From Coffea arabica (lineage: Eukaryota > Streptophyta > Magnoliopsida > Gentianales > Rubiaceae), in contig NC_092323.1 in assembly GCF_036785885.1 (NCBI RefSeq), positions 11,230,501 to 11,294,500 on the forward strand: a stretch of DNA of 64,000 bases, written 5' to 3'. The notes under the pieces are model-generated. The model was given only the letters and a program-made list of their open reading frames with translations. It made no database searches and was not told where the DNA came from. Each line of letters starts with the position of its first letter. Position 1 is the first letter of the stretch. A program made the translations under genes and the position numbers. Shown piece by piece: positions 1-64,000 of the stretch.

Positions 1-601
1 TAAGTTCTTCAACATTTTAGTTGTTACATTATTTACCAGTATATATGATAGCCTAACTCCAGTAGGAGTGCTGTAAAATCAATCTTGTTCCTTTCTCATT
101 CATCAGCTCTCTCCCTCTTTTGTTTTTTTTTTTTTGTTTTAGTTCTTTTGACAACAAAAATTTAACAGGACTACAGGAGTGACATTTCATATAGTGAACA
201 AAAGTGAGAATGCACAATCTATAATCTAAATACTACTAGATTATCGGTACAAACTCTTGACACTGTCCACCCAAATTACATCAAGTTGTTAACCATAAGT
301 TAAGGACAAAAAGAAGAGAAAGAAATCTAACAGTAGTTCAATACATCAATCTGATCACTGGATGGCATATCAGTCGTGATCTTGAGGCCCTGGTAAAAGG
401 TCTAACTGCAGAAACAGTAGCTGCAGATCATCAATCTGAATAATCCTGTATGCTGAAAATCATGAAACAAATGATCACCAAGCCAAAAGTGGCTAATAAA
501 AGCTCTACTCCAGAACTTGCGGCTTTGCCAATTTATGTCTCACTGTACAGAAAAACTGAAAATAGCAAAGCAATAAAGCCATTTGCTGTCATGCACACTT
601 T
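1..601. other. 3' flank of the zinc-finger gene
   Basis: AT-rich DNA downstream of the minus-strand zinc-finger gene. It should contain that gene's 3' UTR and polyadenylation region, but no single signal can be chosen with confidence. A short T-run lies near 121-140. No coding region is supported. Confidence 0.4.
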
Positions 602-1387
602 TCAAAGTCTAAGAGTGAGATCAGGTGCAAAATGATCCTCTTCCAGTGGTGGATTGAGCTCTGCAAAATCCAGGCCTGAACTTCCAGTTACTATAAAACT
701 TTGAGGAGAGTTTCCAGGATCAGCTACCTGTCGAAAACTACCAGGCCACAACAGCTCTGGATCATCCTCCATGTATATAGGCTGAGCCATGTATGGCTGT
801 TCAAATCGTGCACTGGTTCCAAAATCAGGTGGCCTTCCTGCTCCAGCTATTGCAAAGCCGTGGTGAACTGAAGAATGTGCTTTTATTCCTAAGGACCTGA
901 ATGAAGATCCATGCAAAGGCAGGGATGCCAAGCTGGCATATCTATCTGAGAATATTCCCATTCTCATTGCTCGTTTTGCCAATGTCCTCTCTCTCTTATG
1001 TGCATTTTGGTGACCACCAAGTGCCTGTGAGCTGTAGAATTTTCTTTGGCAGAAGTTGCATGGAAAAACTCGTGGGCTGGCAGCCACTTTGGTTTGGTTT
1101 GCGGGTTCATTGCTACTTTCACTTGTGCTGGAAACTGAAAATCCTTTTGATTCCTGGCAAGCTAATTCATTGGTACTTGATTTGAAGTTGAGAGATAAGT
1201 CGAGTAATAAATATTCTGAACTTAGTTGAGTTGTCACATCTGTAAGTTGAGAAGATTCTGACAAAATGCTCTTGCGGGGATCCATGAAGTGTTCTTGCAC
1301 TGATATGTTGGATGCTACCTGGCTGCTAATATCAGAACTGTTTTCATAAGAGGCCTCCTTTTCAAGATCAAACTTCAGATGTTCCAT
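602..1387 (-). CDS. Single C2H2 zinc-finger protein with two EAR motifs
   Basis: Intronless coding region of 261 aa, read as a nuclear transcriptional repressor. One plant-type C2H2 finger lies at about residues 108-130: Cys110, Cys113, His126, His130, with the plant QALGGH signature in the recognition helix. EAR-type repression motifs occur at residues 63-68 (DLSLNF) and at the extreme C-terminus, 256-261 (DLTLRL); the family uses these to recruit TOPLESS-type co-repressors. The finger sequence [17 protein letters not shown] plus a C-terminal EAR resembles the Arabidopsis ZFP1/ZFP3/ZFP4/ZFP7 single-finger group, whose members act in ABA, light or trichome pathways. Which ortholog this is cannot be decided from sequence alone. 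The start is the first ATG of the frame. No frameshift or missing ligand is visible, so it looks intact. Confidence 0.9.
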
Positions 1388-2934
1388 GATGAGGAAGCTA
1401 TTTGGAGCAAAATCTATACTCTGAATTTCTGATCACCAGATTGAAAAATAATAGTCAATGTTGCCATATATGCCCTATTGATCTCATGGTCTGCATTCAG
1501 GGAAAAAGTTAAGAGAGTCAAAGATCAAAATCATACGTGCATAAAATTTCAGGCAAAGGCTAAACACAAAAGAAGTAGAAAGTACTCTGACCAAAAAAAA
1601 AAAAAAAAAATACTACTGGTATCCTTTGTCAGAAGAAATGACAACACATTCCCATTTCAACTACCAAAAAGAGATACTCTGCTATATAATCAAGGCTGCA
1701 ACTAGTATAACAGTAAACAGCCATTAGAAGATTCAGAATACTGGGAATCTTATGTGCGGAATGATGGAAACCCAAGAAAAACAAACCTCAAAGCTGATAT
1801 ATAAACTTTCTTCTGTTATTTTTTCCAGGTACTATAAGATAACCTTCTGGCTTCTACAGGGCCAATGCCAAATTTTCTCGTCTTTATCCTGGCTCTGGCT
1901 CTGGCTTTGGATGATGGATTTGAATTGTTTTTGGTGAGGATAAGAGGGAAGATCACAAAACCAACTATTGTTACAAATCTATGAAATATGCTCTTTTCTT
2001 CCTTACCTGAAGATTATTGGAATCTTGTTTCTCAAATAATTTTCCGAGTCAAGTTAAGCAAGACACAGAAATTGACGAGTTTCAGTTACTCGATAATTGA
2101 TGCATAAGAAGGCAGCTACGTGTCAAGTAACAGTAATTTAATCTGAACAAACCACTTTGAAATCTAGTAAATTATGGAAAACACACACATAAGCAGACGA
2201 AGGAGTTGCATGAAAAGCTAAGTTGGCAGATGAAAATCAACTCTCTGAGAACAAAATCGCTAGCGAGTCCCCTGATTCATTGGGGACTAATCGTCAAAGG
2301 GTTAAGTTGGGAGCTTCAGGTCCAACTCCTAATGTTCATGAGGAACTATCAACAAATTCTAACTATTTGGGAGCTTATGCATAACCCCAGCATCTGAAAA
2401 GGGGAAAAGGTTGAGGCTGCAAAGATATTTCCTGGAACAAAAGAATTACATGCAGTGAAATATCACAGTTCTCTAAAAGATTAATCCACCACCATAGATT
2501 AAAAGATATGAATCTATACACATCTTTCCAAACCATCACAACTATGTTAATCTTAGAGATGAGAACTACAAAATTAGTCTTCGATAAGGTAACAGCAAAC
2601 AGCAGATAAAAACAAAACTCTGTACAAGATCAAGCCAATAACAGATTCAGAAATGGTTGTTTCAAACAGATATCTTACAACCAAATGAAAAACATGAAAA
2701 AATAAAACAAGAAAGAAGCTGAATCATTGAGTACAGAATTATCAGGAGAACCTGAGCTGAAACTTACCAGGTACAAGTAGTATGAAGCAGATTTCTGATT
2801 GATGAGCTCAATTCTAGTTGAACACCATTTAAGGACAAAGCAAAGGGTGTGGTCTTCTTGTGGTTCTGAAACAAATAGTTATTAAAGCCCCACTTGAGAG
2901 AAATGGAATGAAGAAAAAAAGAAATGAATGGTTG

Positions 2935-2978
2935 GAGAGAGAGGGAAAGAGAGGGATGGAGTTTGATGTTTTATTATA
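2935..2978 (-). promoter_or_regulatory. Probable TATA box and transcription start of the zinc-finger gene
   Basis: Reading the minus strand, a TATAATAAAA stretch at about 2967-2977 is followed 30-40 bases on by a CT-rich leader (CTCTCTTTCCCTCTCTCTCC) typical of plant 5' UTRs. It lies about 1.6 kb upstream of the ATG. Good donor-like sites on the minus strand near 2767 (CTG|GTAAGT) and 2007 (CAG|GTAAGG) suggest one or two introns in the 5' UTR. This is inference from motif spacing. Confidence 0.45.
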
Positions 2979-3109
2979 GGAAGGCAAAGGTAGAAAGAAG
3001 AGATGGGTGCTCGGGGGTGGGGGGGTGGGGGACAGTGGTGGGACGTCAGAGAAGTCAGGGGAAAAGGAGGTGTTGGGGAAAAATTATGATGGAAATGAAG
3101 ATGACATAA

Positions 3110-4877
3110 TACTCTTCAAACAGCCTCCATCAATCTTCCCTGTTTGTTAAAAATTTGGGCTTTGTCCAAGAACGAAACAACTGCTTACTCAACTTGTACA
3201 ATACAAAGAAGCCAAAGGGTGGGATCAAAACCAAACAAAAGTACAGTTTAACTCATTAGTATTTCCCAAAGATTCTAAAACTATGTGTTGCATGTACGAG
3301 TGCCCACTTGCAAAAGCGCTGCAGATAACTACTGAGCTGAGCTGAACGCACGGGATTGGGAAGGCTTACATTTTCGGTTTGATTTTATCACTTACTTTTC
3401 TGCATGTCCATCATAACTTCTTCTGCATCATATCAAGCCATGCAAAACAAGTAGGCATCATATTTAGTTTTTATCACTTCAGCCCACAAAAATACAAAAT
3501 AGGACATGTCCCTCAAGGCCTCAAAACTTACTCTACTTTGTTAGTTCACACATCACAGTGCAGCCACTTCTCTCTTGGTTTTTCTATGAGACGCATCAAA
3601 TGCTGCTGCAACTTGTCCCATGTCCAAACAACATGAGTTTGGAATGGCTTTTGTATTAGGTCCATTTTTTCATTTATTATCATCTTTTCGCGTGGAAATG
3701 ACAAAAATCACTAGTGACATAAATTATTATTGAGTATTTTCTTACCAAATACCAAATATTATTGATAGTAAATTAGCAGGACTTTAGTTTGATCAGATAC
3801 TACAATAATTGACTTTTGTTAGTTTCTTGCACTAACCTGCTGCCACACACCTAACAGATAGAATTATATAAAAGAATAAATAAGTGAAAGAATTCTTTTT
3901 GGAGTGATCTTGGATAGATACAAGAGATAAAAGGAAGGAATAGGAGAGTAAAGACCGGTTCAAGTGGTTAAAAGTACCATTTTCTCTAGCAATAAAACAC
4001 TCTGATTTCTCCACATCCCATTTCCTCCTCTCTCTAGATTCTGAGTTGTGTACCCTTTTTTTTTTTTTTTTCTTTTTTGGTAGAAGAGTTGTGTACTTTA
4101 ACAATGTCTAACTAGAAAAAGTGGACAGGCTTACACTGTATAAACAACCTTTAATGTGATTAACTAGTGGTGATAGTGGTCAAAATAGTGATGTAGAACT
4201 CTAGTTTGACCGCCTAGATTCCTTTGGAGTAGCACAAATGCAGAGAACTTACTTTCAAAATTAAGGTTAACTTTGCAGACAAAAGGATGTCTATTCGGAT
4301 TAAAAAAGATTGATGATTGAAACATGTATAGGAAACTTTGCAGGAAAGTGAGTTAAAGCAAGTGGAACTCCGTGTGGCAACAAAGGAAAGTGTCACAAGT
4401 ACTACCATTTATTGCATTTGATATTTCGTGAATTAGATAGATTAAAGTGCTTGCTCCATTCTTGATTGAATATCTGTCTTGGACTTGTAGTGAAAGAGAC
4501 CTGCAATTGTGGAGCCAAGGCTTAAAGAATTCTAGGATTAAACTGGAGAATTATAGCTAGAACTGCGTGACTTTCAAATTTAAGAAAAATTGAAGTGGGA
4601 TTAATGAATGGCCGATTGAAACAAGTCAACTAGGAAGACTCAAAATTAAGGGACAGACAGCAATTATAACTACCAATGGAGACGCTTATGTGATTGTACT
4701 GAGAAATTGCAGTCTATACTGCCTGATACTATCTTGGGCCTGCAAGCAACAATGAATGAACCCTTCCTATAGCAGTCAAAATCTCAAAAAAGAAAGAAAG
4801 AAAGAAGATGAAGATGGAATGAGTTTTAGATTATTGGACGGGACGTGAAAAAAAATAAAAATAAAAAAGGGTCTTTT
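3110..4877. other. Intergenic, no gene seen
   Basis: AT-rich sequence between the zinc-finger promoter and a SINE. Only short open frames without recognisable protein features are present. No terminal repeats or target duplications were found by eye. Confidence 0.4.
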
Positions 4878-5823
4878 GACATGATAAAATGTCCCTAGCC
4901 CCCGCGTGAATGGTCTAGCGGCAGCACCTCCCCTGGTGAACCTCTAGGTCCCAGGTTCGAGTCCCTGCGCTGCTGGATTCCTCCGCGCACTTACCGTGCT
5001 TGGGTCGGGTTGGGGCGCCAAGGCCCGGGCCGCAGAGGATTAATCGGGCCCCGTAAGTAGGGGTGGCAATTTTCGACACAACCTGAAAACACGACACGAA
5101 CCTAACACGAAATTAATGGGTTTGGGTTGAGGTTTCGGGAATTCGGGTCAGAATCGGGTTGGACCCGATGAACCCGAAAAGAAAACAGGTCGATTTCGGG
5201 TCAACCCGTGGTGACCTGATATGACCCGATATGACCCGTTTACGAATTAAAAATAATTTAATAAACATAAAAATAATTTTATCTAACTAAACTAAGTTAT
5301 TCTTTTTTTCAAAGTCATTAATTACTTAATCCTAAATGAATTTATTTAATTTGTGTGAAGTTGAAATTATTATATTTGGACAAATAATATATTATATTAT
5401 TTTTTACTTTTATACTGTTTTAATTTATTTTATATTTTGTTTGGGATAAAACACTTTTACGGTGTTTAATTTATTTTAGATTTGGTTTGGAATTATTTAT
5501 TTAAATTTTTATTACTTGATTATGTAATTAGTTTTGTGAGAAATTGATTTTATTAGAAATTATAGTGATAAATTAATAAATTAAAATTAAGTTTCGGGTC
5601 ATTTCGGGTCGACCCGCCAACCCGCCAATTTTCGGGTTCGGGTCAGCATACCTGACCCGTCACGGGTTGACGGGTCGGGTTCGGGTCAACAGATTTTCTG
5701 ACGGGTTGACCCGAACCCGACCCGCCAACCTGATTTGGACCCGAATTGCCACCCCTACCCGTAAGGATTGACCCGGACACCCCTGTATAAAAAAAAAAAA
5801 AAAGACATGATAAAATGTCCCTA
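4878..5823 (+). mobile_element. tRNA-derived SINE with 20-bp target duplication, split by a hAT element
   Basis: The head at about 4900-4970 carries a tRNA-like box A (TGGTCTAGCGG) and a perfect box B (GGTTCGAGTCC, near 4954-4964), the internal RNA polymerase III promoter of tRNA-type SINEs. The element ends in TGTATA and an A-run (5788-5803). It is bracketed by a perfect 20-bp direct repeat, gacatgataaaatgtcccta, at 4878-4897 and 5804-5823, the signature of LINE-assisted insertion. Removing the hAT insertion inside (5058-5757 plus one 8-bp duplication) leaves a SINE of about 198 bp, a normal length. It is non-coding and relies on a LINE for movement. Confidence 0.88.
5058..5757. mobile_element. 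Non-autonomous hAT element, 700 bp, nested in a SINE
   Basis: Terminal inverted repeats begin TAGGGGTGGCAATT and end AATTGCCACCCCTA. A perfect 8-bp target duplication, cccgtaag, lies at 5050-5057 and 5758-5765, as expected of hAT transposition. Both subterminal regions are dense in CGGGT/ACCCG repeats; the centre is AT-rich and has no transposase. It interrupts the 3' half of the SINE, so it is the younger insertion. Confidence 0.9.
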
Positions 5824-7892
5824 AATCTTTTTCATGACACAGTTCCACTGTCCGACATTTCCAAAGTTCTCTTTTGAGTATTATTAAAGCGTGACTTGTT
5901 GAGTACTATCTCCTTTGCAATGAAAGTCAATGGCAATCTTCCAACAGTACGTAAAATGATGCGAACAGTTTACACACTGGGATTTAGAAAGCTAGTGGCC
6001 GTCCTGTCCAGAATGTACTTGAGTGTCCCACCAAAAAAGAAGAAGAACAAGAACAAGAACAAGAAGAAAATATGAAGTTGAAAAAAACAAGTTTAATTCT
6101 ATTTCAGATATTTATTATAGGATGCCCACATAGAGTAACAAAGATATTTCATATAAAATAAGTATGACACCTAAGAGGTGCTTGAAATAAGCATAGTTAT
6201 TAAACCAGGGCCATGGGTTGGATGGATTAGCGATTCAAATGCAACATTACGATTCAATCAACCGATGGTTATATAACATCATAAAACAATATATTTAAAT
6301 TACTAAAAACAATATATATGTTGAATTGGTGGTTGAATCAATTGTTGAACCAAAGATTTTTCTATATTTTGCCTATTGAGCTGGCGAGTAGTTAATTGGC
6401 TAATAGGTTTTTTTTTTCCTTATTTGATTCAATTACTAACCTAGTCTGTTCAAGTAATTAGTTCATCGAGTTAACCAATTAAACTGTCGAATCGGGCTGA
6501 GTAAAGAATACCACATAGCATTCATATTATTGCTATTGAAATTTGTTCCAAGAATAATTACACAAATTGTCAAGGCAAAATTAGCCCTTTCAAATCAACC
6601 TATGACCATATTCGATTTGACATAAAATGTATAATTTTAGTATTTTTCAAAAACTATCATGACGTTGAAATTCGAGTTTTTACAATAATATCAATCAATT
6701 GTTAAGGACGAACATATATCTCTTATGATAGTGAAACAATCCAAAGAAATAGATAGCAGAAAACAAGATACATGTGACTTGTTAGCCCGAGAAACTAGGT
6801 AGCATACTTGAATTTGCTCATTCCAAAACCGCCCCATGATCCACTCATGCACACATGCACATCACATACGATCAGTCAAAAACATAAGCACAAAAGAAGA
6901 AAAGTAGTTGTTGAATTCTTTTGGCTTATTCGAGTGGTACCGTTTTTCAGATCTGTTAGCGTATTTAACCGTGTACGGCTTCTAGGTTCTGAGCCCATGT
7001 GTGGCTGTAGGAAGAAAGCTAATATTGCACATGGAAATGGAAACACCTGGGGACAGAAAGCGACCGGACTGTTTAACTGTGCCAAAATTTTTAAGATTAT
7101 AATTTAGAGTTAATTTCAGAAACCTCACCTGAGGTTTGTAATAATATCACTCAGCGCCCCTGCAAGTTTAGATAATCTCTCTTACCTTTCCTGAAATGAC
7201 ATGCTGTGTATCATTGTAAGTTTTTATATGTAGACGTATTGTTAAAAAATATATTGGAAGAGATTTTTTGAAATATTACTTGAAATAATTACTATAGCAC
7301 TTTTTATGATGTGATGTACGTGAGATAAAAAGGTAATTGAAAAGATAAAAAAGGTGGGTTGGGAAATGTGTTTATGATGCAAGCGAAATATTATTTGAGA
7401 TATTTGTGCTATCCAAACAGTCCCATTGTCTTTCCTCATCTATCCTTACATGATTTAACTCATGATTTTTATAATAAGAATAGAAAACTGTATAAGGATG
7501 AAATATTAAACTAAGAATTTCAGGAAGTATAGGTACAACAAAATAATAAATTTGGTTTAACAAACTAGCCATAAAACCATTATTTTAACGATAACTTCTG
7601 TAGCTCCTTCAATGGTATAAAAAAGCTTTAAAATAAAAATAGGGCAAAAATTTGGCAACAAAGGGGCAAAGTATGAGCAAACGGAAGAAGATTGATAACA
7701 CAATACGAAAAGTTTAAGCATAGGGGAATCTTATAATTCACCAACATCATCCAATATAAACATTGATGTTTCGAATGTAATTACAGCGTGACATTTATAA
7801 TTTTTTAAACTGACAAGAATCCAAATCAGCTCTATTTTGACATTGCAAAGTGCAATTTCTTTCATTGGTATGAAGGGAATAAAAATGATGCC
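5824..7892. other. Intergenic DNA with remnants of small transposons
   Basis: No gene is supported. At about 7105-7165 one end of the family with the motif TTTCAGAAACCTCACCTGAGG is visible, without a matching second end. About 7246-7425 resembles a common plant miniature element (motifs near TTACTTGAAATAATTACTATAGC and GCTATCCAAACAG), but clean terminal repeats cannot be shown. Confidence 0.35.
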
Positions 7893-8647
7893 TAGGGATG
7901 GCAACCTCCCCCATCCCCCGCCCCGCTGCCTACAAACTCCCCCCGCCCCTGCCCCATCCCCCATCCTCGCACCGCCCCGCTTCCTCCGCGGGGCTAATAA
8001 AAATTTGTTATATAATTTTATTATTGTTAAATTTTAGCAAATAATCAAGTACTAAAATATCAACACATCATCAAATTATTATTCATTGTAATTTTATAAT
8101 TGAAACTTATAAAAATAATCAAACAAAAATTATTTGAATACAATCCAACATGATGAAATAAATATAACTAAAGTAGTCAAGTTTTCACTTTTGACACAAA
8201 TGCAATCACTAATTCATTATTGTGCTTGTGCTTTCTTTAAGAAAAAAATGTTATTGTATTAAGTGTAATTAGGGATTTAGTATAAATGTATTAGTAAATT
8301 TAGTACAACCAATTAATAATTTATATTAGTGCACATATATAATTATTAGTATAATTAATAATATCAATTATATTATATATACTAATAGAGATCATATAAT
8401 ACATATAACTAATAATATCATTATCATAAGTTTGTAACTAATTAAATTATATATAATTATATACATATATATTTTATATATTTATTTTTTTAAAGCGGGT
8501 GGTGGGACGGGGGATGGGGCGGGGGTACACTACCCTGCCCCCCGCCCTGTTTCTAAGCGCGGGGGCAATTCCCCCCGCCCCCGCCCCCGCCCCAACCCCC
8601 TCCCCATTAGCCCCCCGCGGGGCGGGTGCCGCCCATTGCCATCACTA
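7893..8647. mobile_element. Non-autonomous hAT element, GC-rich ends
   Basis: It starts TAGGGATGGCAA and ends TTGCCATCACTA. Flanking octamers atgatgcc (7885-7892) and atgacgcc (8648-8655) match 7 of 8, so this is an older hAT insertion. The arms are rich in CCCCGCCCC/GGGGCGGGG and the middle is very AT-rich. No transposase is present. Just outside, 8648-8735 repeats the last part of the 3' arm and its flank: CATCCCTA, then aggatgcc, then a second copy of gtaaccaaagc. This is a short tandem duplication of the element end with its target site. Confidence 0.82.
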
Positions 8648-8739
8648 ATGACGCCCTAAGTAACCAAAGCCCCCGCCCCAACCCCCTCCCCATTAGCCCC
8701 CCTTTGCCATCCCTAAGGATGCCCTGAGTAACCAAAGCA

Positions 8740-11721
8740 AGAAGGTAGTCATGCTATGCAAAAGGGACATGTATCGAAGTTAGAATATTGGAGCAAAACA
8801 AATTCGACAAGCATCATACTTTGTAACAGGACACAAATTTATTTCTTTTCCCAACTTTTTCCTTCTTAAAAAGTATTTAGACTTTGAGAGTCTCGGATTG
8901 GGACATCCAGTCACATTATACTGTTAGCAAAGATACATGAGATTTTTGAAATTTAAGAGGAGCGAAGTGATATTGTGAAAATCTACCTCTGATCCTATAA
9001 TTTATACCTGTGCTACGTCCTCGTACGATGTCTTTCACTGTCTCCCTTTTATTTCTTACCTCTGATCCCTTGATTAACCTATCATTCGCCAAGAAATTTC
9101 ATAAAACTTGATTTTGACAACGGACCACATAAAGTTAGTCCTTATCCTTGACCAAGAAACTCGACGATCTTTTTCCCGGGTTATGTTCATGACCCACAGG
9201 TAAAAAAAAAAAAAAAATTAGTAAAAGGGAGGACGGTATCATATATGGCTAAATCACTAGTAGACTAACTGAATCTTTTCTTCTTTAACTTTATTTTTTT
9301 TAACCTCTGCACGTCTTTTTCCTTGCCTGCAGATATCATGGGCTAATTTAGGAGTGGAAGATCTTTAACTTGGATGTAAAAGGGCCACTTTGGAATCCAC
9401 TCCATTTTTCAATCTCATACACAAATTTTATTTTTCAATAGTGAATCAGTCTACTCGATATAATTCTGGCTTCTTGACTAGATAGATCATTTACATTTCT
9501 AACCTGACTTAAGTTACGTATTAATTACATAACAATCTAGCCAAGTTTATTCAATCCATTAGGTTGAATAACACGGAATTCTATTCCAAGTTGAGAAAAA
9601 CTAATCAAGTTCTTGAGTGGAATTCCATCTTAAGGATAAACATTCCCATGTCCTAGGTTTTTAACTGAGCCTGGAAGCTTTTTTACTATTGCTTTGTTCC
9701 CCTTCAACGTCACACAACATGCACGTGACCCCGCAACACACAACAGAACCTAATTCCAATGAACAACGTTAAAAACAACATAGTACTTGCCTCTTTAGTT
9801 AATCTTATCAGAATAATGCAGCACTACTTTTGATTAAATTACTCTTAACCCTTGAGATTAGCAACATTTTGATGTTGTGGCCGCTTCTAAATTACGCTGC
9901 CCGAGGTCCCTGAGACGCCGCTTTTGGCTCTTTGTCCCCAACCTTGGTGCCCCTCGAAGCCTCGAAGGCTAGCCACACCACTCCTACTGCCTATTAGCTC
10001 TTGGTCCCCCACGCCACCCCACCGCCACTACCACCACCACCATTTCCCACTCAAAACTTTAGCCTTTATATCACTGACTCAAGATTACATATACGATTTT
10101 GGAGTGACAAAGATAAGTTAGTATAATCACGGGCTCTAATTGAATAGTCATTATGAGTTATTAGGTACAAATATATATTCTCCCACCAAGATTACAAGGG
10201 CTAGTGGTAGGGGCAAGAGAGATTTAGTTAAAATATTCAGATGCTTTAGTGCTTTTATCTTGATTAATTAACTGTGACATGTGTGGCATATTTGAGGATA
10301 AGTTGGTCCTACTCCCAACTTTGGAGTGGTATATGCCTAGGAGTTGCTGTTTTCTTGGCATTAGATTCTCCAATATGTGGGGAAATTGTCCCAATGGCGC
10401 AGTGCGGAGGATTTAAAATCAGATTGCGCCATGGGCCTAAGATCATAGTCTATGCATATTTTCTTGAAGTTGGTTTGTGAATTGACCAGGAAATAGACAT
10501 CATAATTTGTGGAGGATGATGATGCCAGGCTTCTTTCACGAGGGACTCCCATTTAAGACAAGATGACCATGAGCCAATGACGATCCACGCATTGAAGCTT
10601 GATTTCGAGTTGGAATGACATTATATGGACTTGTATAAAGAATCTAATCTAACTAGAAGTAAGTAACTTGACTTTGGTAATTTAAACACTAGACTAGAAG
10701 AAGGGATTTATCCTGGACTGCATTTGAAACTTGCACTTACAATTTAAAAAAAAAAAAGGGTTCATAGGAGCGTACTAGTTAGTCGTGTATTTCTTGAATT
10801 TAATTTAGAGTTTTATCGGATTCTAATTCCTTATACAATTCCATTGGATTATCCATTTCTCTTGAATAGGAGGATAAAGTAGGAACAGTACAGATATTTA
10901 AGTTTCCGTGTATAATTGTGTCGCTGAAAGAAAAAAAAAACTCTTTTCACTGCTTATCTATGGCTAATTCGCAAAATATCGCGAATGAGATAAGTACACG
11001 ATAATATTTGTGAGACGGAGTTCTTAACAAATCTTTTACTTCACTTTGCAAGGGTTGACAATAATTATTTATAGAGCATCCACTTAATGCCATTCTTTCT
11101 TTCATGATATTTCCAAATGTAACATGTAAAAGTATAATAGAGCTTTTTTTTTTATATGAACAAATTGTCTATATTTCATGTTTCTGGGATTAAAAATTGA
11201 GTCCAAGGACAGAAGAAAGTATTAACTTTCAATTAACATACCTAAATAAGTCCCAATTAGTTGCATGCAAAATCGGGGTCTCAAAGATGTGTAAAACAAG
11301 TTCTCAAGTAAGTTGTTGGATGTAATTGGATCTCTCTCTCCCTGAACAAATTCTCCTTCACCTTCTTCTTAGTTCTTCCTGCCAAAAAATTACAAGGGGC
11401 TTGATTGGATCCAACAGTTATTTCGTGTCTTATTGAAAATCAACCGCAGGCTGTAGCCCAAACCCAAAATGTTCTGACAGTTTTAAGCAAGCATTAGCCT
11501 CATTTAGGGATCGATGATAGGACTCCATCCGTATTGCTGCACTGTAAACAGTATACAGCCGATTTCTGATCTTACAAGTCCAACAGGCCAAGGCAGCCCA
11601 AAAGTGGAATGAAGTAGGCCATTGAAGTGCGCACCAAATGTCCAGCCTAGAATCTTGTCAACATTACATAATCAAATAAAAAATTTTCAACTATACCTTA
11701 TTTGATAACTCAATTCAAATA
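8740..11721. other. Intergenic, no gene seen
   Basis: About 3 kb of AT-rich DNA with scattered A-runs and short frames lacking protein features. A His/Pro-coding CCACCACC stretch near 9990-10045 reflects simple-sequence bias and is not taken as a gene. Confidence 0.4.
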
Positions 11722-12147
11722 CGCCCTCCATTCTGAAATAATTATCGGGTCTTGTGCTTATTTTGAACAGTGCCAAGATTTCAAATGATTTTGGTGCAAC
11801 TTCCAGCAATACCCTTGTTCAGTTTCTATGGAGTATAACTGACTGACTAGCGGAAAGACAATGGAGTGGTGACAAGACCTGTGGGACCCATGCCTCAAGA
11901 ATGTCTTCAACCGTTTTTTGGAAAAGTACCTTGCATGACCATTGTTTGCATTTGTTGTGGAACTCACGCGTATTAAGTGCAATTCTTGTAATTTTTTGGG
12001 ACCCATCAAAAGCTTAAAAGAATCTGGTTTATTTAAGGGCATGAGATGGAAATGGGGGAAAGTTTTCATTGTCAATTGTGGTAAGTGACATTCATTTTGG
12101 GACAGGTCAAAAAGGAAAGTATGACACTTTCAATGGGACGGAGGGAG
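11722..12147. mobile_element. Stowaway-type (Tc1/mariner) miniature element, degenerate
   Basis: The right end reads GGGACGGAGGGAG before TA, the well-known inverted CTCCCTCCGTCCC terminus of plant Stowaway elements. The left end, CGCCCTCCATTCTG after TA at 11720-11721, is a decayed match. TA dinucleotides on both sides fit the mariner target duplication. Internal open frames here are not genes. Confidence 0.6.
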
Positions 12148-15100
12148 TAAATGATAGTTGTCCGTGACGAAGGTCAGATTCTTGACATCGATATTGTAAA
12201 AAAAAAAATGGGGTAGCAAGAAGATGCATTGGCTGATAACACGTCCGGACTAGACTTCCTATTGGATATTCAAAAGCCAAGGGTTTTAGATGGAAATCTC
12301 AACGTCTTGGTGGAATCATGTTATTAGGCCTAGCAAGCACATATGTACTTTTCAGTTTGAAAGTTCCACTACTTGGTGCATGTGCATTATTCACGGCAAA
12401 TAGAAAACCTCTCTGAAAAAAGCATGTGTAACTTAACCTTTGCTAGTTTCTGCATCTCCATTCGAAGACTTAAACCTTTCAAGTAAAATCCATTTGGATG
12501 GTGAATTCTTCCATTGACTAAGAATTTTATTCTAAATTACTAGATGTTTAAATAAACTAATGCAATGGGTATACGCCTAAGGAGGGCATCCTTACTATAA
12601 ATTAACTACACAAAAATTATGAAGAAAATGTATTCATCGCTCCACCAAACCAAATATGTTTAGTATTCCACTGTTTATTAGAGAGAACGTTGAAGTTTCA
12701 GGTTGAAGAAATCCCAAGTTTTGGGAGGAAGGTTGAGTTTGGTGATAAGATGAAAGGAATTGCAAGTAAAAGATTTTGGATTTAAAATTTTTCACTTATT
12801 AAAAAAATTAAAGGGAAAAATCCCAAGCTTTATGCTTTTTTAGGTAATTTGTTTTTACCAGTCAAATCTTGCTTATACAAGCAATGCTAAGTTGTAGTAA
12901 TTAAACTTGTATAAAGTACTGGATGCAACGCCAGTGAATATCTGTCCTGCACCTTTAAATTTCATAGCTACCTTGAAAGACAACGGACAACAACAACTGA
13001 GGTGGCTGAGCACGAAATACATTGTAGTTAGTTGGCTATGAGCAAAACCAATATATTTTTCTCAATGGAGAGGCACACAGAATTGTTTTGGACCATCAGC
13101 CAATTGTTATGTGACTAACTCACACAGGTTACAAAATACAAGTGCTACTCTCAGATACGGCGGCTGGCTCACTTTTCCTTAGTCAAATGCCAATTGTTTG
13201 CTCACCGATTCTTGATTTTCGTTTTTCAGACAAAACTCAGCACAATGTATCCTCACTTAGCACCTATTATCTTATAAAATAGATGTGTCCGTTTTCGGCA
13301 GGATAATAACAAATTGAGTGGGGAACAAAATTTAAAGCTGGAGACATGTTAATTCTTAAAATATTACTGTAATTAGTATCTTTAAACTCATATTTGTAAG
13401 CAAATCTTTCAGCTCGTAGATTTAAATGGACCTGTAAACCTATAATTAAATCTAGCTGTTGCTGTCAAAATTTTCTGAGATACCATGTATGGAGCAAAAA
13501 ACAAAGTGAAAGAGAACCAACTAGTCGTAATAGCTAATTTGCATGTTGCCATAGGAAACTAAAATTAATCCGACCCTTTATCCTACTGCAAGTGAGACTT
13601 CAATATTTACACAGATTTTCAATTGGAAAGATTGTAATCAAGGCAGAACAACTTAATTTTCAAAAAATCTTACGATGATATTACCTGTAAACTGGTTGTA
13701 ATAATCCATGCAAGAAATCACAGTTATCGATTAATTAGTGGTACTTAATTTTTTTTTCATGAAAAAAATTTTTCAGTAGGAGAAAGGTGAGATTTAAGAA
13801 GCGGGAGGAGAAAGAAGATTAGAATCCAAAACATGTAATTCCTAAGTCTCAACCTTAGTCACTAGATAGAGGTCTTAAATATAATAATCAACACATAAAA
13901 AGAAAACCACCTTTCCATTAGTTAGCTTAATCTGTCTGCTACATCTCATTAGTTCTGGAAAACTACTGGAGTTAAGAGCGTTTAAAGCTAATAATTGGCT
14001 CGAACTGAGGCAACTGAAGATGGCTCCAGATAGGAACTAGGGACTTCGTATAATTGGATCTATAGCACCCCTTAAACCTCTCACATTCATAGTGAATGGT
14101 TGCCCAGTATTCTTTTAATTTTATTGGACGAAAAGTTAAAAATTTTGATTTGAGAATGGAGTGCTTACAGACTAGTATAAGCTCTCAATAAACATGTAAC
14201 AGCAAAGCAGCAACTAAAGAGCTATGCGGACAAGAAGTAATTAAGAAAGCAAGTTTCTCAATATTAATTAATTTACCTAAAAGAACTTTATGTAGATTAC
14301 TTTCGTGCCTCAACTTTTCCTTGTACAAATATGCTCCACATCGAGTTACCAGAAAAAGTTAATATTGCAACTCCTTTGAATCAGTAACGTTGCAAAGCAG
14401 CCAAGAGTTTTTTTTATCTAATGAAACGGTGGGTAAAGGGAAATTCTAGAGAAACTTTTTCACGGTCATTTCTAATTGGAACCCCAATAGAAGTGGCTGA
14501 GCCAGTAACGTACCATTTTGGGGATGGGGGAGGGGACTTGTGAATAAGAGCAAAAGTCACAATAAAATTTTCTTGAAGGCAAAAGTTAAGAAAATAGGGG
14601 TAGCATATGGTATTATATATATCAAAAATTTTAGGCAGCAAGAAAAGGACTTCTTACAAAATTTTCCAAAGCTGAGCAAGGATTGAAAGAAATTTTTGAA
14701 ACTTAAGGGGGCCATTGCTCCAGATTGCCCATAGCTGCCTCCGCCACTGTTGTAACTAGACATTGAATATCATTCAAAAGGAAAAGACTAGATTAATTTA
14801 AGTCTGCTACTTTGTTTTGAGTGAAGAGATATTTCAAATCTTATGATGTAAAAGAGGAAAAGGAAAGAGGAGAATTTAGGAGTTGAATTAAAGATCTCAC
14901 AATTATGTAATTAGTGTACCTATAAGCCAAGGTAGTTCTTGGATTTAAGTCTAAAATGGCCCTAAATAGATACCCCAAAAAACAAAAAAGCAAATATAGG
15001 GGAAAAGTTATTGATGGACTCGTGCACTATTTATGTCCAACTATCAGAAGAAATTATTGGAATAAGGTGCTGTTCGACACAAAATGTCTGAGCCAAGCGG

Positions 15101-15747
15101 TGGTGGGTTTGTAACAGTGCTAAAACTTAATTGGACGTCATCAACACCAAGTTCGTATACAATTTGTGGAAATATCAGATGAGTTAAGGCCAACCCAAAA
15201 AGAAAAATCGGGATTTGACAATGAAAATATCAATATAATCAGACACAGTTACATGAATACTACGTTCGAAAACAAAGAGTTAAAATAGTTAGGAAAAGAA
15301 AAATGAGATGAAACTGTCATAACCATCATCAAACAGTACCTGAAGTTTGCTACACACAGTGTGAAGTTGAAAAAATAATTCCTATATGCCAAACTTTTGA
15401 CAAAAACAAACGGTGCTTCTGTACTATGGGCCTAAGGTCAATACCATACAAAATCACTAAAGCACTTTGTTTACCGTCAAGAGAGCTGGAGATTGATAAG
15501 CTGCAAATTAAATAATGAAAAGGGTAAAATGAAGAGAGCTTTTCCTTATTTCATTAGCTTATAATCATATGAGAATATCAACGAGTCCTTGATTGATTAA
15601 AAGAACCTACTCCAGGACACATTAATCTCAGAGTAATTTAGACTCAAACAAATTGGTCGAAGTGTGGAACCAGATGATATACGGATTCATTGCCAATTCA
15701 CCGGGAGAAAATAATAGAGGTCGATGAAGCGAAATAGGGACCCCAAA

Positions 15748-15748
<1 letters not shown>
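12148..15748. other. Downstream intergenic region of ERF A
   Basis: AT-rich DNA with no supported gene. A possible small element at about 14490-14752 has inverted ends AGTGGCTGAGCCAG and CTGCCTCCGCCACT, similar to a frequent plant miniature-element end, but no target duplication could be fixed. Confidence 0.35.

Positions 15749-15773
<25 letters not shown>
15749..15773. repeat. (GA)n microsatellite
   Basis: About twelve GA units just downstream of the ERF A stop codon, on the 3'-UTR side of the gene. In the gene's sense it reads as (TC)n. Confidence 0.85.
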
Positions 15774-15778
<5 letters not shown>

Positions 15779-15819
15779 CGAAAGAAGGGATGGGATATTA
15801 ACTACAGCAAATGTGAGAT

Positions 15820-16341
15820 TCACTTACATCCAGAACTCTCAGATTCAGATAAGAGCTCATCCAACAGATCAGGTCCCAAGTCTTCAAACACCACCAGATC
15901 ATCTCCCTTGACCAGCTGTTTCCTTTTGCCTCTACGTTTGGACATACTTCTCATCTTGTGTGCCTCTTTCAGGGCAGCAGCTGGTGATAAACCATCTTCA
16001 CAGCTAAAAAGAACCATTTCTTGAAGGGATTCATGGACCCTTTCAGTCGGAAAATTAAGGGCAGCCACTGGACCTCGCATCGAAAGTGCAGCTTGGTCAT
16101 AAGCCAAGGCAGCTTCTTCTGCAGTATCAAATGTTCCAAGCCAAACCCTCATTCCATTTCTTGTAGAATCCCTTATCTCAGCTGCAAACTTGCCCCATGG
16201 CCGCTTTCGAACGCCTACGTAATGCTTCTCCTTCCCATATTGATCTTCTTTAGCCCTGGTACGGGCTAGGGTGAATTCTTCACCGTTGATTTCCTTAGAC
16301 GATGAACTTGCACCCGGAAAGGATTTAGTACCATGGTCCAT
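15820..16341 (-). CDS. ERF A: AP2/ERF transcription factor, group IXc (ERF1-like)
   Basis: Intact intronless coding region, 173 aa. The AP2/ERF domain spans residues 41-97, with the [10 protein letters not shown] start, AAEIRD (Ala and Asp at the positions that mark ERF rather than DREB proteins), and WLGTF. Proteins of this type bind GCC-box DNA in the nucleus. The acidic C-terminus (about 150-163, [15 protein letters not shown]) matches the EDLL activation motif described in Arabidopsis ERF98-type proteins, so it is probably an activator. Basic patches (KRRGKRK, about residues 134-140) could serve nuclear import. Subtype A features shared with the gene at 37.8 kb are [15 protein letters not shown] and a conserved [10 protein letters not shown] stretch. 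A TGTATAAAAG TATA-like site lies at about 16704-16713. The family generally acts in ethylene, jasmonate and defence responses; its targets here are unknown. Confidence 0.93.
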
Positions 16342-18746
16342 TTCTCCAGTAAAAATCTATGCTTAAGTCCTTTCAGTTGGAGATTAGCAATCATATGTCT
16401 GGAGAGTATTTCAAGGATTTCCAGAGAAATTAAAGTTTTTAAGTAGTAGGGGTAGCATCAGTCGTTAGATCTTGTTAGGGTAATGGCTGTCATGATTCTC
16501 TAAAACTAACTTTGCCATAGATTCTCACTTTTCTCCTCATGCCCAACTTGGGCTTGTTTAGAGAAAATAATGCACAATTAGTACTACCAAGCATTAATTT
16601 TTGGTATTGTTGTGATGTCACTGCTGGACCAAGCTACTAAACTATAAGAAAGGACATTGTCTTCAGCCCCCCCTCAACACCCCCCCACCCCCAAGTTTTC
16701 TGACTTTTATACAGGCATTTCTTTAGTCCTCCCTCTTAACTATTCCAATTATTATTGTTCTTGCCATCCATTTCCTTTGCATGATTGATTTGGTTGAGAT
16801 TTGAAAAAGGATAATGATAATCCCAAAAAAATGCTCCTTTTCTGTGCCACTAAACGAAAGATGTGAAGACATCATAGAACTAGATTCCTCCTTCTTCTTC
16901 TTCTTTTTAAATATTTGAGTTATTTTTCCCCATCACTGGAATTTGAGAACAAAAACCAGATGCCTTAGCTTATTTTGTATCATTTTTCTCGGAGAGATGA
17001 TTATATAAGAGCATACTACCACGGGATTGTCCTAACTAGTTAAGGCTTTTTCCTCCTTAATAATGAGTACAGTATTCTCATGGTGGCACCGTTTTTTGTT
17101 GTGGTCAATGGCCATAATAAATTCCTTAATTTTGCTGATGTTTAGTATTGATAAGATTTTTTTTTTTGTTTGAGCATAGAAACAGTTCCATTGATAGCGT
17201 CATGTGCAATAAAAATTCCAGCTAAAATAGAAGATTATCTGTGAATTTGAATCCTTTAGCAATTGCGACAAAGATGTGTGTGTTAGCCTACTCATGATTA
17301 CACTTGCAAATGTCACTTTCAACAACATAATTTTTACATTCTTTGTTCATAAAATGCACGGATTTAGTATCAGTCTTTTGTCAAGAAACATGTTGATTTG
17401 TTGTTTATGTGAGAAGCAACTATTCAACATACTAGTGGATGGCATCCCTTCAATACTTTGAAGAATTGACCAATTATAATTCTTAAAAGTATAGATGTAA
17501 TCATTTTGTATAACAGCCACATCTCCATTTTGCATAAAAGTATCAATTACTTTCATCCAACAAGATGCCAATGCTGCTACAAATACTACTACTGAAAAGT
17601 GGACCAATAGTCATTAACTGGTCCTAAAGCTAGTTTAATATCAAAGTATTCTTTTTTTTGAAAGGATAACACATCAAAGTATAGAACCAAAGTGTTTGGA
17701 AGGTTGGTTTTCTTTTCATGCGGTTTCACACTGCCAAGAGCTTAAGTGAACTCCTTCTTGAAGGCAAAGCCAGTATACTGACTATTTTTTTCTTCTTCAT
17801 GACAAATTATGGTACTGTACTTCTTTAGTAGCATCCTTGTATCAAGTGAAATCTATAGCACTCAATTCAGCCTAATACAAAACTTCATCACCACAGTTGG
17901 CAATGTAGTGAGGTACTATTCTATTAGCTCTGGTCCTAGGAAATTGACAAATAAGACAAATGAGAATAATAGGGTTTTTGATAATTCAAATAATAACTAG
18001 AAAATACTATAACAGAAAACAAAATAAAGTACAAAAGAGAGAATACAAAACCTAGGAAATAATTTCTAAATCCAAAAGACACCTAAAAGTGAAAATACAA
18101 AAGAATTTAAATAGCACAAAATGTTTAACGGTTCAAAGGCCCATAACTTGCTCTTTTGATTTGATGCCTAGCTAAAATATCTCTTAGACTAGGGCATAAA
18201 CCCCTTAAAATTCTCTTGAGCTAGTACCCTTAACATAATTAAACTCATTTAAATTCACTATATGTATAACTACCACGAGGAGATATTTCTTTATAAACTT
18301 TCGATGTAGGATACAAAAACAAACTCAATATATTCTAATAAGACTAAACATCTAAGTATATCTGGATCGGTAACTGAATCTTTTTTGTTTTCCCTATTTC
18401 AGGGAAGATAGTTCAACAAGTCTAAATGCTATTATTAATTGAATGAAACCTATTATTTTTTAAAAATACTTTATATATGGAGGAGTGGAAAGGAAAACCC
18501 AGTGAAATCGAAAAAGTGTGAAAATATTTAATCCTCATTTTATAATGAAAAATTAAGACTACATGTGAATTATTTGGGGCTACCTTAAGACAAAGATTTG
18601 GCAATGGAGTCTGGACTGTAGTTTAGATGCTTTTAATAGTATTTTCTGTATTTTTTTTCTTGTTTACTTCGACAACTGATTGGGTATTATGTTCCTTTGA
18701 ACATGAGTACTACACTCGTAAAATTGTCCTGCATATCAATAAAATT
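16342..18746. promoter_or_regulatory. Upstream region of ERF A
   Basis: Presumed promoter and 5' leader of ERF A. A TATA-like TGTATAAAAG on the minus strand at 16704-16713 would imply a leader of about 340 bases. A C-rich run lies at about 16668-16693. The rest is AT-rich, and no gene is supported. Confidence 0.3.
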
Positions 18747-19071
18747 CAATGTTTTGAAAATCGGACCAGATTGGCCGGTTCGACCGGTTAAACCGCAAAT
18801 CAACCATGCCTCCGGTCTGGTTTAATTAAAAACTCAAAAAAGTAATTAAAACGGTCAAAACCGATTGAACCGGTAAAAATCGGGAGGTTCAACCGGTTTT
18901 TATTAAGTATTTATTTTCTAAAATAAATACTTTATTTTATTCAAAAATTTTAATATTAAAATAAATAAAAACTTATTAAACCTTTGAACTGGAATTGAAC
19001 CAGTTGAACCGATCGAACCGTGAACCGGAAGGTTTTCCGGCTCACTCTCCGGTCCAGGTTTAAAAACATTG
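18747..19071. mobile_element. hAT-type miniature element, 325 bp
   Basis: Ends CAATGTTTT...AAAACATTG, with a perfect 8-bp target duplication ataaaatt (18739-18746 and 19072-19079). The subterminal regions carry many GGTTCGACCGGTT-like repeats (CCGGTT/AACCGG); the centre is AT-rich. It has no coding capacity. A related copy in the opposite orientation lies at 39.35-39.68 kb. Confidence 0.85.
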
Positions 19072-19079
19072 ATAAAATT

Positions 19080-20089
19080 ATGATATTTTTCCTTGAAAAG
19101 CCTTTGATTCTTCCACTCAACGAAGAACTAATTTGATTAAGATCAACATTGATGTGGATTTTTCGCCTGGTCTTGACACTGAAGCACAAGTCCTTAATTA
19201 AGTAGTAAATTCTACAATTTAATTTTTAGAACACAAAAACTTGTAATAGCAAGGCAATGCCCCTTAATGTCCTTTTTTAAAATTTAATACAGAAAATTGT
19301 ACCAATCATCCTTCACATATTACTGATATGAAATTTTAGTCTTTCAAAATTCAAATAAGCGATTTTAATTATACCCAAATAAAAAACACTCACTTTTAAT
19401 CCCTTAACACCTTTTCGGCCAATTTTTGCCAAAATATGTCACGAATCAATCACATGATCAATTTTTGAAAGTTAAATTTGGTAACTCATTTAACATTGAA
19501 CCAATTTCTCACTTAATCTTCCATTTCTCCTAATTATTCTCTACCTAAACCCAAATCAACATCACTCATTTTTCTCTTCCACCACCGTCCTTCCACACCG
19601 TTTCCATTTTCATCACTGTTACCACTGCCATTTGTCCCCTTCTCACTCCTTTCTCGCCACCTCTTCCCTTTCTCCCTCATTCCTCCTTTTCTTTCCCCAT
19701 CTTATGGGTCTTGAAAATAGATCTATTTCTTTCGCCCTTTAATTTTTAAAAGCCATGGAAATGGTTTTGTTAAGTTTCAAACATTTGCTGTTACTTTGTT
19801 GATTCTTGTGGTTATATGGGTGATTTTGGGGGTTTACTGGTATTGTATATTTCATGTTGGTCATTTTTGTCAAATCGAGTAGAAAGTAATAATTTGAGAG
19901 AATTTTGCGAGTACAAGATGGCGATATACAGTGGTTCTATTGTAGATGTTGCCGGAATCTGGTATGGTAGCTCTTGTGAGCTTTGCAAGAAAATAGAAGG
20001 AAGGAGATGATAAAAAAAAAAAGGAAAACGAAAAGAAAACGAAAGAAAGTAAAGAATGAAGTTTTACTGAAATTGTGTCATTTTAGTTA
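19080..20089. other. Intergenic, no gene seen
   Basis: AT-rich DNA with a CT-rich stretch at about 19555-19700. The open frame at about 19816-20010 has no recognisable domain and is not called. Confidence 0.35.
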
Positions 20090-21043
20090 GTGCCTGTTTG
20101 ATAACATAAAAAAGTGCTGAAACTGAATTCATTCAGATATTCAGAAGTTGTGGGTGTTTGATAAATAAAAATTCACCTGCTGAACTTATTAAGTGGTGCT
20201 GAATTTGTATGTATTTTTTTCAACACAAGAATCGTAGCTGAATGCTTAATTTGATAAGAATCAAGAGATTTACTTCAACTACTTTATCTTATCTACCAAA
20301 TATATTCATGTTTGTTAATTACATTCAAAATCCTTATCTAATTAAACAACCTAATATTCCTTATTCAAAATCCTTATCTAATTAAACAAAACAACGTGAT
20401 ATTCTCTATTCAAAAATTTTTTTTAACAATAGTATTTTTTGGCAGTAATTTTCATCCACAAACATTTATATTTTGATATATATTTTTTTTGTACAGATAA
20501 ATATTATTTATGTGATGCAGCTTATCCACACACACGTGGCTTTATGACACTATATCGAAATATTAGATATTGGTTGTCTGATTTTCGAAATGCTTCTCAT
20601 CCAAGATCAAAAGAAGAACGCTTTAACCAAGCACATGCAAGATTGAGAAATGTAATTGAACGTGCTTTTAGAGTATTAAAAACTCATTTTCCCATTCTCA
20701 AAACGATGAAACCATACCCTTTTCCCACACAAAGAAACATTGTCATTGTATGCATTGCTCTTCACAATCATTGTCATTTTCATACCTAACAATTTTAAGT
20801 TAATTAAATCATAGGTTTTATTTCCTTTTTGGATTAAAAGATAGAAGAGCAAAATTGTACAATCTAGCTTATTAAGCATTAAATTATGAATATTTATCAA
20901 ATAGTATAAATAGATTCAGCATTAAGATTCAGACATTCATATATCTCTTTTCAGTGCTTAAAATTCAGCAAATTAATTATTTCAGTATTCAGAATTCAGA
21001 ATTCAGAATTCAGAATTCAGATTCAGTGTTATCAAACGGAACC
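20090..21043 (+). mobile_element. PIF/Harbinger element, internally deleted
   Basis: TTA direct repeats (20087-20089 and 21044-21046) flank inverted ends that share GTTTGATAACA (13 of 17 terminal bases match). The 3' subterminal region contains a tandem ATTCAG array (about 20985-21027), a typical site for transposase binding. Inside is the C-terminal part of a Harbinger-type transposase. At 954 bp it has lost most of the transposase and the second (Myb-like) gene. Confidence 0.85.
20497..20789 (+). pseudogene. Harbinger (HARBI1-like) transposase fragment
   Basis: About 96 codons following an acceptor-like ttttgtacag. The translation matches the end of the DDE nuclease domain of PIF/Harbinger transposases: YYLCDAAYP contains the second catalytic aspartate, and NVIERAFRVLK the catalytic glutamate, followed by the usual FPILK and ALHN blocks. 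The first catalytic aspartate and the whole N-terminus are absent, so the fragment cannot be active. The frame is open up to its stop, suggesting moderate age. Confidence 0.88.
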
Positions 21044-21444
21044 TTAGTTTGGCACTTGGAGAATAATTGGGAGAAATAGTGGATGAGGTAAGAAATAGAT
21101 CAACACTAAATGAGTTACTAAATTTGCCCCTCAAAAATTATTCATGTAATGGGTTCGTGATCTACTCTGACCAAATTTTAACAAAAAAGGTGACAAATGA
21201 CAAAAAAAAAAGAGCACTTTTTATTTGTTAGGAATTAAAATCTTTCATTTTAATTCTAAGGAACTAAAACTTTACATCAGTAATATGTGAAAGACAATTA
21301 GTGTAATTTTTCTATTATACAAACCCCAATATTTACAGGCCAAAGCTAGCATGGAAAACATCATAATACTGTAGCATACATTTTTTACCTAAAAGAAGGC
21401 GACTTATTCTTTCTCTGCTATTAAGGGCATGCAAAATTTGGGAA

Positions 21445-21461
21445 CCCCCCCCCCCCCCCCC
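21445..21461. repeat. Poly-C tract, 17 bases
   Basis: An uninterrupted run of 17 C (G on the other strand) in AT-rich DNA. It may be length-variable or a sequencing artefact. Confidence 0.9.
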
Positions 21462-22139
21462 GGCGTTTATTTCCAATCACAGAAATGAATAATTTGTCAG
21501 AAACACTGAAAGAGTGTCCCTAGGTACTTGTAAACTGTTTACACCTTCTTGACACTTTCAAACATATATTGCAGCAATTTTCTTGTACATCGAAAAGGTT
21601 AATGGGTTAGTTAGTTATTCCTGCATTGTCTTCCCAGTCAGATAATCAATTTCAGAATATTAGATTTAAGCATTCGAGGATACATCATGCATTTTTACAA
21701 TCTTAATTTTTAAGATGTTATACAGGATAAGAGTCTCTAGATCACTTTCCATTTTCCTCCTTTTTTTTGTGGTTAAATACTTTTGATTTGATTCAACCAG
21801 CAAAGGCTCGTACCGATCCTGAGTTATCAGTTCTTGTAGCTATGAGCTATGAGCTACGAGTTATCTTTTCCCCTCAGGGGGAAAGCGCAGCTGGACGGGT
21901 AACGTTCCTTTCCCTTCCTCACGTACTGCTCTCTGAGAAGGGAGTGGCTAGCTCTTGAATCTCAATCTTCATCTTCTTTTTGCTAGGAAATTGGAAATTT
22001 CCATTTGTGTAATTTGTTTTCTTAATGAATGGAAACTATCACATCAAAAAAGATTACTGGGGTAGCAGCATATATTTGTGCGTCACGATGATATAGTATA
22101 ATATTTAAGCTGTTACTTCATGCTCGTGTAATCTTGGGC

Positions 22140-22196
22140 TTGACTTCTAGAGTTTGTCTTTTTCCGTCGGCGGATTCCTTCGAGGTGATGACAATT
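22140..22196. promoter_or_regulatory. Recurring GC-rich block 1 (upstream of ERF A)
   Basis: TTGAC (22140-22144) followed by a core CCGTCGGCGGATTCC (22164-22178). On the ERF coding strand the core reads CCGCCGACGG: a GCCGAC DRE/CRT core overlapping a near-GCC box. The block recurs at 27.11, 33.05, 42.46 and 48.28 kb. It lies about 5.8 kb upstream of ERF A, or about 4.5 kb once the two transposons between are discounted. Function is inferred only. Confidence 0.5.
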
Positions 22197-22539
22197 TTAG
22201 AAATATAAGATTCAACAACAAGGACTTATATATCTTTACTATACTAAAGGCGTCAGTTGGCTTAGCTACAGTGAAAGTGGGCCGGTTATAGCGTGATTTC
22301 TGTGAACTTGAGGGGTGATTTGGTCTTTCGGCATTCAGTGGTGGTGGCTTTGCTGGAAATTTCCTGCTATCCCACAATTTTGCCACTTTGGATACATTGA
22401 GCCCAACAGAGATAGAGAGAGCGAGAGATGGTCCTGCACTCGTGGCATCTACCTTTGACTTTGATTTTCAAACCCTCATCTTACCTTTTAAACATTTTCA
22501 GTATAGATTGTAGAAGAAACAACTTACCATGTTGGACGA

Positions 22540-23581
22540 AATTCGTACTCATTTTTCGTAGCCATTTTGTTGACAATATTAATAAAACTCAAACCCATTG
22601 TTATAATGGCTCGATACTAGAGGTGACAAATCAACCCACCTAATTAAATTTACCTATACCCGTCCATGAATAGATGGTATAAGTTCAAAATTTTTGAATT
22701 AAATTTTTATATTAATTTTTATAGTACTTAGTTCAAATTTTTATATTCTTATTATTCAATTATTAAATAATAGATAATTTTGTAACATAGAGTATAAATG
22801 AAAAAAATTGGTAATTAAATTTATTGAACATTATAAATAAATATTTAAAACTAATAATGGGTACAAAGAGTGGTATAAATTGATAACTTGTTTTGCAAAA
22901 ATAAATTTAAACGAGTTTACCAAAAGTTAAAATAAATAAGTTGTAAATGGGTAATTGAGTTACCCAATTCATTTTTTGATTTACCCATTTATACCTATCT
23001 AATTAAATGGGTATAAATGAGTTAATTTACTTATACCCATTACCCATTTTATCCAACCCAAATTCGTACTCATTTTTCGTAGCCATTTTGTTGACAATAT
23101 TAATAAAACTCAAACCAATTGTTATAATGGCTCGATACTAGAGGTGACAAATCAACCCTCCTAATTAAATTTACCTATACCGGTCCATGAATAGATGGTA
23201 TAAGTTCAAAATTTTTGAATTAAATTTTTATATTAATTTTTATAGTACTTAGTTCAAATTTTTATATTCTTATTATTCAATTATTAAATAATAGATAATT
23301 TTGTAACATAGAGTATAAATGAAAAAAATTGATAATTAAATTTATTGAACATTATAAATAAATATTGAAAACTAATAATGGGTACAAAGAGTGGTATAAA
23401 TTGATAACTTGTTTTGCAAAAATAAATTTAAATGAGTTTACCAAAAGTTAAAATAAATAAGTTGTAAATGGGTAATTGAGTTACCCAATTCATTTTTTGA
23501 CTTACCCATTTATACCTATCTAATTAAATAGGTATAAATGAGTTAATTCACTTATACCCATTACCCATTTTATCCAACCCA
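22540..23581. repeat. Tandem duplication, 2 x 521 bp
   Basis: Units at 22540-23060 and 23061-23581, head to tail, differing at roughly ten positions by eye (about 98% identical), so recent. Each unit contains about 78 bases of host sequence (from attcgtactc) followed by the body of a hAT-type element. Confidence 0.9.
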
Positions 23582-23614
23582 AACCCACCAAAGTCACCCA
23601 TTTCAACACCTCTA
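22618..23614. mobile_element. hAT-type miniature element, duplicated in tandem
   Basis: A complete copy spans 23139-23614, with ends TAGAGGTGACAAA and CAACACCTCTA. A truncated copy at 22618-23060 lacks the last 33 bases. The flanks ctcgatac (22610-22617, repeated before 23139) and ctccatac (23615-23622) match 7 of 8, giving the target duplication. The element must have inserted first and been duplicated later with its left flank. Confidence 0.8.
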
Positions 23615-24200
23615 CTCCATACTTTATATTCAAGCCCAACATTTTTGTTTTCCCACTTTAGCTTTCTTGCTTTGTTTTACCTTGAGAAGCAAGAATTTCA
23701 TGATAAACTGAATTTGTTCTTCACTACGATTTCCCTTGTGTTCCAACAAAGGAACGTTTAACTTAAAATAAATATTTCAACCAGAGGAAAAAAAACCAGT
23801 TTAAAAACAACTACATATAACGGTTGAAATCAATCTGAGTCTATCACTCCATCCCCCCTCTTTTCTTTTATAGTGTAAGTGAAAGAAGAGCTCGTTATTA
23901 TAAACGACCTATATTCTTATGTGATAACACAGTACCGAAACACTATGGTTTCTTTTGTTTACACATCTGACATTTTTTTCATCCAACGTCTTTAAAGAAT
24001 CAGTTGATCTTCATTCTACATTAAATGTATATATCTATATACATACACTGATACATCTATACCTTCTATACAAAATGACTTTCTAATTATCGAATGCAAT
24101 CATATTACCAATTATCATCATTTAACCTACTCCATAAAATTAAATTAAATTAACACAAGTTAGGGCAACCTCGCGCGTAGTACGAGGCCTAAAAAACTAG

Positions 24201-25074
24201 TATATATATATGCAAATGAACTTGAACTATTGCCCCGTTACCTTCTTCTTTCTGCTAATTATTTTGTTAGTTTTACTACTATTACTTTATCTTCTGGGGG
24301 CTTGCGTGATAACTACTGTGGCTTTTATGGCTTTCTCTTATCTCTGGGATTACCGAGTAATTCTACTTTGAACCCAAAATTGTTGCGCTTTGGACTTTAC
24401 GTGGAAAGTTTGATCCGTCAATTTTATGCTAGCAATTGTTAATTTCATCTTCTGTTTGCTTTGATTTGGATCAAAAGCTGCAAAAGATTTTTAAAAACTA
24501 GCAATACTATAGCTCAATCCAATAAATATTTTGCGAATTCTGGGGCAAACGCATTTTTTTTTTTAAAGACCAATTTCTTATTTGGGTGGGAATGCGTAAA
24601 TTTTATTTTTTTAAACTGGGTTAAGAGGTAAGGTTAATTGGCCTTCCTCATAATTTTTGCATCATTTATTGATAATACAGACTAAATTCTATACCAAAAT
24701 CCTCATCTACAGTTTTTTATAGCATGAATTAATATTACAACAGCCAGTTTTAACGTTAAAATTAAAAATTATTTCGATGATTTTACACAAGGAACAGATG
24801 GTGCACTACATGACAACCAATAAAGAAGTTAGGAAGCCAAGTATATCTTGGAGAGACAAGTTTCCAAACAACTTAAATTTGAAGATGCTAATATTGACAG
24901 CCAAAATGGTTTAAGTAGTTGCGGTGCAAAATTAGATGAGCCCTTGCTACCTTATCCAATTTTAATTTTAATGTTTGATTTTTGATGATTTTGTACAAAA
25001 ACAGATAGTACACCGGAAGACAATTTGAGAATTAATTAGCCATTTTCTGACTGCAAGAATCTATGGATAGAAAT

Positions 25075-25109
<35 letters not shown>

Positions 25110-25363
25110 GTCATCACATGTTGGCTTTCTCTTGACGAGACTGTTTTCTTTTAATTAGTACAATGCAGGAGCGGTCGAAATTCTCTGCAGCTTCCTTTTC
25201 AAGGGGATACTTCAATTGGACTCCAACTGGAGGCTTTGGCCTGAAAATATTCTTAGGAAAAAGTTGAATCCTCTTCTGCAACTGAAAAGAGAATATCCAT
25301 TATAAACGACTTGGACCAAATTCTGATGTGTATATTAGTATTTGTGTTAGTGATTTAAAGAAA
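24201..25363. other. Intergenic, one unidentified coding-like stretch
   Basis: AT-rich. On the minus strand about 25160-25292 has an acceptor-like ttttcag, then about 40 open codons reading NIFRPKPPVGVQLKYPLEK. I do not recognise it; it may be a gene fragment. An (AT)14 microsatellite lies at 25079-25106. Confidence 0.35.
25079..25106. repeat. (AT)n microsatellite
   Basis: Fourteen AT units without interruption; likely length-polymorphic. Confidence 0.9.
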
Positions 25364-26716
25364 GGGATGATTTCAAAAACCTCCCCTGTGATTTCTAATA
25401 ATTGCAGAGACCTCCCCTCAAACTTATTGAATTACACCTATCTCCCTTGCTTTTACCGTTTATACAACAATATAGGCCTAAAAGACTATTTCTTTTTTTT
25501 CAAAAAGCCTAAACTACCCCTTTTTTTACAAAAATAAAATAAAAATTATTTTGCCAATTGCTTTCTTCCATTTGTCAACCAAACCCACTATACTAACAAA
25601 CAGGTCTAACAAATACTCTAATTCCAAATTCTAAACCCAATCAATTCCATCATGCATTCAATTCTGAAGGTTCGTTCCATTTTTTAGAAATATGCTTAAC
25701 ATATGGTTCCATGGAATGGTTAAACTCACAATCAACTGCCCGATGGTTAGGCTTGCATAATCTTTAACATAGGATGCCATGGTTTGATTCCATATAAGTG
25801 GCTCAACTCCTACTACATGAGCCACATTATGGCCTTGAAGAAAATCTTTAGGGGAGACTTAGACATGGATGGGATTAATTAAGTTTAAGAGAAGGAAAGA
25901 CATCATTATGACTATAGAGATTTTCAAGAAATTCATTTTGTTAAAAACCAAAATTCTATTTGCAACTAATCACACCCCAAATTTCAAACCCAATGCCCAC
26001 ACCTTCTCAAAATAAAATAATTTAGCCTACCATTAAATCTTCAAACATGTTAACGTCTTAAACACAGAGAAGAAACTTTATCTCTATAGCGAAACCATAA
26101 CCAAAAATTGTCAAGTACAAAAAGAAATATTAATGTACTTATTAACATCTTAAAAAGTTTTTTGGATGGATGATAGACAAATTAGCAAATTTACCAATTT
26201 CAATCCCTCTTCCTCTTTTGGCCGATGATTGCATTATTATTGTGTACCTCTTCATCTCCTTTTAGTTTGACCATAAAATCAGATTTTACTTCAACCATTA
26301 AATCTAATCCCTTAACTAAACTTGCGATTTGGCAATTCCAACGAGAAGAAAGGAGGAATAGGAATATATAGTAGAGTTTGAGAGATCACTTGTGGTGTGA
26401 TTGGCTGCAATTATAAGCAATGGTTGGTGGTAATTTGAGAGCGAGTTATAGGAGGAAGGGGTTGATGGATGAAACCGGAGTAACAGTAAGTGAGAGAGAA
26501 TCGTTGTTGGCTATAACTTGTAAACAGAATAGCCGAATAGGTTAGGTTTCTTTTTCTATTTTTTAAATTTTATTTTATTATACTATGAATTATTTATTAA
26601 GTGAAAGTCATTATAGTTATTTTATTGTAACAAGAGAGGTCAGTGTAATTTGTAAAACTTGAGAGAAGCGGAGTGAAATTGTCATAAAACTCAGCGGAGG
26701 TTTGTGAAATTATCCC
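25364..26716. mobile_element. Mutator-type non-autonomous element, 1,353 bp
   Basis: Inverted ends GGGATGATTTCAAAAACCTCC and GGAGGTTTGTGAAATTATCCC, flanked by a perfect 9-bp duplication ttaaagaaa (25355-25363 and 26717-26725), the Mutator signature. The inner ends also pair (CCTCCCCT against AGCGGAG). The 1.3 kb interior has no transposase and no recognisable captured gene. Confidence 0.87.
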
Positions 26717-27079
26717 TTAAAGAAAACAAGGCAACCAGATTTTTGGATAAGAACTTCTGTTGGAAGATAATCATGAATGAAAGCTAGAGTTTTTCTATCA
26801 TTCAGTAAATGCGGCAGATTTCAGACTGAGAGAAAAGAAAACCACCTATTTTCCAAATTAGGTCAGGATTCAAGAGCATTAAACTATATATATATGGTAG
26901 ATAAATTAATGATATGAATGTTTTTTTTTTTCATTTGCAGCTGGCGTGTGCATGGTGACGTTGGCCTTACAATAAAAATTCTTTTTCAACCTTGTATGAA
27001 GCAAGTAATATAATGTGCCCATCCAAATTTGGCCCTCAATCGAGATTAATTTTCTAATGAGATTGTCATTTTTTTTTGG

Positions 27080-27150
27080 AACATTATGACCCTGAACTTT
27101 GTCATTTTCCGTCGGCGGATTCCGCACGAGGACACCTCCGCGTCGAATAA
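27080..27150. promoter_or_regulatory. Recurring GC-rich block 2 (no ERF directly downstream)
   Basis: ATGACCC (27086-27092), TTTGTCATTTTCC, then core CCGTCGGCGGATTCC (27109-27123) and GGACACCTCC. Closest to blocks 1 and 4. The next minus-strand gene downstream is ERF A, 10.7 kb away, and block 1 lies between them, so this copy is an orphan, perhaps of a deleted A-type gene. Confidence 0.5.
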
Positions 27151-29464
27151 GGAATAAAAGCTTAAAAACTTTAGCACAAAAACCATAGAAAATCGACGTA
27201 TCGGACCCAGTACTTCTTCTTTATTACCATGAATGCTTGGTCCGAGTCATGACCTGGTGGTATTGGCAGTATCCTTTTGGGTGCCCCTAAACCAAATTAT
27301 TGTAAAGCAAATCCCAGAGTCCGGGCCGGGGTCAAGGCTGAAAATTCACAGCTCCTGCAACGGGCAACGGTGCAGACCAACTTCGGTTCTTCCCCTATCA
27401 CACGAAAATCAAGGCAAAGGTATGCAAAGTACACAGATTAATTTGTGATAGTGATCTATTGATTTTTATTGCACCAATGATCATCACAATTGTAAGGAGT
27501 GGCAAAATGATCGTCAAAATCAGGAGGAGCAAGATGCAATGCTTGCAATATGAGACAACATTTCATATTCGATCTTGATGGCTTGCATATGCATATCATT
27601 TTTCTCCTGTTCTAATTTTGCATGTATTGTTGTTTAGCCTCAATTTGGGATATGTCTTATCTACATTGTTATTTTTTTACCAAATTGCGCAAGTTATATC
27701 TCTCTGGAAGACATGACATAAACATTATAGTGGAGAAGTTCAACTTGACAGTTTGAATATTAAAGATTGAATCTTATAGAATTCAAAATCTGGATAATCA
27801 AATTTATTAAAGTTGAAACGTCAGAAACGCCAATGTATAGAACATGTCAAACAAAACATCAACCTGTAACTTCCCTAGGTAAATCTAGACCTCGGTGTTC
27901 TGCAGTGATTGAAAACTAATTTGAGCTCGTAGATATCAATATAGTAACTGGAAAAAATGTAGCTTCGAAGTAGCTAGAAGTAAACGACAGCATATGAAAC
28001 ATAAAGAACTCCATTAGTTCTCAATGTTCTGATGCTTCTTGGCCGTGTAGCCATCCATCCATGCCCTCCATCTCCATCTCCATCTCCCTCTATCCTAAGC
28101 TGGGTAGGGATTGTTGGGGAGTAAGGAGGCAGTGGTTGGAGTAATTTATTTACTAATAATATGGTGTCAATTGGGCTTCGCCACCGAGAAACGGACCAGT
28201 TCAGCCCAAGTTAACCTTTACATCTTTGCACCTAAGATCAGCCCACCAAATTTAGTGTATCGATTCACTAGGTAGTACTCTTTTTTTTTCTTCTTTAATA
28301 AAAGCAAATTTCATTAACAGATCCCTGAAATTCATCCAGTTTGATTTGATTTACATTACTATTCTGATGATAGGTTAAACATGCATTAGACATTACAGAT
28401 TTGTAATTTAACAGATGGATCTGACATAATACAATAGTTCCTTAATCCTTACTTTGTCAAACTAGTAGGAACAGAATCCTCCTCCAGGCTCCATCTTTCT
28501 TGGCTCTGTACTTAATTCCCAGCTTGTACCAATAAACATTAAGCATGTTCTTGGCTAAAAAATACACCGCGTTTTAGGTTGAATTCAAGCTTGCACAAGC
28601 TCATATAAGGAGCTCGAACTTCTTCTCTCCTAAAACCACTAAATCACCAAGGAAGCTCTCACAAAGCAACAAGCTAGGTAAAGGTGTGTTGGTTAAATAA
28701 ACGTTCCTTTGATCTTTTGAATCATTTGAAGCTGAAATTATGTGCTAAAGAAAGCTGAAAATTGATTATGGGAGGAAACTATCAAAATAATTTTTAAAAC
28801 AACAGCTGGTTCTTTGGAACTTTTAAACGAATTTATGCTTTAAAGAAATGTTTACAAACGTAGCTTCTTAGGATTGCGTAGAAAGCCACAAAGCCCTTGT
28901 AGTCTGCGGTATAAATTTTAGTTTGAGACAAAGTTGGCATTGCAAAATAGAAGACTCTCAAGAGGTGTCATTTTCAATCTAAAACAAGTACACAACATTA
29001 ATTCACTGGATGCCCCCAATTGACAGAACACATACCACCACTTTTGCTTCTTGTCTTCTCTGCCCAAAATTCCTCAGACTATTACTTTCAAAAGTTAACA
29101 GGTGCAAATGTCAATGGTGATGAATTATTGAACCAACATAGATAGAGAGATTAAATTCATTCTTACATGGATGATGAGCGAGAGATGTTAAATATTTTAT
29201 CGCAAAACTAATTAATTGTGAGTGGAGCGCTTCATGATTTTTATTAATTGATTCAGTTAGTCTTGACTAACAGATATGGTATTAGTTCTTTTTTTAAAAA
29301 AAAAAAAATTATTTTGACACTGCGAATTAATGTAAGAGAAGAAAAGAAAGTAATTTATCAAGAGCAGTAGGATGGAATTACATTTTATAGCAACAACTAT
29401 ACGCAAACGCGGGATTTGTGGACATAATCACATACAATTAGGCAAACCAAAATAAGCAAACTCC
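27151..29464. other. 3' flank of ERF B
   Basis: No gene is supported. A short CATCTC repeat lies at about 28060-28090. The rest is AT-rich single-copy-looking DNA. Confidence 0.35.
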
Positions 29465-30124
29465 CTAAGTTGTTGTTGTACTTTCAGATGATGAACTTAA
29501 TAGCTCCTCCAGCAGATCAGCTCCTAAGTCTTCAAGCTCCAGAACAATTTTTTTTGGGTTTATGTCTTTATTTTGATTTCTTCTGCGTTTTGACAGACTT
29601 CTAATCTTGTGTGTTTCCTTGAGAACAGCAGCTGGTGAGCAACCATTCTCCCAATTGTGCTTAATCCCTTCAAGTGATTCTTGGACTCGATCAGCTGGAA
29701 AGTTGAGGGACGCCATGGGACCCCGCAGTGAAAATGCTGCTTGGTCATAGGCAAAAGCAGCTTCCTCCGGGCTGTCAAATGTTCCAAGCCAAACTCTCAA
29801 TCCATGCCTTGTTGAATCCCTGATTTCTGCTGCATATTTTCCCCATGGACGCTTCCGGACTCCTATGTAACTCTTTTCTTTCTTGTTAGATTTCTTTTTC
29901 AAGCTTGAGGTGACCTCTTCTTCATGACTAACTCCTTTGCAAGAACCTGTTTTGATTGACTCTGTGGCTTTGGATTCCCCACTCTCATGTTCGGTTTTCG
30001 AAGTTGTACTATCGTCAAGAAAAACGTTATCATCCCACCAGAATGAAGACTCAAATGGGAAGAATTCAGAGGCAGCAGAACCCATTTCTAGATTGAAAAG
30101 GTTGAAGCTCTGCATCATAGCCAT
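29465..30124 (-). CDS. ERF B: AP2/ERF transcription factor, group IXc
   Basis: Intronless, 219 aa from the ATG at 30124. The frame stays open upstream to 30229, but a TATATAAA box (30162-30169, minus strand) lies inside that extension, so the longer start is unlikely. An ATG at 30085 giving [17 protein letters not shown] aligns best with the start of the 45.8 kb paralog and could be the true start. The AP2/ERF domain covers residues 86-142 of the 219-aa form, with [16 protein letters not shown] and WLGTF intact. The C-terminus carries an EDLL motif, [15 protein letters not shown]. Subtype B marks are [15 protein letters not shown] and [15 protein letters not shown]. Predicted nuclear GCC-box-binding activator; targets are not evident. 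Confidence 0.92.
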
Positions 30125-30290
30125 GTTTATACCTACTTTTGGAATCAAGCGGAGCACAGCGTTTATATATAGTAGGAATTCAACTAGAAAGATAAGGCTG
30201 ATGGATAATTTGACTTCTTCTTGGCGCAATAATGGTTTCCTAGAAGAGAAGGACCATGAATCTGGGGTTGGATCGAGTCAAGGGTACTTT
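30125..30290 (-). promoter_or_regulatory. Core and proximal promoter of ERF B
   Basis: TATATAAA at 30162-30169 puts transcription start about 10-15 bases before the ATG at 30124, or further if the ATG at 30085 is used. At 30258-30287 lies a stretch conserved in the B' promoter (46566-46605): GAATCTGGGGTTGGATCGAG then TCAAGGGT. On the coding strand it contains CTTGACT, a W-box core bound by WRKY proteins. A partial second copy (tcgagtcaagggtacttgct side) lies at 30334-30352. Confidence 0.55.
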
Positions 30291-30828
30291 TTTTTCAACA
30301 GCCTGAATCAGACTTTTGTTGTTTTATAAACCTAATCGAGTCAAGGGTACTTGCTAGAAAGTTTTGACGAAGAAGATTTCATCGCAATTAAGACACAATA
30401 AATCTACAGAAGTTTTCAATTTGATGCAGGTGAAGTTGCGGGGCCACGGTCCCTCCATCTACCTCAACTCTATGCCCTAAATCCAAAGAACATGGACAGT
30501 AAACGTTAGCCTGTGGGGTTGTTGACGTACATCGAAAGAACATGGACATTAGCCACTTGGTTCTTTTTTTGTTTTGTTTTATAGCATGCCACCAATCATA
30601 GGAGCATAATAACTCGTAAACCATGGAATAAACACCCATATAACAATAATGAGACTGATAATCCCTCTCTCCCTCTCTCTTTAGGCAAACTAAGGTTAGT
30701 TATTGATAATAAAAGAAAACATCCAAGACTTTGTTGAGAACTAACCCCAGTATGCACATATCTCTTCTCAATAAAATCTCGCATGGTTACAAGTACAAAA
30801 GCAGTTCAAACTGTCTTAGAAATCCTAC

Positions 30829-30997
30829 GGGCTCTCGCGGGTAGTCCAACTGATTTCTTAGTCTGGTAATTATCAGCAGATTTCGTGATCGACTTTCATG
30901 TGTTATCTTATTGTATATTTTTGGAGCAGGGCTTTACACATTCACTTTACACATTCTCAGAGAATTAGTCTAGTCGAAAAGTTAGGATATCTCTAAG

Positions 30998-31025
<28 letters not shown>
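30829..31025 (+). mobile_element. SINE with A-tail
   Basis: An 11-bp duplication agaaatcctac (30818-30828 and 31026-31036) flanks about 197 bp ending in an A-run. The body (TCGCGGGTAGTCCAACTGATTTC, GTGATCGACTTTC) matches a second copy at 40.84 kb, which defines a family. Box A/B likeness is weak but present. Confidence 0.78.
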
Positions 31026-31028
<3 letters not shown>

Positions 31029-31036
31029 AATCCTAC

Positions 31037-33014
31037 CGTGATGAAATTGAGTATATCCATTATAGAATGAAAGTATATTTTTTTATTAAAGAAAATCTAA
31101 ACAACCGTTGGCACAGGGCTCAAATTAAATTGAGGTCATGATCCAACATTGAATTGAGGGAACTTGAATTCAATCAATCAGCTCAAAATCCTCAAGTTTC
31201 AATATCGCATTGATTGATTGATGGACATCAGCTAGCCAAGTGACGCATCATAATCGTACGGCTTTGACGTCAGCCTCGACCAAGTGGCTGGTTTGATTGC
31301 CTAACGGAACATTTATGAGGCCGCCACATTTTTGGCTTTTTGCTATGAAAAATGGGTCAATCCGAACTCGACCCATTTGGTCCAAAAAAAAAAAAAAAGT
31401 TTGTTCAGTCTAATCTTTAATTGAATCGGGTGCAGTTTGGACGTAAATATTAAACTCAAAGTAAATATATGCTGAGTTTGGACCTCTTTAGATTCAGTTC
31501 AAACCTAACTAAAGCCTAACCCATGTATAAGTATAATTATATATATAATATTCATAATTTATAATTATACATATAATAACATAAAACATTAATAATTTAT
31601 ATATAAATTTATAGTAATTCATGATTATTAAATAGATTGAATTTTATATATACTGATAGTGTATGCATTATCACGATTAGATCCAGACACATATGCAGAA
31701 GTTAGATTTTAAATTCAAAATTTACATAATTGTTATTTATTCAAAGTTGATAGTGTATACACTGTTAATGTAAAAAAGACTAATCCTATTAAATATACAT
31801 TATATATAATTATGTATTAATTTTGAGCTTGGGCTTAAATCGATTTGTGCTTGAAACTTCTAGAAAAGTATGAGTTAAGTTTGAGTTTATAATTTGGGCC
31901 CAAGCTCAAAAACTTGAAACTCCAAAGTCCTATCAATTTATGAGTCGAGTTTGACCTTTGTTAAAACCCTACTAACAAAACTCGATCCACAGCCCTAGTG
32001 ACAAATGCATTTACAGAAAGAAACGTGCTGAGTAAGGCCATTTATTTTTAGATTAATTTCAAGGTAGTTATTGGAAGTAAAGAGGGCAGGTGAAAAAGAA
32101 CTCTCTTATATTATTGAAGGCAAAAAAAGTCAAGACATGTCTCTACTAATTAAGAATACAATCTTTCTTCTCAGGATAACGCTACAGCACAAATTTTTAT
32201 GTCACGACTTTCTTTAAAGAAGGGGAGGGGGGATGGGGAGGAGGAGGAGGAGAAAGAAACCATGCTTATGCATCTCTAAGTTAAGAACTTAAAATTGCAT
32301 TCGGAGTTGAAAGGGGTGATCGTGTTATTCCGGAACGTAACAACTTTTAACTGTCTGTGACAATATCATTGGTTGTAGTTTTCTAACTCTGCCTTGGAAA
32401 AATTGAAAACATAAAAAGATAAATTTAGGCCAGCTTTGCTGGAAGAAATGCTATCACTATCCCGCATGCAAATTGGCAAAGGACTATATGTTTCTCTAGC
32501 TAGGAAGATATTATTTGGTTACGCTACAGTTTCGTAGGCTATAGCAAGAAATTCCAAAGGGACCATTGGCTGATGAGGATTGATAAACACAGAACAAATA
32601 GAAAGTTTGGTATCAATGACTAAGACATTGTAAAAATCGCTGTTACGTTTTATCCATCGATATCAATATCAATGTCAAGTTGCTTGTATCATTGAGTAAC
32701 ATTTTGCTGCAGCTAGCAGTTGATTCAGGATGTCTTTAGTAGCATTTTTTTTAACTTCTTGATTTATCTAGTATGAATATTCGGCCTTTAATTAATTTCA
32801 CTTGACATAGCGATCGTTGCTAATTAATTTCAGGATTTTATCCTTTACAGTTTCTTAAGCAAAGAAAATATAAATATAAATGAAGCAAGTAATAAATTTT
32901 ATCTTCGAGTATGACTGATTCGAAGGAGAGATTAAACTAAGACAAAACGGAGCCAGAAAAAAAAAAACTGAAATATGGGACGTGAAGACACAGACTGCGA
33001 TGTTTTGCATGCGG
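31037..33014. other. Intergenic, degraded repeat
   Basis: No gene is supported. About 31340-32000 has the composition of an old hAT element (a CCACAGCCCTAG end near 31990) but only one end can be seen. AT-rich otherwise. Confidence 0.3.
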
Positions 33015-33080
33015 TTTGACCCTACATGCCTTCTTTGTCTCTTCCGTCGGCGGAAGGTCCGGGCGACACCTCCTTCCTTT
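33015..33080. promoter_or_regulatory. Recurring GC-rich block 3 (upstream of ERF B)
   Basis: TTTGACCC (33015-33022), TTTGTCTCTT, then CCGTCGGCGGAAGG (33044-33057) and CGACACCTCC. About 2.9 kb upstream of ERF B. TTCCG...CGGAA forms a short imperfect palindrome around the core. Best match in its 3' half is block 5 upstream of B'. Confidence 0.5.
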
Positions 33081-33868
33081 ATCCATTTTTTCTTCTAGTG
33101 AAACCGATAGCATTAAATACCAAAGGAAGCAGAAAATCTGCCGGTGTTAAGGTTTTTATTGTAAAACAAAAGCGAAGTTTGTATGTTGTCTAGGGTTTCC
33201 TCTATTATTTAATTAATTTAGGGGATAACCTTCAAGAGAAAAGTATGTATTCTGTTGTTCCTTCGTAGGAAAAGAAGCGACCAGTTTCCTTTTTCTCGGA
33301 AAGATTTTTTTTTTTTGGGGTAATAGTTAAAAATAATTAAGGGAGATTCTAAAGTCCCTTTTGGGTAGTGATCAGAATAGGATTTCTTTTGACGTATTTG
33401 GAGTTTTACTCTCTTGTAAAGCTTCTTGTTCCTATAATTTAATGAAGCGAGTTTCTTTGCTCAAAAAAAAAAAAAAAATTTGTCCCTTTTGGGTGTTGTA
33501 TTCTCAACTTAAATTTGTTGTTTGATGGTAAAATAAGTATTCTAGACCCTTAAATTGTAACAAGTTCAAAAATTTAAAAATTTAAGCTAATATCATCACT
33601 GAGAAATGCATATTACGAGAATGATACTAAAAGAAACCATAGAGTTTTCTAACAATTTTGTGTGATCACCATTACATAATAGTTTGTGGTTTTCTTTCTT
33701 TTTTTTTTTATTGCAAATAGAAATTAGTTATTCTTTGTTTTTAATCGAGTGGTGCTGAAAATTGAAGTTGAATGTCCTGCATAAATTGACTAATGCCAAC
33801 GAAATTTATTACGTGTTGTTTGGCACTTAGCAGGGCGACCGGAAAGTTTGAAACTTGAAAGTCAAATA

Positions 33869-33970
33869 TTGTTCATCATTACCAGTCTTGGTGGTTAGGT
33901 GGCAACTCCACAGCCACCCTGAAAGACCAAATGGCCGGGCCCGACGGCGGCGGAAGTTTCCGTCCCACCA
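33869..33970. promoter_or_regulatory. Second conserved block type, copy upstream of ERF B
   Basis: GC-rich stretch with GTGGCAACTCCACAGCCACC, AAAGACCAAATGGCC and GACGGCGGCGGAAG. It aligns with 49489-49583 upstream of ERF B'. GGCGGC is the complement of the GCCGCC GCC-box core. About 3.8 kb from ERF B. Confidence 0.45.
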
Positions 33971-36900
33971 CAAAAAAAAAAAAAAAAAGATAAAGAAAAA
34001 GAAAAAGAAAAAGAAACCAGTCTTCTTGTTTTCAAACTCGGGCGGTCAAAGTTCTAAACTGAGATAATGCAAATGGATGTTTCTCAATTAGTTCAAGCCT
34101 AGCCGCAGTCCAAAGCTTAAACTAATTCCAAATCTACACTTTAATTATTCTCACTTACCAGTAATCACATTTCTTCTCCATGTATGAATTACCAATCATA
34201 AATCTTTCGACTTTCCTAACATAATAAAGGATTAATTTTTCTTACAACAACACTTTATGCTCTAGTCCATTTGAATGCATAACAAGCAATCTCATCTTCA
34301 ATTTGAATTTCATACATTTGGACTTGCTAATTAATGTACACGCTATCTATCATAGTGTGAAAGATTAACTCTATAGTAAAATCTTCCTTTTATGCCTTCA
34401 TTGAGATCTTAGACCAATCTTGCACCGTTCAGATTTTCCATGGTCCTATTTGCTTAAAATCATTGATTTGTCTTCTCAACAATTAATTGTAAGGTAACTT
34501 GCATACATAAACACAAATTTTACGATTTCGCTAATGGGTGTTCAATGAACATTTGTTAAGAGGACCATCAAGTATTAGTTTTTTCGATAAAAGTGTTGTT
34601 AATTTGTGAAATAAATATGAGTACGTGCATTTATATGATAAATTTAATATAAATTAGATGTACTATCGGGTGTCCAGTTAAAAATCTCAAATTTAAGACA
34701 CAAAACTGACGTATCTCCTCTACAATTTTAAGGAAGCTAGGTTACCATGTACACATATTAATTCAGTACACAAAACCGTTCAAGCTGATAAAATCTGGGG
34801 AGTTCTGTAGTACGTTTTGGGTACTACACTAGTAAATATTAATTCACCTTTACATGTGTAAAAAGAGACATCAATCCTTAGACGAATTTAGGAGTTTAAA
34901 TTATTGATCAATAATATGATAAAATTTTATTAGATTACAATCACGTGGAACTGCCTAACAATCTAATTAACTATACTTCTCTACCAAGTAATATAACAGA
35001 TTGAAAGTGAAAACAAGAAAATACCTACGGCTAACAAAAAAAAAAAAAAAAAAAAAACTACGGCTAACGAAATTTTGTCCATTATGGATGCAAGTTCCAC
35101 TAAATAACCTTTTCCAAAAGTGCAAAACTTTTCATCAATTTAAATTTTAGGGAAGCATCCTTCATGGATGTTAGCAGCCCATGAGCATAAAAACTGAGAA
35201 GATGAATGCACCTAAGTACTAACATTCATGAAGCATCCTTCATGAATGTTAGCCGCCCCATTTTTGTATCTATTCCACCTCGACTACCACATTCAATGGA
35301 GCTTTTGACCCATTACAACAAATTGAGATGAAAGTTAGGCAATGTAATTGAAAGGGGTAACACTACTATAAAGGCTAATAAAGATCAAATCCTAAAGTTA
35401 TGCATGAAACATGCAATTATTGACCGTCTCCTTCTTACTCAAAAAGATCCAGGGTAGAAGACAAAATGCCAATCCTCTGCAAAATTCTATATGCTAAAGC
35501 TTTAAATGAAGGCAATGTACTAGGCACATCTCAGGTGAAAACTTGACACTCTTTTCAGTTTTTCTGCAGCAAAATCAGGTAATCTCAGAAGTAACACCAT
35601 GATTTGCATTAGTCTATCTCAGTTATTTAAACTTATTTTCTGTCAGTGGTAGTTTTTATTATGTACTACGATCGAAAAAACAAAAGGGTAATCTGAGATG
35701 GAAGGAAACATGTTCCACATAAGCTTTCGCCAGTCTCTTCAAGATGGAGTTCAAGTATTCCAATTCTCCTAGCTTGTACATAAGCAGGTAAACAGAAGGG
35801 TACTGTGCACATACAAGGATTATCTTGAGCATTTAATTGGGCTATTCCTGGCGAATTGAGTTCTCTCTAACTAAAACTTGTTATACGAAATTTTCATTTG
35901 GTTTTCTTCATTTTCTTTCACACTGTCACTCCTGTAAGTAGTTATGTTAAACAGCAAAAGGGTCGCGACAAAGAATAGTTTTGTGTGATGTATAAGGATT
36001 AGACACTTGCAATCAAGAGATTACACTATATTACCAACTAAAGAACTAGCTGAAACACAAGTGAAGTTGTTAACCTTAAGACTGAGTAACATTAGAAAAT
36101 AAAAGGCTAGACACTCGCAATCAAGAGATACAGTATATTACCAACTAAAGTACTAGCTGAATCACAAATGAAACCGTTATTCTTGAAAATAAGTAACATT
36201 ACAAAGTAAAAGACAAGAAATTATGATATCAGATTGGCGTTAAAAAGTTGCTTCGAATAATATTAATGGACTGAGGGAGAATGGATATGTCATAGAAGAT
36301 GATCTTCGAAATAGAAAAGGTTGATCAAATAATAACAAGTTCAAAATAGAAATAATAAGATAACTTTTAATGGTTGAGAGAAAATATACGGCTGCCACTG
36401 GTAGGATCTTCGATCCCCCAAAGGAATACTATAATATGGATACTAAGACTAACTAGTGAAGGATTTTTTTTTCAAGATAACAAGGTAAATGGGGAACAGA
36501 TTTTCTGATATCAGTAGGGAACATGACAAACACAAGCTAAGCTAAGTATCAGGTTCCAAACACTATGGACTCCAAAGAGGATGAAGTACTGAAAGATATA
36601 AATGTAACCAGCCTGCTTTCCAGTGCAAGATGCAGGCAAGTGGTAATAGAGTAGGTCATTGAAGATTTAACTCTCAATGTCAATCATTAGCAGAGTTTCC
36701 TCCCCAGTTTTACAGTTGAATTGTGTGTCTTTATTTTAAGTGCTTGTACATTTGAGACCATTGGTGACTTTCATACCAAATGCACAAAATTACTTTTTAT
36801 GGTTTAAATCTTTTTTTTTCATTCTTGATTTTGGAATTTCCTGCTGAAGTCATCGCAAAGAAACTAGGAAATCACAAGCATGGCTTGGTCAATAGTATCC

Positions 36901-37782
36901 TCTTCTTTGACACCATTCAATGAGTTTCCTTTTTCCCTCTAAATCGTTATGACAACCTACCCAAGGCCTAAATCGAATATCAATAGCGATACTAGACAAC
37001 ACTTTCTCCAAAGGGTAGTGATTCTAGATCCAGGACATATCGATGATGTTATGGAGGAAGATACTAGACTAACACATTGATACATGCTATCATCTCTAGA
37101 TGTCCAAGCTTATTAGTTGAAGTTCGTTATAATCTTACAGAAAATGAAAGAAAAGTATCTAAAAAGGAGCAATCAATTATGTATGTCCAATTGGGTGTCT
37201 TTTATTAGCTCAATAAAACAGATTACGGATATAAATGTTCAATGGTAGAGCATGGACATGTAATATTCACAAATTGATCAAGTACCAGCTATTTGGAACA
37301 TAAACCGTGATTATCAGCACAAAAAATCCAGCATCAAAAGGCAATGGTGAAAACAAACAATTAGGGTACAAATGACTACGAAACTATCTTTATAGAATCG
37401 CCAAGTTTAACTCTTTTTGAGGGTAAACTTATTATGAAGGTTAAGAATGCCAAAGATAAAGGTTCAATGGTCTTTTCTTTCTGAAGGAAATCCTTGATCA
37501 GTTTCTAAATATAATTCACTTCACGAGAACATAAATATATCTTGTCTTCAATATAAACAACGGGATACATTATACATCAGTGTCATTGGTTGCCACATAC
37601 ACAATTTTCCCCCTTTTCACTTTTCGCTGTGAATGAGTTTAGGGTTCCAGAAATTGCTGCTAGTAGAAGGCAAAAGATATTATTGGATATATAGGCTGGC
37701 AAGGCACTAATAATCGAAGAGGAACAGAAAAAAAAAGATGTTCAAACTAGAAAAGCGAAGGTGGGGATATGCAAACTCCGTT
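33971..37782. other. Intergenic, two small tandem duplications
   Basis: No gene is supported. Two copies of about 79 bp period (AAGCATCCTTCATGRATGTTAGC at about 35153 and 35232) and two of 108 bp period (36000-36107 and 36108-36215, with TAGACACTYGCAATCAAGAG) are visible. AT-rich otherwise. Confidence 0.45.
36000..36215. repeat. Tandem duplication, 2 x 108 bp
   Basis: Both units open with TAGACACTYGCAATCAAGAGA and share TATTACCAACTAAAG and ACTAGCTGAA, with scattered substitutions. Moderately old; no coding potential. Confidence 0.75.
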
Positions 37783-38367
37783 TCACTTACTTCTGGAATT
37801 ATTAGTTTCAGATAATAGCTCATCTAACAGATCAGATCCCAAGTCCTCAAACACCAAAACATCTTCTTGCTTAACTTGTTTCCCTTTTCCTCTACGTTTT
37901 GATGCAGTACTTTTCATCCTGTGCGCCTCTTTCAGGGCTTCAACTGGCGATGAGCCATCTTGGTAACTGCAGATGACCATATTCCTTAATGATTCCTGAA
38001 CTTTCTCGATGGGGAAATTGAGGGCGGTGGTTGGGCCTCGCACCGAAAGGGCAGCTTGGTCATATGCTAAAGCAGCTTCCTCTGCAGTAGCAAAAGTTCC
38101 AAGCCAAACCCTCATTCCGTTTCTTGTGGAATCCCTTATTTCAGCCGCATATTTTCCCCATGGCCGCTTTCGAACACCTATGTAGTGCTTCTCCTTTTCA
38201 GCTGGCTCTTGTTGAATGCTAGTAGTAAAAAAAATGGAGCATTCACCACTGTTATTTTTGCTGGATGAACAACTAGTTTCCCATGAGGATTTGAATACCC
38301 CATCAATAGTATTGCAGAAATCTTGATCTTCGTCTTCCATCCATGAAGATTCCATCCTAAAATTCAT
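37783..38367 (-). CDS. ERF A': AP2/ERF transcription factor, group IXc
   Basis: Intact intronless coding region, 194 aa. The acidic, serine-rich N-terminus is longer than in ERF A. The AP2/ERF domain lies at residues 62-118 and differs from ERF A at about 6 of 57 positions by eye, against about 11 from the B type. ERF-class residues (AAEIRD, WLGTF) are intact. C-terminal EDLL motif [17 protein letters not shown] basic KRRGKGK patch follows the [10 protein letters not shown] block shared with ERF A. First ATG chosen; Met5 is an alternative. Paralog of ERF A by tandem duplication; predicted nuclear GCC-box-binding activator. A TTGACT on the plus strand near 38430 is a possible W-box. Confidence 0.93.
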
Positions 38368-39353
38368 TTGTTAGTTATTCATCCCAGGTAAGTAGAATAT
38401 GGATGAGAGAAATATTTGATAGAAGAAACCTTGACTCTCGGATATTTTGCCAATATGAAAGCTACTGGAAATAAATACTAGTGTGACTGCCATTATTTTA
38501 ATTTGATTATCTGGCTGCGACAATCTAGCCTATGAGCCTGCCCATCATAAAAGCAAATAAATAAAGTAAAAAAGCCTTGACTTGATTTTTTAATTTTAAT
38601 TTTTTTGATTAATTATTTAATCGTTTTAACTATTTTAATGAATTGAGAGACGAATGTGCAGTTTTTTTTAAAATTTTCTTTTCAACCTCTTACTCCTAGT
38701 AATTTGCAGTTTTTCCCTTCTATTTGCATCATGATTGACTGCGTTTCCATGCTTTTTCATAGAAAATGTTGTTTTGCCCCCAGCTTGGGAAATCGTGTTA
38801 GTGTTTAGGTCTTTTCATATTTTTTTGGACAATTTAGGTTATATCATATTATTTGGAAAAACAAACCCACTAACTAGAGCAGATTATTTTTGGGCTATTT
38901 AGCATGGGAAAAAGGTATGTCTAATCTTCGTACTGTATCTTGGAAAAGGGACAAAAATGATTGTCACTGCAGACGTTACTAAACCAACGGCTCCTTGGAC
39001 TGTTAACCATCACAAGGGCTCTTAAAGTTTTTGTGAGGTGAGAGGTCAAGGGCTTGACCGTTGTCTCCCATTAATTGTCATATTATGTGATTTTTCCAAA
39101 TTCAGCAAGGTGTCAGAGGGCACCTGTCTGATCCAAAGGTAGTTTAGTTTTCTTTGGTTCCCTATGATCCAGTTGGGTCTGTCCTCTTCCCCATAGTATA
39201 GGAGCATGGATAGGTGTAGGTGTTCGTGTATCATTGACGTTTTAAAAAAAATTTGGTGTGTCTAAATTGTGTAAAACTATATGAACAAATTGTGATTTAT
39301 GACTAAGTTGCTTCTACAACTTTGTAGCAGAGATGCAACTAACATGTCTGAGG
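38368..39353. promoter_or_regulatory. Upstream region of ERF A'
   Basis: Presumed promoter. No convincing TATA box could be singled out; a TTGACT W-box core lies about 60 bases from the start codon (near 38430). The remainder is AT-rich. Confidence 0.3.
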
Positions 39354-39675
39354 CAATGTTTTTAAACTCGAATTGGAAAGTGAACTGAAAGACCTTTTGG
39401 TTCATGGTTTGATCGATTCAATCGGTTCAACTTCGGTTTAAAGGTATAATAATTTTTTATTTATTTTAATATTAAAATTTTGAATAAAATAAATATTTTT
39501 TAGAAAATAAAAATTGGTTGAACCTCCTGATTTTTATCAGTTCAATCGGTTCTTGAGCGGGTTTGATTGGTTCAATTGATTCTTTAAGTTATTCATTGAA
39601 CCGGACCGAAAGCATATCCAATTCATGGTTTGACCGATCAAACGGGCCAATCTAGTTCAGTTTTCAAAACACATG
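39354..39675. mobile_element. hAT-type miniature element, related to 18.75 kb copy
   Basis: Starts CAATGTTTTTAAAC and ends near GTTTTCAAAACACATG, with the same GGTTCAAC/GATCGATTCAATCGG internal repeats as the 18747-19071 element, in inverse orientation. No clear target duplication remains, so it is older. Confidence 0.6.
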
Positions 39676-39700
39676 TACAAGGTCAACATAAATACAAATT

Positions 39701-39876
39701 GAATATCGCACCTCTTTTTTTTTTTTTTAATGGGTGTTCCCCAGGGAGTGGAACCCGCAGAATAAATCCCCTGCCCCCGTAACTTGCTGGCAGTGAGACT
39801 TGAACCAGAGACTAAGCCCCATCTTCAGCAAACCCATGCCACCTGACCAAGCCCCGGGGGCGAATATCGCACCTCT
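39701..39876 (-). mobile_element. tRNA-derived SINE, 146 bp
   Basis: Minus-strand element at 39716-39861 between perfect 15-bp repeats gaatatcgcacctct (39701-39715 and 39862-39876). The minus-strand head has a box A-like GGTCAGGTGGC and box B GGTTCAAGTCT, and the tail is an A-run (T-run 39716-39728 on the plus strand). A different family from the 4.9 kb and 40.8 kb SINEs. Confidence 0.87.
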
Positions 39877-39901
39877 ATCATGAATTTGCACAAAAAAATT
39901 A

Positions 39902-40545
39902 AGGAATAATTTTAGAAACTTCCTATACCTTCTTGTTTGACAATTGCAGCCACCTTTCCCGAGGTACACTAACCTGCTTTGGTATTCTCAAAACACTATA
40001 TTAACCTACACAAGATCTATAAATTCTAAGTAAAAAAGGAGTTTAAAAGAGAAAAAAAAAAAGAAGAAACCCTTTCTCATTAATACCATCCTATCCAAAG
40101 GTTCTAACCTCATTTCGAAACTTTATATTCTATTCTCAATTAATCTAAATAAACTTTTTCTCAATTATACAAAGAGCCGACTAGGTAGTGCGAACGCATT
40201 TGTCAAAAGGAGTCTCTTTAGAAATTGTTTAGCAAAACAATTTTTTTAAAAAAGTCCAAACACTAGAAAAGGATGCCTTCAATACATGGTTTAAATTTTC
40301 TTGCAAAGGGTCACCATGAAATTTTTAACAAGCACATAACAATTATGTTTGGCTTTTTTTTTTGACATTTAATTTGGTTAGCAATCAAATAGGGGTAATA
40401 CAGGATATATTGGACTTTTTGTACTTGGATCACCAATTGTTATTAAGATATACTTTTTAGAGAAGGTTTCTATAATTCTTCAAACCTCAGGAGAGGTTGT
40501 TATAATTATTAAAAACTTTAGGATAAGTTTTTAGAATTATCTAAA
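39902..40545. mobile_element. Degenerate Mutator-type element
   Basis: Ends AGGAATAATTTTAGAAACTTCC and GGATAAGTTTTTAGAATTATCT resemble the 25.4 kb element. Flanking nonamers (aaaaaatta and aaaaactaa) match 7 of 9. No coding capacity. Confidence 0.5.
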
Positions 40546-40820
40546 AACTAACCATGAATACTAATTTGTTCAAATAATATTACATTATTGTAGTACCATT
40601 CGTTGCCTCTTTCTCCTTGGTCTTATATCGCCTTCCACACCTTGTTAGATTAGACATATTTTTTCGGGACTAAATTTGATTAATGTTTGCTCCTGTTAGA
40701 ATTTCTTATACTCAAGTCCCCTCGCTTATTTTGGTCCTTGATATCAGGGAGGTGGCTTTAGCCCTCGGCTTACCTCCCTCTCTCTTGTACGAAATTTGCA
40801 TACTTCAATAATTCAATTAT

Positions 40821-41010
40821 AATTCAATTAGTTGTCCCCGCGGATAGTGCGACTGGTTTCGTAGTCTGGTAGTTACCAATAGGTCCCGTGATCAACCCTG
40901 TGTACTATTTTACTGTATATTCTTGGGACAAGACTTTACACAATCTTAGGACATTAGTTTGGTGGAAAGGTTGAGATACCCTAAGTGAAAGAAAAAAATT
41001 CAATTAGTTG
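40821..41010 (+). mobile_element. SINE, second copy of the 30.8 kb family
   Basis: 162-bp body at 40835-40996 between perfect 14-bp duplications aattcaattagttg (40821-40834 and 40997-41010). Shares GCGGATAGTGCGACTGG, GTAGTCTGGTAGTTA and GTGATCAACCC with the 30829 copy. Non-coding. Confidence 0.85.
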
Positions 41011-42426
41011 GTGTGCACCAAATAGTTTACCACCACTGGTGGTTTTCTTAAGAAAAATAGAATACCAAGTATGAATTTCACCGGAAAATTCTCTGAATGC
41101 TACTGTGATGAGATACTTTGATGCTGACATAATATAATCTGAATATACTGAAAGTGCACTAGAAAAAAAAAAAGAAAAAACCCAAAAATTTTGAAAAAAA
41201 AAACTTCCCACTGAAACAATAAAATTATATTTAATATTTTCGATGTTATATCAATAGCTAAGAAATTTTATTCATGTGCTATCTGGCTCCAATAAAATGT
41301 ATAGTTATCTGTAATAGCAGTAGAAAATACACATCTACAAGTATTGATGGACCCCACTCTCATAAAACTATTTTTAGGTTGCCCATGAATATTCATATTA
41401 GTGCAAAATTTTGTGTACTTTTTTAGTAGGAAGATCGAATTAAAAGCGAATGGTTTAAAGTCAAATCAGCTTCAATTTTAATACGTTAACTCCAAATTTT
41501 TTTAGACACTAGATAAGGAAAAAATTTTCATTCTAAATACCTTTTCTTTCTTTTGTTTAAAGAAGTCGAAGAAATTAAGAAACAGGAAAGGAAAATGAAG
41601 CGGCTTGGTAACTATATTTAAAAAAAAAAAAAAATGAAGTGGCCTGGTGGGAATTGCACCCTCATTATAGGACGGGAAACAAATATGAGGATACCCAATT
41701 CTCTTCATTCCAAGGATTTGTGTTGTCAAGTACTGGAAGAAAAGTAAGCTGTTCAATCTTTTCAAAAAGATAACTTTTGCGAACTGGAATGACCTTCCGA
41801 TGTCAATTCACCCTATATTACTCCATTTAAGGGTTCAATCCAAGCAGAGCATGATGTGTACATCATGCAATAAAATACAATTTTCACTAAAGTTCGAGTA
41901 CGTTTAAACAAAATAGATGAACTGGATCGTATCGTTACAAGCACAAGGATTTTGAAAGCTACTTTAATTAATTATCTAAAAGATTAGTGATGAATCTTTC
42001 TGTATTTGGCGATAAGTCAGGATGACAATATTGTAAAAAAGTTGTACAATTGATTCACTATCTTCAGTGACTTCAGCTATTGTCATCAACTCATCGCACA
42101 TTAGCACCACAAGTATAATATTTGTGAAACATTTGTTATCCTTCCTTTTATTAAAAAATGACAGATTACCTAAAAAATAGATTGTAATTAAATGCATCTC
42201 GGCCTCCACCTACTTTTTTTTTTTTTTTTTCAACCGAGATCGGATGGTAATGCATGCATGAAAATACATCATTCATTTCATCATTAAAATTCATCATTCA
42301 TTTCATCATTCAAAAATGCAGAATAGGTGCACCTAGTATTTGGTTGGCAGCCCATATTTTAATACTCCTGTACACACAAAAAAAACCCATATTTTAATAT
42401 GCCAAGCTTGTTCATTAGTCTTGATT
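41011..42426. other. Intergenic, no gene seen
   Basis: AT-rich with A- and T-runs; a short direct repeat of CATCATTCATTTCATCATT lies at about 42267-42315. No supported gene. Confidence 0.35.
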
Positions 42427-42515
42427 TTGACCCCCGGAGGCCCTGGACTTTGTCTTCTTTCGTCGGCGGATTCTGGACGAGGACAGTGCCCTTAGTAATA
42501 GGAACTTAAAAATTG
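42427..42515. promoter_or_regulatory. Recurring GC-rich block 4 (upstream of ERF A')
   Basis: TTGACCCCC (42427-42435), TTTGTCTTCTTTCGTCGGCGGATTC (core 42461-42473) and ACGAGGACAGTGCC. About 4.1 kb upstream of ERF A'. Beyond the core it shares AATAGGAACTTAAAAA with the flank of block 2, so homology runs past the core. Confidence 0.5.
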
Positions 42516-43580
42516 AATTACCTACTCCTCCCCTCCCCCTCTCTCTTCCTTGGGGCTGAGGGTTGGGGCTCAGATATACCTGATGCAAGTAATTGATGTT
42601 ATTGCACAAGATATGAGTATCAAACCTTGTTTATTGGTATGTATTAGTTTTCTCGTCGAACCAACTCAATCAGTCAATTGTGAATTTAACAATCATATGA
42701 GAAATGATAGAGCTACATGTGCAGATGAAAATGGACTTAAAAGAGTAGCAACTTTCGGGTCTTAAAAAGCCAAGATACGTAGAGTATGATGAAGTAAATT
42801 AGACATTATACTACATCTACATGGCATGATTTAGACTTTGGATAAGTTTCATTTTGCTTTGTAGCATATGGTTTAGAACTTTACAATTTAAACTTCTTGA
42901 TTTGGCTCATCTTGTTTCACATTCAACATGTAGTGCTTTTATAAAGGCAATTGTAGAAGGCGTCTTAATGGTGCTTGTTGGGTGAACTTTTAAGGCCAAA
43001 TTTCTCTTGCTAGGCATAAATATTGGACTATCCTAAACTTGTATATATGGTCCTTCCTCCAAAGAAGAAAAAAAAAAAAAAGAGGAAGAAAATCTTGTAT
43101 GGTGCAATGATAAATTTCAACTGTCCCTAGTATATCTACATCTCGCTCTACCCATAGTGGTAACCTGGAATTTCTTTTTTATCTCGACTCTGTGACAGCT
43201 AGGCAGAATCCGATGTTCTGTAGAACAATGTGACTAGGATTAAAAAAAGAATAAAATAAAAATGAAGAAGTTTTTTTTTTAAGAATGTTTTATTTTGGAA
43301 GAAGATAGGTACCTGTAAATGTAATTTAAGACGGTTGAAATTTCTTCGAAGTTATCATGACCCATTTGTTGATTAAGAAGCATCCGTCCTTTCTCTTCAT
43401 GCTTCTTGTCTCTTATTGTTTTAACAGTGATTTCTGTCTAAGGGGTTTTTTTTACATATTAAACTAAATAATCATTTTGCCATTTTCAAGTTTATCCGTT
43501 ACTTCACTTTTTTGAACTTTTAGGCATCCTACGTTGCTTGCAGCCGTCCTATTTATGTAGAATGTCTCACTCCTTTTGTG
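42516..43580. other. Intergenic, no gene seen
   Basis: AT-rich DNA between block 4 and a hAT element; no protein features in either strand. Confidence 0.35.
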
Positions 43581-44185
43581 TAGGGATAGCAATGGGGCGG
43601 GTCTGGGGCGGGATCCCTCGCCCGTCCCCCCCACCAAAAAACTTCCCTTGCCCCTGCCCTTGTCCTCCCTGCCCCGTCCCGTTTTCCCTGCAGGTGCTCG
43701 CGGTTGATAATTTGATTTTTTTTTTCTAAGAGCCTTTATTCAATGGATCAAATCTAAATTCAAAGAATAAACTAATATACGGAACTAAAAAAAGTGAAAA
43801 ATGAAAAATGAAAAATGAAACAAGAAAAGTGTTGAAATAAAATACTAAGAAAATTAAGAAACTCAATTGGATTGTATAAATAACATTTGGAAATACTCAT
43901 AGAACGCGTAATATGCTTGTACCAAATATCAACTAGGAATTTGGATAGAAATGAGATAAAAGTTATGTTTATTTAGCAAATATTTTAAGTTTATTATTAT
44001 TAGATTATATAATATATTACATTTATTTATATTAATAAATTGAAGCAGGAGACGGGGCAGGGGTTGAGGCAGGGGTATCGTCCCCCGCCCCATTTAAAAC
44101 AGGGGGAGAAAAATTCCCCCCAGTCCCGCCCCATCCCCCACCCCATTACTCCCCCTGCGGGACGGGCATCCCGTTGCTATCCCTA
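43581..44185. mobile_element. Non-autonomous hAT element, 605 bp
   Basis: Ends TAGGGATAGCAA and TTGCTATCCCTA, with a perfect 8-bp target duplication cttttgtg (43573-43580 and 44186-44193). Arms of GGGGCGGG/CCCGCCCC around an AT-rich core, as in the 7.9 kb copy. No transposase. Confidence 0.92.
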
Positions 44186-44193
44186 CTTTTGTG

Positions 44194-45834
44194 AACAACT
44201 TTGTAGAAAATTTTATCAAATGTTTCAAAGGGTTTGGCTGTGAGAGGTCTAATGTGTTAATTTTTTGTAAAAGTAAATTTGGGAATTAGAATCTAAATGC
44301 ATGATGTATAATAATTGTGAATGCATACATTCACATAGTAAATTAAATATAATATAGTTGTATTAACAAGTTTCCTTGATATCCGTTAAAAAAAATCCTA
44401 TTTCAGCCTAAGTTGAAAAAGAAGTAATCTCTTTACCAAATAATGTCGTTGTCAACTGTGCAGCCTTCGTGCCAGCAAGGTATTTTTATTGATTGACTAC
44501 TTCCTTCATCTCCTAGACATGCAAAGGCCAAGTTAAAATAACTGATGCAATTGTACGACTGTTTCATAACTAATTGAAAAAACTTCACATCAACAAATCG
44601 ACTTTATGTAAATTCGTTTGTTTTCCTTCCTTGATTAGCTTTTTAATTATAAGCGGACCCCCTAAACCATGTTAATGTTTCTTTTCGTGAAGTATTGTAA
44701 GTTTTGGAAATTTGATCATTGGCTTATAAGCTGTAACAGAGAGGGACAACAACGGTCTGTTCTCCTGTCTCTGTACATGCAAGGGAAAGGGTTAATTACC
44801 GTCAAAATCCCTTCAATTTGTTTCAAAGTGTTGATGTTATCCTTAAACTACTAAAGACTTTGTCTTTGTTTACAGGGAAAAAAAAAATAACTAAGAAACT
44901 GGTCAAGATTATAGCCACACGACTTGAATTTTGACTTTTACATAGACAAGAAACCAAACCATTACGGGCAAGTCATCCGTAGCTAGGTTTTATGGACTTG
45001 CATGATGCACGATAAAATAATTTTTTCTTTTCAAAAATGTTCGGAACTGAAAGGTTTTCAGGAATAATGCCTGAACAATATTTCCCTCTTCTGGTACTTG
45101 AACAAAATAAATAAATAATATAAGAATCCCTTCTGGCTCCCTGGCTCTGTGTATTTCTTTTAACCTTTATTGGATCCCTAATGGAGTATGGTCTTAATAC
45201 TCTAAACATAGGGAAATATAGATTTCTTCTTGATCAATTTGACTGTTTTTTCGAAAGCATAAACATAATATATACTTCATAGTGCAACTATATATGACTA
45301 AAGACACTTGAGCTATTGGCTTAAATAAAGGTCAAATTACTGGGCATTACTATATATATACGTGCAGATTTTGAGATTTAAGCCTGAAATATTTGTATTG
45401 CATCGCACATAATTAATTGCACTAAACAAACTACAAGGAAGAGAATGACAACAGAGAGGGCACAGAAAGCAGATAAAGAAAGCAGGTAGTTATCTGAAAG
45501 TGAAAGATGGATCACATGTCGGTCTCCAATTTACCAAAACCTAATATAATATTAAAAATTTTAATACTATCAGATCACAATTTTACTTGTTAGCTCCTAC
45601 ATTTTTATCAATTTGCAAAAAGTAAAGTAGGCATTTTAATCTTGCTATAACTAAGTGAAATTTAAAAAAAAATAAAAATGCTGAGATTGGAAGTAGGAGA
45701 AAGTGAAGTAGCTAATTATACATAAGAGGGAGGCTAATTACGTTTTGTTTATTCTAAATAGGCATACATGGGATTAACTATGGAATAAAAAATTACGAAA
45801 AGGGGAAATGAAGGCAAGGATTTTGAGTTTCTCA
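44194..45834. other. 3' flank of ERF B'
   Basis: AT-rich; no gene, no clear mobile-element ends. Confidence 0.35.
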
Positions 45835-46407
45835 TTAATGACTACTAGCGGCACTTTCAGATGAGGAACTGAGAAGCTCCTCCAAAAGGTCAGCTCCCAA
45901 GTCCTGAAGCTCCACAACAACTTTTTCTCCTTGTTTTTCTTGATTTCTTCTTGCTCTTTTTGACATGCTACTCCTGATTTTGTGGGTTGCCTTCAGAACC
46001 GCAGCTGGTGAGCAGCCATTCTCCCAGTTATGCTTAATACCTTCAAGTGATTTCTGGACTCGATCCATTGGAAAGTTGAGGCTAGCCAGGGGACCCCTCA
46101 TCGAGAAAGCTGCTTGATCATAAGCCAAAGCTGCCTCTTCTGGGCTCTCAAATGTTCCTAGCCAAACTCTCATTCCATTCCTTGTTGAATCCCTGATTTC
46201 CGCTGCATATTTTCCCCATGGACGCTTTCTTACTCCTATGTACTGCTTTTCTTGCCTCTTGGAATCTCTTTTCAAATTTAATGATTGAATAGCTTCAGTG
46301 GTCTCAAGTTCTTGTTTAGGAACCCTATTGTTGTCAAGAAACCAGAATGAGAATTCAGAGGAGAAGTTCTGATCAGGAGTTGGATTCTCATAGGATGAAG
46401 AATCCAT
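45835..46407 (-). CDS. ERF B': AP2/ERF transcription factor, group IXc
   Basis: Intact intronless coding region, 190 aa. Short acidic N-terminus with aromatic FSFWFLDNN, comparable to ESSFWWDDN in ERF B. AP2/ERF domain at residues 56-112, about 6 of 57 positions different from ERF B by eye; [16 protein letters not shown] and WLGTF intact. The [15 protein letters not shown] block after the domain is identical to ERF B. The C-terminus has the EDLL-like [16 protein letters not shown], with Gln in place of the usual Glu at the start. First ATG chosen. Predicted nuclear GCC-box-binding activator, tandem paralog of ERF B. Confidence 0.93.
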
Positions 46408-46680
46408 CTCTAGCTAAAACTGAAGGGTTTGTGGTCAGTTCTCTTGCATAAAAGTTGGGCTTTAAAAAGCCCTGGCCTTTTTTTTTTTTGGGGGGGGTTG
46501 TATTTGACCTTTTAAAAAAAATAAAAATCGGTGCAGTATTTCTTTATGACAAGAAAAGGGTTGAGGAATCTGAGGTTCGAATTGGATGGATCAAGTCAAG
46601 AGTCCGTGGTGGAAAGTTTCCAAGGAGAAAATGTCATATGATTTATATTTGCAGAAACTTATGTTATATTTAAGGAGGTG
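46408..46680 (-). promoter_or_regulatory. Proximal promoter of ERF B'
   Basis: 46566-46605 (GAATCTGAGGTTCGAATTGG, then ATCAAGTCAAGAGT) aligns with 30258-30287 of ERF B and carries a TTGACT W-box core on the coding strand (46595-46599). TATA-like TTTTTAAAG lies near 46462. The T/G-run at 46478-46498 is low-complexity. Confidence 0.5.
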
Positions 46681-48254
46681 AAGTTAGGGGGTCGCCTTCG
46701 GATAGTTCCTCAATGTTAATCTAAGATTCTAAATTAAGCCCACGAGCAAACAGAACTAAGAAATGTAGAAACAAGAGATTTTGGAAATCTTACGTAGCCC
46801 ATAGGCTGCAAGTCATTGGAGTATATCTGTAGCACGAGCTGGGTGATGGGTTGCCAAAGATCGAGTCCCAAATGTGTAGCACGAGCTTTGACCAATATGC
46901 TGATATTGCCTAAAGAGTAGCCTAATTGGTGTCATCAAAAGATCAATGATTATAGACTCGAGGGAGCGTTGGCTTGAGTGATTCAGAGAGAGACAGAGAG
47001 TGTGTGTGTAAGCGAGAGATTTTTCAGGTTTCTACTCTTTCACTTGCACTATAAAAAAAATAATTATCGACTATTCCACTTTTTATTCAGCTATGGATGA
47101 CCAAAGCATGAAGGTAATTAAGTTGTTTGGTTCCCCCAGCCGCCTAAAGGCTTTGTGATTGGAAATTTTCCAAGTGCACAAGTTCCATTAGCATTGAAAT
47201 TAAAGAAAATTTCGCTATACTTTATTTGATTTGGCTAATGATCCCTAGTTAGGAGGGTTTTAGGTGTTAGTTTTTTTTTTTAAGTATAATTAGTTTGAAA
47301 AAGTGTCTAAATAAATAATTATAATCGCGTGTATTCACATGTTAAGTTATGTGCAATACACGTGTGTTAACGACTGCGTACTTAGATGCCTATTAGAAAA
47401 AAAAATCCTACTTTATTTTCGTCATAAATAATCACTTAGTTTGCAGTGTATATGGAAGCAGGGAGATAACAAGTGATGCAAATTCTAGATGATTTTTCCT
47501 TATCCAGTGTCAGCTCCAATTACCAGGAATACCATGAGTAGAAATTTTTCAAGAAAATAATCTTTGGATATTTGCGGTTGCATAAAAGTAGAGCAACAAA
47601 CCAAAAAAAAAGAAAAAAGAAAAATTTACATGCAGCAACTTTTGCAAGATTAGACCCCATGTCACTGTCACGCCTATGATCAAGTGTTTGCCTAGTTGTA
47701 ATGGTAAATGGTTTATGTGCTGGGAACATTATTATGGAAATACAGTCTTCTTGTAGGGTACCGGAATGATTGGAATTGCCAAAAAGAAGACTGGTTTAAT
47801 GAGGATCAGGAAAGAGAGAACAGAAGTAGATAGTTTAGAATGTTCATGTCATTGCAAATTTGTATAATTCTAAACACTTGTCTATTTGCTAGTAATTTCA
47901 CAAACATTCTCTGAACTATTTATTTTTGTTCTCTCTTTTCAATATGTCCTACCATGATTCATTAAATTCCACCCGATCGAGTGGATAAATTCACTCATCT
48001 AATAAGGAATACTAATATTTGTTTAATCCAAAATACTTGCTTCTTTGTTAAGGCTTGCATTTACATGGCCATCCTTTAAGGGTCAATTAGAAGGAGAATT
48101 TCACTAATTCATAAACCTTGAAAATATAAAAGGACAAGATTGATTAAATTCAATGGTCACTAAAATAAAACATTAGAATTAACTCTAGAATGTTCAAAAT
48201 GTACATTTTTTTTTTGGTAGGCGTAGTGTTTCATTCTGTACAAACCCTAGGCCT
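46681..48254. other. Intergenic, no gene seen
   Basis: AT-rich; short GTAGCACGAGCT repeats near 46831 and 46878. No supported gene. Confidence 0.35.
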
Positions 48255-48330
48255 ATGGTTCTACATCCTCCCTTTGGCTTCTTCCCTCCGCGGTAAGTCC
48301 TGCTGACGCCACCTTTTTCTTTATTTATTT
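48255..48330. promoter_or_regulatory. Recurring GC-rich block 5 (upstream of ERF B'), diverged
   Basis: CTACATCCTCCCTTTGGCTT, CTTCCCTCCGCGGTAAGTCC, then TGACGCCACC. It aligns with block 3 along its length, but the CCGTCGGCGG core is mutated to CCCTCCGCGG and the GCCGAC site is lost. About 1.9 kb upstream of ERF B'. Confidence 0.42.
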
Positions 48331-49488
48331 ATTGTTTTAGTAAAACTACAATGTGAAGCCGAAAATATAAAATGAAGCAATTTTAGAATTGCGTAGTATT
48401 TTGGCTAGCCTAAATAAAAATGCAATGCCATTTAGTAGGAGCCAGTGAAATCTTGATCTAGTAGTCAAGATTAAAATAAGCATCAGTATGTGAGCTTCTT
48501 CTCTCACTATTTGTGGACTTATTTTTAATATTATTGAGTTGTAATTTTCATTATTTATGAATTAATTTGTTGATTGTATTATATATTTGAATCATTGCGC
48601 GTTCTTTGTAATCTTATTAAAAATAAATCTATGATTAGTAGGAAAAAATCAAGTTGATGAGGCATTAGATTAGTGGTTACGGTTCAAAACCCAATAATTA
48701 GAGGTCTTGAATTGCCCCTTTCCATTTTTAAATCCCACTTCTCTTCCATTAAAAAAATAATAATAACTATAATTATAATAAAATAGCCAGGACAAAAAAA
48801 AAAAAAAAAAGAATTCCTGCGGTTCCGTTATTGCTTAATGGGTAAAAAACAAAAAAGCTCCCTTTGATAAATCTAATACACAGAAAGCCCCTACGTGGTT
48901 TCAAGATATACAACACGACACCCCGTACTTTGAACTAAATTGTAAAGGTGACGGTATCCGTTAAACTTAACGGAAATAGACGAAATGACCAAAATGCCCT
49001 GATATAATTAAGCAAAAGACAGCTCAAAAAAATCATTTGTTTTGTTCTCTAGATAAAGAGAATTGAGGGTAAAGGGGTAGAACAGGTATATCTATTAAAA
49101 ATTAAGTATAAATTTTTTTTTTTAGGTTTCAATAAATCATTTCCATTAAGTTTACCGGATTCCGTTACCTTTACAATTTAGTTCAAAGTATGGGATGTCA
49201 TATTGTATATTTTGAAATCACGAGGGACTTTTCTGTATATTAAATTTAACACAGGAGGTTTTTTATATATTACCCTTGCTTGATAAAGACATGTATAAGC
49301 AAGCAGTTGTTTAATAGGATAATGATTGATGCGGTTTCTTTTCTGTCTGAAAAATATAGTATTTATATGAATCATTCATTGTTTGTTGGATGGTGAGAAT
49401 ACTCAACGGTCTTGCCTAATTTCACCAGGGGCCTACCGTCCGTGCTTGATTCGTTGGCCGCTGCGTTACTTAGAATCAAAAAATCGTT

Positions 49489-49583
49489 TCTTCATTATTA
49501 GTCATCTTCGCAGTGTTGTCGCCTGGCAAACGTCCACGGCCACCGGAAAGGACCAATTGGGCGGCGGTCCTCTTTCCGTTTTC
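49489..49583. promoter_or_regulatory. Second conserved block type, copy upstream of ERF B'
   Basis: GTTGTCGCCTGGCAAACGTC, ACGGCCACCGGAAAGGACCA and GGGCGGCGGTCC align with 33869-33970. Contains GGCGGC (GCCGCC on the other strand). About 3.1 kb upstream of ERF B'. Confidence 0.45.
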
Positions 49584-51790
49584 TTTCTTTTCAGTTTTTC
49601 CTGTTATGTAGTATATGGTTTGGAAACGTCTACTCCAAAAACATTGAATATTGAATATTGTATCAGCATTATGCAATGCATCTTTTTTGTAAATGTCACA
49701 CTCAAAAAGGAAAACAAGGACTCTCGTTTTTCATTGCAATTGGATCGAATAACTACGTATCCATTGCAGCAATAATCATACCATAAAGTTTCTCTCGCAG
49801 CTTTCTGAAAAAGAAATTTAATTACAAATGTCAAAGAGGTGCATTTTCTAGTTTCTTTAATACCACTTAAGTGGCAAATAGGTTACATTTTCTAGTTTCT
49901 TTTATACCACTTAAGTAGCAAACAATTTTCTTTTTCTCTTTAGTGTGAGAGGAATTGGTAGAAAATGGGCAAGAAAGGGGAAGACCTTTTCTTTTCTTTG
50001 AGAGTTTTAAGCAAAATAATAATAACGATAACAATAATAATAATAGAACTTAGTGGAGAACAAAATGAAATGATAGAATGATAGCAAAAACAACGATAAC
50101 TATGATTGTTTAATGAAGAACCCGATTGGCTCTGATTTGGCAATATTATAGGTGATCGGACCTTAAGGCCTTCAATTTGGGCCCTTTAGTCTTTAATTTG
50201 GTCCGAACATAATTTTTGAACTTTCCTGTAAAATGTTAAGGTTATTTGACTTAAGTCTCTATTAATGACGGCTAATTAAAACAGTGCATGTATTTGGATA
50301 ACTAATAAATTTTTTCGAATTCTCTCGTCATGTCTACTACAGCTATTTGTCCTTGATTACGATTTTCTTGAAATATTGACATCTTCTGAAGTTGAGCAAC
50401 TGATTCACCACCATCTTAAAATTTGACTAAAGGGGACTCTTGTGTGAAAGAGATCCACCAGACCTTCGATTAAGGTTTAAAAAAGAAAGTATTTGATCCT
50501 TTTTATGTTTTGCATGCATGACCCAATTTGTTTAAACTAACCCAACAACAAAGCCTCAATGGATAGATTAAAGGGCTGGGGAGTGGGGATAAAGGCTGAT
50601 AGATGTGCGCCGTGCGTGGAGAGGTGATGCTGAATCCCTATCAATTTTTTGATTGTGAAGTTTTCTTGTATAGTGTCGCAGAAAGTTCAGAGCTTATGCT
50701 TCGATTTTTAGGGAGACAGCCGTAACTAAACTAAAGTGAATTGGCTTATATAGTTATGGGGTAGGGTTTTTGGACTACCTCATCATTGTTTTGGCTGATA
50801 TACTCTATTTTGTATTTGTCATAGTGTAGTTTTCTGGTTTATTTTCTGAGTTTCTGGATGATCCCTTGCACGAGCTTTGTTGATGATCCATAAAAGTTGA
50901 GCTTTGCCCAAGGGGAAAGACCCGGCCAAAAAAAGAAAAAGAAAAAGAAAAACTCAATAAATACTCAAATTAGGCAGTTTTCATTCAAATGAAGTGCAAA
51001 AAGATCAATTAACTAACAGTGCACACCTATAAAACTACTCTAATTCCTACTCTAGCTATCACCTGCAAAATTGAAATTGCGTCTCTGTTGCCATTTTGCA
51101 CAATTTACCTATCATTAGGCTTGCATTTCTGGGGGTGCACTATGGATTAGAGTTTTTTGTTTTTTTTTAAAAAAAAAAAAGAAAAGAAAAGGGAAAACTA
51201 GTTCTTTTCTGAAAAATGAAAATTTATAGTTATGTTGGAATTTAAATATAGTTGGATTAAATTAAAAAATTTGGTTCAATTTATGTATGTCTGGTTGCTA
51301 ATGGAGTTTAAAATAGGAATTGAGCCATGTAGAAAATGTAGCTCAAATGATCTCTAAGAAAAACCGTGGTATATCCAAAACTATAAAGGTTTGTAAAATT
51401 GCATGTGCAACACTTGTGTCAAAGTCACAAATGTGCACACAATTACAACTAATGTATCGAATGATTGCACAATTCTTCCTTTTGTATGCCTTAAAAGTTA
51501 ATCGTACAAGTAATAAATGCAATAAATTTTGGAAGCACCATAGGGATTAAGGATTTGTCTATCTAAAGAAAAAAAAAAGAAAAGAAAAGAGTTTTAAGTA
51601 ACTAATCATAATTAAAAAGAAGATCATGTTGAAGGTTGATTACGTAATACTCCTTAGTCCCTACTCGCTTTAAATTTATCATCAGCATTAAAAAGTTGAA
51701 AAAGAATCACATCTACGAACACCAACAGCATTAAGTGGGATTAATGATAAAACAGGTAGAATTGATGGCTTGTATGCTTTTATAATTACA
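49584..51790. other. Intergenic, small tandem repeat
   Basis: No gene. A roughly 46-bp unit (CATTTTCTAGTTTCTTTWAT then ACCACTTAAGT) is repeated at about 49843 and 49888. AT-rich otherwise. Confidence 0.4.
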
Positions 51791-53986
51791 CTAGGAGGTA
51801 TAAAACGCGCGATGCGCGTAGGTAATTAAAGACAATATGCCCTGCCAAATTTGCTAAATATGCGTGGGTAATAGTGCTTTGTGTTCCCAATCGAATTTAA
51901 AAAAAATGTTGAAATTATAAGTTTGATTACACTAATCGTTAGAAGATGAACATGGAGTGTGCAAAGCATACATTATTTAAGAGACTGGAATAATCTGTCA
52001 AATATGTAGATTAAGGGAGCAATTAAATTTCGGTGCATTGTTCTTTTATCCAGCATGGTATGCAAATTTTTTTTTTTTTTTGTATCTAAATTTAGAGTTA
52101 AAAGAGAAAATCAATTTACTTGATATTCAAATTGAGAACGGTTGAATAAGAGTTCATTTAAGAGGATCACTAACTAATGAAACCGAAATGAATAACATTT
52201 TGAGTGTGTAAATTTTTAAGTTCAACCCAATCTTATGCTAATTTCAGATTTGCGTAAAAAATGTCAAGCTACTTAAGTTTGAATTAATAAAATTATATTT
52301 GAGTTTGATTCAATAATGAATAAGCTTAATTTTAAAAGCTTTAGCAAATTGAATTATTCCTCAAATAATGACGTTGGTAAGATAAGAAACTCCTTAGACT
52401 GGATTCAAATGGATTAGATCCAAGAGTTTATAGTGCAATATGTTCAAAATTGAAATTTAAGATGGAAAATTAGAATCGAGTATACGTTATTAGGCGAATG
52501 CACAACGGAATTAGTCCTTTAAATTTGAATCAATACTCAAAGTCTTAAGGGTTTGTATAACATTTATTGGCAAGATTTGAAATGAATGTGCTTAGATTTT
52601 TTACCCTTGTCAAAAACAAAAATCATAGAGGGATAACAAAGTCAAAGTTGGACCTTGTTAAATTTTTTTGGCTTGAATTCTATAACTAATCCAAGCTTGA
52701 AGATAAGCTCACTTACTGATTCAATATCAGTTAATAAGGTTTAAAAATACTTTTTTTTTGTTTATAATTCTTTGGGAACAAAGTACTTCAGTATTTCTAA
52801 TTATTGCTTTAGCTGTAAAATTTGGAAAAGAACACTGATTTTTTGGTGCGGATAATCAAAAAAATTACTGTTTCCAAAGTGCTATAAACTTCAAGGTAAT
52901 GCAAAGACTTCAAATCCATTACGTTACATGAACAGGGCAACGATTCTGATAATGTAACTGGCTAGTGAACTGGATACGAAAAGCAAAAACTATAAACAGA
53001 AACTTAGTAGCTTGCAGGCTGAAGCTTTATAAGCTGATGCTATACCTTTTTGGATTCATAACCTCTGCCTTCTGATGAACTTGCAAAAAGTAAATGAAAG
53101 CAATTAAAATTAATCCATTGCCGCAGAAATAGTTGTAGCAAAGATAGATACATTTTTTGAAGAAGATACTACTGGGGAAAATAGAGCATAATCTTACATT
53201 GCATATGAACAGAAGCATTAAAACATCGAAAAGTACTGATATATTAAAATGCCAGATCATTGATACATTACAGAAATGCGTGTGATTAATTATGGCCTAA
53301 TTGAGCTGAAGCTGAAAGTTAAAATGCCATGGATACATTTTTTCGATGCCTTTTCGATTGAATACAACAACAACAAAGGATGGTCAGCCCAAAGATTGGC
53401 AAATGCTCTTAGAATGCATTAACTTGAGTAGATATCACAATGTAAAATATTCATGCGATTACAATCTTCCATTCATTAATTCGACCAAAAAAGGAAGAAA
53501 AAGAAAAGGACCTAACAGTCCTGTTCATAAAAGAATTGGAACTTAAAAGTAAATGATATACAACAAAATATCCTACTACAGAAAATTTTGACCAAAAGAG
53601 AGAACACTCAGATAATTTTTCATCAGAGATACTGCAGTAGTTTACAACAACAAAGACAGACATGGATCTAGATAGCCTAGCATCCCAGCCCATCAGCAAC
53701 TCAAAACAATATCAAATTGTAACTAAAAATGGCAAATCTCATGTAACTGAACTGGGGTAACAAGCAACTGCTAGTATGATTAAACAAAAGAATTAGTTGC
53801 AAAATTGAATTTCTGGCTACAGTGTACAATTTACTGTTTAAGTTTAGCGTACACTATATAGAAAAATGATAAAAGCTTCCTGAAATGTGACATAAGAGAA
53901 AGCATCACTTAGAAACAATATTTGGCAGTAGTTCTGCAATTTTACCATGATCAATACAAAAGTATGGAGAAACAAACCTAAGAGAC

Positions 53987-54115
53987 TTATTTAAATATGT
54001 AAGAATAACAAAAGACAAATCCTGAAACAGCTACAGCTGATGGGTTTACACGCTTTTGTGAATGCAAAGGGCATAACATTCTATCTGGAGGCAGTGGAAT
54101 TCCCTCCTTTGCAAC
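53987..54115 (-). pseudogene. PEX12: PEX12 (peroxin-12) RING-region fragment
   Basis: After an acceptor (gaaacag) the minus strand encodes 42 residues, with KEGIPLPPDRMLCPL and QKRVNPSAVAVSGFVFCYS, the C-terminal RING-like region of plant PEX12, the peroxisomal membrane ubiquitin-ligase subunit needed for receptor recycling. Two zinc-ligand cysteines are replaced (CPLC to CPLH, CYSC to CYSY) and the frame stops two codons after the finger, where the family continues with a conserved tyrosine. No other PEX12 exon was found nearby. Broken fragment, probably captured by the surrounding element. Confidence 0.78.
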
Positions 54116-55126
54116 CTGTTTCAAAATGAAGCAATAATCTGTGTGTGAATATCAAATGGCTATAGAAACACAAAGTTCATAAAGTCCTTTATATTTTTTC
54201 ATCCCTATCATTTTCTTTCATTTTTTTTCAATTTGTGTAAGAAACCTTACCATTATACCATTTCTGCACCTATAATTGTTATTTTTTTTCCATTTATTAC
54301 CATCAATGGTGCTCCCATGCAAAAAATTTCCAAGACTTGGCAATGAGTGAGCCATATGTGTCAGATAGGAATAACTAAAATATGGAAACTATTCATATGA
54401 AACATAACAATTACCATGACTTTCTCACAAGTCACAAAAGAATATCCTACATGCTAGAAAATATACAAAAGAATATCCCACATGCAAGAAAATATAGTCT
54501 TAACAAGCCCACCAACCATTCGTGGAACTTCCTACACATTAAAAGAAAATAACCTCACCTTTACCACTATTCCATCATCTGACATTCACATCAATAATGA
54601 AAGTCATGAATTTTATTCGTTATTATTATCATGACATGGGCACAAGGGGCACATGATAGCCAAGGCCTTGGTACTTGATAGCCAAGGCACATGATAGCCC
54701 TGGCACAAGTCAGTTAGAAGGCAGTACTCATTCTTGGCATGGTATGTAGCCATCAAGCCTGCATGTTTATGAAAAGAGCAAAATCCATTAATCCATCTGT
54801 TTTGGTGTAGCCAAAATTGACAGCAGCATATATATCTTTTGCATCAGAATGGGTATAGAAGACGTCAACCAGGTTAGGTGTTAGCCATATAGAAGAAATA
54901 ATTATCAGGAAGACAGAATCTTAACATGCTTTCATTGAGTTCCTTCTAAGATAAGAAGAATGGTATAACTGGCAAGTAACATGCTCAAGAAAGGATTCAA
55001 GCAACCAAGCTCTGGGAAAAATCCTAATGCAGACCAAAACATCTTTTTCACAAAATACTATCAGAAGCATACAGCTATAAGCTTATATTATTTAAATAAA
55101 AAAGTGGTAGGATATGGAAGAATCTT

Positions 55127-57026
55127 AGCATAGCCTGCAGTTTGGACATCAAAGCCCTCATCCTGCCTAATAACAAAGTTAGAAGGATGCCAAAAGATTT
55201 GAGTCTTATGACAAGCAAATTCATTGTACCTGCAATTCTCTAATAAGTGGCAAACTACCAGTAATAGAATAGGGCTTTACATGCACCACTGCCTCTTCAG
55301 TCGTTTTACATAGGACATGGAAACCAGGGGATTGAAGGTTGCAAGCAACTCCAGAATTTGCCTCGTTGTAACTTAGTGTGATTCTGAGGGTAAATAAATT
55401 GTAAAACTGAATATTACACAATGAGTACCGTACTGATATGCAAAGAAAACTGATTCCATAGGACCATCACCCTACTTCCATGCTTGAAATTATAATCTCA
55501 GGGTGCAATGCAATTCACAACATAAATACTTGATCAAGGAATGTCTTTATTAGTGGAAGGCTGTTCCATCCCCTATGTGGAAACAGAAGTTCTCATGACA
55601 TCGGCATTTTTTTCCCTTATGTTGTTTGCCATCAGTGCTGCCCATTCCAACTCCCAAGGAAAAAGATAAAAAAGAACCCCAACGTGATGAAGCATGTCTA
55701 TGACAGGAAGCCCAAACCTAAATATCCTTCGATGAAATGCTTTCCAGTTTGCAAGAAAGATGTGGGACTTTCTTTTCTGTTTATTTGAACTTTGAAAGAG
55801 CATACTCAATTAAACTTCTGGAAAGTGGAAAGATAAGAAGTAGAAACTGTAGAAAACAAGGGAGCTTTGGTTCTGTGATCCCTCCTAGTCCCAGATGAAG
55901 CATGTGGCTTTGAGTATAATGAAAGACCATTTACAACAGAGAAGTCTTAGTTCAAGATCTAAAATGTAGAATTTATCCCATATTCATAGATTGTATCCAG
56001 GGACAGTTTTAACTTTTCTGTCAATTTACAAAAAACTTTTGCATTACATTGTTGACTGTTGGGCCTAATATGGTTTCTTGCAGTGTTTATAATCTTAGGA
56101 TGTGTAATTACCTTATGCATACTTCTTCTCTGTATATCAAAATTTTCTTGAATTAGTGGATAAATGATTTTCAATTTGACAAACTACAATCCCCTTTTTC
56201 ATTCCTACCAAATTTAAAGTGAAAGCAACAACCACTCAGCATGCTTCTACTAAACAAAGCAGTCGACAAAGGCATACCTTCCCCTTAGGTTTTCATCTGG
56301 TAGCACATATTTTGAAACAGGGTCCCTAGTATCAAGCTTCTCAATATTTTCATTTATGTCTTCTACATACTCCTGTAACTTCTTCAGCACATCTGATACA
56401 CTGTTGAGGAGTGAATAATATATACTGTCAAACTTCTGAATTGTTACCTGAATATCCTTCTAAACTCAACTGGTAAAGCTACAGCAGACTAAGTATAGGA
56501 AGATAATTAGTTTAAGGCTAAAACATAAAAATGAAGAAGGCAAAGGAATTAATTGTGAAATATCATAATCTGATAAATTAAATCATCCACAATTTAGTAA
56601 GGAGAAAAAAGGAAAAAATTTCCACCTGTAAAATGGAGTCAACCTGCAAAAGTAAAGAGGCATTGTTAGAAGGGTTTAGAAGTTCAAGATCCTAAACAAG
56701 AATATATAAAGAAATATGTACCTAACATCCCCTGAAACTGTACATTCAGCTGGATTTGGTTAATTCCACCACCTGGATCTGTAATATAAAATGCTTATTC
56801 AGAAAAATGGAATTGGATTGGCTGCTTATGACAAGTCAAATATCACACTTGTCCGAGTTCTTCCACAATGTGATCAAGACTTACAAGACCATTGAGTTGG
56901 TTTCATTGTTGATGGTGTTGCAAATCCATAAACTTGTTCCTTAGGATGAGGAGGGAAATCTTTATAGAACCATAATTGGATCTCTTTGAGTGCTTCCATT
57001 GCTAGCTCCAAGGGATTAATAATAGC
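55127..57026 (-). pseudogene. Acetylornithine deacetylase 3'-half, broken
   Basis: Minus-strand exons 56885-57026, 56722-56778, 56626-56643, 56278-56400, 55230-55383 and remnant 55127-55162, separated by introns with usable GT/AG sites. The translation follows plant N-acetylornithine deacetylase (M20 metallopeptidase family, arginine biosynthesis): LAMEALKEIQ, FATPSTMKPTQW, GGINQI, LQEYVEDINENIEKL, YVLPDENLRG, GFHVLCKTTEEAVVHVKPYS, DEGFDVQTAGY. One base is missing after GGINQI in exon 2 (near 56750), which shifts the frame; the last exon diverges after AGY, so about the final 35 residues are absent. The N-terminal half with the first metal ligands is missing. Not functional; probably captured with introns. 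Confidence 0.88.
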
Positions 57027-57429
57027 CTACAGAAAAAGAAAACTACTAAATGGAACACATTCACAGGTTCTTCCCAGTAATGGAGCATTCTTAATGTGTA
57101 TGAACTTGCAGCAGTATTCCTCTTCAATCCCTCCAAGTTATTGTCCAGCTAAATTATCATAACATTAATTCATCTACAGCCAAGCCTATCCTATTTATTT
57201 TTGGTGCACTGTGATCACTTATAAAAGGTCTTTTATTCAAGGATTAAGTTATTGAATCAACAAAGACAAAATTTTTTATATTATATAATTAAAAGATAAG
57301 ATGAATTCAGAAGCACTTTTTGATTTTAAATATAAAATATAGCAAACAGAATTCCATCGATCTAATTCACGAACTTATAGGATAACTATCTTACAAAATA
57401 TCAAGATAAATAATAAAATACAAAGCAGA

Positions 57430-58260
57430 AACCTGGAAAAAAGAAAAACAGAAAGCTACAAAAAACAGAGAATAAAAAATAAATTCAAAGAAAATATACA
57501 TTGACAAAAAAATAAGAAAACAAACAGATACAAAAAACAAAGACCACTTTCGAAGGAAGAAAAATCTTATAAAAGGAAACATCCAACTACAAAAAAAAAA
57601 AAGCACCACGGACACCAACAAAACATATAGTTGGCCTTAAAAATCCACATAAGCAAAAAAAAGGTAAAAAATACATTTTCAAAAAAAATATACAAAGAAA
57701 TAAGACAACAAACAGATACAAAAAACAAAGACTACTTTCGAAGGAAAAAAAATCTCATAAAAGGCAACATCGAACTACCAAAAAAAAAAAGGACCACGAA
57801 CACCAACAAAACATATAGTTGGCCTTAAAAATCCACATAAGCAAGAAAAAGGTAAAAAATACATTTTCAGAAAAACCATCGAACAAGAAAGACAAAATCT
57901 GTACAAAAACTCATTCGATAAACCATATACAAGAAGTTCCAACAAAAAGGGGAAAAAAGCCGAAGGAAAATCAAACCAGCAATAAATTCTAACAAGAAGT
58001 CATTATTTACTTGTTACAACAAGAAGCAAAAAAAACAGTAAGAAACGCCCCCTTTTCTTTCCACCAGAAGCTAAAAAATAGCTGGGAAAATAGCACAAAA
58101 AAAAACAAAAAGCATGAAACAGAACAATGGAGGCAATACCTTAAAAAAGCAGAACAAAATCAGAAATGCTTACATCATGGCCATGGATATCTGATTGAAA
58201 TCATGTTTTTTTTTTTGTGGGAAATGGAGAAGAATTGCCCAAAAATTTTCTAAAATTTAA
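57430..58260. repeat. A-rich region with 188-bp tandem duplication
   Basis: CAAACAGATACAAAAAACAA recurs at 57521 and 57709, and the following text (ACTTTCGAAGGA, ACACCAACAAAACATATAG, TTGGCCTTAAAAATCCACAT) repeats with the same 188-base period to about 57870. Strongly A-rich on the plus strand. Open frames here are low-complexity. Confidence 0.75.
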
Positions 58261-58414
58261 GCGAGAATCCAGGAAACTTTAGCTTTGCAGTTGATCGGAG
58301 AAGGAGAGAGAGGTGATTGACAACTTCTTTGTAGAGGAGAGGGTATAAGTGGGCTGGAGTTGCGGCCTGGAGGGATATGAGAGAATTTTTTGTTGGAATT
58401 CTGCCTAGCTGGAG

Positions 58415-58640
58415 CTGCGGTTTAGGGTTGAAAGGAAACAAAGGAAAAAGGAGGAAGAAATGGAGAGTAGGGAGAAGAAAGAAAGCGGCTGAGGTTTAGG
58501 GTTGAAAAGAAGACAATGGAAAAAGGAGGAGAGAGAAGGAATGGAGAGTGGCGTGAGTAGCACGAGGGCCGACGAAAAAAAGCCTGGCACGCGAGGAGCA
58601 CGAGGGCCGACGAAAAAAAATGAGCCTCAGGCCGACGAAA
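58415..58640. repeat. Short tandem repeats near the Helitron 5' end
   Basis: A roughly 74-bp unit (GGTTTAGGGTTGAAARGAA, AAAAAGGAGGA) occurs at about 58419 and 58493. Further on, GCACGAGGGCCGACGAAAAA appears twice (58560 and 58599) and GGCCGACGAAAA a third time (58630). Non-coding. Confidence 0.65.
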
Positions 58641-58688
58641 AGAGCCTCAGACCAAAACCCCCACTCGCTCTTATTCTATATATGTTGA

Positions 58689-59300
58689 TAAGGAACATAA
58701 AGAATTAATTGATTCGGCTTGTACGAAGCAGCTCTTCATCAATCATGATTCGTTGCCACAACTGGCTCAGTTAATTATATCTATTCAACACAAAAGAAAG
58801 TTGAGAAATCTTATGTCCTGCAAATAATGATCAGCTATTTGCAACCAGATAGTTACCACTCCTCTATTGATAGCTGTCAAGGTCAAAATGAATGCAGATG
58901 TGACAGGGGTATGCATCTTAACCCTGATCTGAAAGATGATCCTATGATTCGGTCCGAATTAGCGGATGATTCGGTCCGAATTAGCGGATGTTCGATCCAT
59001 CAAATCATATGAGGATTGGATTACATTCGGATCAAAAGGTTATGCGATCGTATTCGTATGTCATTTTTTTTTTGTGATTCACCGATATGTGATCGCTTAG
59101 TTTTTTTTTTTTTTTTTAGAAACTTTTTATACATTAAATGTACAAATTGGTAATAGTTTAATCTCTTGTTTCTTATTTTTATATCTATATTCTTTTTCAA
59201 AATAGGTTTTCTTTGCATATGATTTTAAGTTTTTAAACAAATTGTCATATGATGTATGAATAAAAAATTGTAGAAGAAATACTAAATCTTATTAATTTGA
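58689..59300. other. Spacer between two Helitron-like elements
   Basis: No gene. A 22-base direct repeat containing GATTCGGTCCGAATTAGCGG lies at about 58946 and 58968. AT-rich otherwise. Confidence 0.4.
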
Positions 59301-60454
59301 CTAGGGGGAGTGCCCGCGCATCACGCGGGTGTTTGGTGCCTGTGGGGAAGGAGATTTTTTTGTTGAACAAACAATAGTATATTGTGAGAAGAAATTTAAA
59401 ATTTAGTATGAAAAGATAAACAATATAATCAATCAATTCACACAGCGTTACAATAAAACTGTGTCAAATTGAAGGTCGTTGATAATGCAGAAAGGCAGAG
59501 CAACATAGAAAGCTAACCTTATTCCAGAATCTTCACCGAGAGCTCTTACTTGCTGTTGCTCCAAACCTATAAGATTATAACCAACCCAGACCAATTGGGG
59601 TTAGGCAATGCAATAAGAGTCGCTAATTGTAGGTACTAAGAATACATCGACAAAATTAAGGGAGGAACTGAAAAATTGGGGGGGTGAAATCTAACCTTAT
59701 ACTGAACCACCAGGAGTGGCTGGAACTGAAGAACATTCTGAGCTGATTAGTATGAAGCCAGGTAGAATTATCCCAATTCTAGAATACGAACAGGGAGAAA
59801 CTGATAATCAACCGTTTAGGCATTAACATGCCAACGGTTCGGCAATTGAATTGTGTGTAATTAATGATGAAATAATAGGTAATTTCAGAGTTGAGCTCGG
59901 ATGGAAGAGAAAACGATGAGGTAAATCGTTGTAGACAAAAGCAAAAAGAGAAAACTTAACTCCTGAAACTGAAAGGGGATAAACTGACCAACGTTTATGG
60001 CTCATAAATGCAGATTATAAATGATAGAGAAATGGGTTCCTACCATTGATAGAGAAATCGTTGGCTCATTTTCTAAATCCGATTGCCATTCAAACGTTTC
60101 AGACAAAACAACATCTCAAACAGTTATCTGTGGCTAAAAAGAGGAATTATTGGTAGCTAAGGGATATTCCGGTAATTACACCAACACACAAGCATATATG
60201 GGTTGTACAAAATGCAAAAACGGTTGCACACTAATTACACATTCTATCAATACCCAGATGGCTCATCAATGACAACTTTAAATGTATTAAAATGGGGTCA
60301 TTTCAGTAAACATACCTAAATATATGCTTTCTTAACTTGTATCTAAAACTTTTAAACTAATACACAACATTTCACATTTCCAGAAAGCCCCCACCCATGC
60401 GGTTGAAATTCAACCTATTCTTTGACCAAAACTCAATCTTATATAGTATAAGGA
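59301..60454 (-). mobile_element. Non-autonomous Helitron-like element, about 1.15 kb
   Basis: The minus-strand 3' end has the hairpin CCCGCG-TGATG-CGCGGG, then CACTCCCCCTAG followed by T, a textbook Helitron terminus. The 5' end is placed at TCCTTATACTATATAAG near 60454; its flanking base is T rather than A, so the border is approximate. No coding capacity was recognised. Confidence 0.65.
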
Positions 60455-62399
60455 ATCAAAATAAGAAAAAAAAATATGAAAGCTACTTTATATTGAAACA
60501 AAAAAAATTTAATATTTCCCATTGAACGGACAACCTATGAAAATTACAATGTTCTGCACTCAGCCACTGTCTACGTTGGGTTGGGTTGATTTTGCGGGAG
60601 GCGAAGCCGAAACAGCAGCCCAAGCAATGACACTAGAAAAAGAGACGGAGGCGTCCAATTTTGTGTTTCCTAAAATCAGGGCAACAATAAAGGCTGACCC
60701 AAAAAAAAAAAAAAAAAACTTGCTTTTGCGAGTATCCAAAGTGGGAAAAGTTATTTATCTTTGTGCAACAAACATACTATTATTGTTTTCTTTTGAAAAG
60801 TCCAGCAAAGATTAGTTGTGGACGTCTGTTCTATTTATTCTTATGTCTCATTTGTGTATATCTATAATATTCTGACTCAGTAGCAGAATTAGGACCCAAC
60901 AGTGGGGGCAATTCCTACGATTAAGACAAATTTTTTGTTAAAAAATTTTAATAACCAGTACGATAGTTGTGTGAATTTTGTTAAAATTATATAATATTTT
61001 ACAATAATAACAACTAGATGACAATTTTTTTTGTACGGTAGATAACAAAAATTTTTACATTTATTTTTATGTACTAAAGTTTTGAATCCTAAATTGCCAA
61101 CTAGTATTTGACTTCATTTGAAACATGCGATTATTTATAAACTAAGTGATAGCAATAGACTTCAAGAACTCAAAAGGGCAAAATAAAAGAATGTAGGAAA
61201 TTTTAAAAATTTTAGAGAGGGGGTGCAATTATAGGATAGGATTGAAAAATTAAAAAAATTTTAGTCAATTTTAAAAATTCTTCAGAGTTCAAGGGAAAAA
61301 CCTTTCTTGTTGTCGCTTTGGATTTGATTATGACCAGACTTTACCCAAATCTTTTAAATTTTATCTGCATATAACCGAGTATTATTTATCAGTTATCGTT
61401 AAAATCTTAAACTCTATTTGGATAATATTTGGAAAGAATGAACTTAAACTATAGTTACAGTTACATTAAAATCAGTCCATGGATTAATATAAGTTTGACT
61501 GTTTGTTTGCATCCGATCTTAGATTCTCTATATTTGTGTACACTAGACGTATATTCTTCTTTGTTTCCTTTGGACATAGACAATTGGTCAGTAAAACAAA
61601 CTTTTGGTCAAATTTTTGAAGGGAAAATTTGGAAAAAGACAATAGGAAATATTAGTATTCAAAAGCTGGGGTGTAAATTTTGAAAAAAAATTGTTAGGTA
61701 GAATAAAGGTTATAGTTCATAAATAACAAATTTATTTTGTAAAATATGTGAAATGACCAAGACTTGTGAGTGTACGTGCACTTGCACCATATGTGCACAT
61801 GTGAGTATACATATGTGCACATATGTCGATATAAATGTGGATATTTGGACGTGTATATATATTTAAGAAATTGTCTATCTTTATTTATTAGGACATTTCA
61901 ATTCAATGAAATACACGTTATGATGAAAAGAATTCAGTCATTTAACAATAAATTTATTACCTATGTTAATTGGTAAATAATGACCCATACCCTGTTAAAA
62001 AATTCACCCGAAGTCACACTCATCTTATGAATTTTTAATTTCTCTATTCCCATTTTCTAAATTTTTCCAAGTTTGAAAAGTTATTAGCATGGCTTGTTTT
62101 TTCTCATGAAGTACATTGGTTTTGGTCTCGATGAAGTACATTGGTTGAGGTACATAAAGGAGTGCAAAATTTTGCTTCAAAGAGGTGCATTTCATTTCTA
62201 ATAGGATCTGTTGCACTAGAAAACTAAACAATTTTGTCAATTTGGACTCAAAGAAAAGTAGAAAACATGCTGACCGCTCTACAAGACACTTTTGTAGTGG
62301 TCTGAGATTCAGCTGACGTAAACCAAAGTTTCAATGACCACTTTCCTAGTACTCTTCCTGGATTATCACTGAGTAGAGCTGAGGGAGCGAACAACAGTT
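60455..62399. other. Intergenic, no gene seen
   Basis: AT-rich; an alternating GTGCACATATG-type stretch at about 61770-61830. Open frames at 60522-60815 and 61429-61683 have no recognisable domains. Confidence 0.35.
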
Positions 62400-62620
62400 G
62401 AATATATTAGACTAAAAAAAAAAGAAAAAAGAAAAGAGGCGGCTGCTGCGGCGACTGAGGTGGGGAATTGCTGCTCCTACGTGGCGTCGGACTGTCGGCG
62501 GTCGGCGGCATTGCTTCATTGTAAGCTAATTCTTCCAACGCTCCGAACGATGCGATAGATGCTTTTCTCAACTCTCGCGGCTGCAAATGCCTTTACTCTC
62601 AGATCGAGGTTTCCTTTTAA
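62400..62620 (+). promoter_or_regulatory. GC-rich patch, possible promoter and first exon
   Basis: GC-rich in AT-rich surroundings, with CTACGTGGCG (ACGTGG, an ABRE/G-box-like core) near 62477 and GTCGGCGGTCGGCGGC near 62494-62509. An ATG at 62559 opens MLFSTLAAANAFTLRS before a possible donor at 62609; the peptide looks like an organelle-targeting start. No second exon could be identified, so a gene is only suspected. Confidence 0.25.
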
Positions 62621-64000
62621 CTTAATACAGAGTAAAATCAATAAATGCATGCGTTTTTTTTTCCCTCGCGTTCTTTTATGTATCTGCATGTGAAATGAGC
62701 TGATAAGAGGAATGAGCAATGGAGATGCTTCAAAGTACAATTCAATTGATAGTCGTGATTAGTGTAATTTATTTTAATACATATTTTTTCGGTTGAAGAG
62801 TTAAGATGAGAATATGTGATATTTTAGTAAATTTCTGGAGTTTAGGCGTTGCTTACTTGTTTAGGCATTGAGAGATAAATTCAGGGAAGCGAAAAGATGT
62901 TGCTTGACATGAAATGTCATCAAATTGAGGTGAAAGATTACTATATTTGGATCATAGGCAAAAATGAAGCATCTTTCAAAAAGTTTCAGTTTTGAATTGA
63001 TTTTTGCTATGTATATTCTACTGTATTTGGAATATCTAATAGTGATAGAAACAAATTAATGGTAGTCTGGATGGGAATGCTTCACTGTATTGTAGAACAA
63101 TATTATGATTCATGCTTCGAAAACTAAATGCAAAATGCCACAGATTAGAATACAATGCAGTAAATGAAAAGCCTTGTTAGTTGCAATCTTATTGAACTTC
63201 ACTTCTTGATCCAAAACCATAGGCCTCAACAGATGATAACTATTATCACCTGAAGCATGGTTTTTATGCTATAATCCTTCCCTTTCTCGAGTCCATCATG
63301 TGAGATGATTGAGTCTTCAGTCATTAACAAGGTAGTTCCTAAGGTCTGTTGTACATAGACATCACACCAAACAGAATGGATGGGTATCTAGCTCTCCCCT
63401 AATTCTCTTGTGGTTCAGTTTTCTGTGGTACTTTGCAAGTTGGTCAAATTAGGTCAGGTAGAGTGTTGGCTTCATGCTCTATCTATTGTATAAAGCAAGT
63501 TTCCCCATTTTTCGGAGAGCAGCAAACTTGTACGAACTTGTGTGTTTGAATTCATTTCAGTCAATGTGGTTGATGGCAAAAACCTCTTGCTGCTAAAAAA
63601 GACTAACTTTTTGTTCAATGTGAGCCATGTTGCTGCTATATCATCGAGTAGTAGTTCCACTAGTTGAATCCCAATTAAACTTTTTGCATGGAAGCAAACT
63701 TGGGAAGGATTTCTTGAATTCTTTATCTTTCTTGCTAATTCTGCATATTATTAGTCTTTTCATTTAACAAACTTACTTATTAAATTAGAGCTCAGCAGTC
63801 TTTGTAAACACCAACAATCAGTATTCTATTCTAGTCATACTTTCATCTTTAATATGATAAAGGTATCTCACACTAAGTTCTTGTTTGCAAATTTGTGTAG
63901 TTGTCTCTCTCTGCTACAAACTTGTGTGATCAGGACGCGTGTGCTATCCATGGTTTGTTCATCATTTCCTGATGATTCATGATTATCAACGAATTTATGT
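62621..64000. other. Right edge, no gene seen
   Basis: AT-rich sequence without recognisable coding exons in either strand. It could be intron sequence of a gene starting near 62.5 kb and continuing past the window. Confidence 0.3.

Follow-up and report, generated by a model that had tools for sequence, protein, structure and literature searches.

The window, a stretch of 64,000 nucleotides, belongs to a genome of 1.2 Gb in which apparently two haplotypes are represented; the paired numbering of its contigs (C1-C22) suggests a set of 2 x 11 chromosomes. It contains part of a single cluster of ERF genes that extends beyond the window and that, in each haplotype, carries six intact ERFs, all on the minus strand, and nine copies of a short block, all on the plus strand. 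Five of these copies lie in the window (b1-b5), the others being named A6, A7, B6 and B8. Group IXc ERFs, to which the genes belong, have a role in ethylene and jasmonate defence. The assignment is based on one AP2 domain, found with Pfam in all four window genes, and on the C-terminal EDLL (CMIX-1) motif, described in PMC7593309 and recognizable by eye as DLGxDLLxELL at the C-terminus of E1-E5 and E7. Two further members of the cluster are E5, a recent duplicate of E4, and E6, a pseudogene next to block A6. Mobile-element ORFs are also present in the region. The genes and blocks of the window are the following.

15820..16341, minus strand: E1, A-type group IXc ERF of 173 aa (ORF; Pfam AP2, E=4.5e-16; C-terminal motif by eye)
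22140..22215, plus strand: b1, core 22153-22173, 5.8 kb upstream of E1; A-like core with diverged flank, subtype uncertain
27086..27160, plus strand: b2, A-type, core 27098-27118, 10.8 kb upstream of E1 and on the 3' side of E2
29465..30124, minus strand: E2, B-type group IXc ERF of 219 aa from the ATG at 30124 (ORF; AP2; C-terminal motif by eye)
33010..33125, plus strand: b3, B-type, 2.9 kb upstream of E2; its core, 33034-33053, has lost one base
37783..38367, minus strand: E3, A-type group IXc ERF of 194 aa (ORF; AP2)
42427..42521, plus strand: b4, A-type, core 42449-42469, 4.1 kb upstream of E3
45835..46407, minus strand: E4, B-type group IXc ERF of 190 aa (ORF; AP2)
48255..48390, plus strand: b5, B-type, core 48273-48293, 1.9 kb upstream of E4

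The recurrence of five blocks, on which the original prediction was founded, is real: with a weight matrix derived from the block copies themselves they score 25.3-43.1, and the next best site in the window reaches 10.8. Four of them lie, as proposed, 1.9-5.8 kb upstream of one ERF each (b1 of E1, b3 of E2, b4 of E3 and b5 of E4), and in four, b1-b4, TTGAC or TGACC stands just ahead of the core. The description of the blocks as GC-rich has to be softened, since over 60 nt they contain 43-58% GC against 34.6% for the window and are thus only moderately so.

Genomic distribution of the block

When the genome was searched for the consensus, the matches proved to be concentrated at the ERF cluster and not scattered. 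All 12 exact matches to the 21-base core pattern fall inside the cluster, as do 14 of the 19 matches with up to two mismatches and 14 of the 16 exact matches to the inner 13-mer, of which 0.0025 would be expected there. Pattern and blastn searches, whose results are lower bounds for repeat counts, found no clear copy of the block outside the cluster in this genome. Such a concentration of exact cores and 13-mers is a strong argument against a dispersed repeat.

In all, 150 matches were scored; outside the cluster, the upstream DNA beyond 1.5 kb was covered for three related loci (C6, C1 and C3). Over about 9.4-9.7 kb upstream of these three, no block was found above the control, the best 26-position scores (11.3, 8.1 and 15.9, respectively) lying inside the range given by the reversed window (6.5-18.6 per 10 kb). 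Among 18 loci with 1.5 kb of flank (L032-L049) the top score was 15.5; this match, seen in L034 and L035, lies downstream of the gene and was rejected as a diverged copy. None of the literature matches listed, a set whose coverage leaves out most subscription journals, describes the block.

Divergence, subtypes and losses

The core is less divergent than the coding Ks implies, in a comparison based on paralogs and not on species. Within each type the ERF pairs have Ks values of 0.85-1.13, with the exception of E4/E5 (0.21), while the five A-like cores differ from one another at 1-3 of 22 sites; with a proportion of changed sites of p=0.52, the chance of seeing at most 1, 2 or 3 differences in one pair is 2.4e-6, 2.9e-5 and 2.2e-4, respectively. 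Between the haplotypes, the cores of eight copies differ at 0 of 176 sites and their flanks at 633 of 6632, or at 181 of 5689 (3.2%) when two non-aligning flanks are excluded. For the 57-nt blocks the corresponding figure is 9 of 456 sites (2.0%), which, compared with 3.2%, is a weak signal.

The blocks had been described as islands in otherwise unalignable DNA, and this holds for most flanks but not for all. Long pieces of the upstream DNA of E4 and E5 can still be aligned, at about 73-81%, while b2 and A7 share about 340 bp at 62%, so that part of the similarity of the blocks is residual duplication.

The block subtypes are broadly in keeping with an order A-ERF, A-block, B-ERF, B-block, although block trees are short and of modest support and b1 groups clearly with neither type. 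An "orphan" B-block outside the window, B8, has a degenerate B-type ERF about 2.7-2.9 kb away, a spacing close to the 2.9 kb between b3 and E2. The identification of this pseudogene relies on a DNA alignment (71% over 191 nt, E=1.8e-21) and not on the tblastn match that gave the lead, which is weak (27.7 bits; 20.8 for the reversed control and 30.4 for one of 60 block-shuffled controls). ERF remnants were not found between b1, b2 and E2 or between A6 and B6, and none was detected beside either b2 or B6.

Losses have occurred on the block side as well. E5 has lost its block, although the flanks align, and the core at E4 (b5) is damaged, differing at 4-6 of 22 sites from the other gap-free cores compared; it carries three changes, two of which abolish GCCGAC. 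The block is therefore not indispensable for keeping an ERF. The exact core of A6 was also considered as a trace of selection after the death of E6, but this event looks too recent to tell: dN between E6 and E7 is 0.26 over the in-frame pieces (a value of 0.40 is reached when out-of-frame tails are counted), only slightly more than the 0.21 between E3 and E7, which are both intact.

Motifs within the block

The DRE/CRT core assigned to the block in the original prediction is confirmed: on the gene strand GCCGAC, a form of the element (A/G)CCGAC, occurs in eight of the nine copies (in B8 by eye) and is lost in b5. Unlike a bare DRE/CRT, this hexamer sits within a longer, nearly fixed 21-mer, and hence the DRE alone does not explain the constraint. 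The W-box said to be paired with it, (C/T)TGAC(C/T), precedes the core in b1, b3, b4, A6 and A7 (first base by eye), starting 12-22 nt before it with variable spacing, and is absent from that place in b2 (ATGACC), b5, B6 and B8; present in five of nine copies, it is thus not a universal component of the block.

The GCC box, GCCGCC, is the target of ERFs. The block contains CCGCCG, which resembles it, but the gene strand showed no true GCCGCC in any of eight copies (150-nt windows), nor by eye in B8. According to PMC7593309, the binding of the IXc protein AtERF96 to P, CS1 and DRE boxes is 8-25 fold weaker than to the GCC box, and the W-box served as negative control in that binding work. Given this preference for the GCC box over the DRE, regulation of the cluster by its own ERFs appears doubtful, by analogy with AtERF96.

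A probable distal regulatory element and its alternatives

The blocks probably all descend from a single old distal cis-regulatory element, a conserved non-coding sequence (CNS) some 60-100 bp long that includes the 21-bp core and was copied together with the ERF genes of a tandem group IXc cluster. The distal control module proposed originally is the best-supported reading, the matches being concentrated at the cluster and neither an element family nor an exon having been found; its W-box half is weaker. As described in PMC3708275, grass CNSs are likewise short, with a median of 26-27 bp in rice comparisons, and non-coding, often lie at transcription-factor genes as islands of low divergence, and are in many cases distal (>1 kb), as here. 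The core, to judge from its differences among paralogs relative to Ks, is likewise less diverged than functionless DNA. Unlike grass CNSs, the block is known between tandem paralogs of one genome, with nine copies per haplotype at one cluster.

The present order of genes and blocks would be explained by an ancestral unit reading A-ERF, A-block, B-ERF, B-block along the plus strand, with the genes on the minus strand, which may have been multiplied by tandem duplication to about four units and then partially eroded. The block may bind transcription factors and thereby control the promoter of an ERF at a distance of about 2-6 kb: GCCGAC would most likely be recognized by DREB-class AP2/ERF factors, the TTTGTC half by partner factors and, in some copies, the W-box by a WRKY protein, and the outcome would be stress-inducible transcription of the ERF.

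The blocks could instead form a control array that the whole cluster shares, serving the surviving ERFs at a distance and not as private switches. This is rather unlikely, and it is suggested by the retention of both A- and B-blocks in the units and by the persistence of b2, A6, B6 and B8, three of them with exact cores, beside a missing or dead ERF. If the split between A- and B-blocks is as old as that between the A- and B-type genes, the element would be expected beside genes of the ERF1 and ERF95-98 type in other eudicots as well.

Another function, which we regard as unlikely, is that of promoter or conserved part of a separate plus-strand transcript, a lncRNA or a short-peptide gene, lying among the ERFs. 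The single orientation of all copies would suit it, as would a TTAAAT-like A/T-rich motif about 60-90 nt past the core in several copies and the further pieces of 66 and 120 nt that A6 shares with b2 and b4, respectively, 0.2-0.5 kb past the block. Against it, no Rfam family was matched in the window, consensus folding is unsupported (4 pairs, 0 compensatory changes), and the blastn pieces running through the block are short, 38-143 nt in eight of the nine pairs found and 340 nt in one.

Neutral DNA kept alike by recent duplication or ectopic gene conversion is a very unlikely explanation. The copies do stem from tandem duplication, and the flanks of E4/E5 and b2/A7 remain alignable; however, Ks opposes a recent origin for the within-type pairs other than E4/E5, and conversion should have homogenized the flanks as well, most of which do not align.

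The remnant of a co-duplicated protein-coding exon, offered earlier on the basis of an NPPTE reading, is disfavoured and highly improbable. The minus frame does read PPT(E/K)xDK in six of eight gap-free cores, and in all eight copies 19-50 codons about the core are free of stops (150-nt windows). In the NPPTE frame, however, the core varies at codon positions 3, 2, 1 and 1, whereas the third positions of Pro-Pro-Thr are invariant in the six close copies, opposite to what coding DNA would show; two other frames do have two variable third positions. Furthermore, b3 breaks the frame by its one-base deletion, as had been noticed, and the residues past the core are not kept (by eye). This variation in the NPPTE frame, which is not coding-like, the break in b3 and the lack of an Rfam match in the window agree with the non-coding nature of plant CNSs.

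An origin of the block from some unknown dispersed repeat or transposon, the other alternative named at the outset, is hardly credible: mobile-element ORFs do occur nearby, and five other contigs also carry a 34-bp stretch that adjoins b1, but that stretch is outside the block, and searches for the block itself, lower bounds as they are, return almost nothing but the cluster.

As a probable distal regulatory element, the block offers a sharp handle, since a 21-bp core almost confined to one cluster lends itself to deletion, to binding assays and to comparison between species. E2 with GCCGAC intact, E4 with GCCGAC destroyed and E5 with the block lost provide a set of natural variants in which the influence of the block on expression can be tested directly.

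Conserved blocks in the ERF cluster

The original prediction described five short conserved blocks (b1-b5), four of them lying 1.9-5.8 kb upstream of one ERF each, and both points hold. When the five window blocks were compared with the stated core, the conserved centre of ~21-22 bases, it was matched in 5/5, with 0-1 changes from the consensus in b1, b2 and b4, 3 changes in b5 and one base missing in b3, and the four pairs are b1/E1, b3/E2, b4/E3 and b5/E4. Since all the blocks are on the + strand and the four intact window ERF genes (E1-E4) on the minus strand, the blocks have one relative orientation in common. Four further copies lie outside the window, and each haplotype carries nine.

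Blocks and damaged ERF genes of the cluster (contig C14 = NC_092323.1)
b1, + strand, block 5.8 kb upstream of E1
b2, + strand, block 10.8 kb upstream of E1
b3, + strand, block 2.9 kb upstream of E2
b4, + strand, block 4.1 kb upstream of E3
b5, + strand, block 1.9 kb upstream of E4
C14:11318481, block A6, outside the window
C14:11320705, block B6, outside the window
C14:11332945, block A7, outside the window
C14:11338027, block B8, outside the window
C14:11316751-11317339 (L051 1151-1739), + strand, opposite to the other cluster ERFs, E6, an A-type ERF pseudogene outside the window
~C14:11334882-11335149 (end of L056, start of L061), degenerate B-type ERF between A7 and B8, from DNA alignment

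The blocks had been presented as islands in otherwise unalignable DNA. This is true of most pairs, in which the blastn pieces through the block measure 38-143 nt (8/9 pairs of upstream segments of C14), but some residual duplication can still be seen: b2 and A7 share a piece of 340 nt at 62%, A6-b2 and A6-b4 have a further common piece 0.2-0.5 kb past the block, and the E4/E5 upstream regions are alignable across several kb.

Specificity of the core

In the 1.198-Gb assembly (window C14:11230501-11294500), where contig C13 looks like the other haplotype of this region, the search for the consensus that had been proposed as a check returned matches concentrated in the ERF cluster. A 25-base pattern with up to 3 mismatches gave 12 matches, 12/12 in the cluster, 6 per haplotype and all on the + strand (4 matches for the reversed-pattern control). 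An exact 13-mer gave 16, 14/16 inside the cluster; its reversed control was equally numerous (16), so the evidence is the place of the matches and not their number, 0.0025 of the 16 being expected in the two cluster spans (185 kb together). With a looser 21-base pattern there were 19 matches: the 12 exact ones all lie in the cluster (12/12), as do 2 of the 7 that carry 2 mismatches, the other 5 being elsewhere. The reversed version of this pattern, with its different CpG content, yielded 140 matches and cannot serve as a matched null. A pattern designed for the B-type blocks had 12 matches, of which the 4 in the cluster are b5 and B6 in both haplotypes. As blastn queries, A6, b3 and B8 fell in the cluster at 8/8, 2/2 and 2/2 places. 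In about 9.4-9.7 kb upstream of each of three related ERF loci elsewhere in the genome, no copy rose above control. The core is almost private to one ERF cluster.

The query of b1 with its flank had 2/7 places in the cluster, the remaining 5/7 matching a 34-bp stretch outside the block (window 22227-22260) that has counterparts at 97% on five other contigs. This stretch is perhaps the terminal part of a mobile element that landed beside b1, because the C13 match to the region stops just short of most of it. Just past b1, two near-identical 300-nt stretches (99%) lie 521 nt apart (window 22539-23359).

Subtypes, degenerate genes and loss

Alignments of eight, then nine, copies show two block subtypes: in the A-type (b2, b4, A6, A7) the core is followed by ATTC(C/T)..AC.AGG, and in the B-type (b3, b5, B6) GGTCC or AGTCC lies 3' of it, with B8 having additional sequence in common with B6. 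Support values are modest and b1 is ambiguous, the nine-copy tree placing it among the B-types with support of 0.12. The ERFs are also of two types (A: E1, E3, E6, E7; B: E2, E4, E5), which the blocks broadly track. The order along the + strand is E1-b1-b2-E2-b3, E3-b4-E4-b5-E5, E6-A6-B6, E7-A7-(dead B-ERF)-B8. E6 is frame-shifted past the middle of the AP2 domain in C14, and its C13 copy is broken too. The gene seems to have undergone a local inversion, since the DNA next to it aligns in plus orientation with that next to E7, but E6 itself in minus. B8 is no orphan block: the degenerate B-type ERF (71% over 191 nt, E=1.8e-21), which carries an internal deletion, lies ~2.7-2.9 kb from it, close to the b3-E2 distance. 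No remnant of an adjoining ERF was detected for b2 and B6.

Other open reading frames occur in the region: a series between E5 and E6 (L050 4940-8093) that resembles a Copia-type retroelement; one at window 20439-20789, similar to the end of a Harbinger-type transposase; and one at window 602-1387 with a C2H2-type finger (Pfam zf-C2H2_6, 20.5 bits, below the cut-off of 25).

E5 arose recently by duplication of E4, and its upstream region aligns with that of E4 on both sides of the b5 site, where E5 has a different ~116 bp segment in C14 and the same one in the C13 allele. As E5 has no block and the core of E4 (b5) has lost GCCGAC, this control appears relaxed or changed in the pair, an argument against an indispensable role of the block.

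Constraint and proposed function

Across the six A-type ERF pairs, Ks (NG86) ranges over 0.85-1.13; E2 compared with E4 or E5 gives 0.88-0.89, E4 with E5 0.21, and the three A-B pairs for which it was computed 1.2, 1.7 and 2.6. By the Jukes-Cantor formula, a Ks of 0.9 corresponds to ~52% changed sites. Among seven cores (b3, with its deletion, and B8 left out), the A-like b1, b2, b4, A6 and A7 differ pairwise at 1-3 of 22 sites; B6 is 1-4 sites away from these five, and b5 is 4-6 sites away from all six. At p=0.52 the chance of up to 1 difference is 2.4e-6 and of up to 3 is 2.2e-4, for a single pair and uncorrected for best-segment choice or shared ancestry. Between haplotypes, 0/176 core sites differ (eight copies, without B8), 9/456 in the 57-nt blocks and 633/6632 in the flanks; the flanks right of b1 and right of b4 do not align and contribute 452 of the 633, leaving 181/5689 (3.2%), at which zero change in 176 sites has a chance of ~0.003. 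By eye, three CpG sites can be counted in the core; CpG observed/expected in the window is 0.53.

The block most likely is a distal enhancer-like conserved non-coding sequence (CNS), and the main proposal of the original prediction, a distal control module copied with the ERF genes, is probably right. It is probably neither an RNA family or structure nor a coding exon, judging from the sequence. Rfam has no match in the window, and the consensus fold of the blocks has 4 pairs with no compensatory change. The exon remnant, suggested by a minus-strand reading as NPPTE, is improbable: variation in the core affects four sites, at codon positions 3, 2, 1 and 1, the third positions of Pro-Pro-Thr are invariant in six close copies, b3 breaks the frame and residues in the tails are not kept (by eye); two alternative frames have two variable third positions each.

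On the gene strand the core of this putative enhancer-like element reads CCGCCGACG(G/A)AA...GACAAA. Of the motifs proposed for it, the DRE core stands, GCCGAC fitting the DRE box (A/G)CCGAC (PMC7593309) in 8/9 copies; the W-box, (C/T)TGAC(C/T) (PMC4373269), stands in part, preceding the core in 5/9; and the gene strand of the copies showed no GCC box. The small IXc factor AtERF96 prefers the GCC box, its binding to P, CS1 and DRE boxes being 8-25 fold weaker, with the W-box as negative control (PMC7593309). This weakens the proposed cross- or self-regulation and would favour DREB-class factors over the ERFs of the cluster as candidates for binding GCCGAC in the block; the DREB-class identity is itself tentative, and rather more probably wrong than right.

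According to published work on plants (PMC3708275), CNSs form islands of low divergence, occur in association with regulatory genes and, in rice comparisons, have a median length of 26-27 bp. The block is similar in size, place and gene class; unlike the CNSs described there, this set comes from tandem copies in one genome and broadly follows gene subtypes. No published description of the block was among the literature matches listed, whose coverage is limited. Its interest lies in a core almost private to one ERF cluster, together with natural losses.
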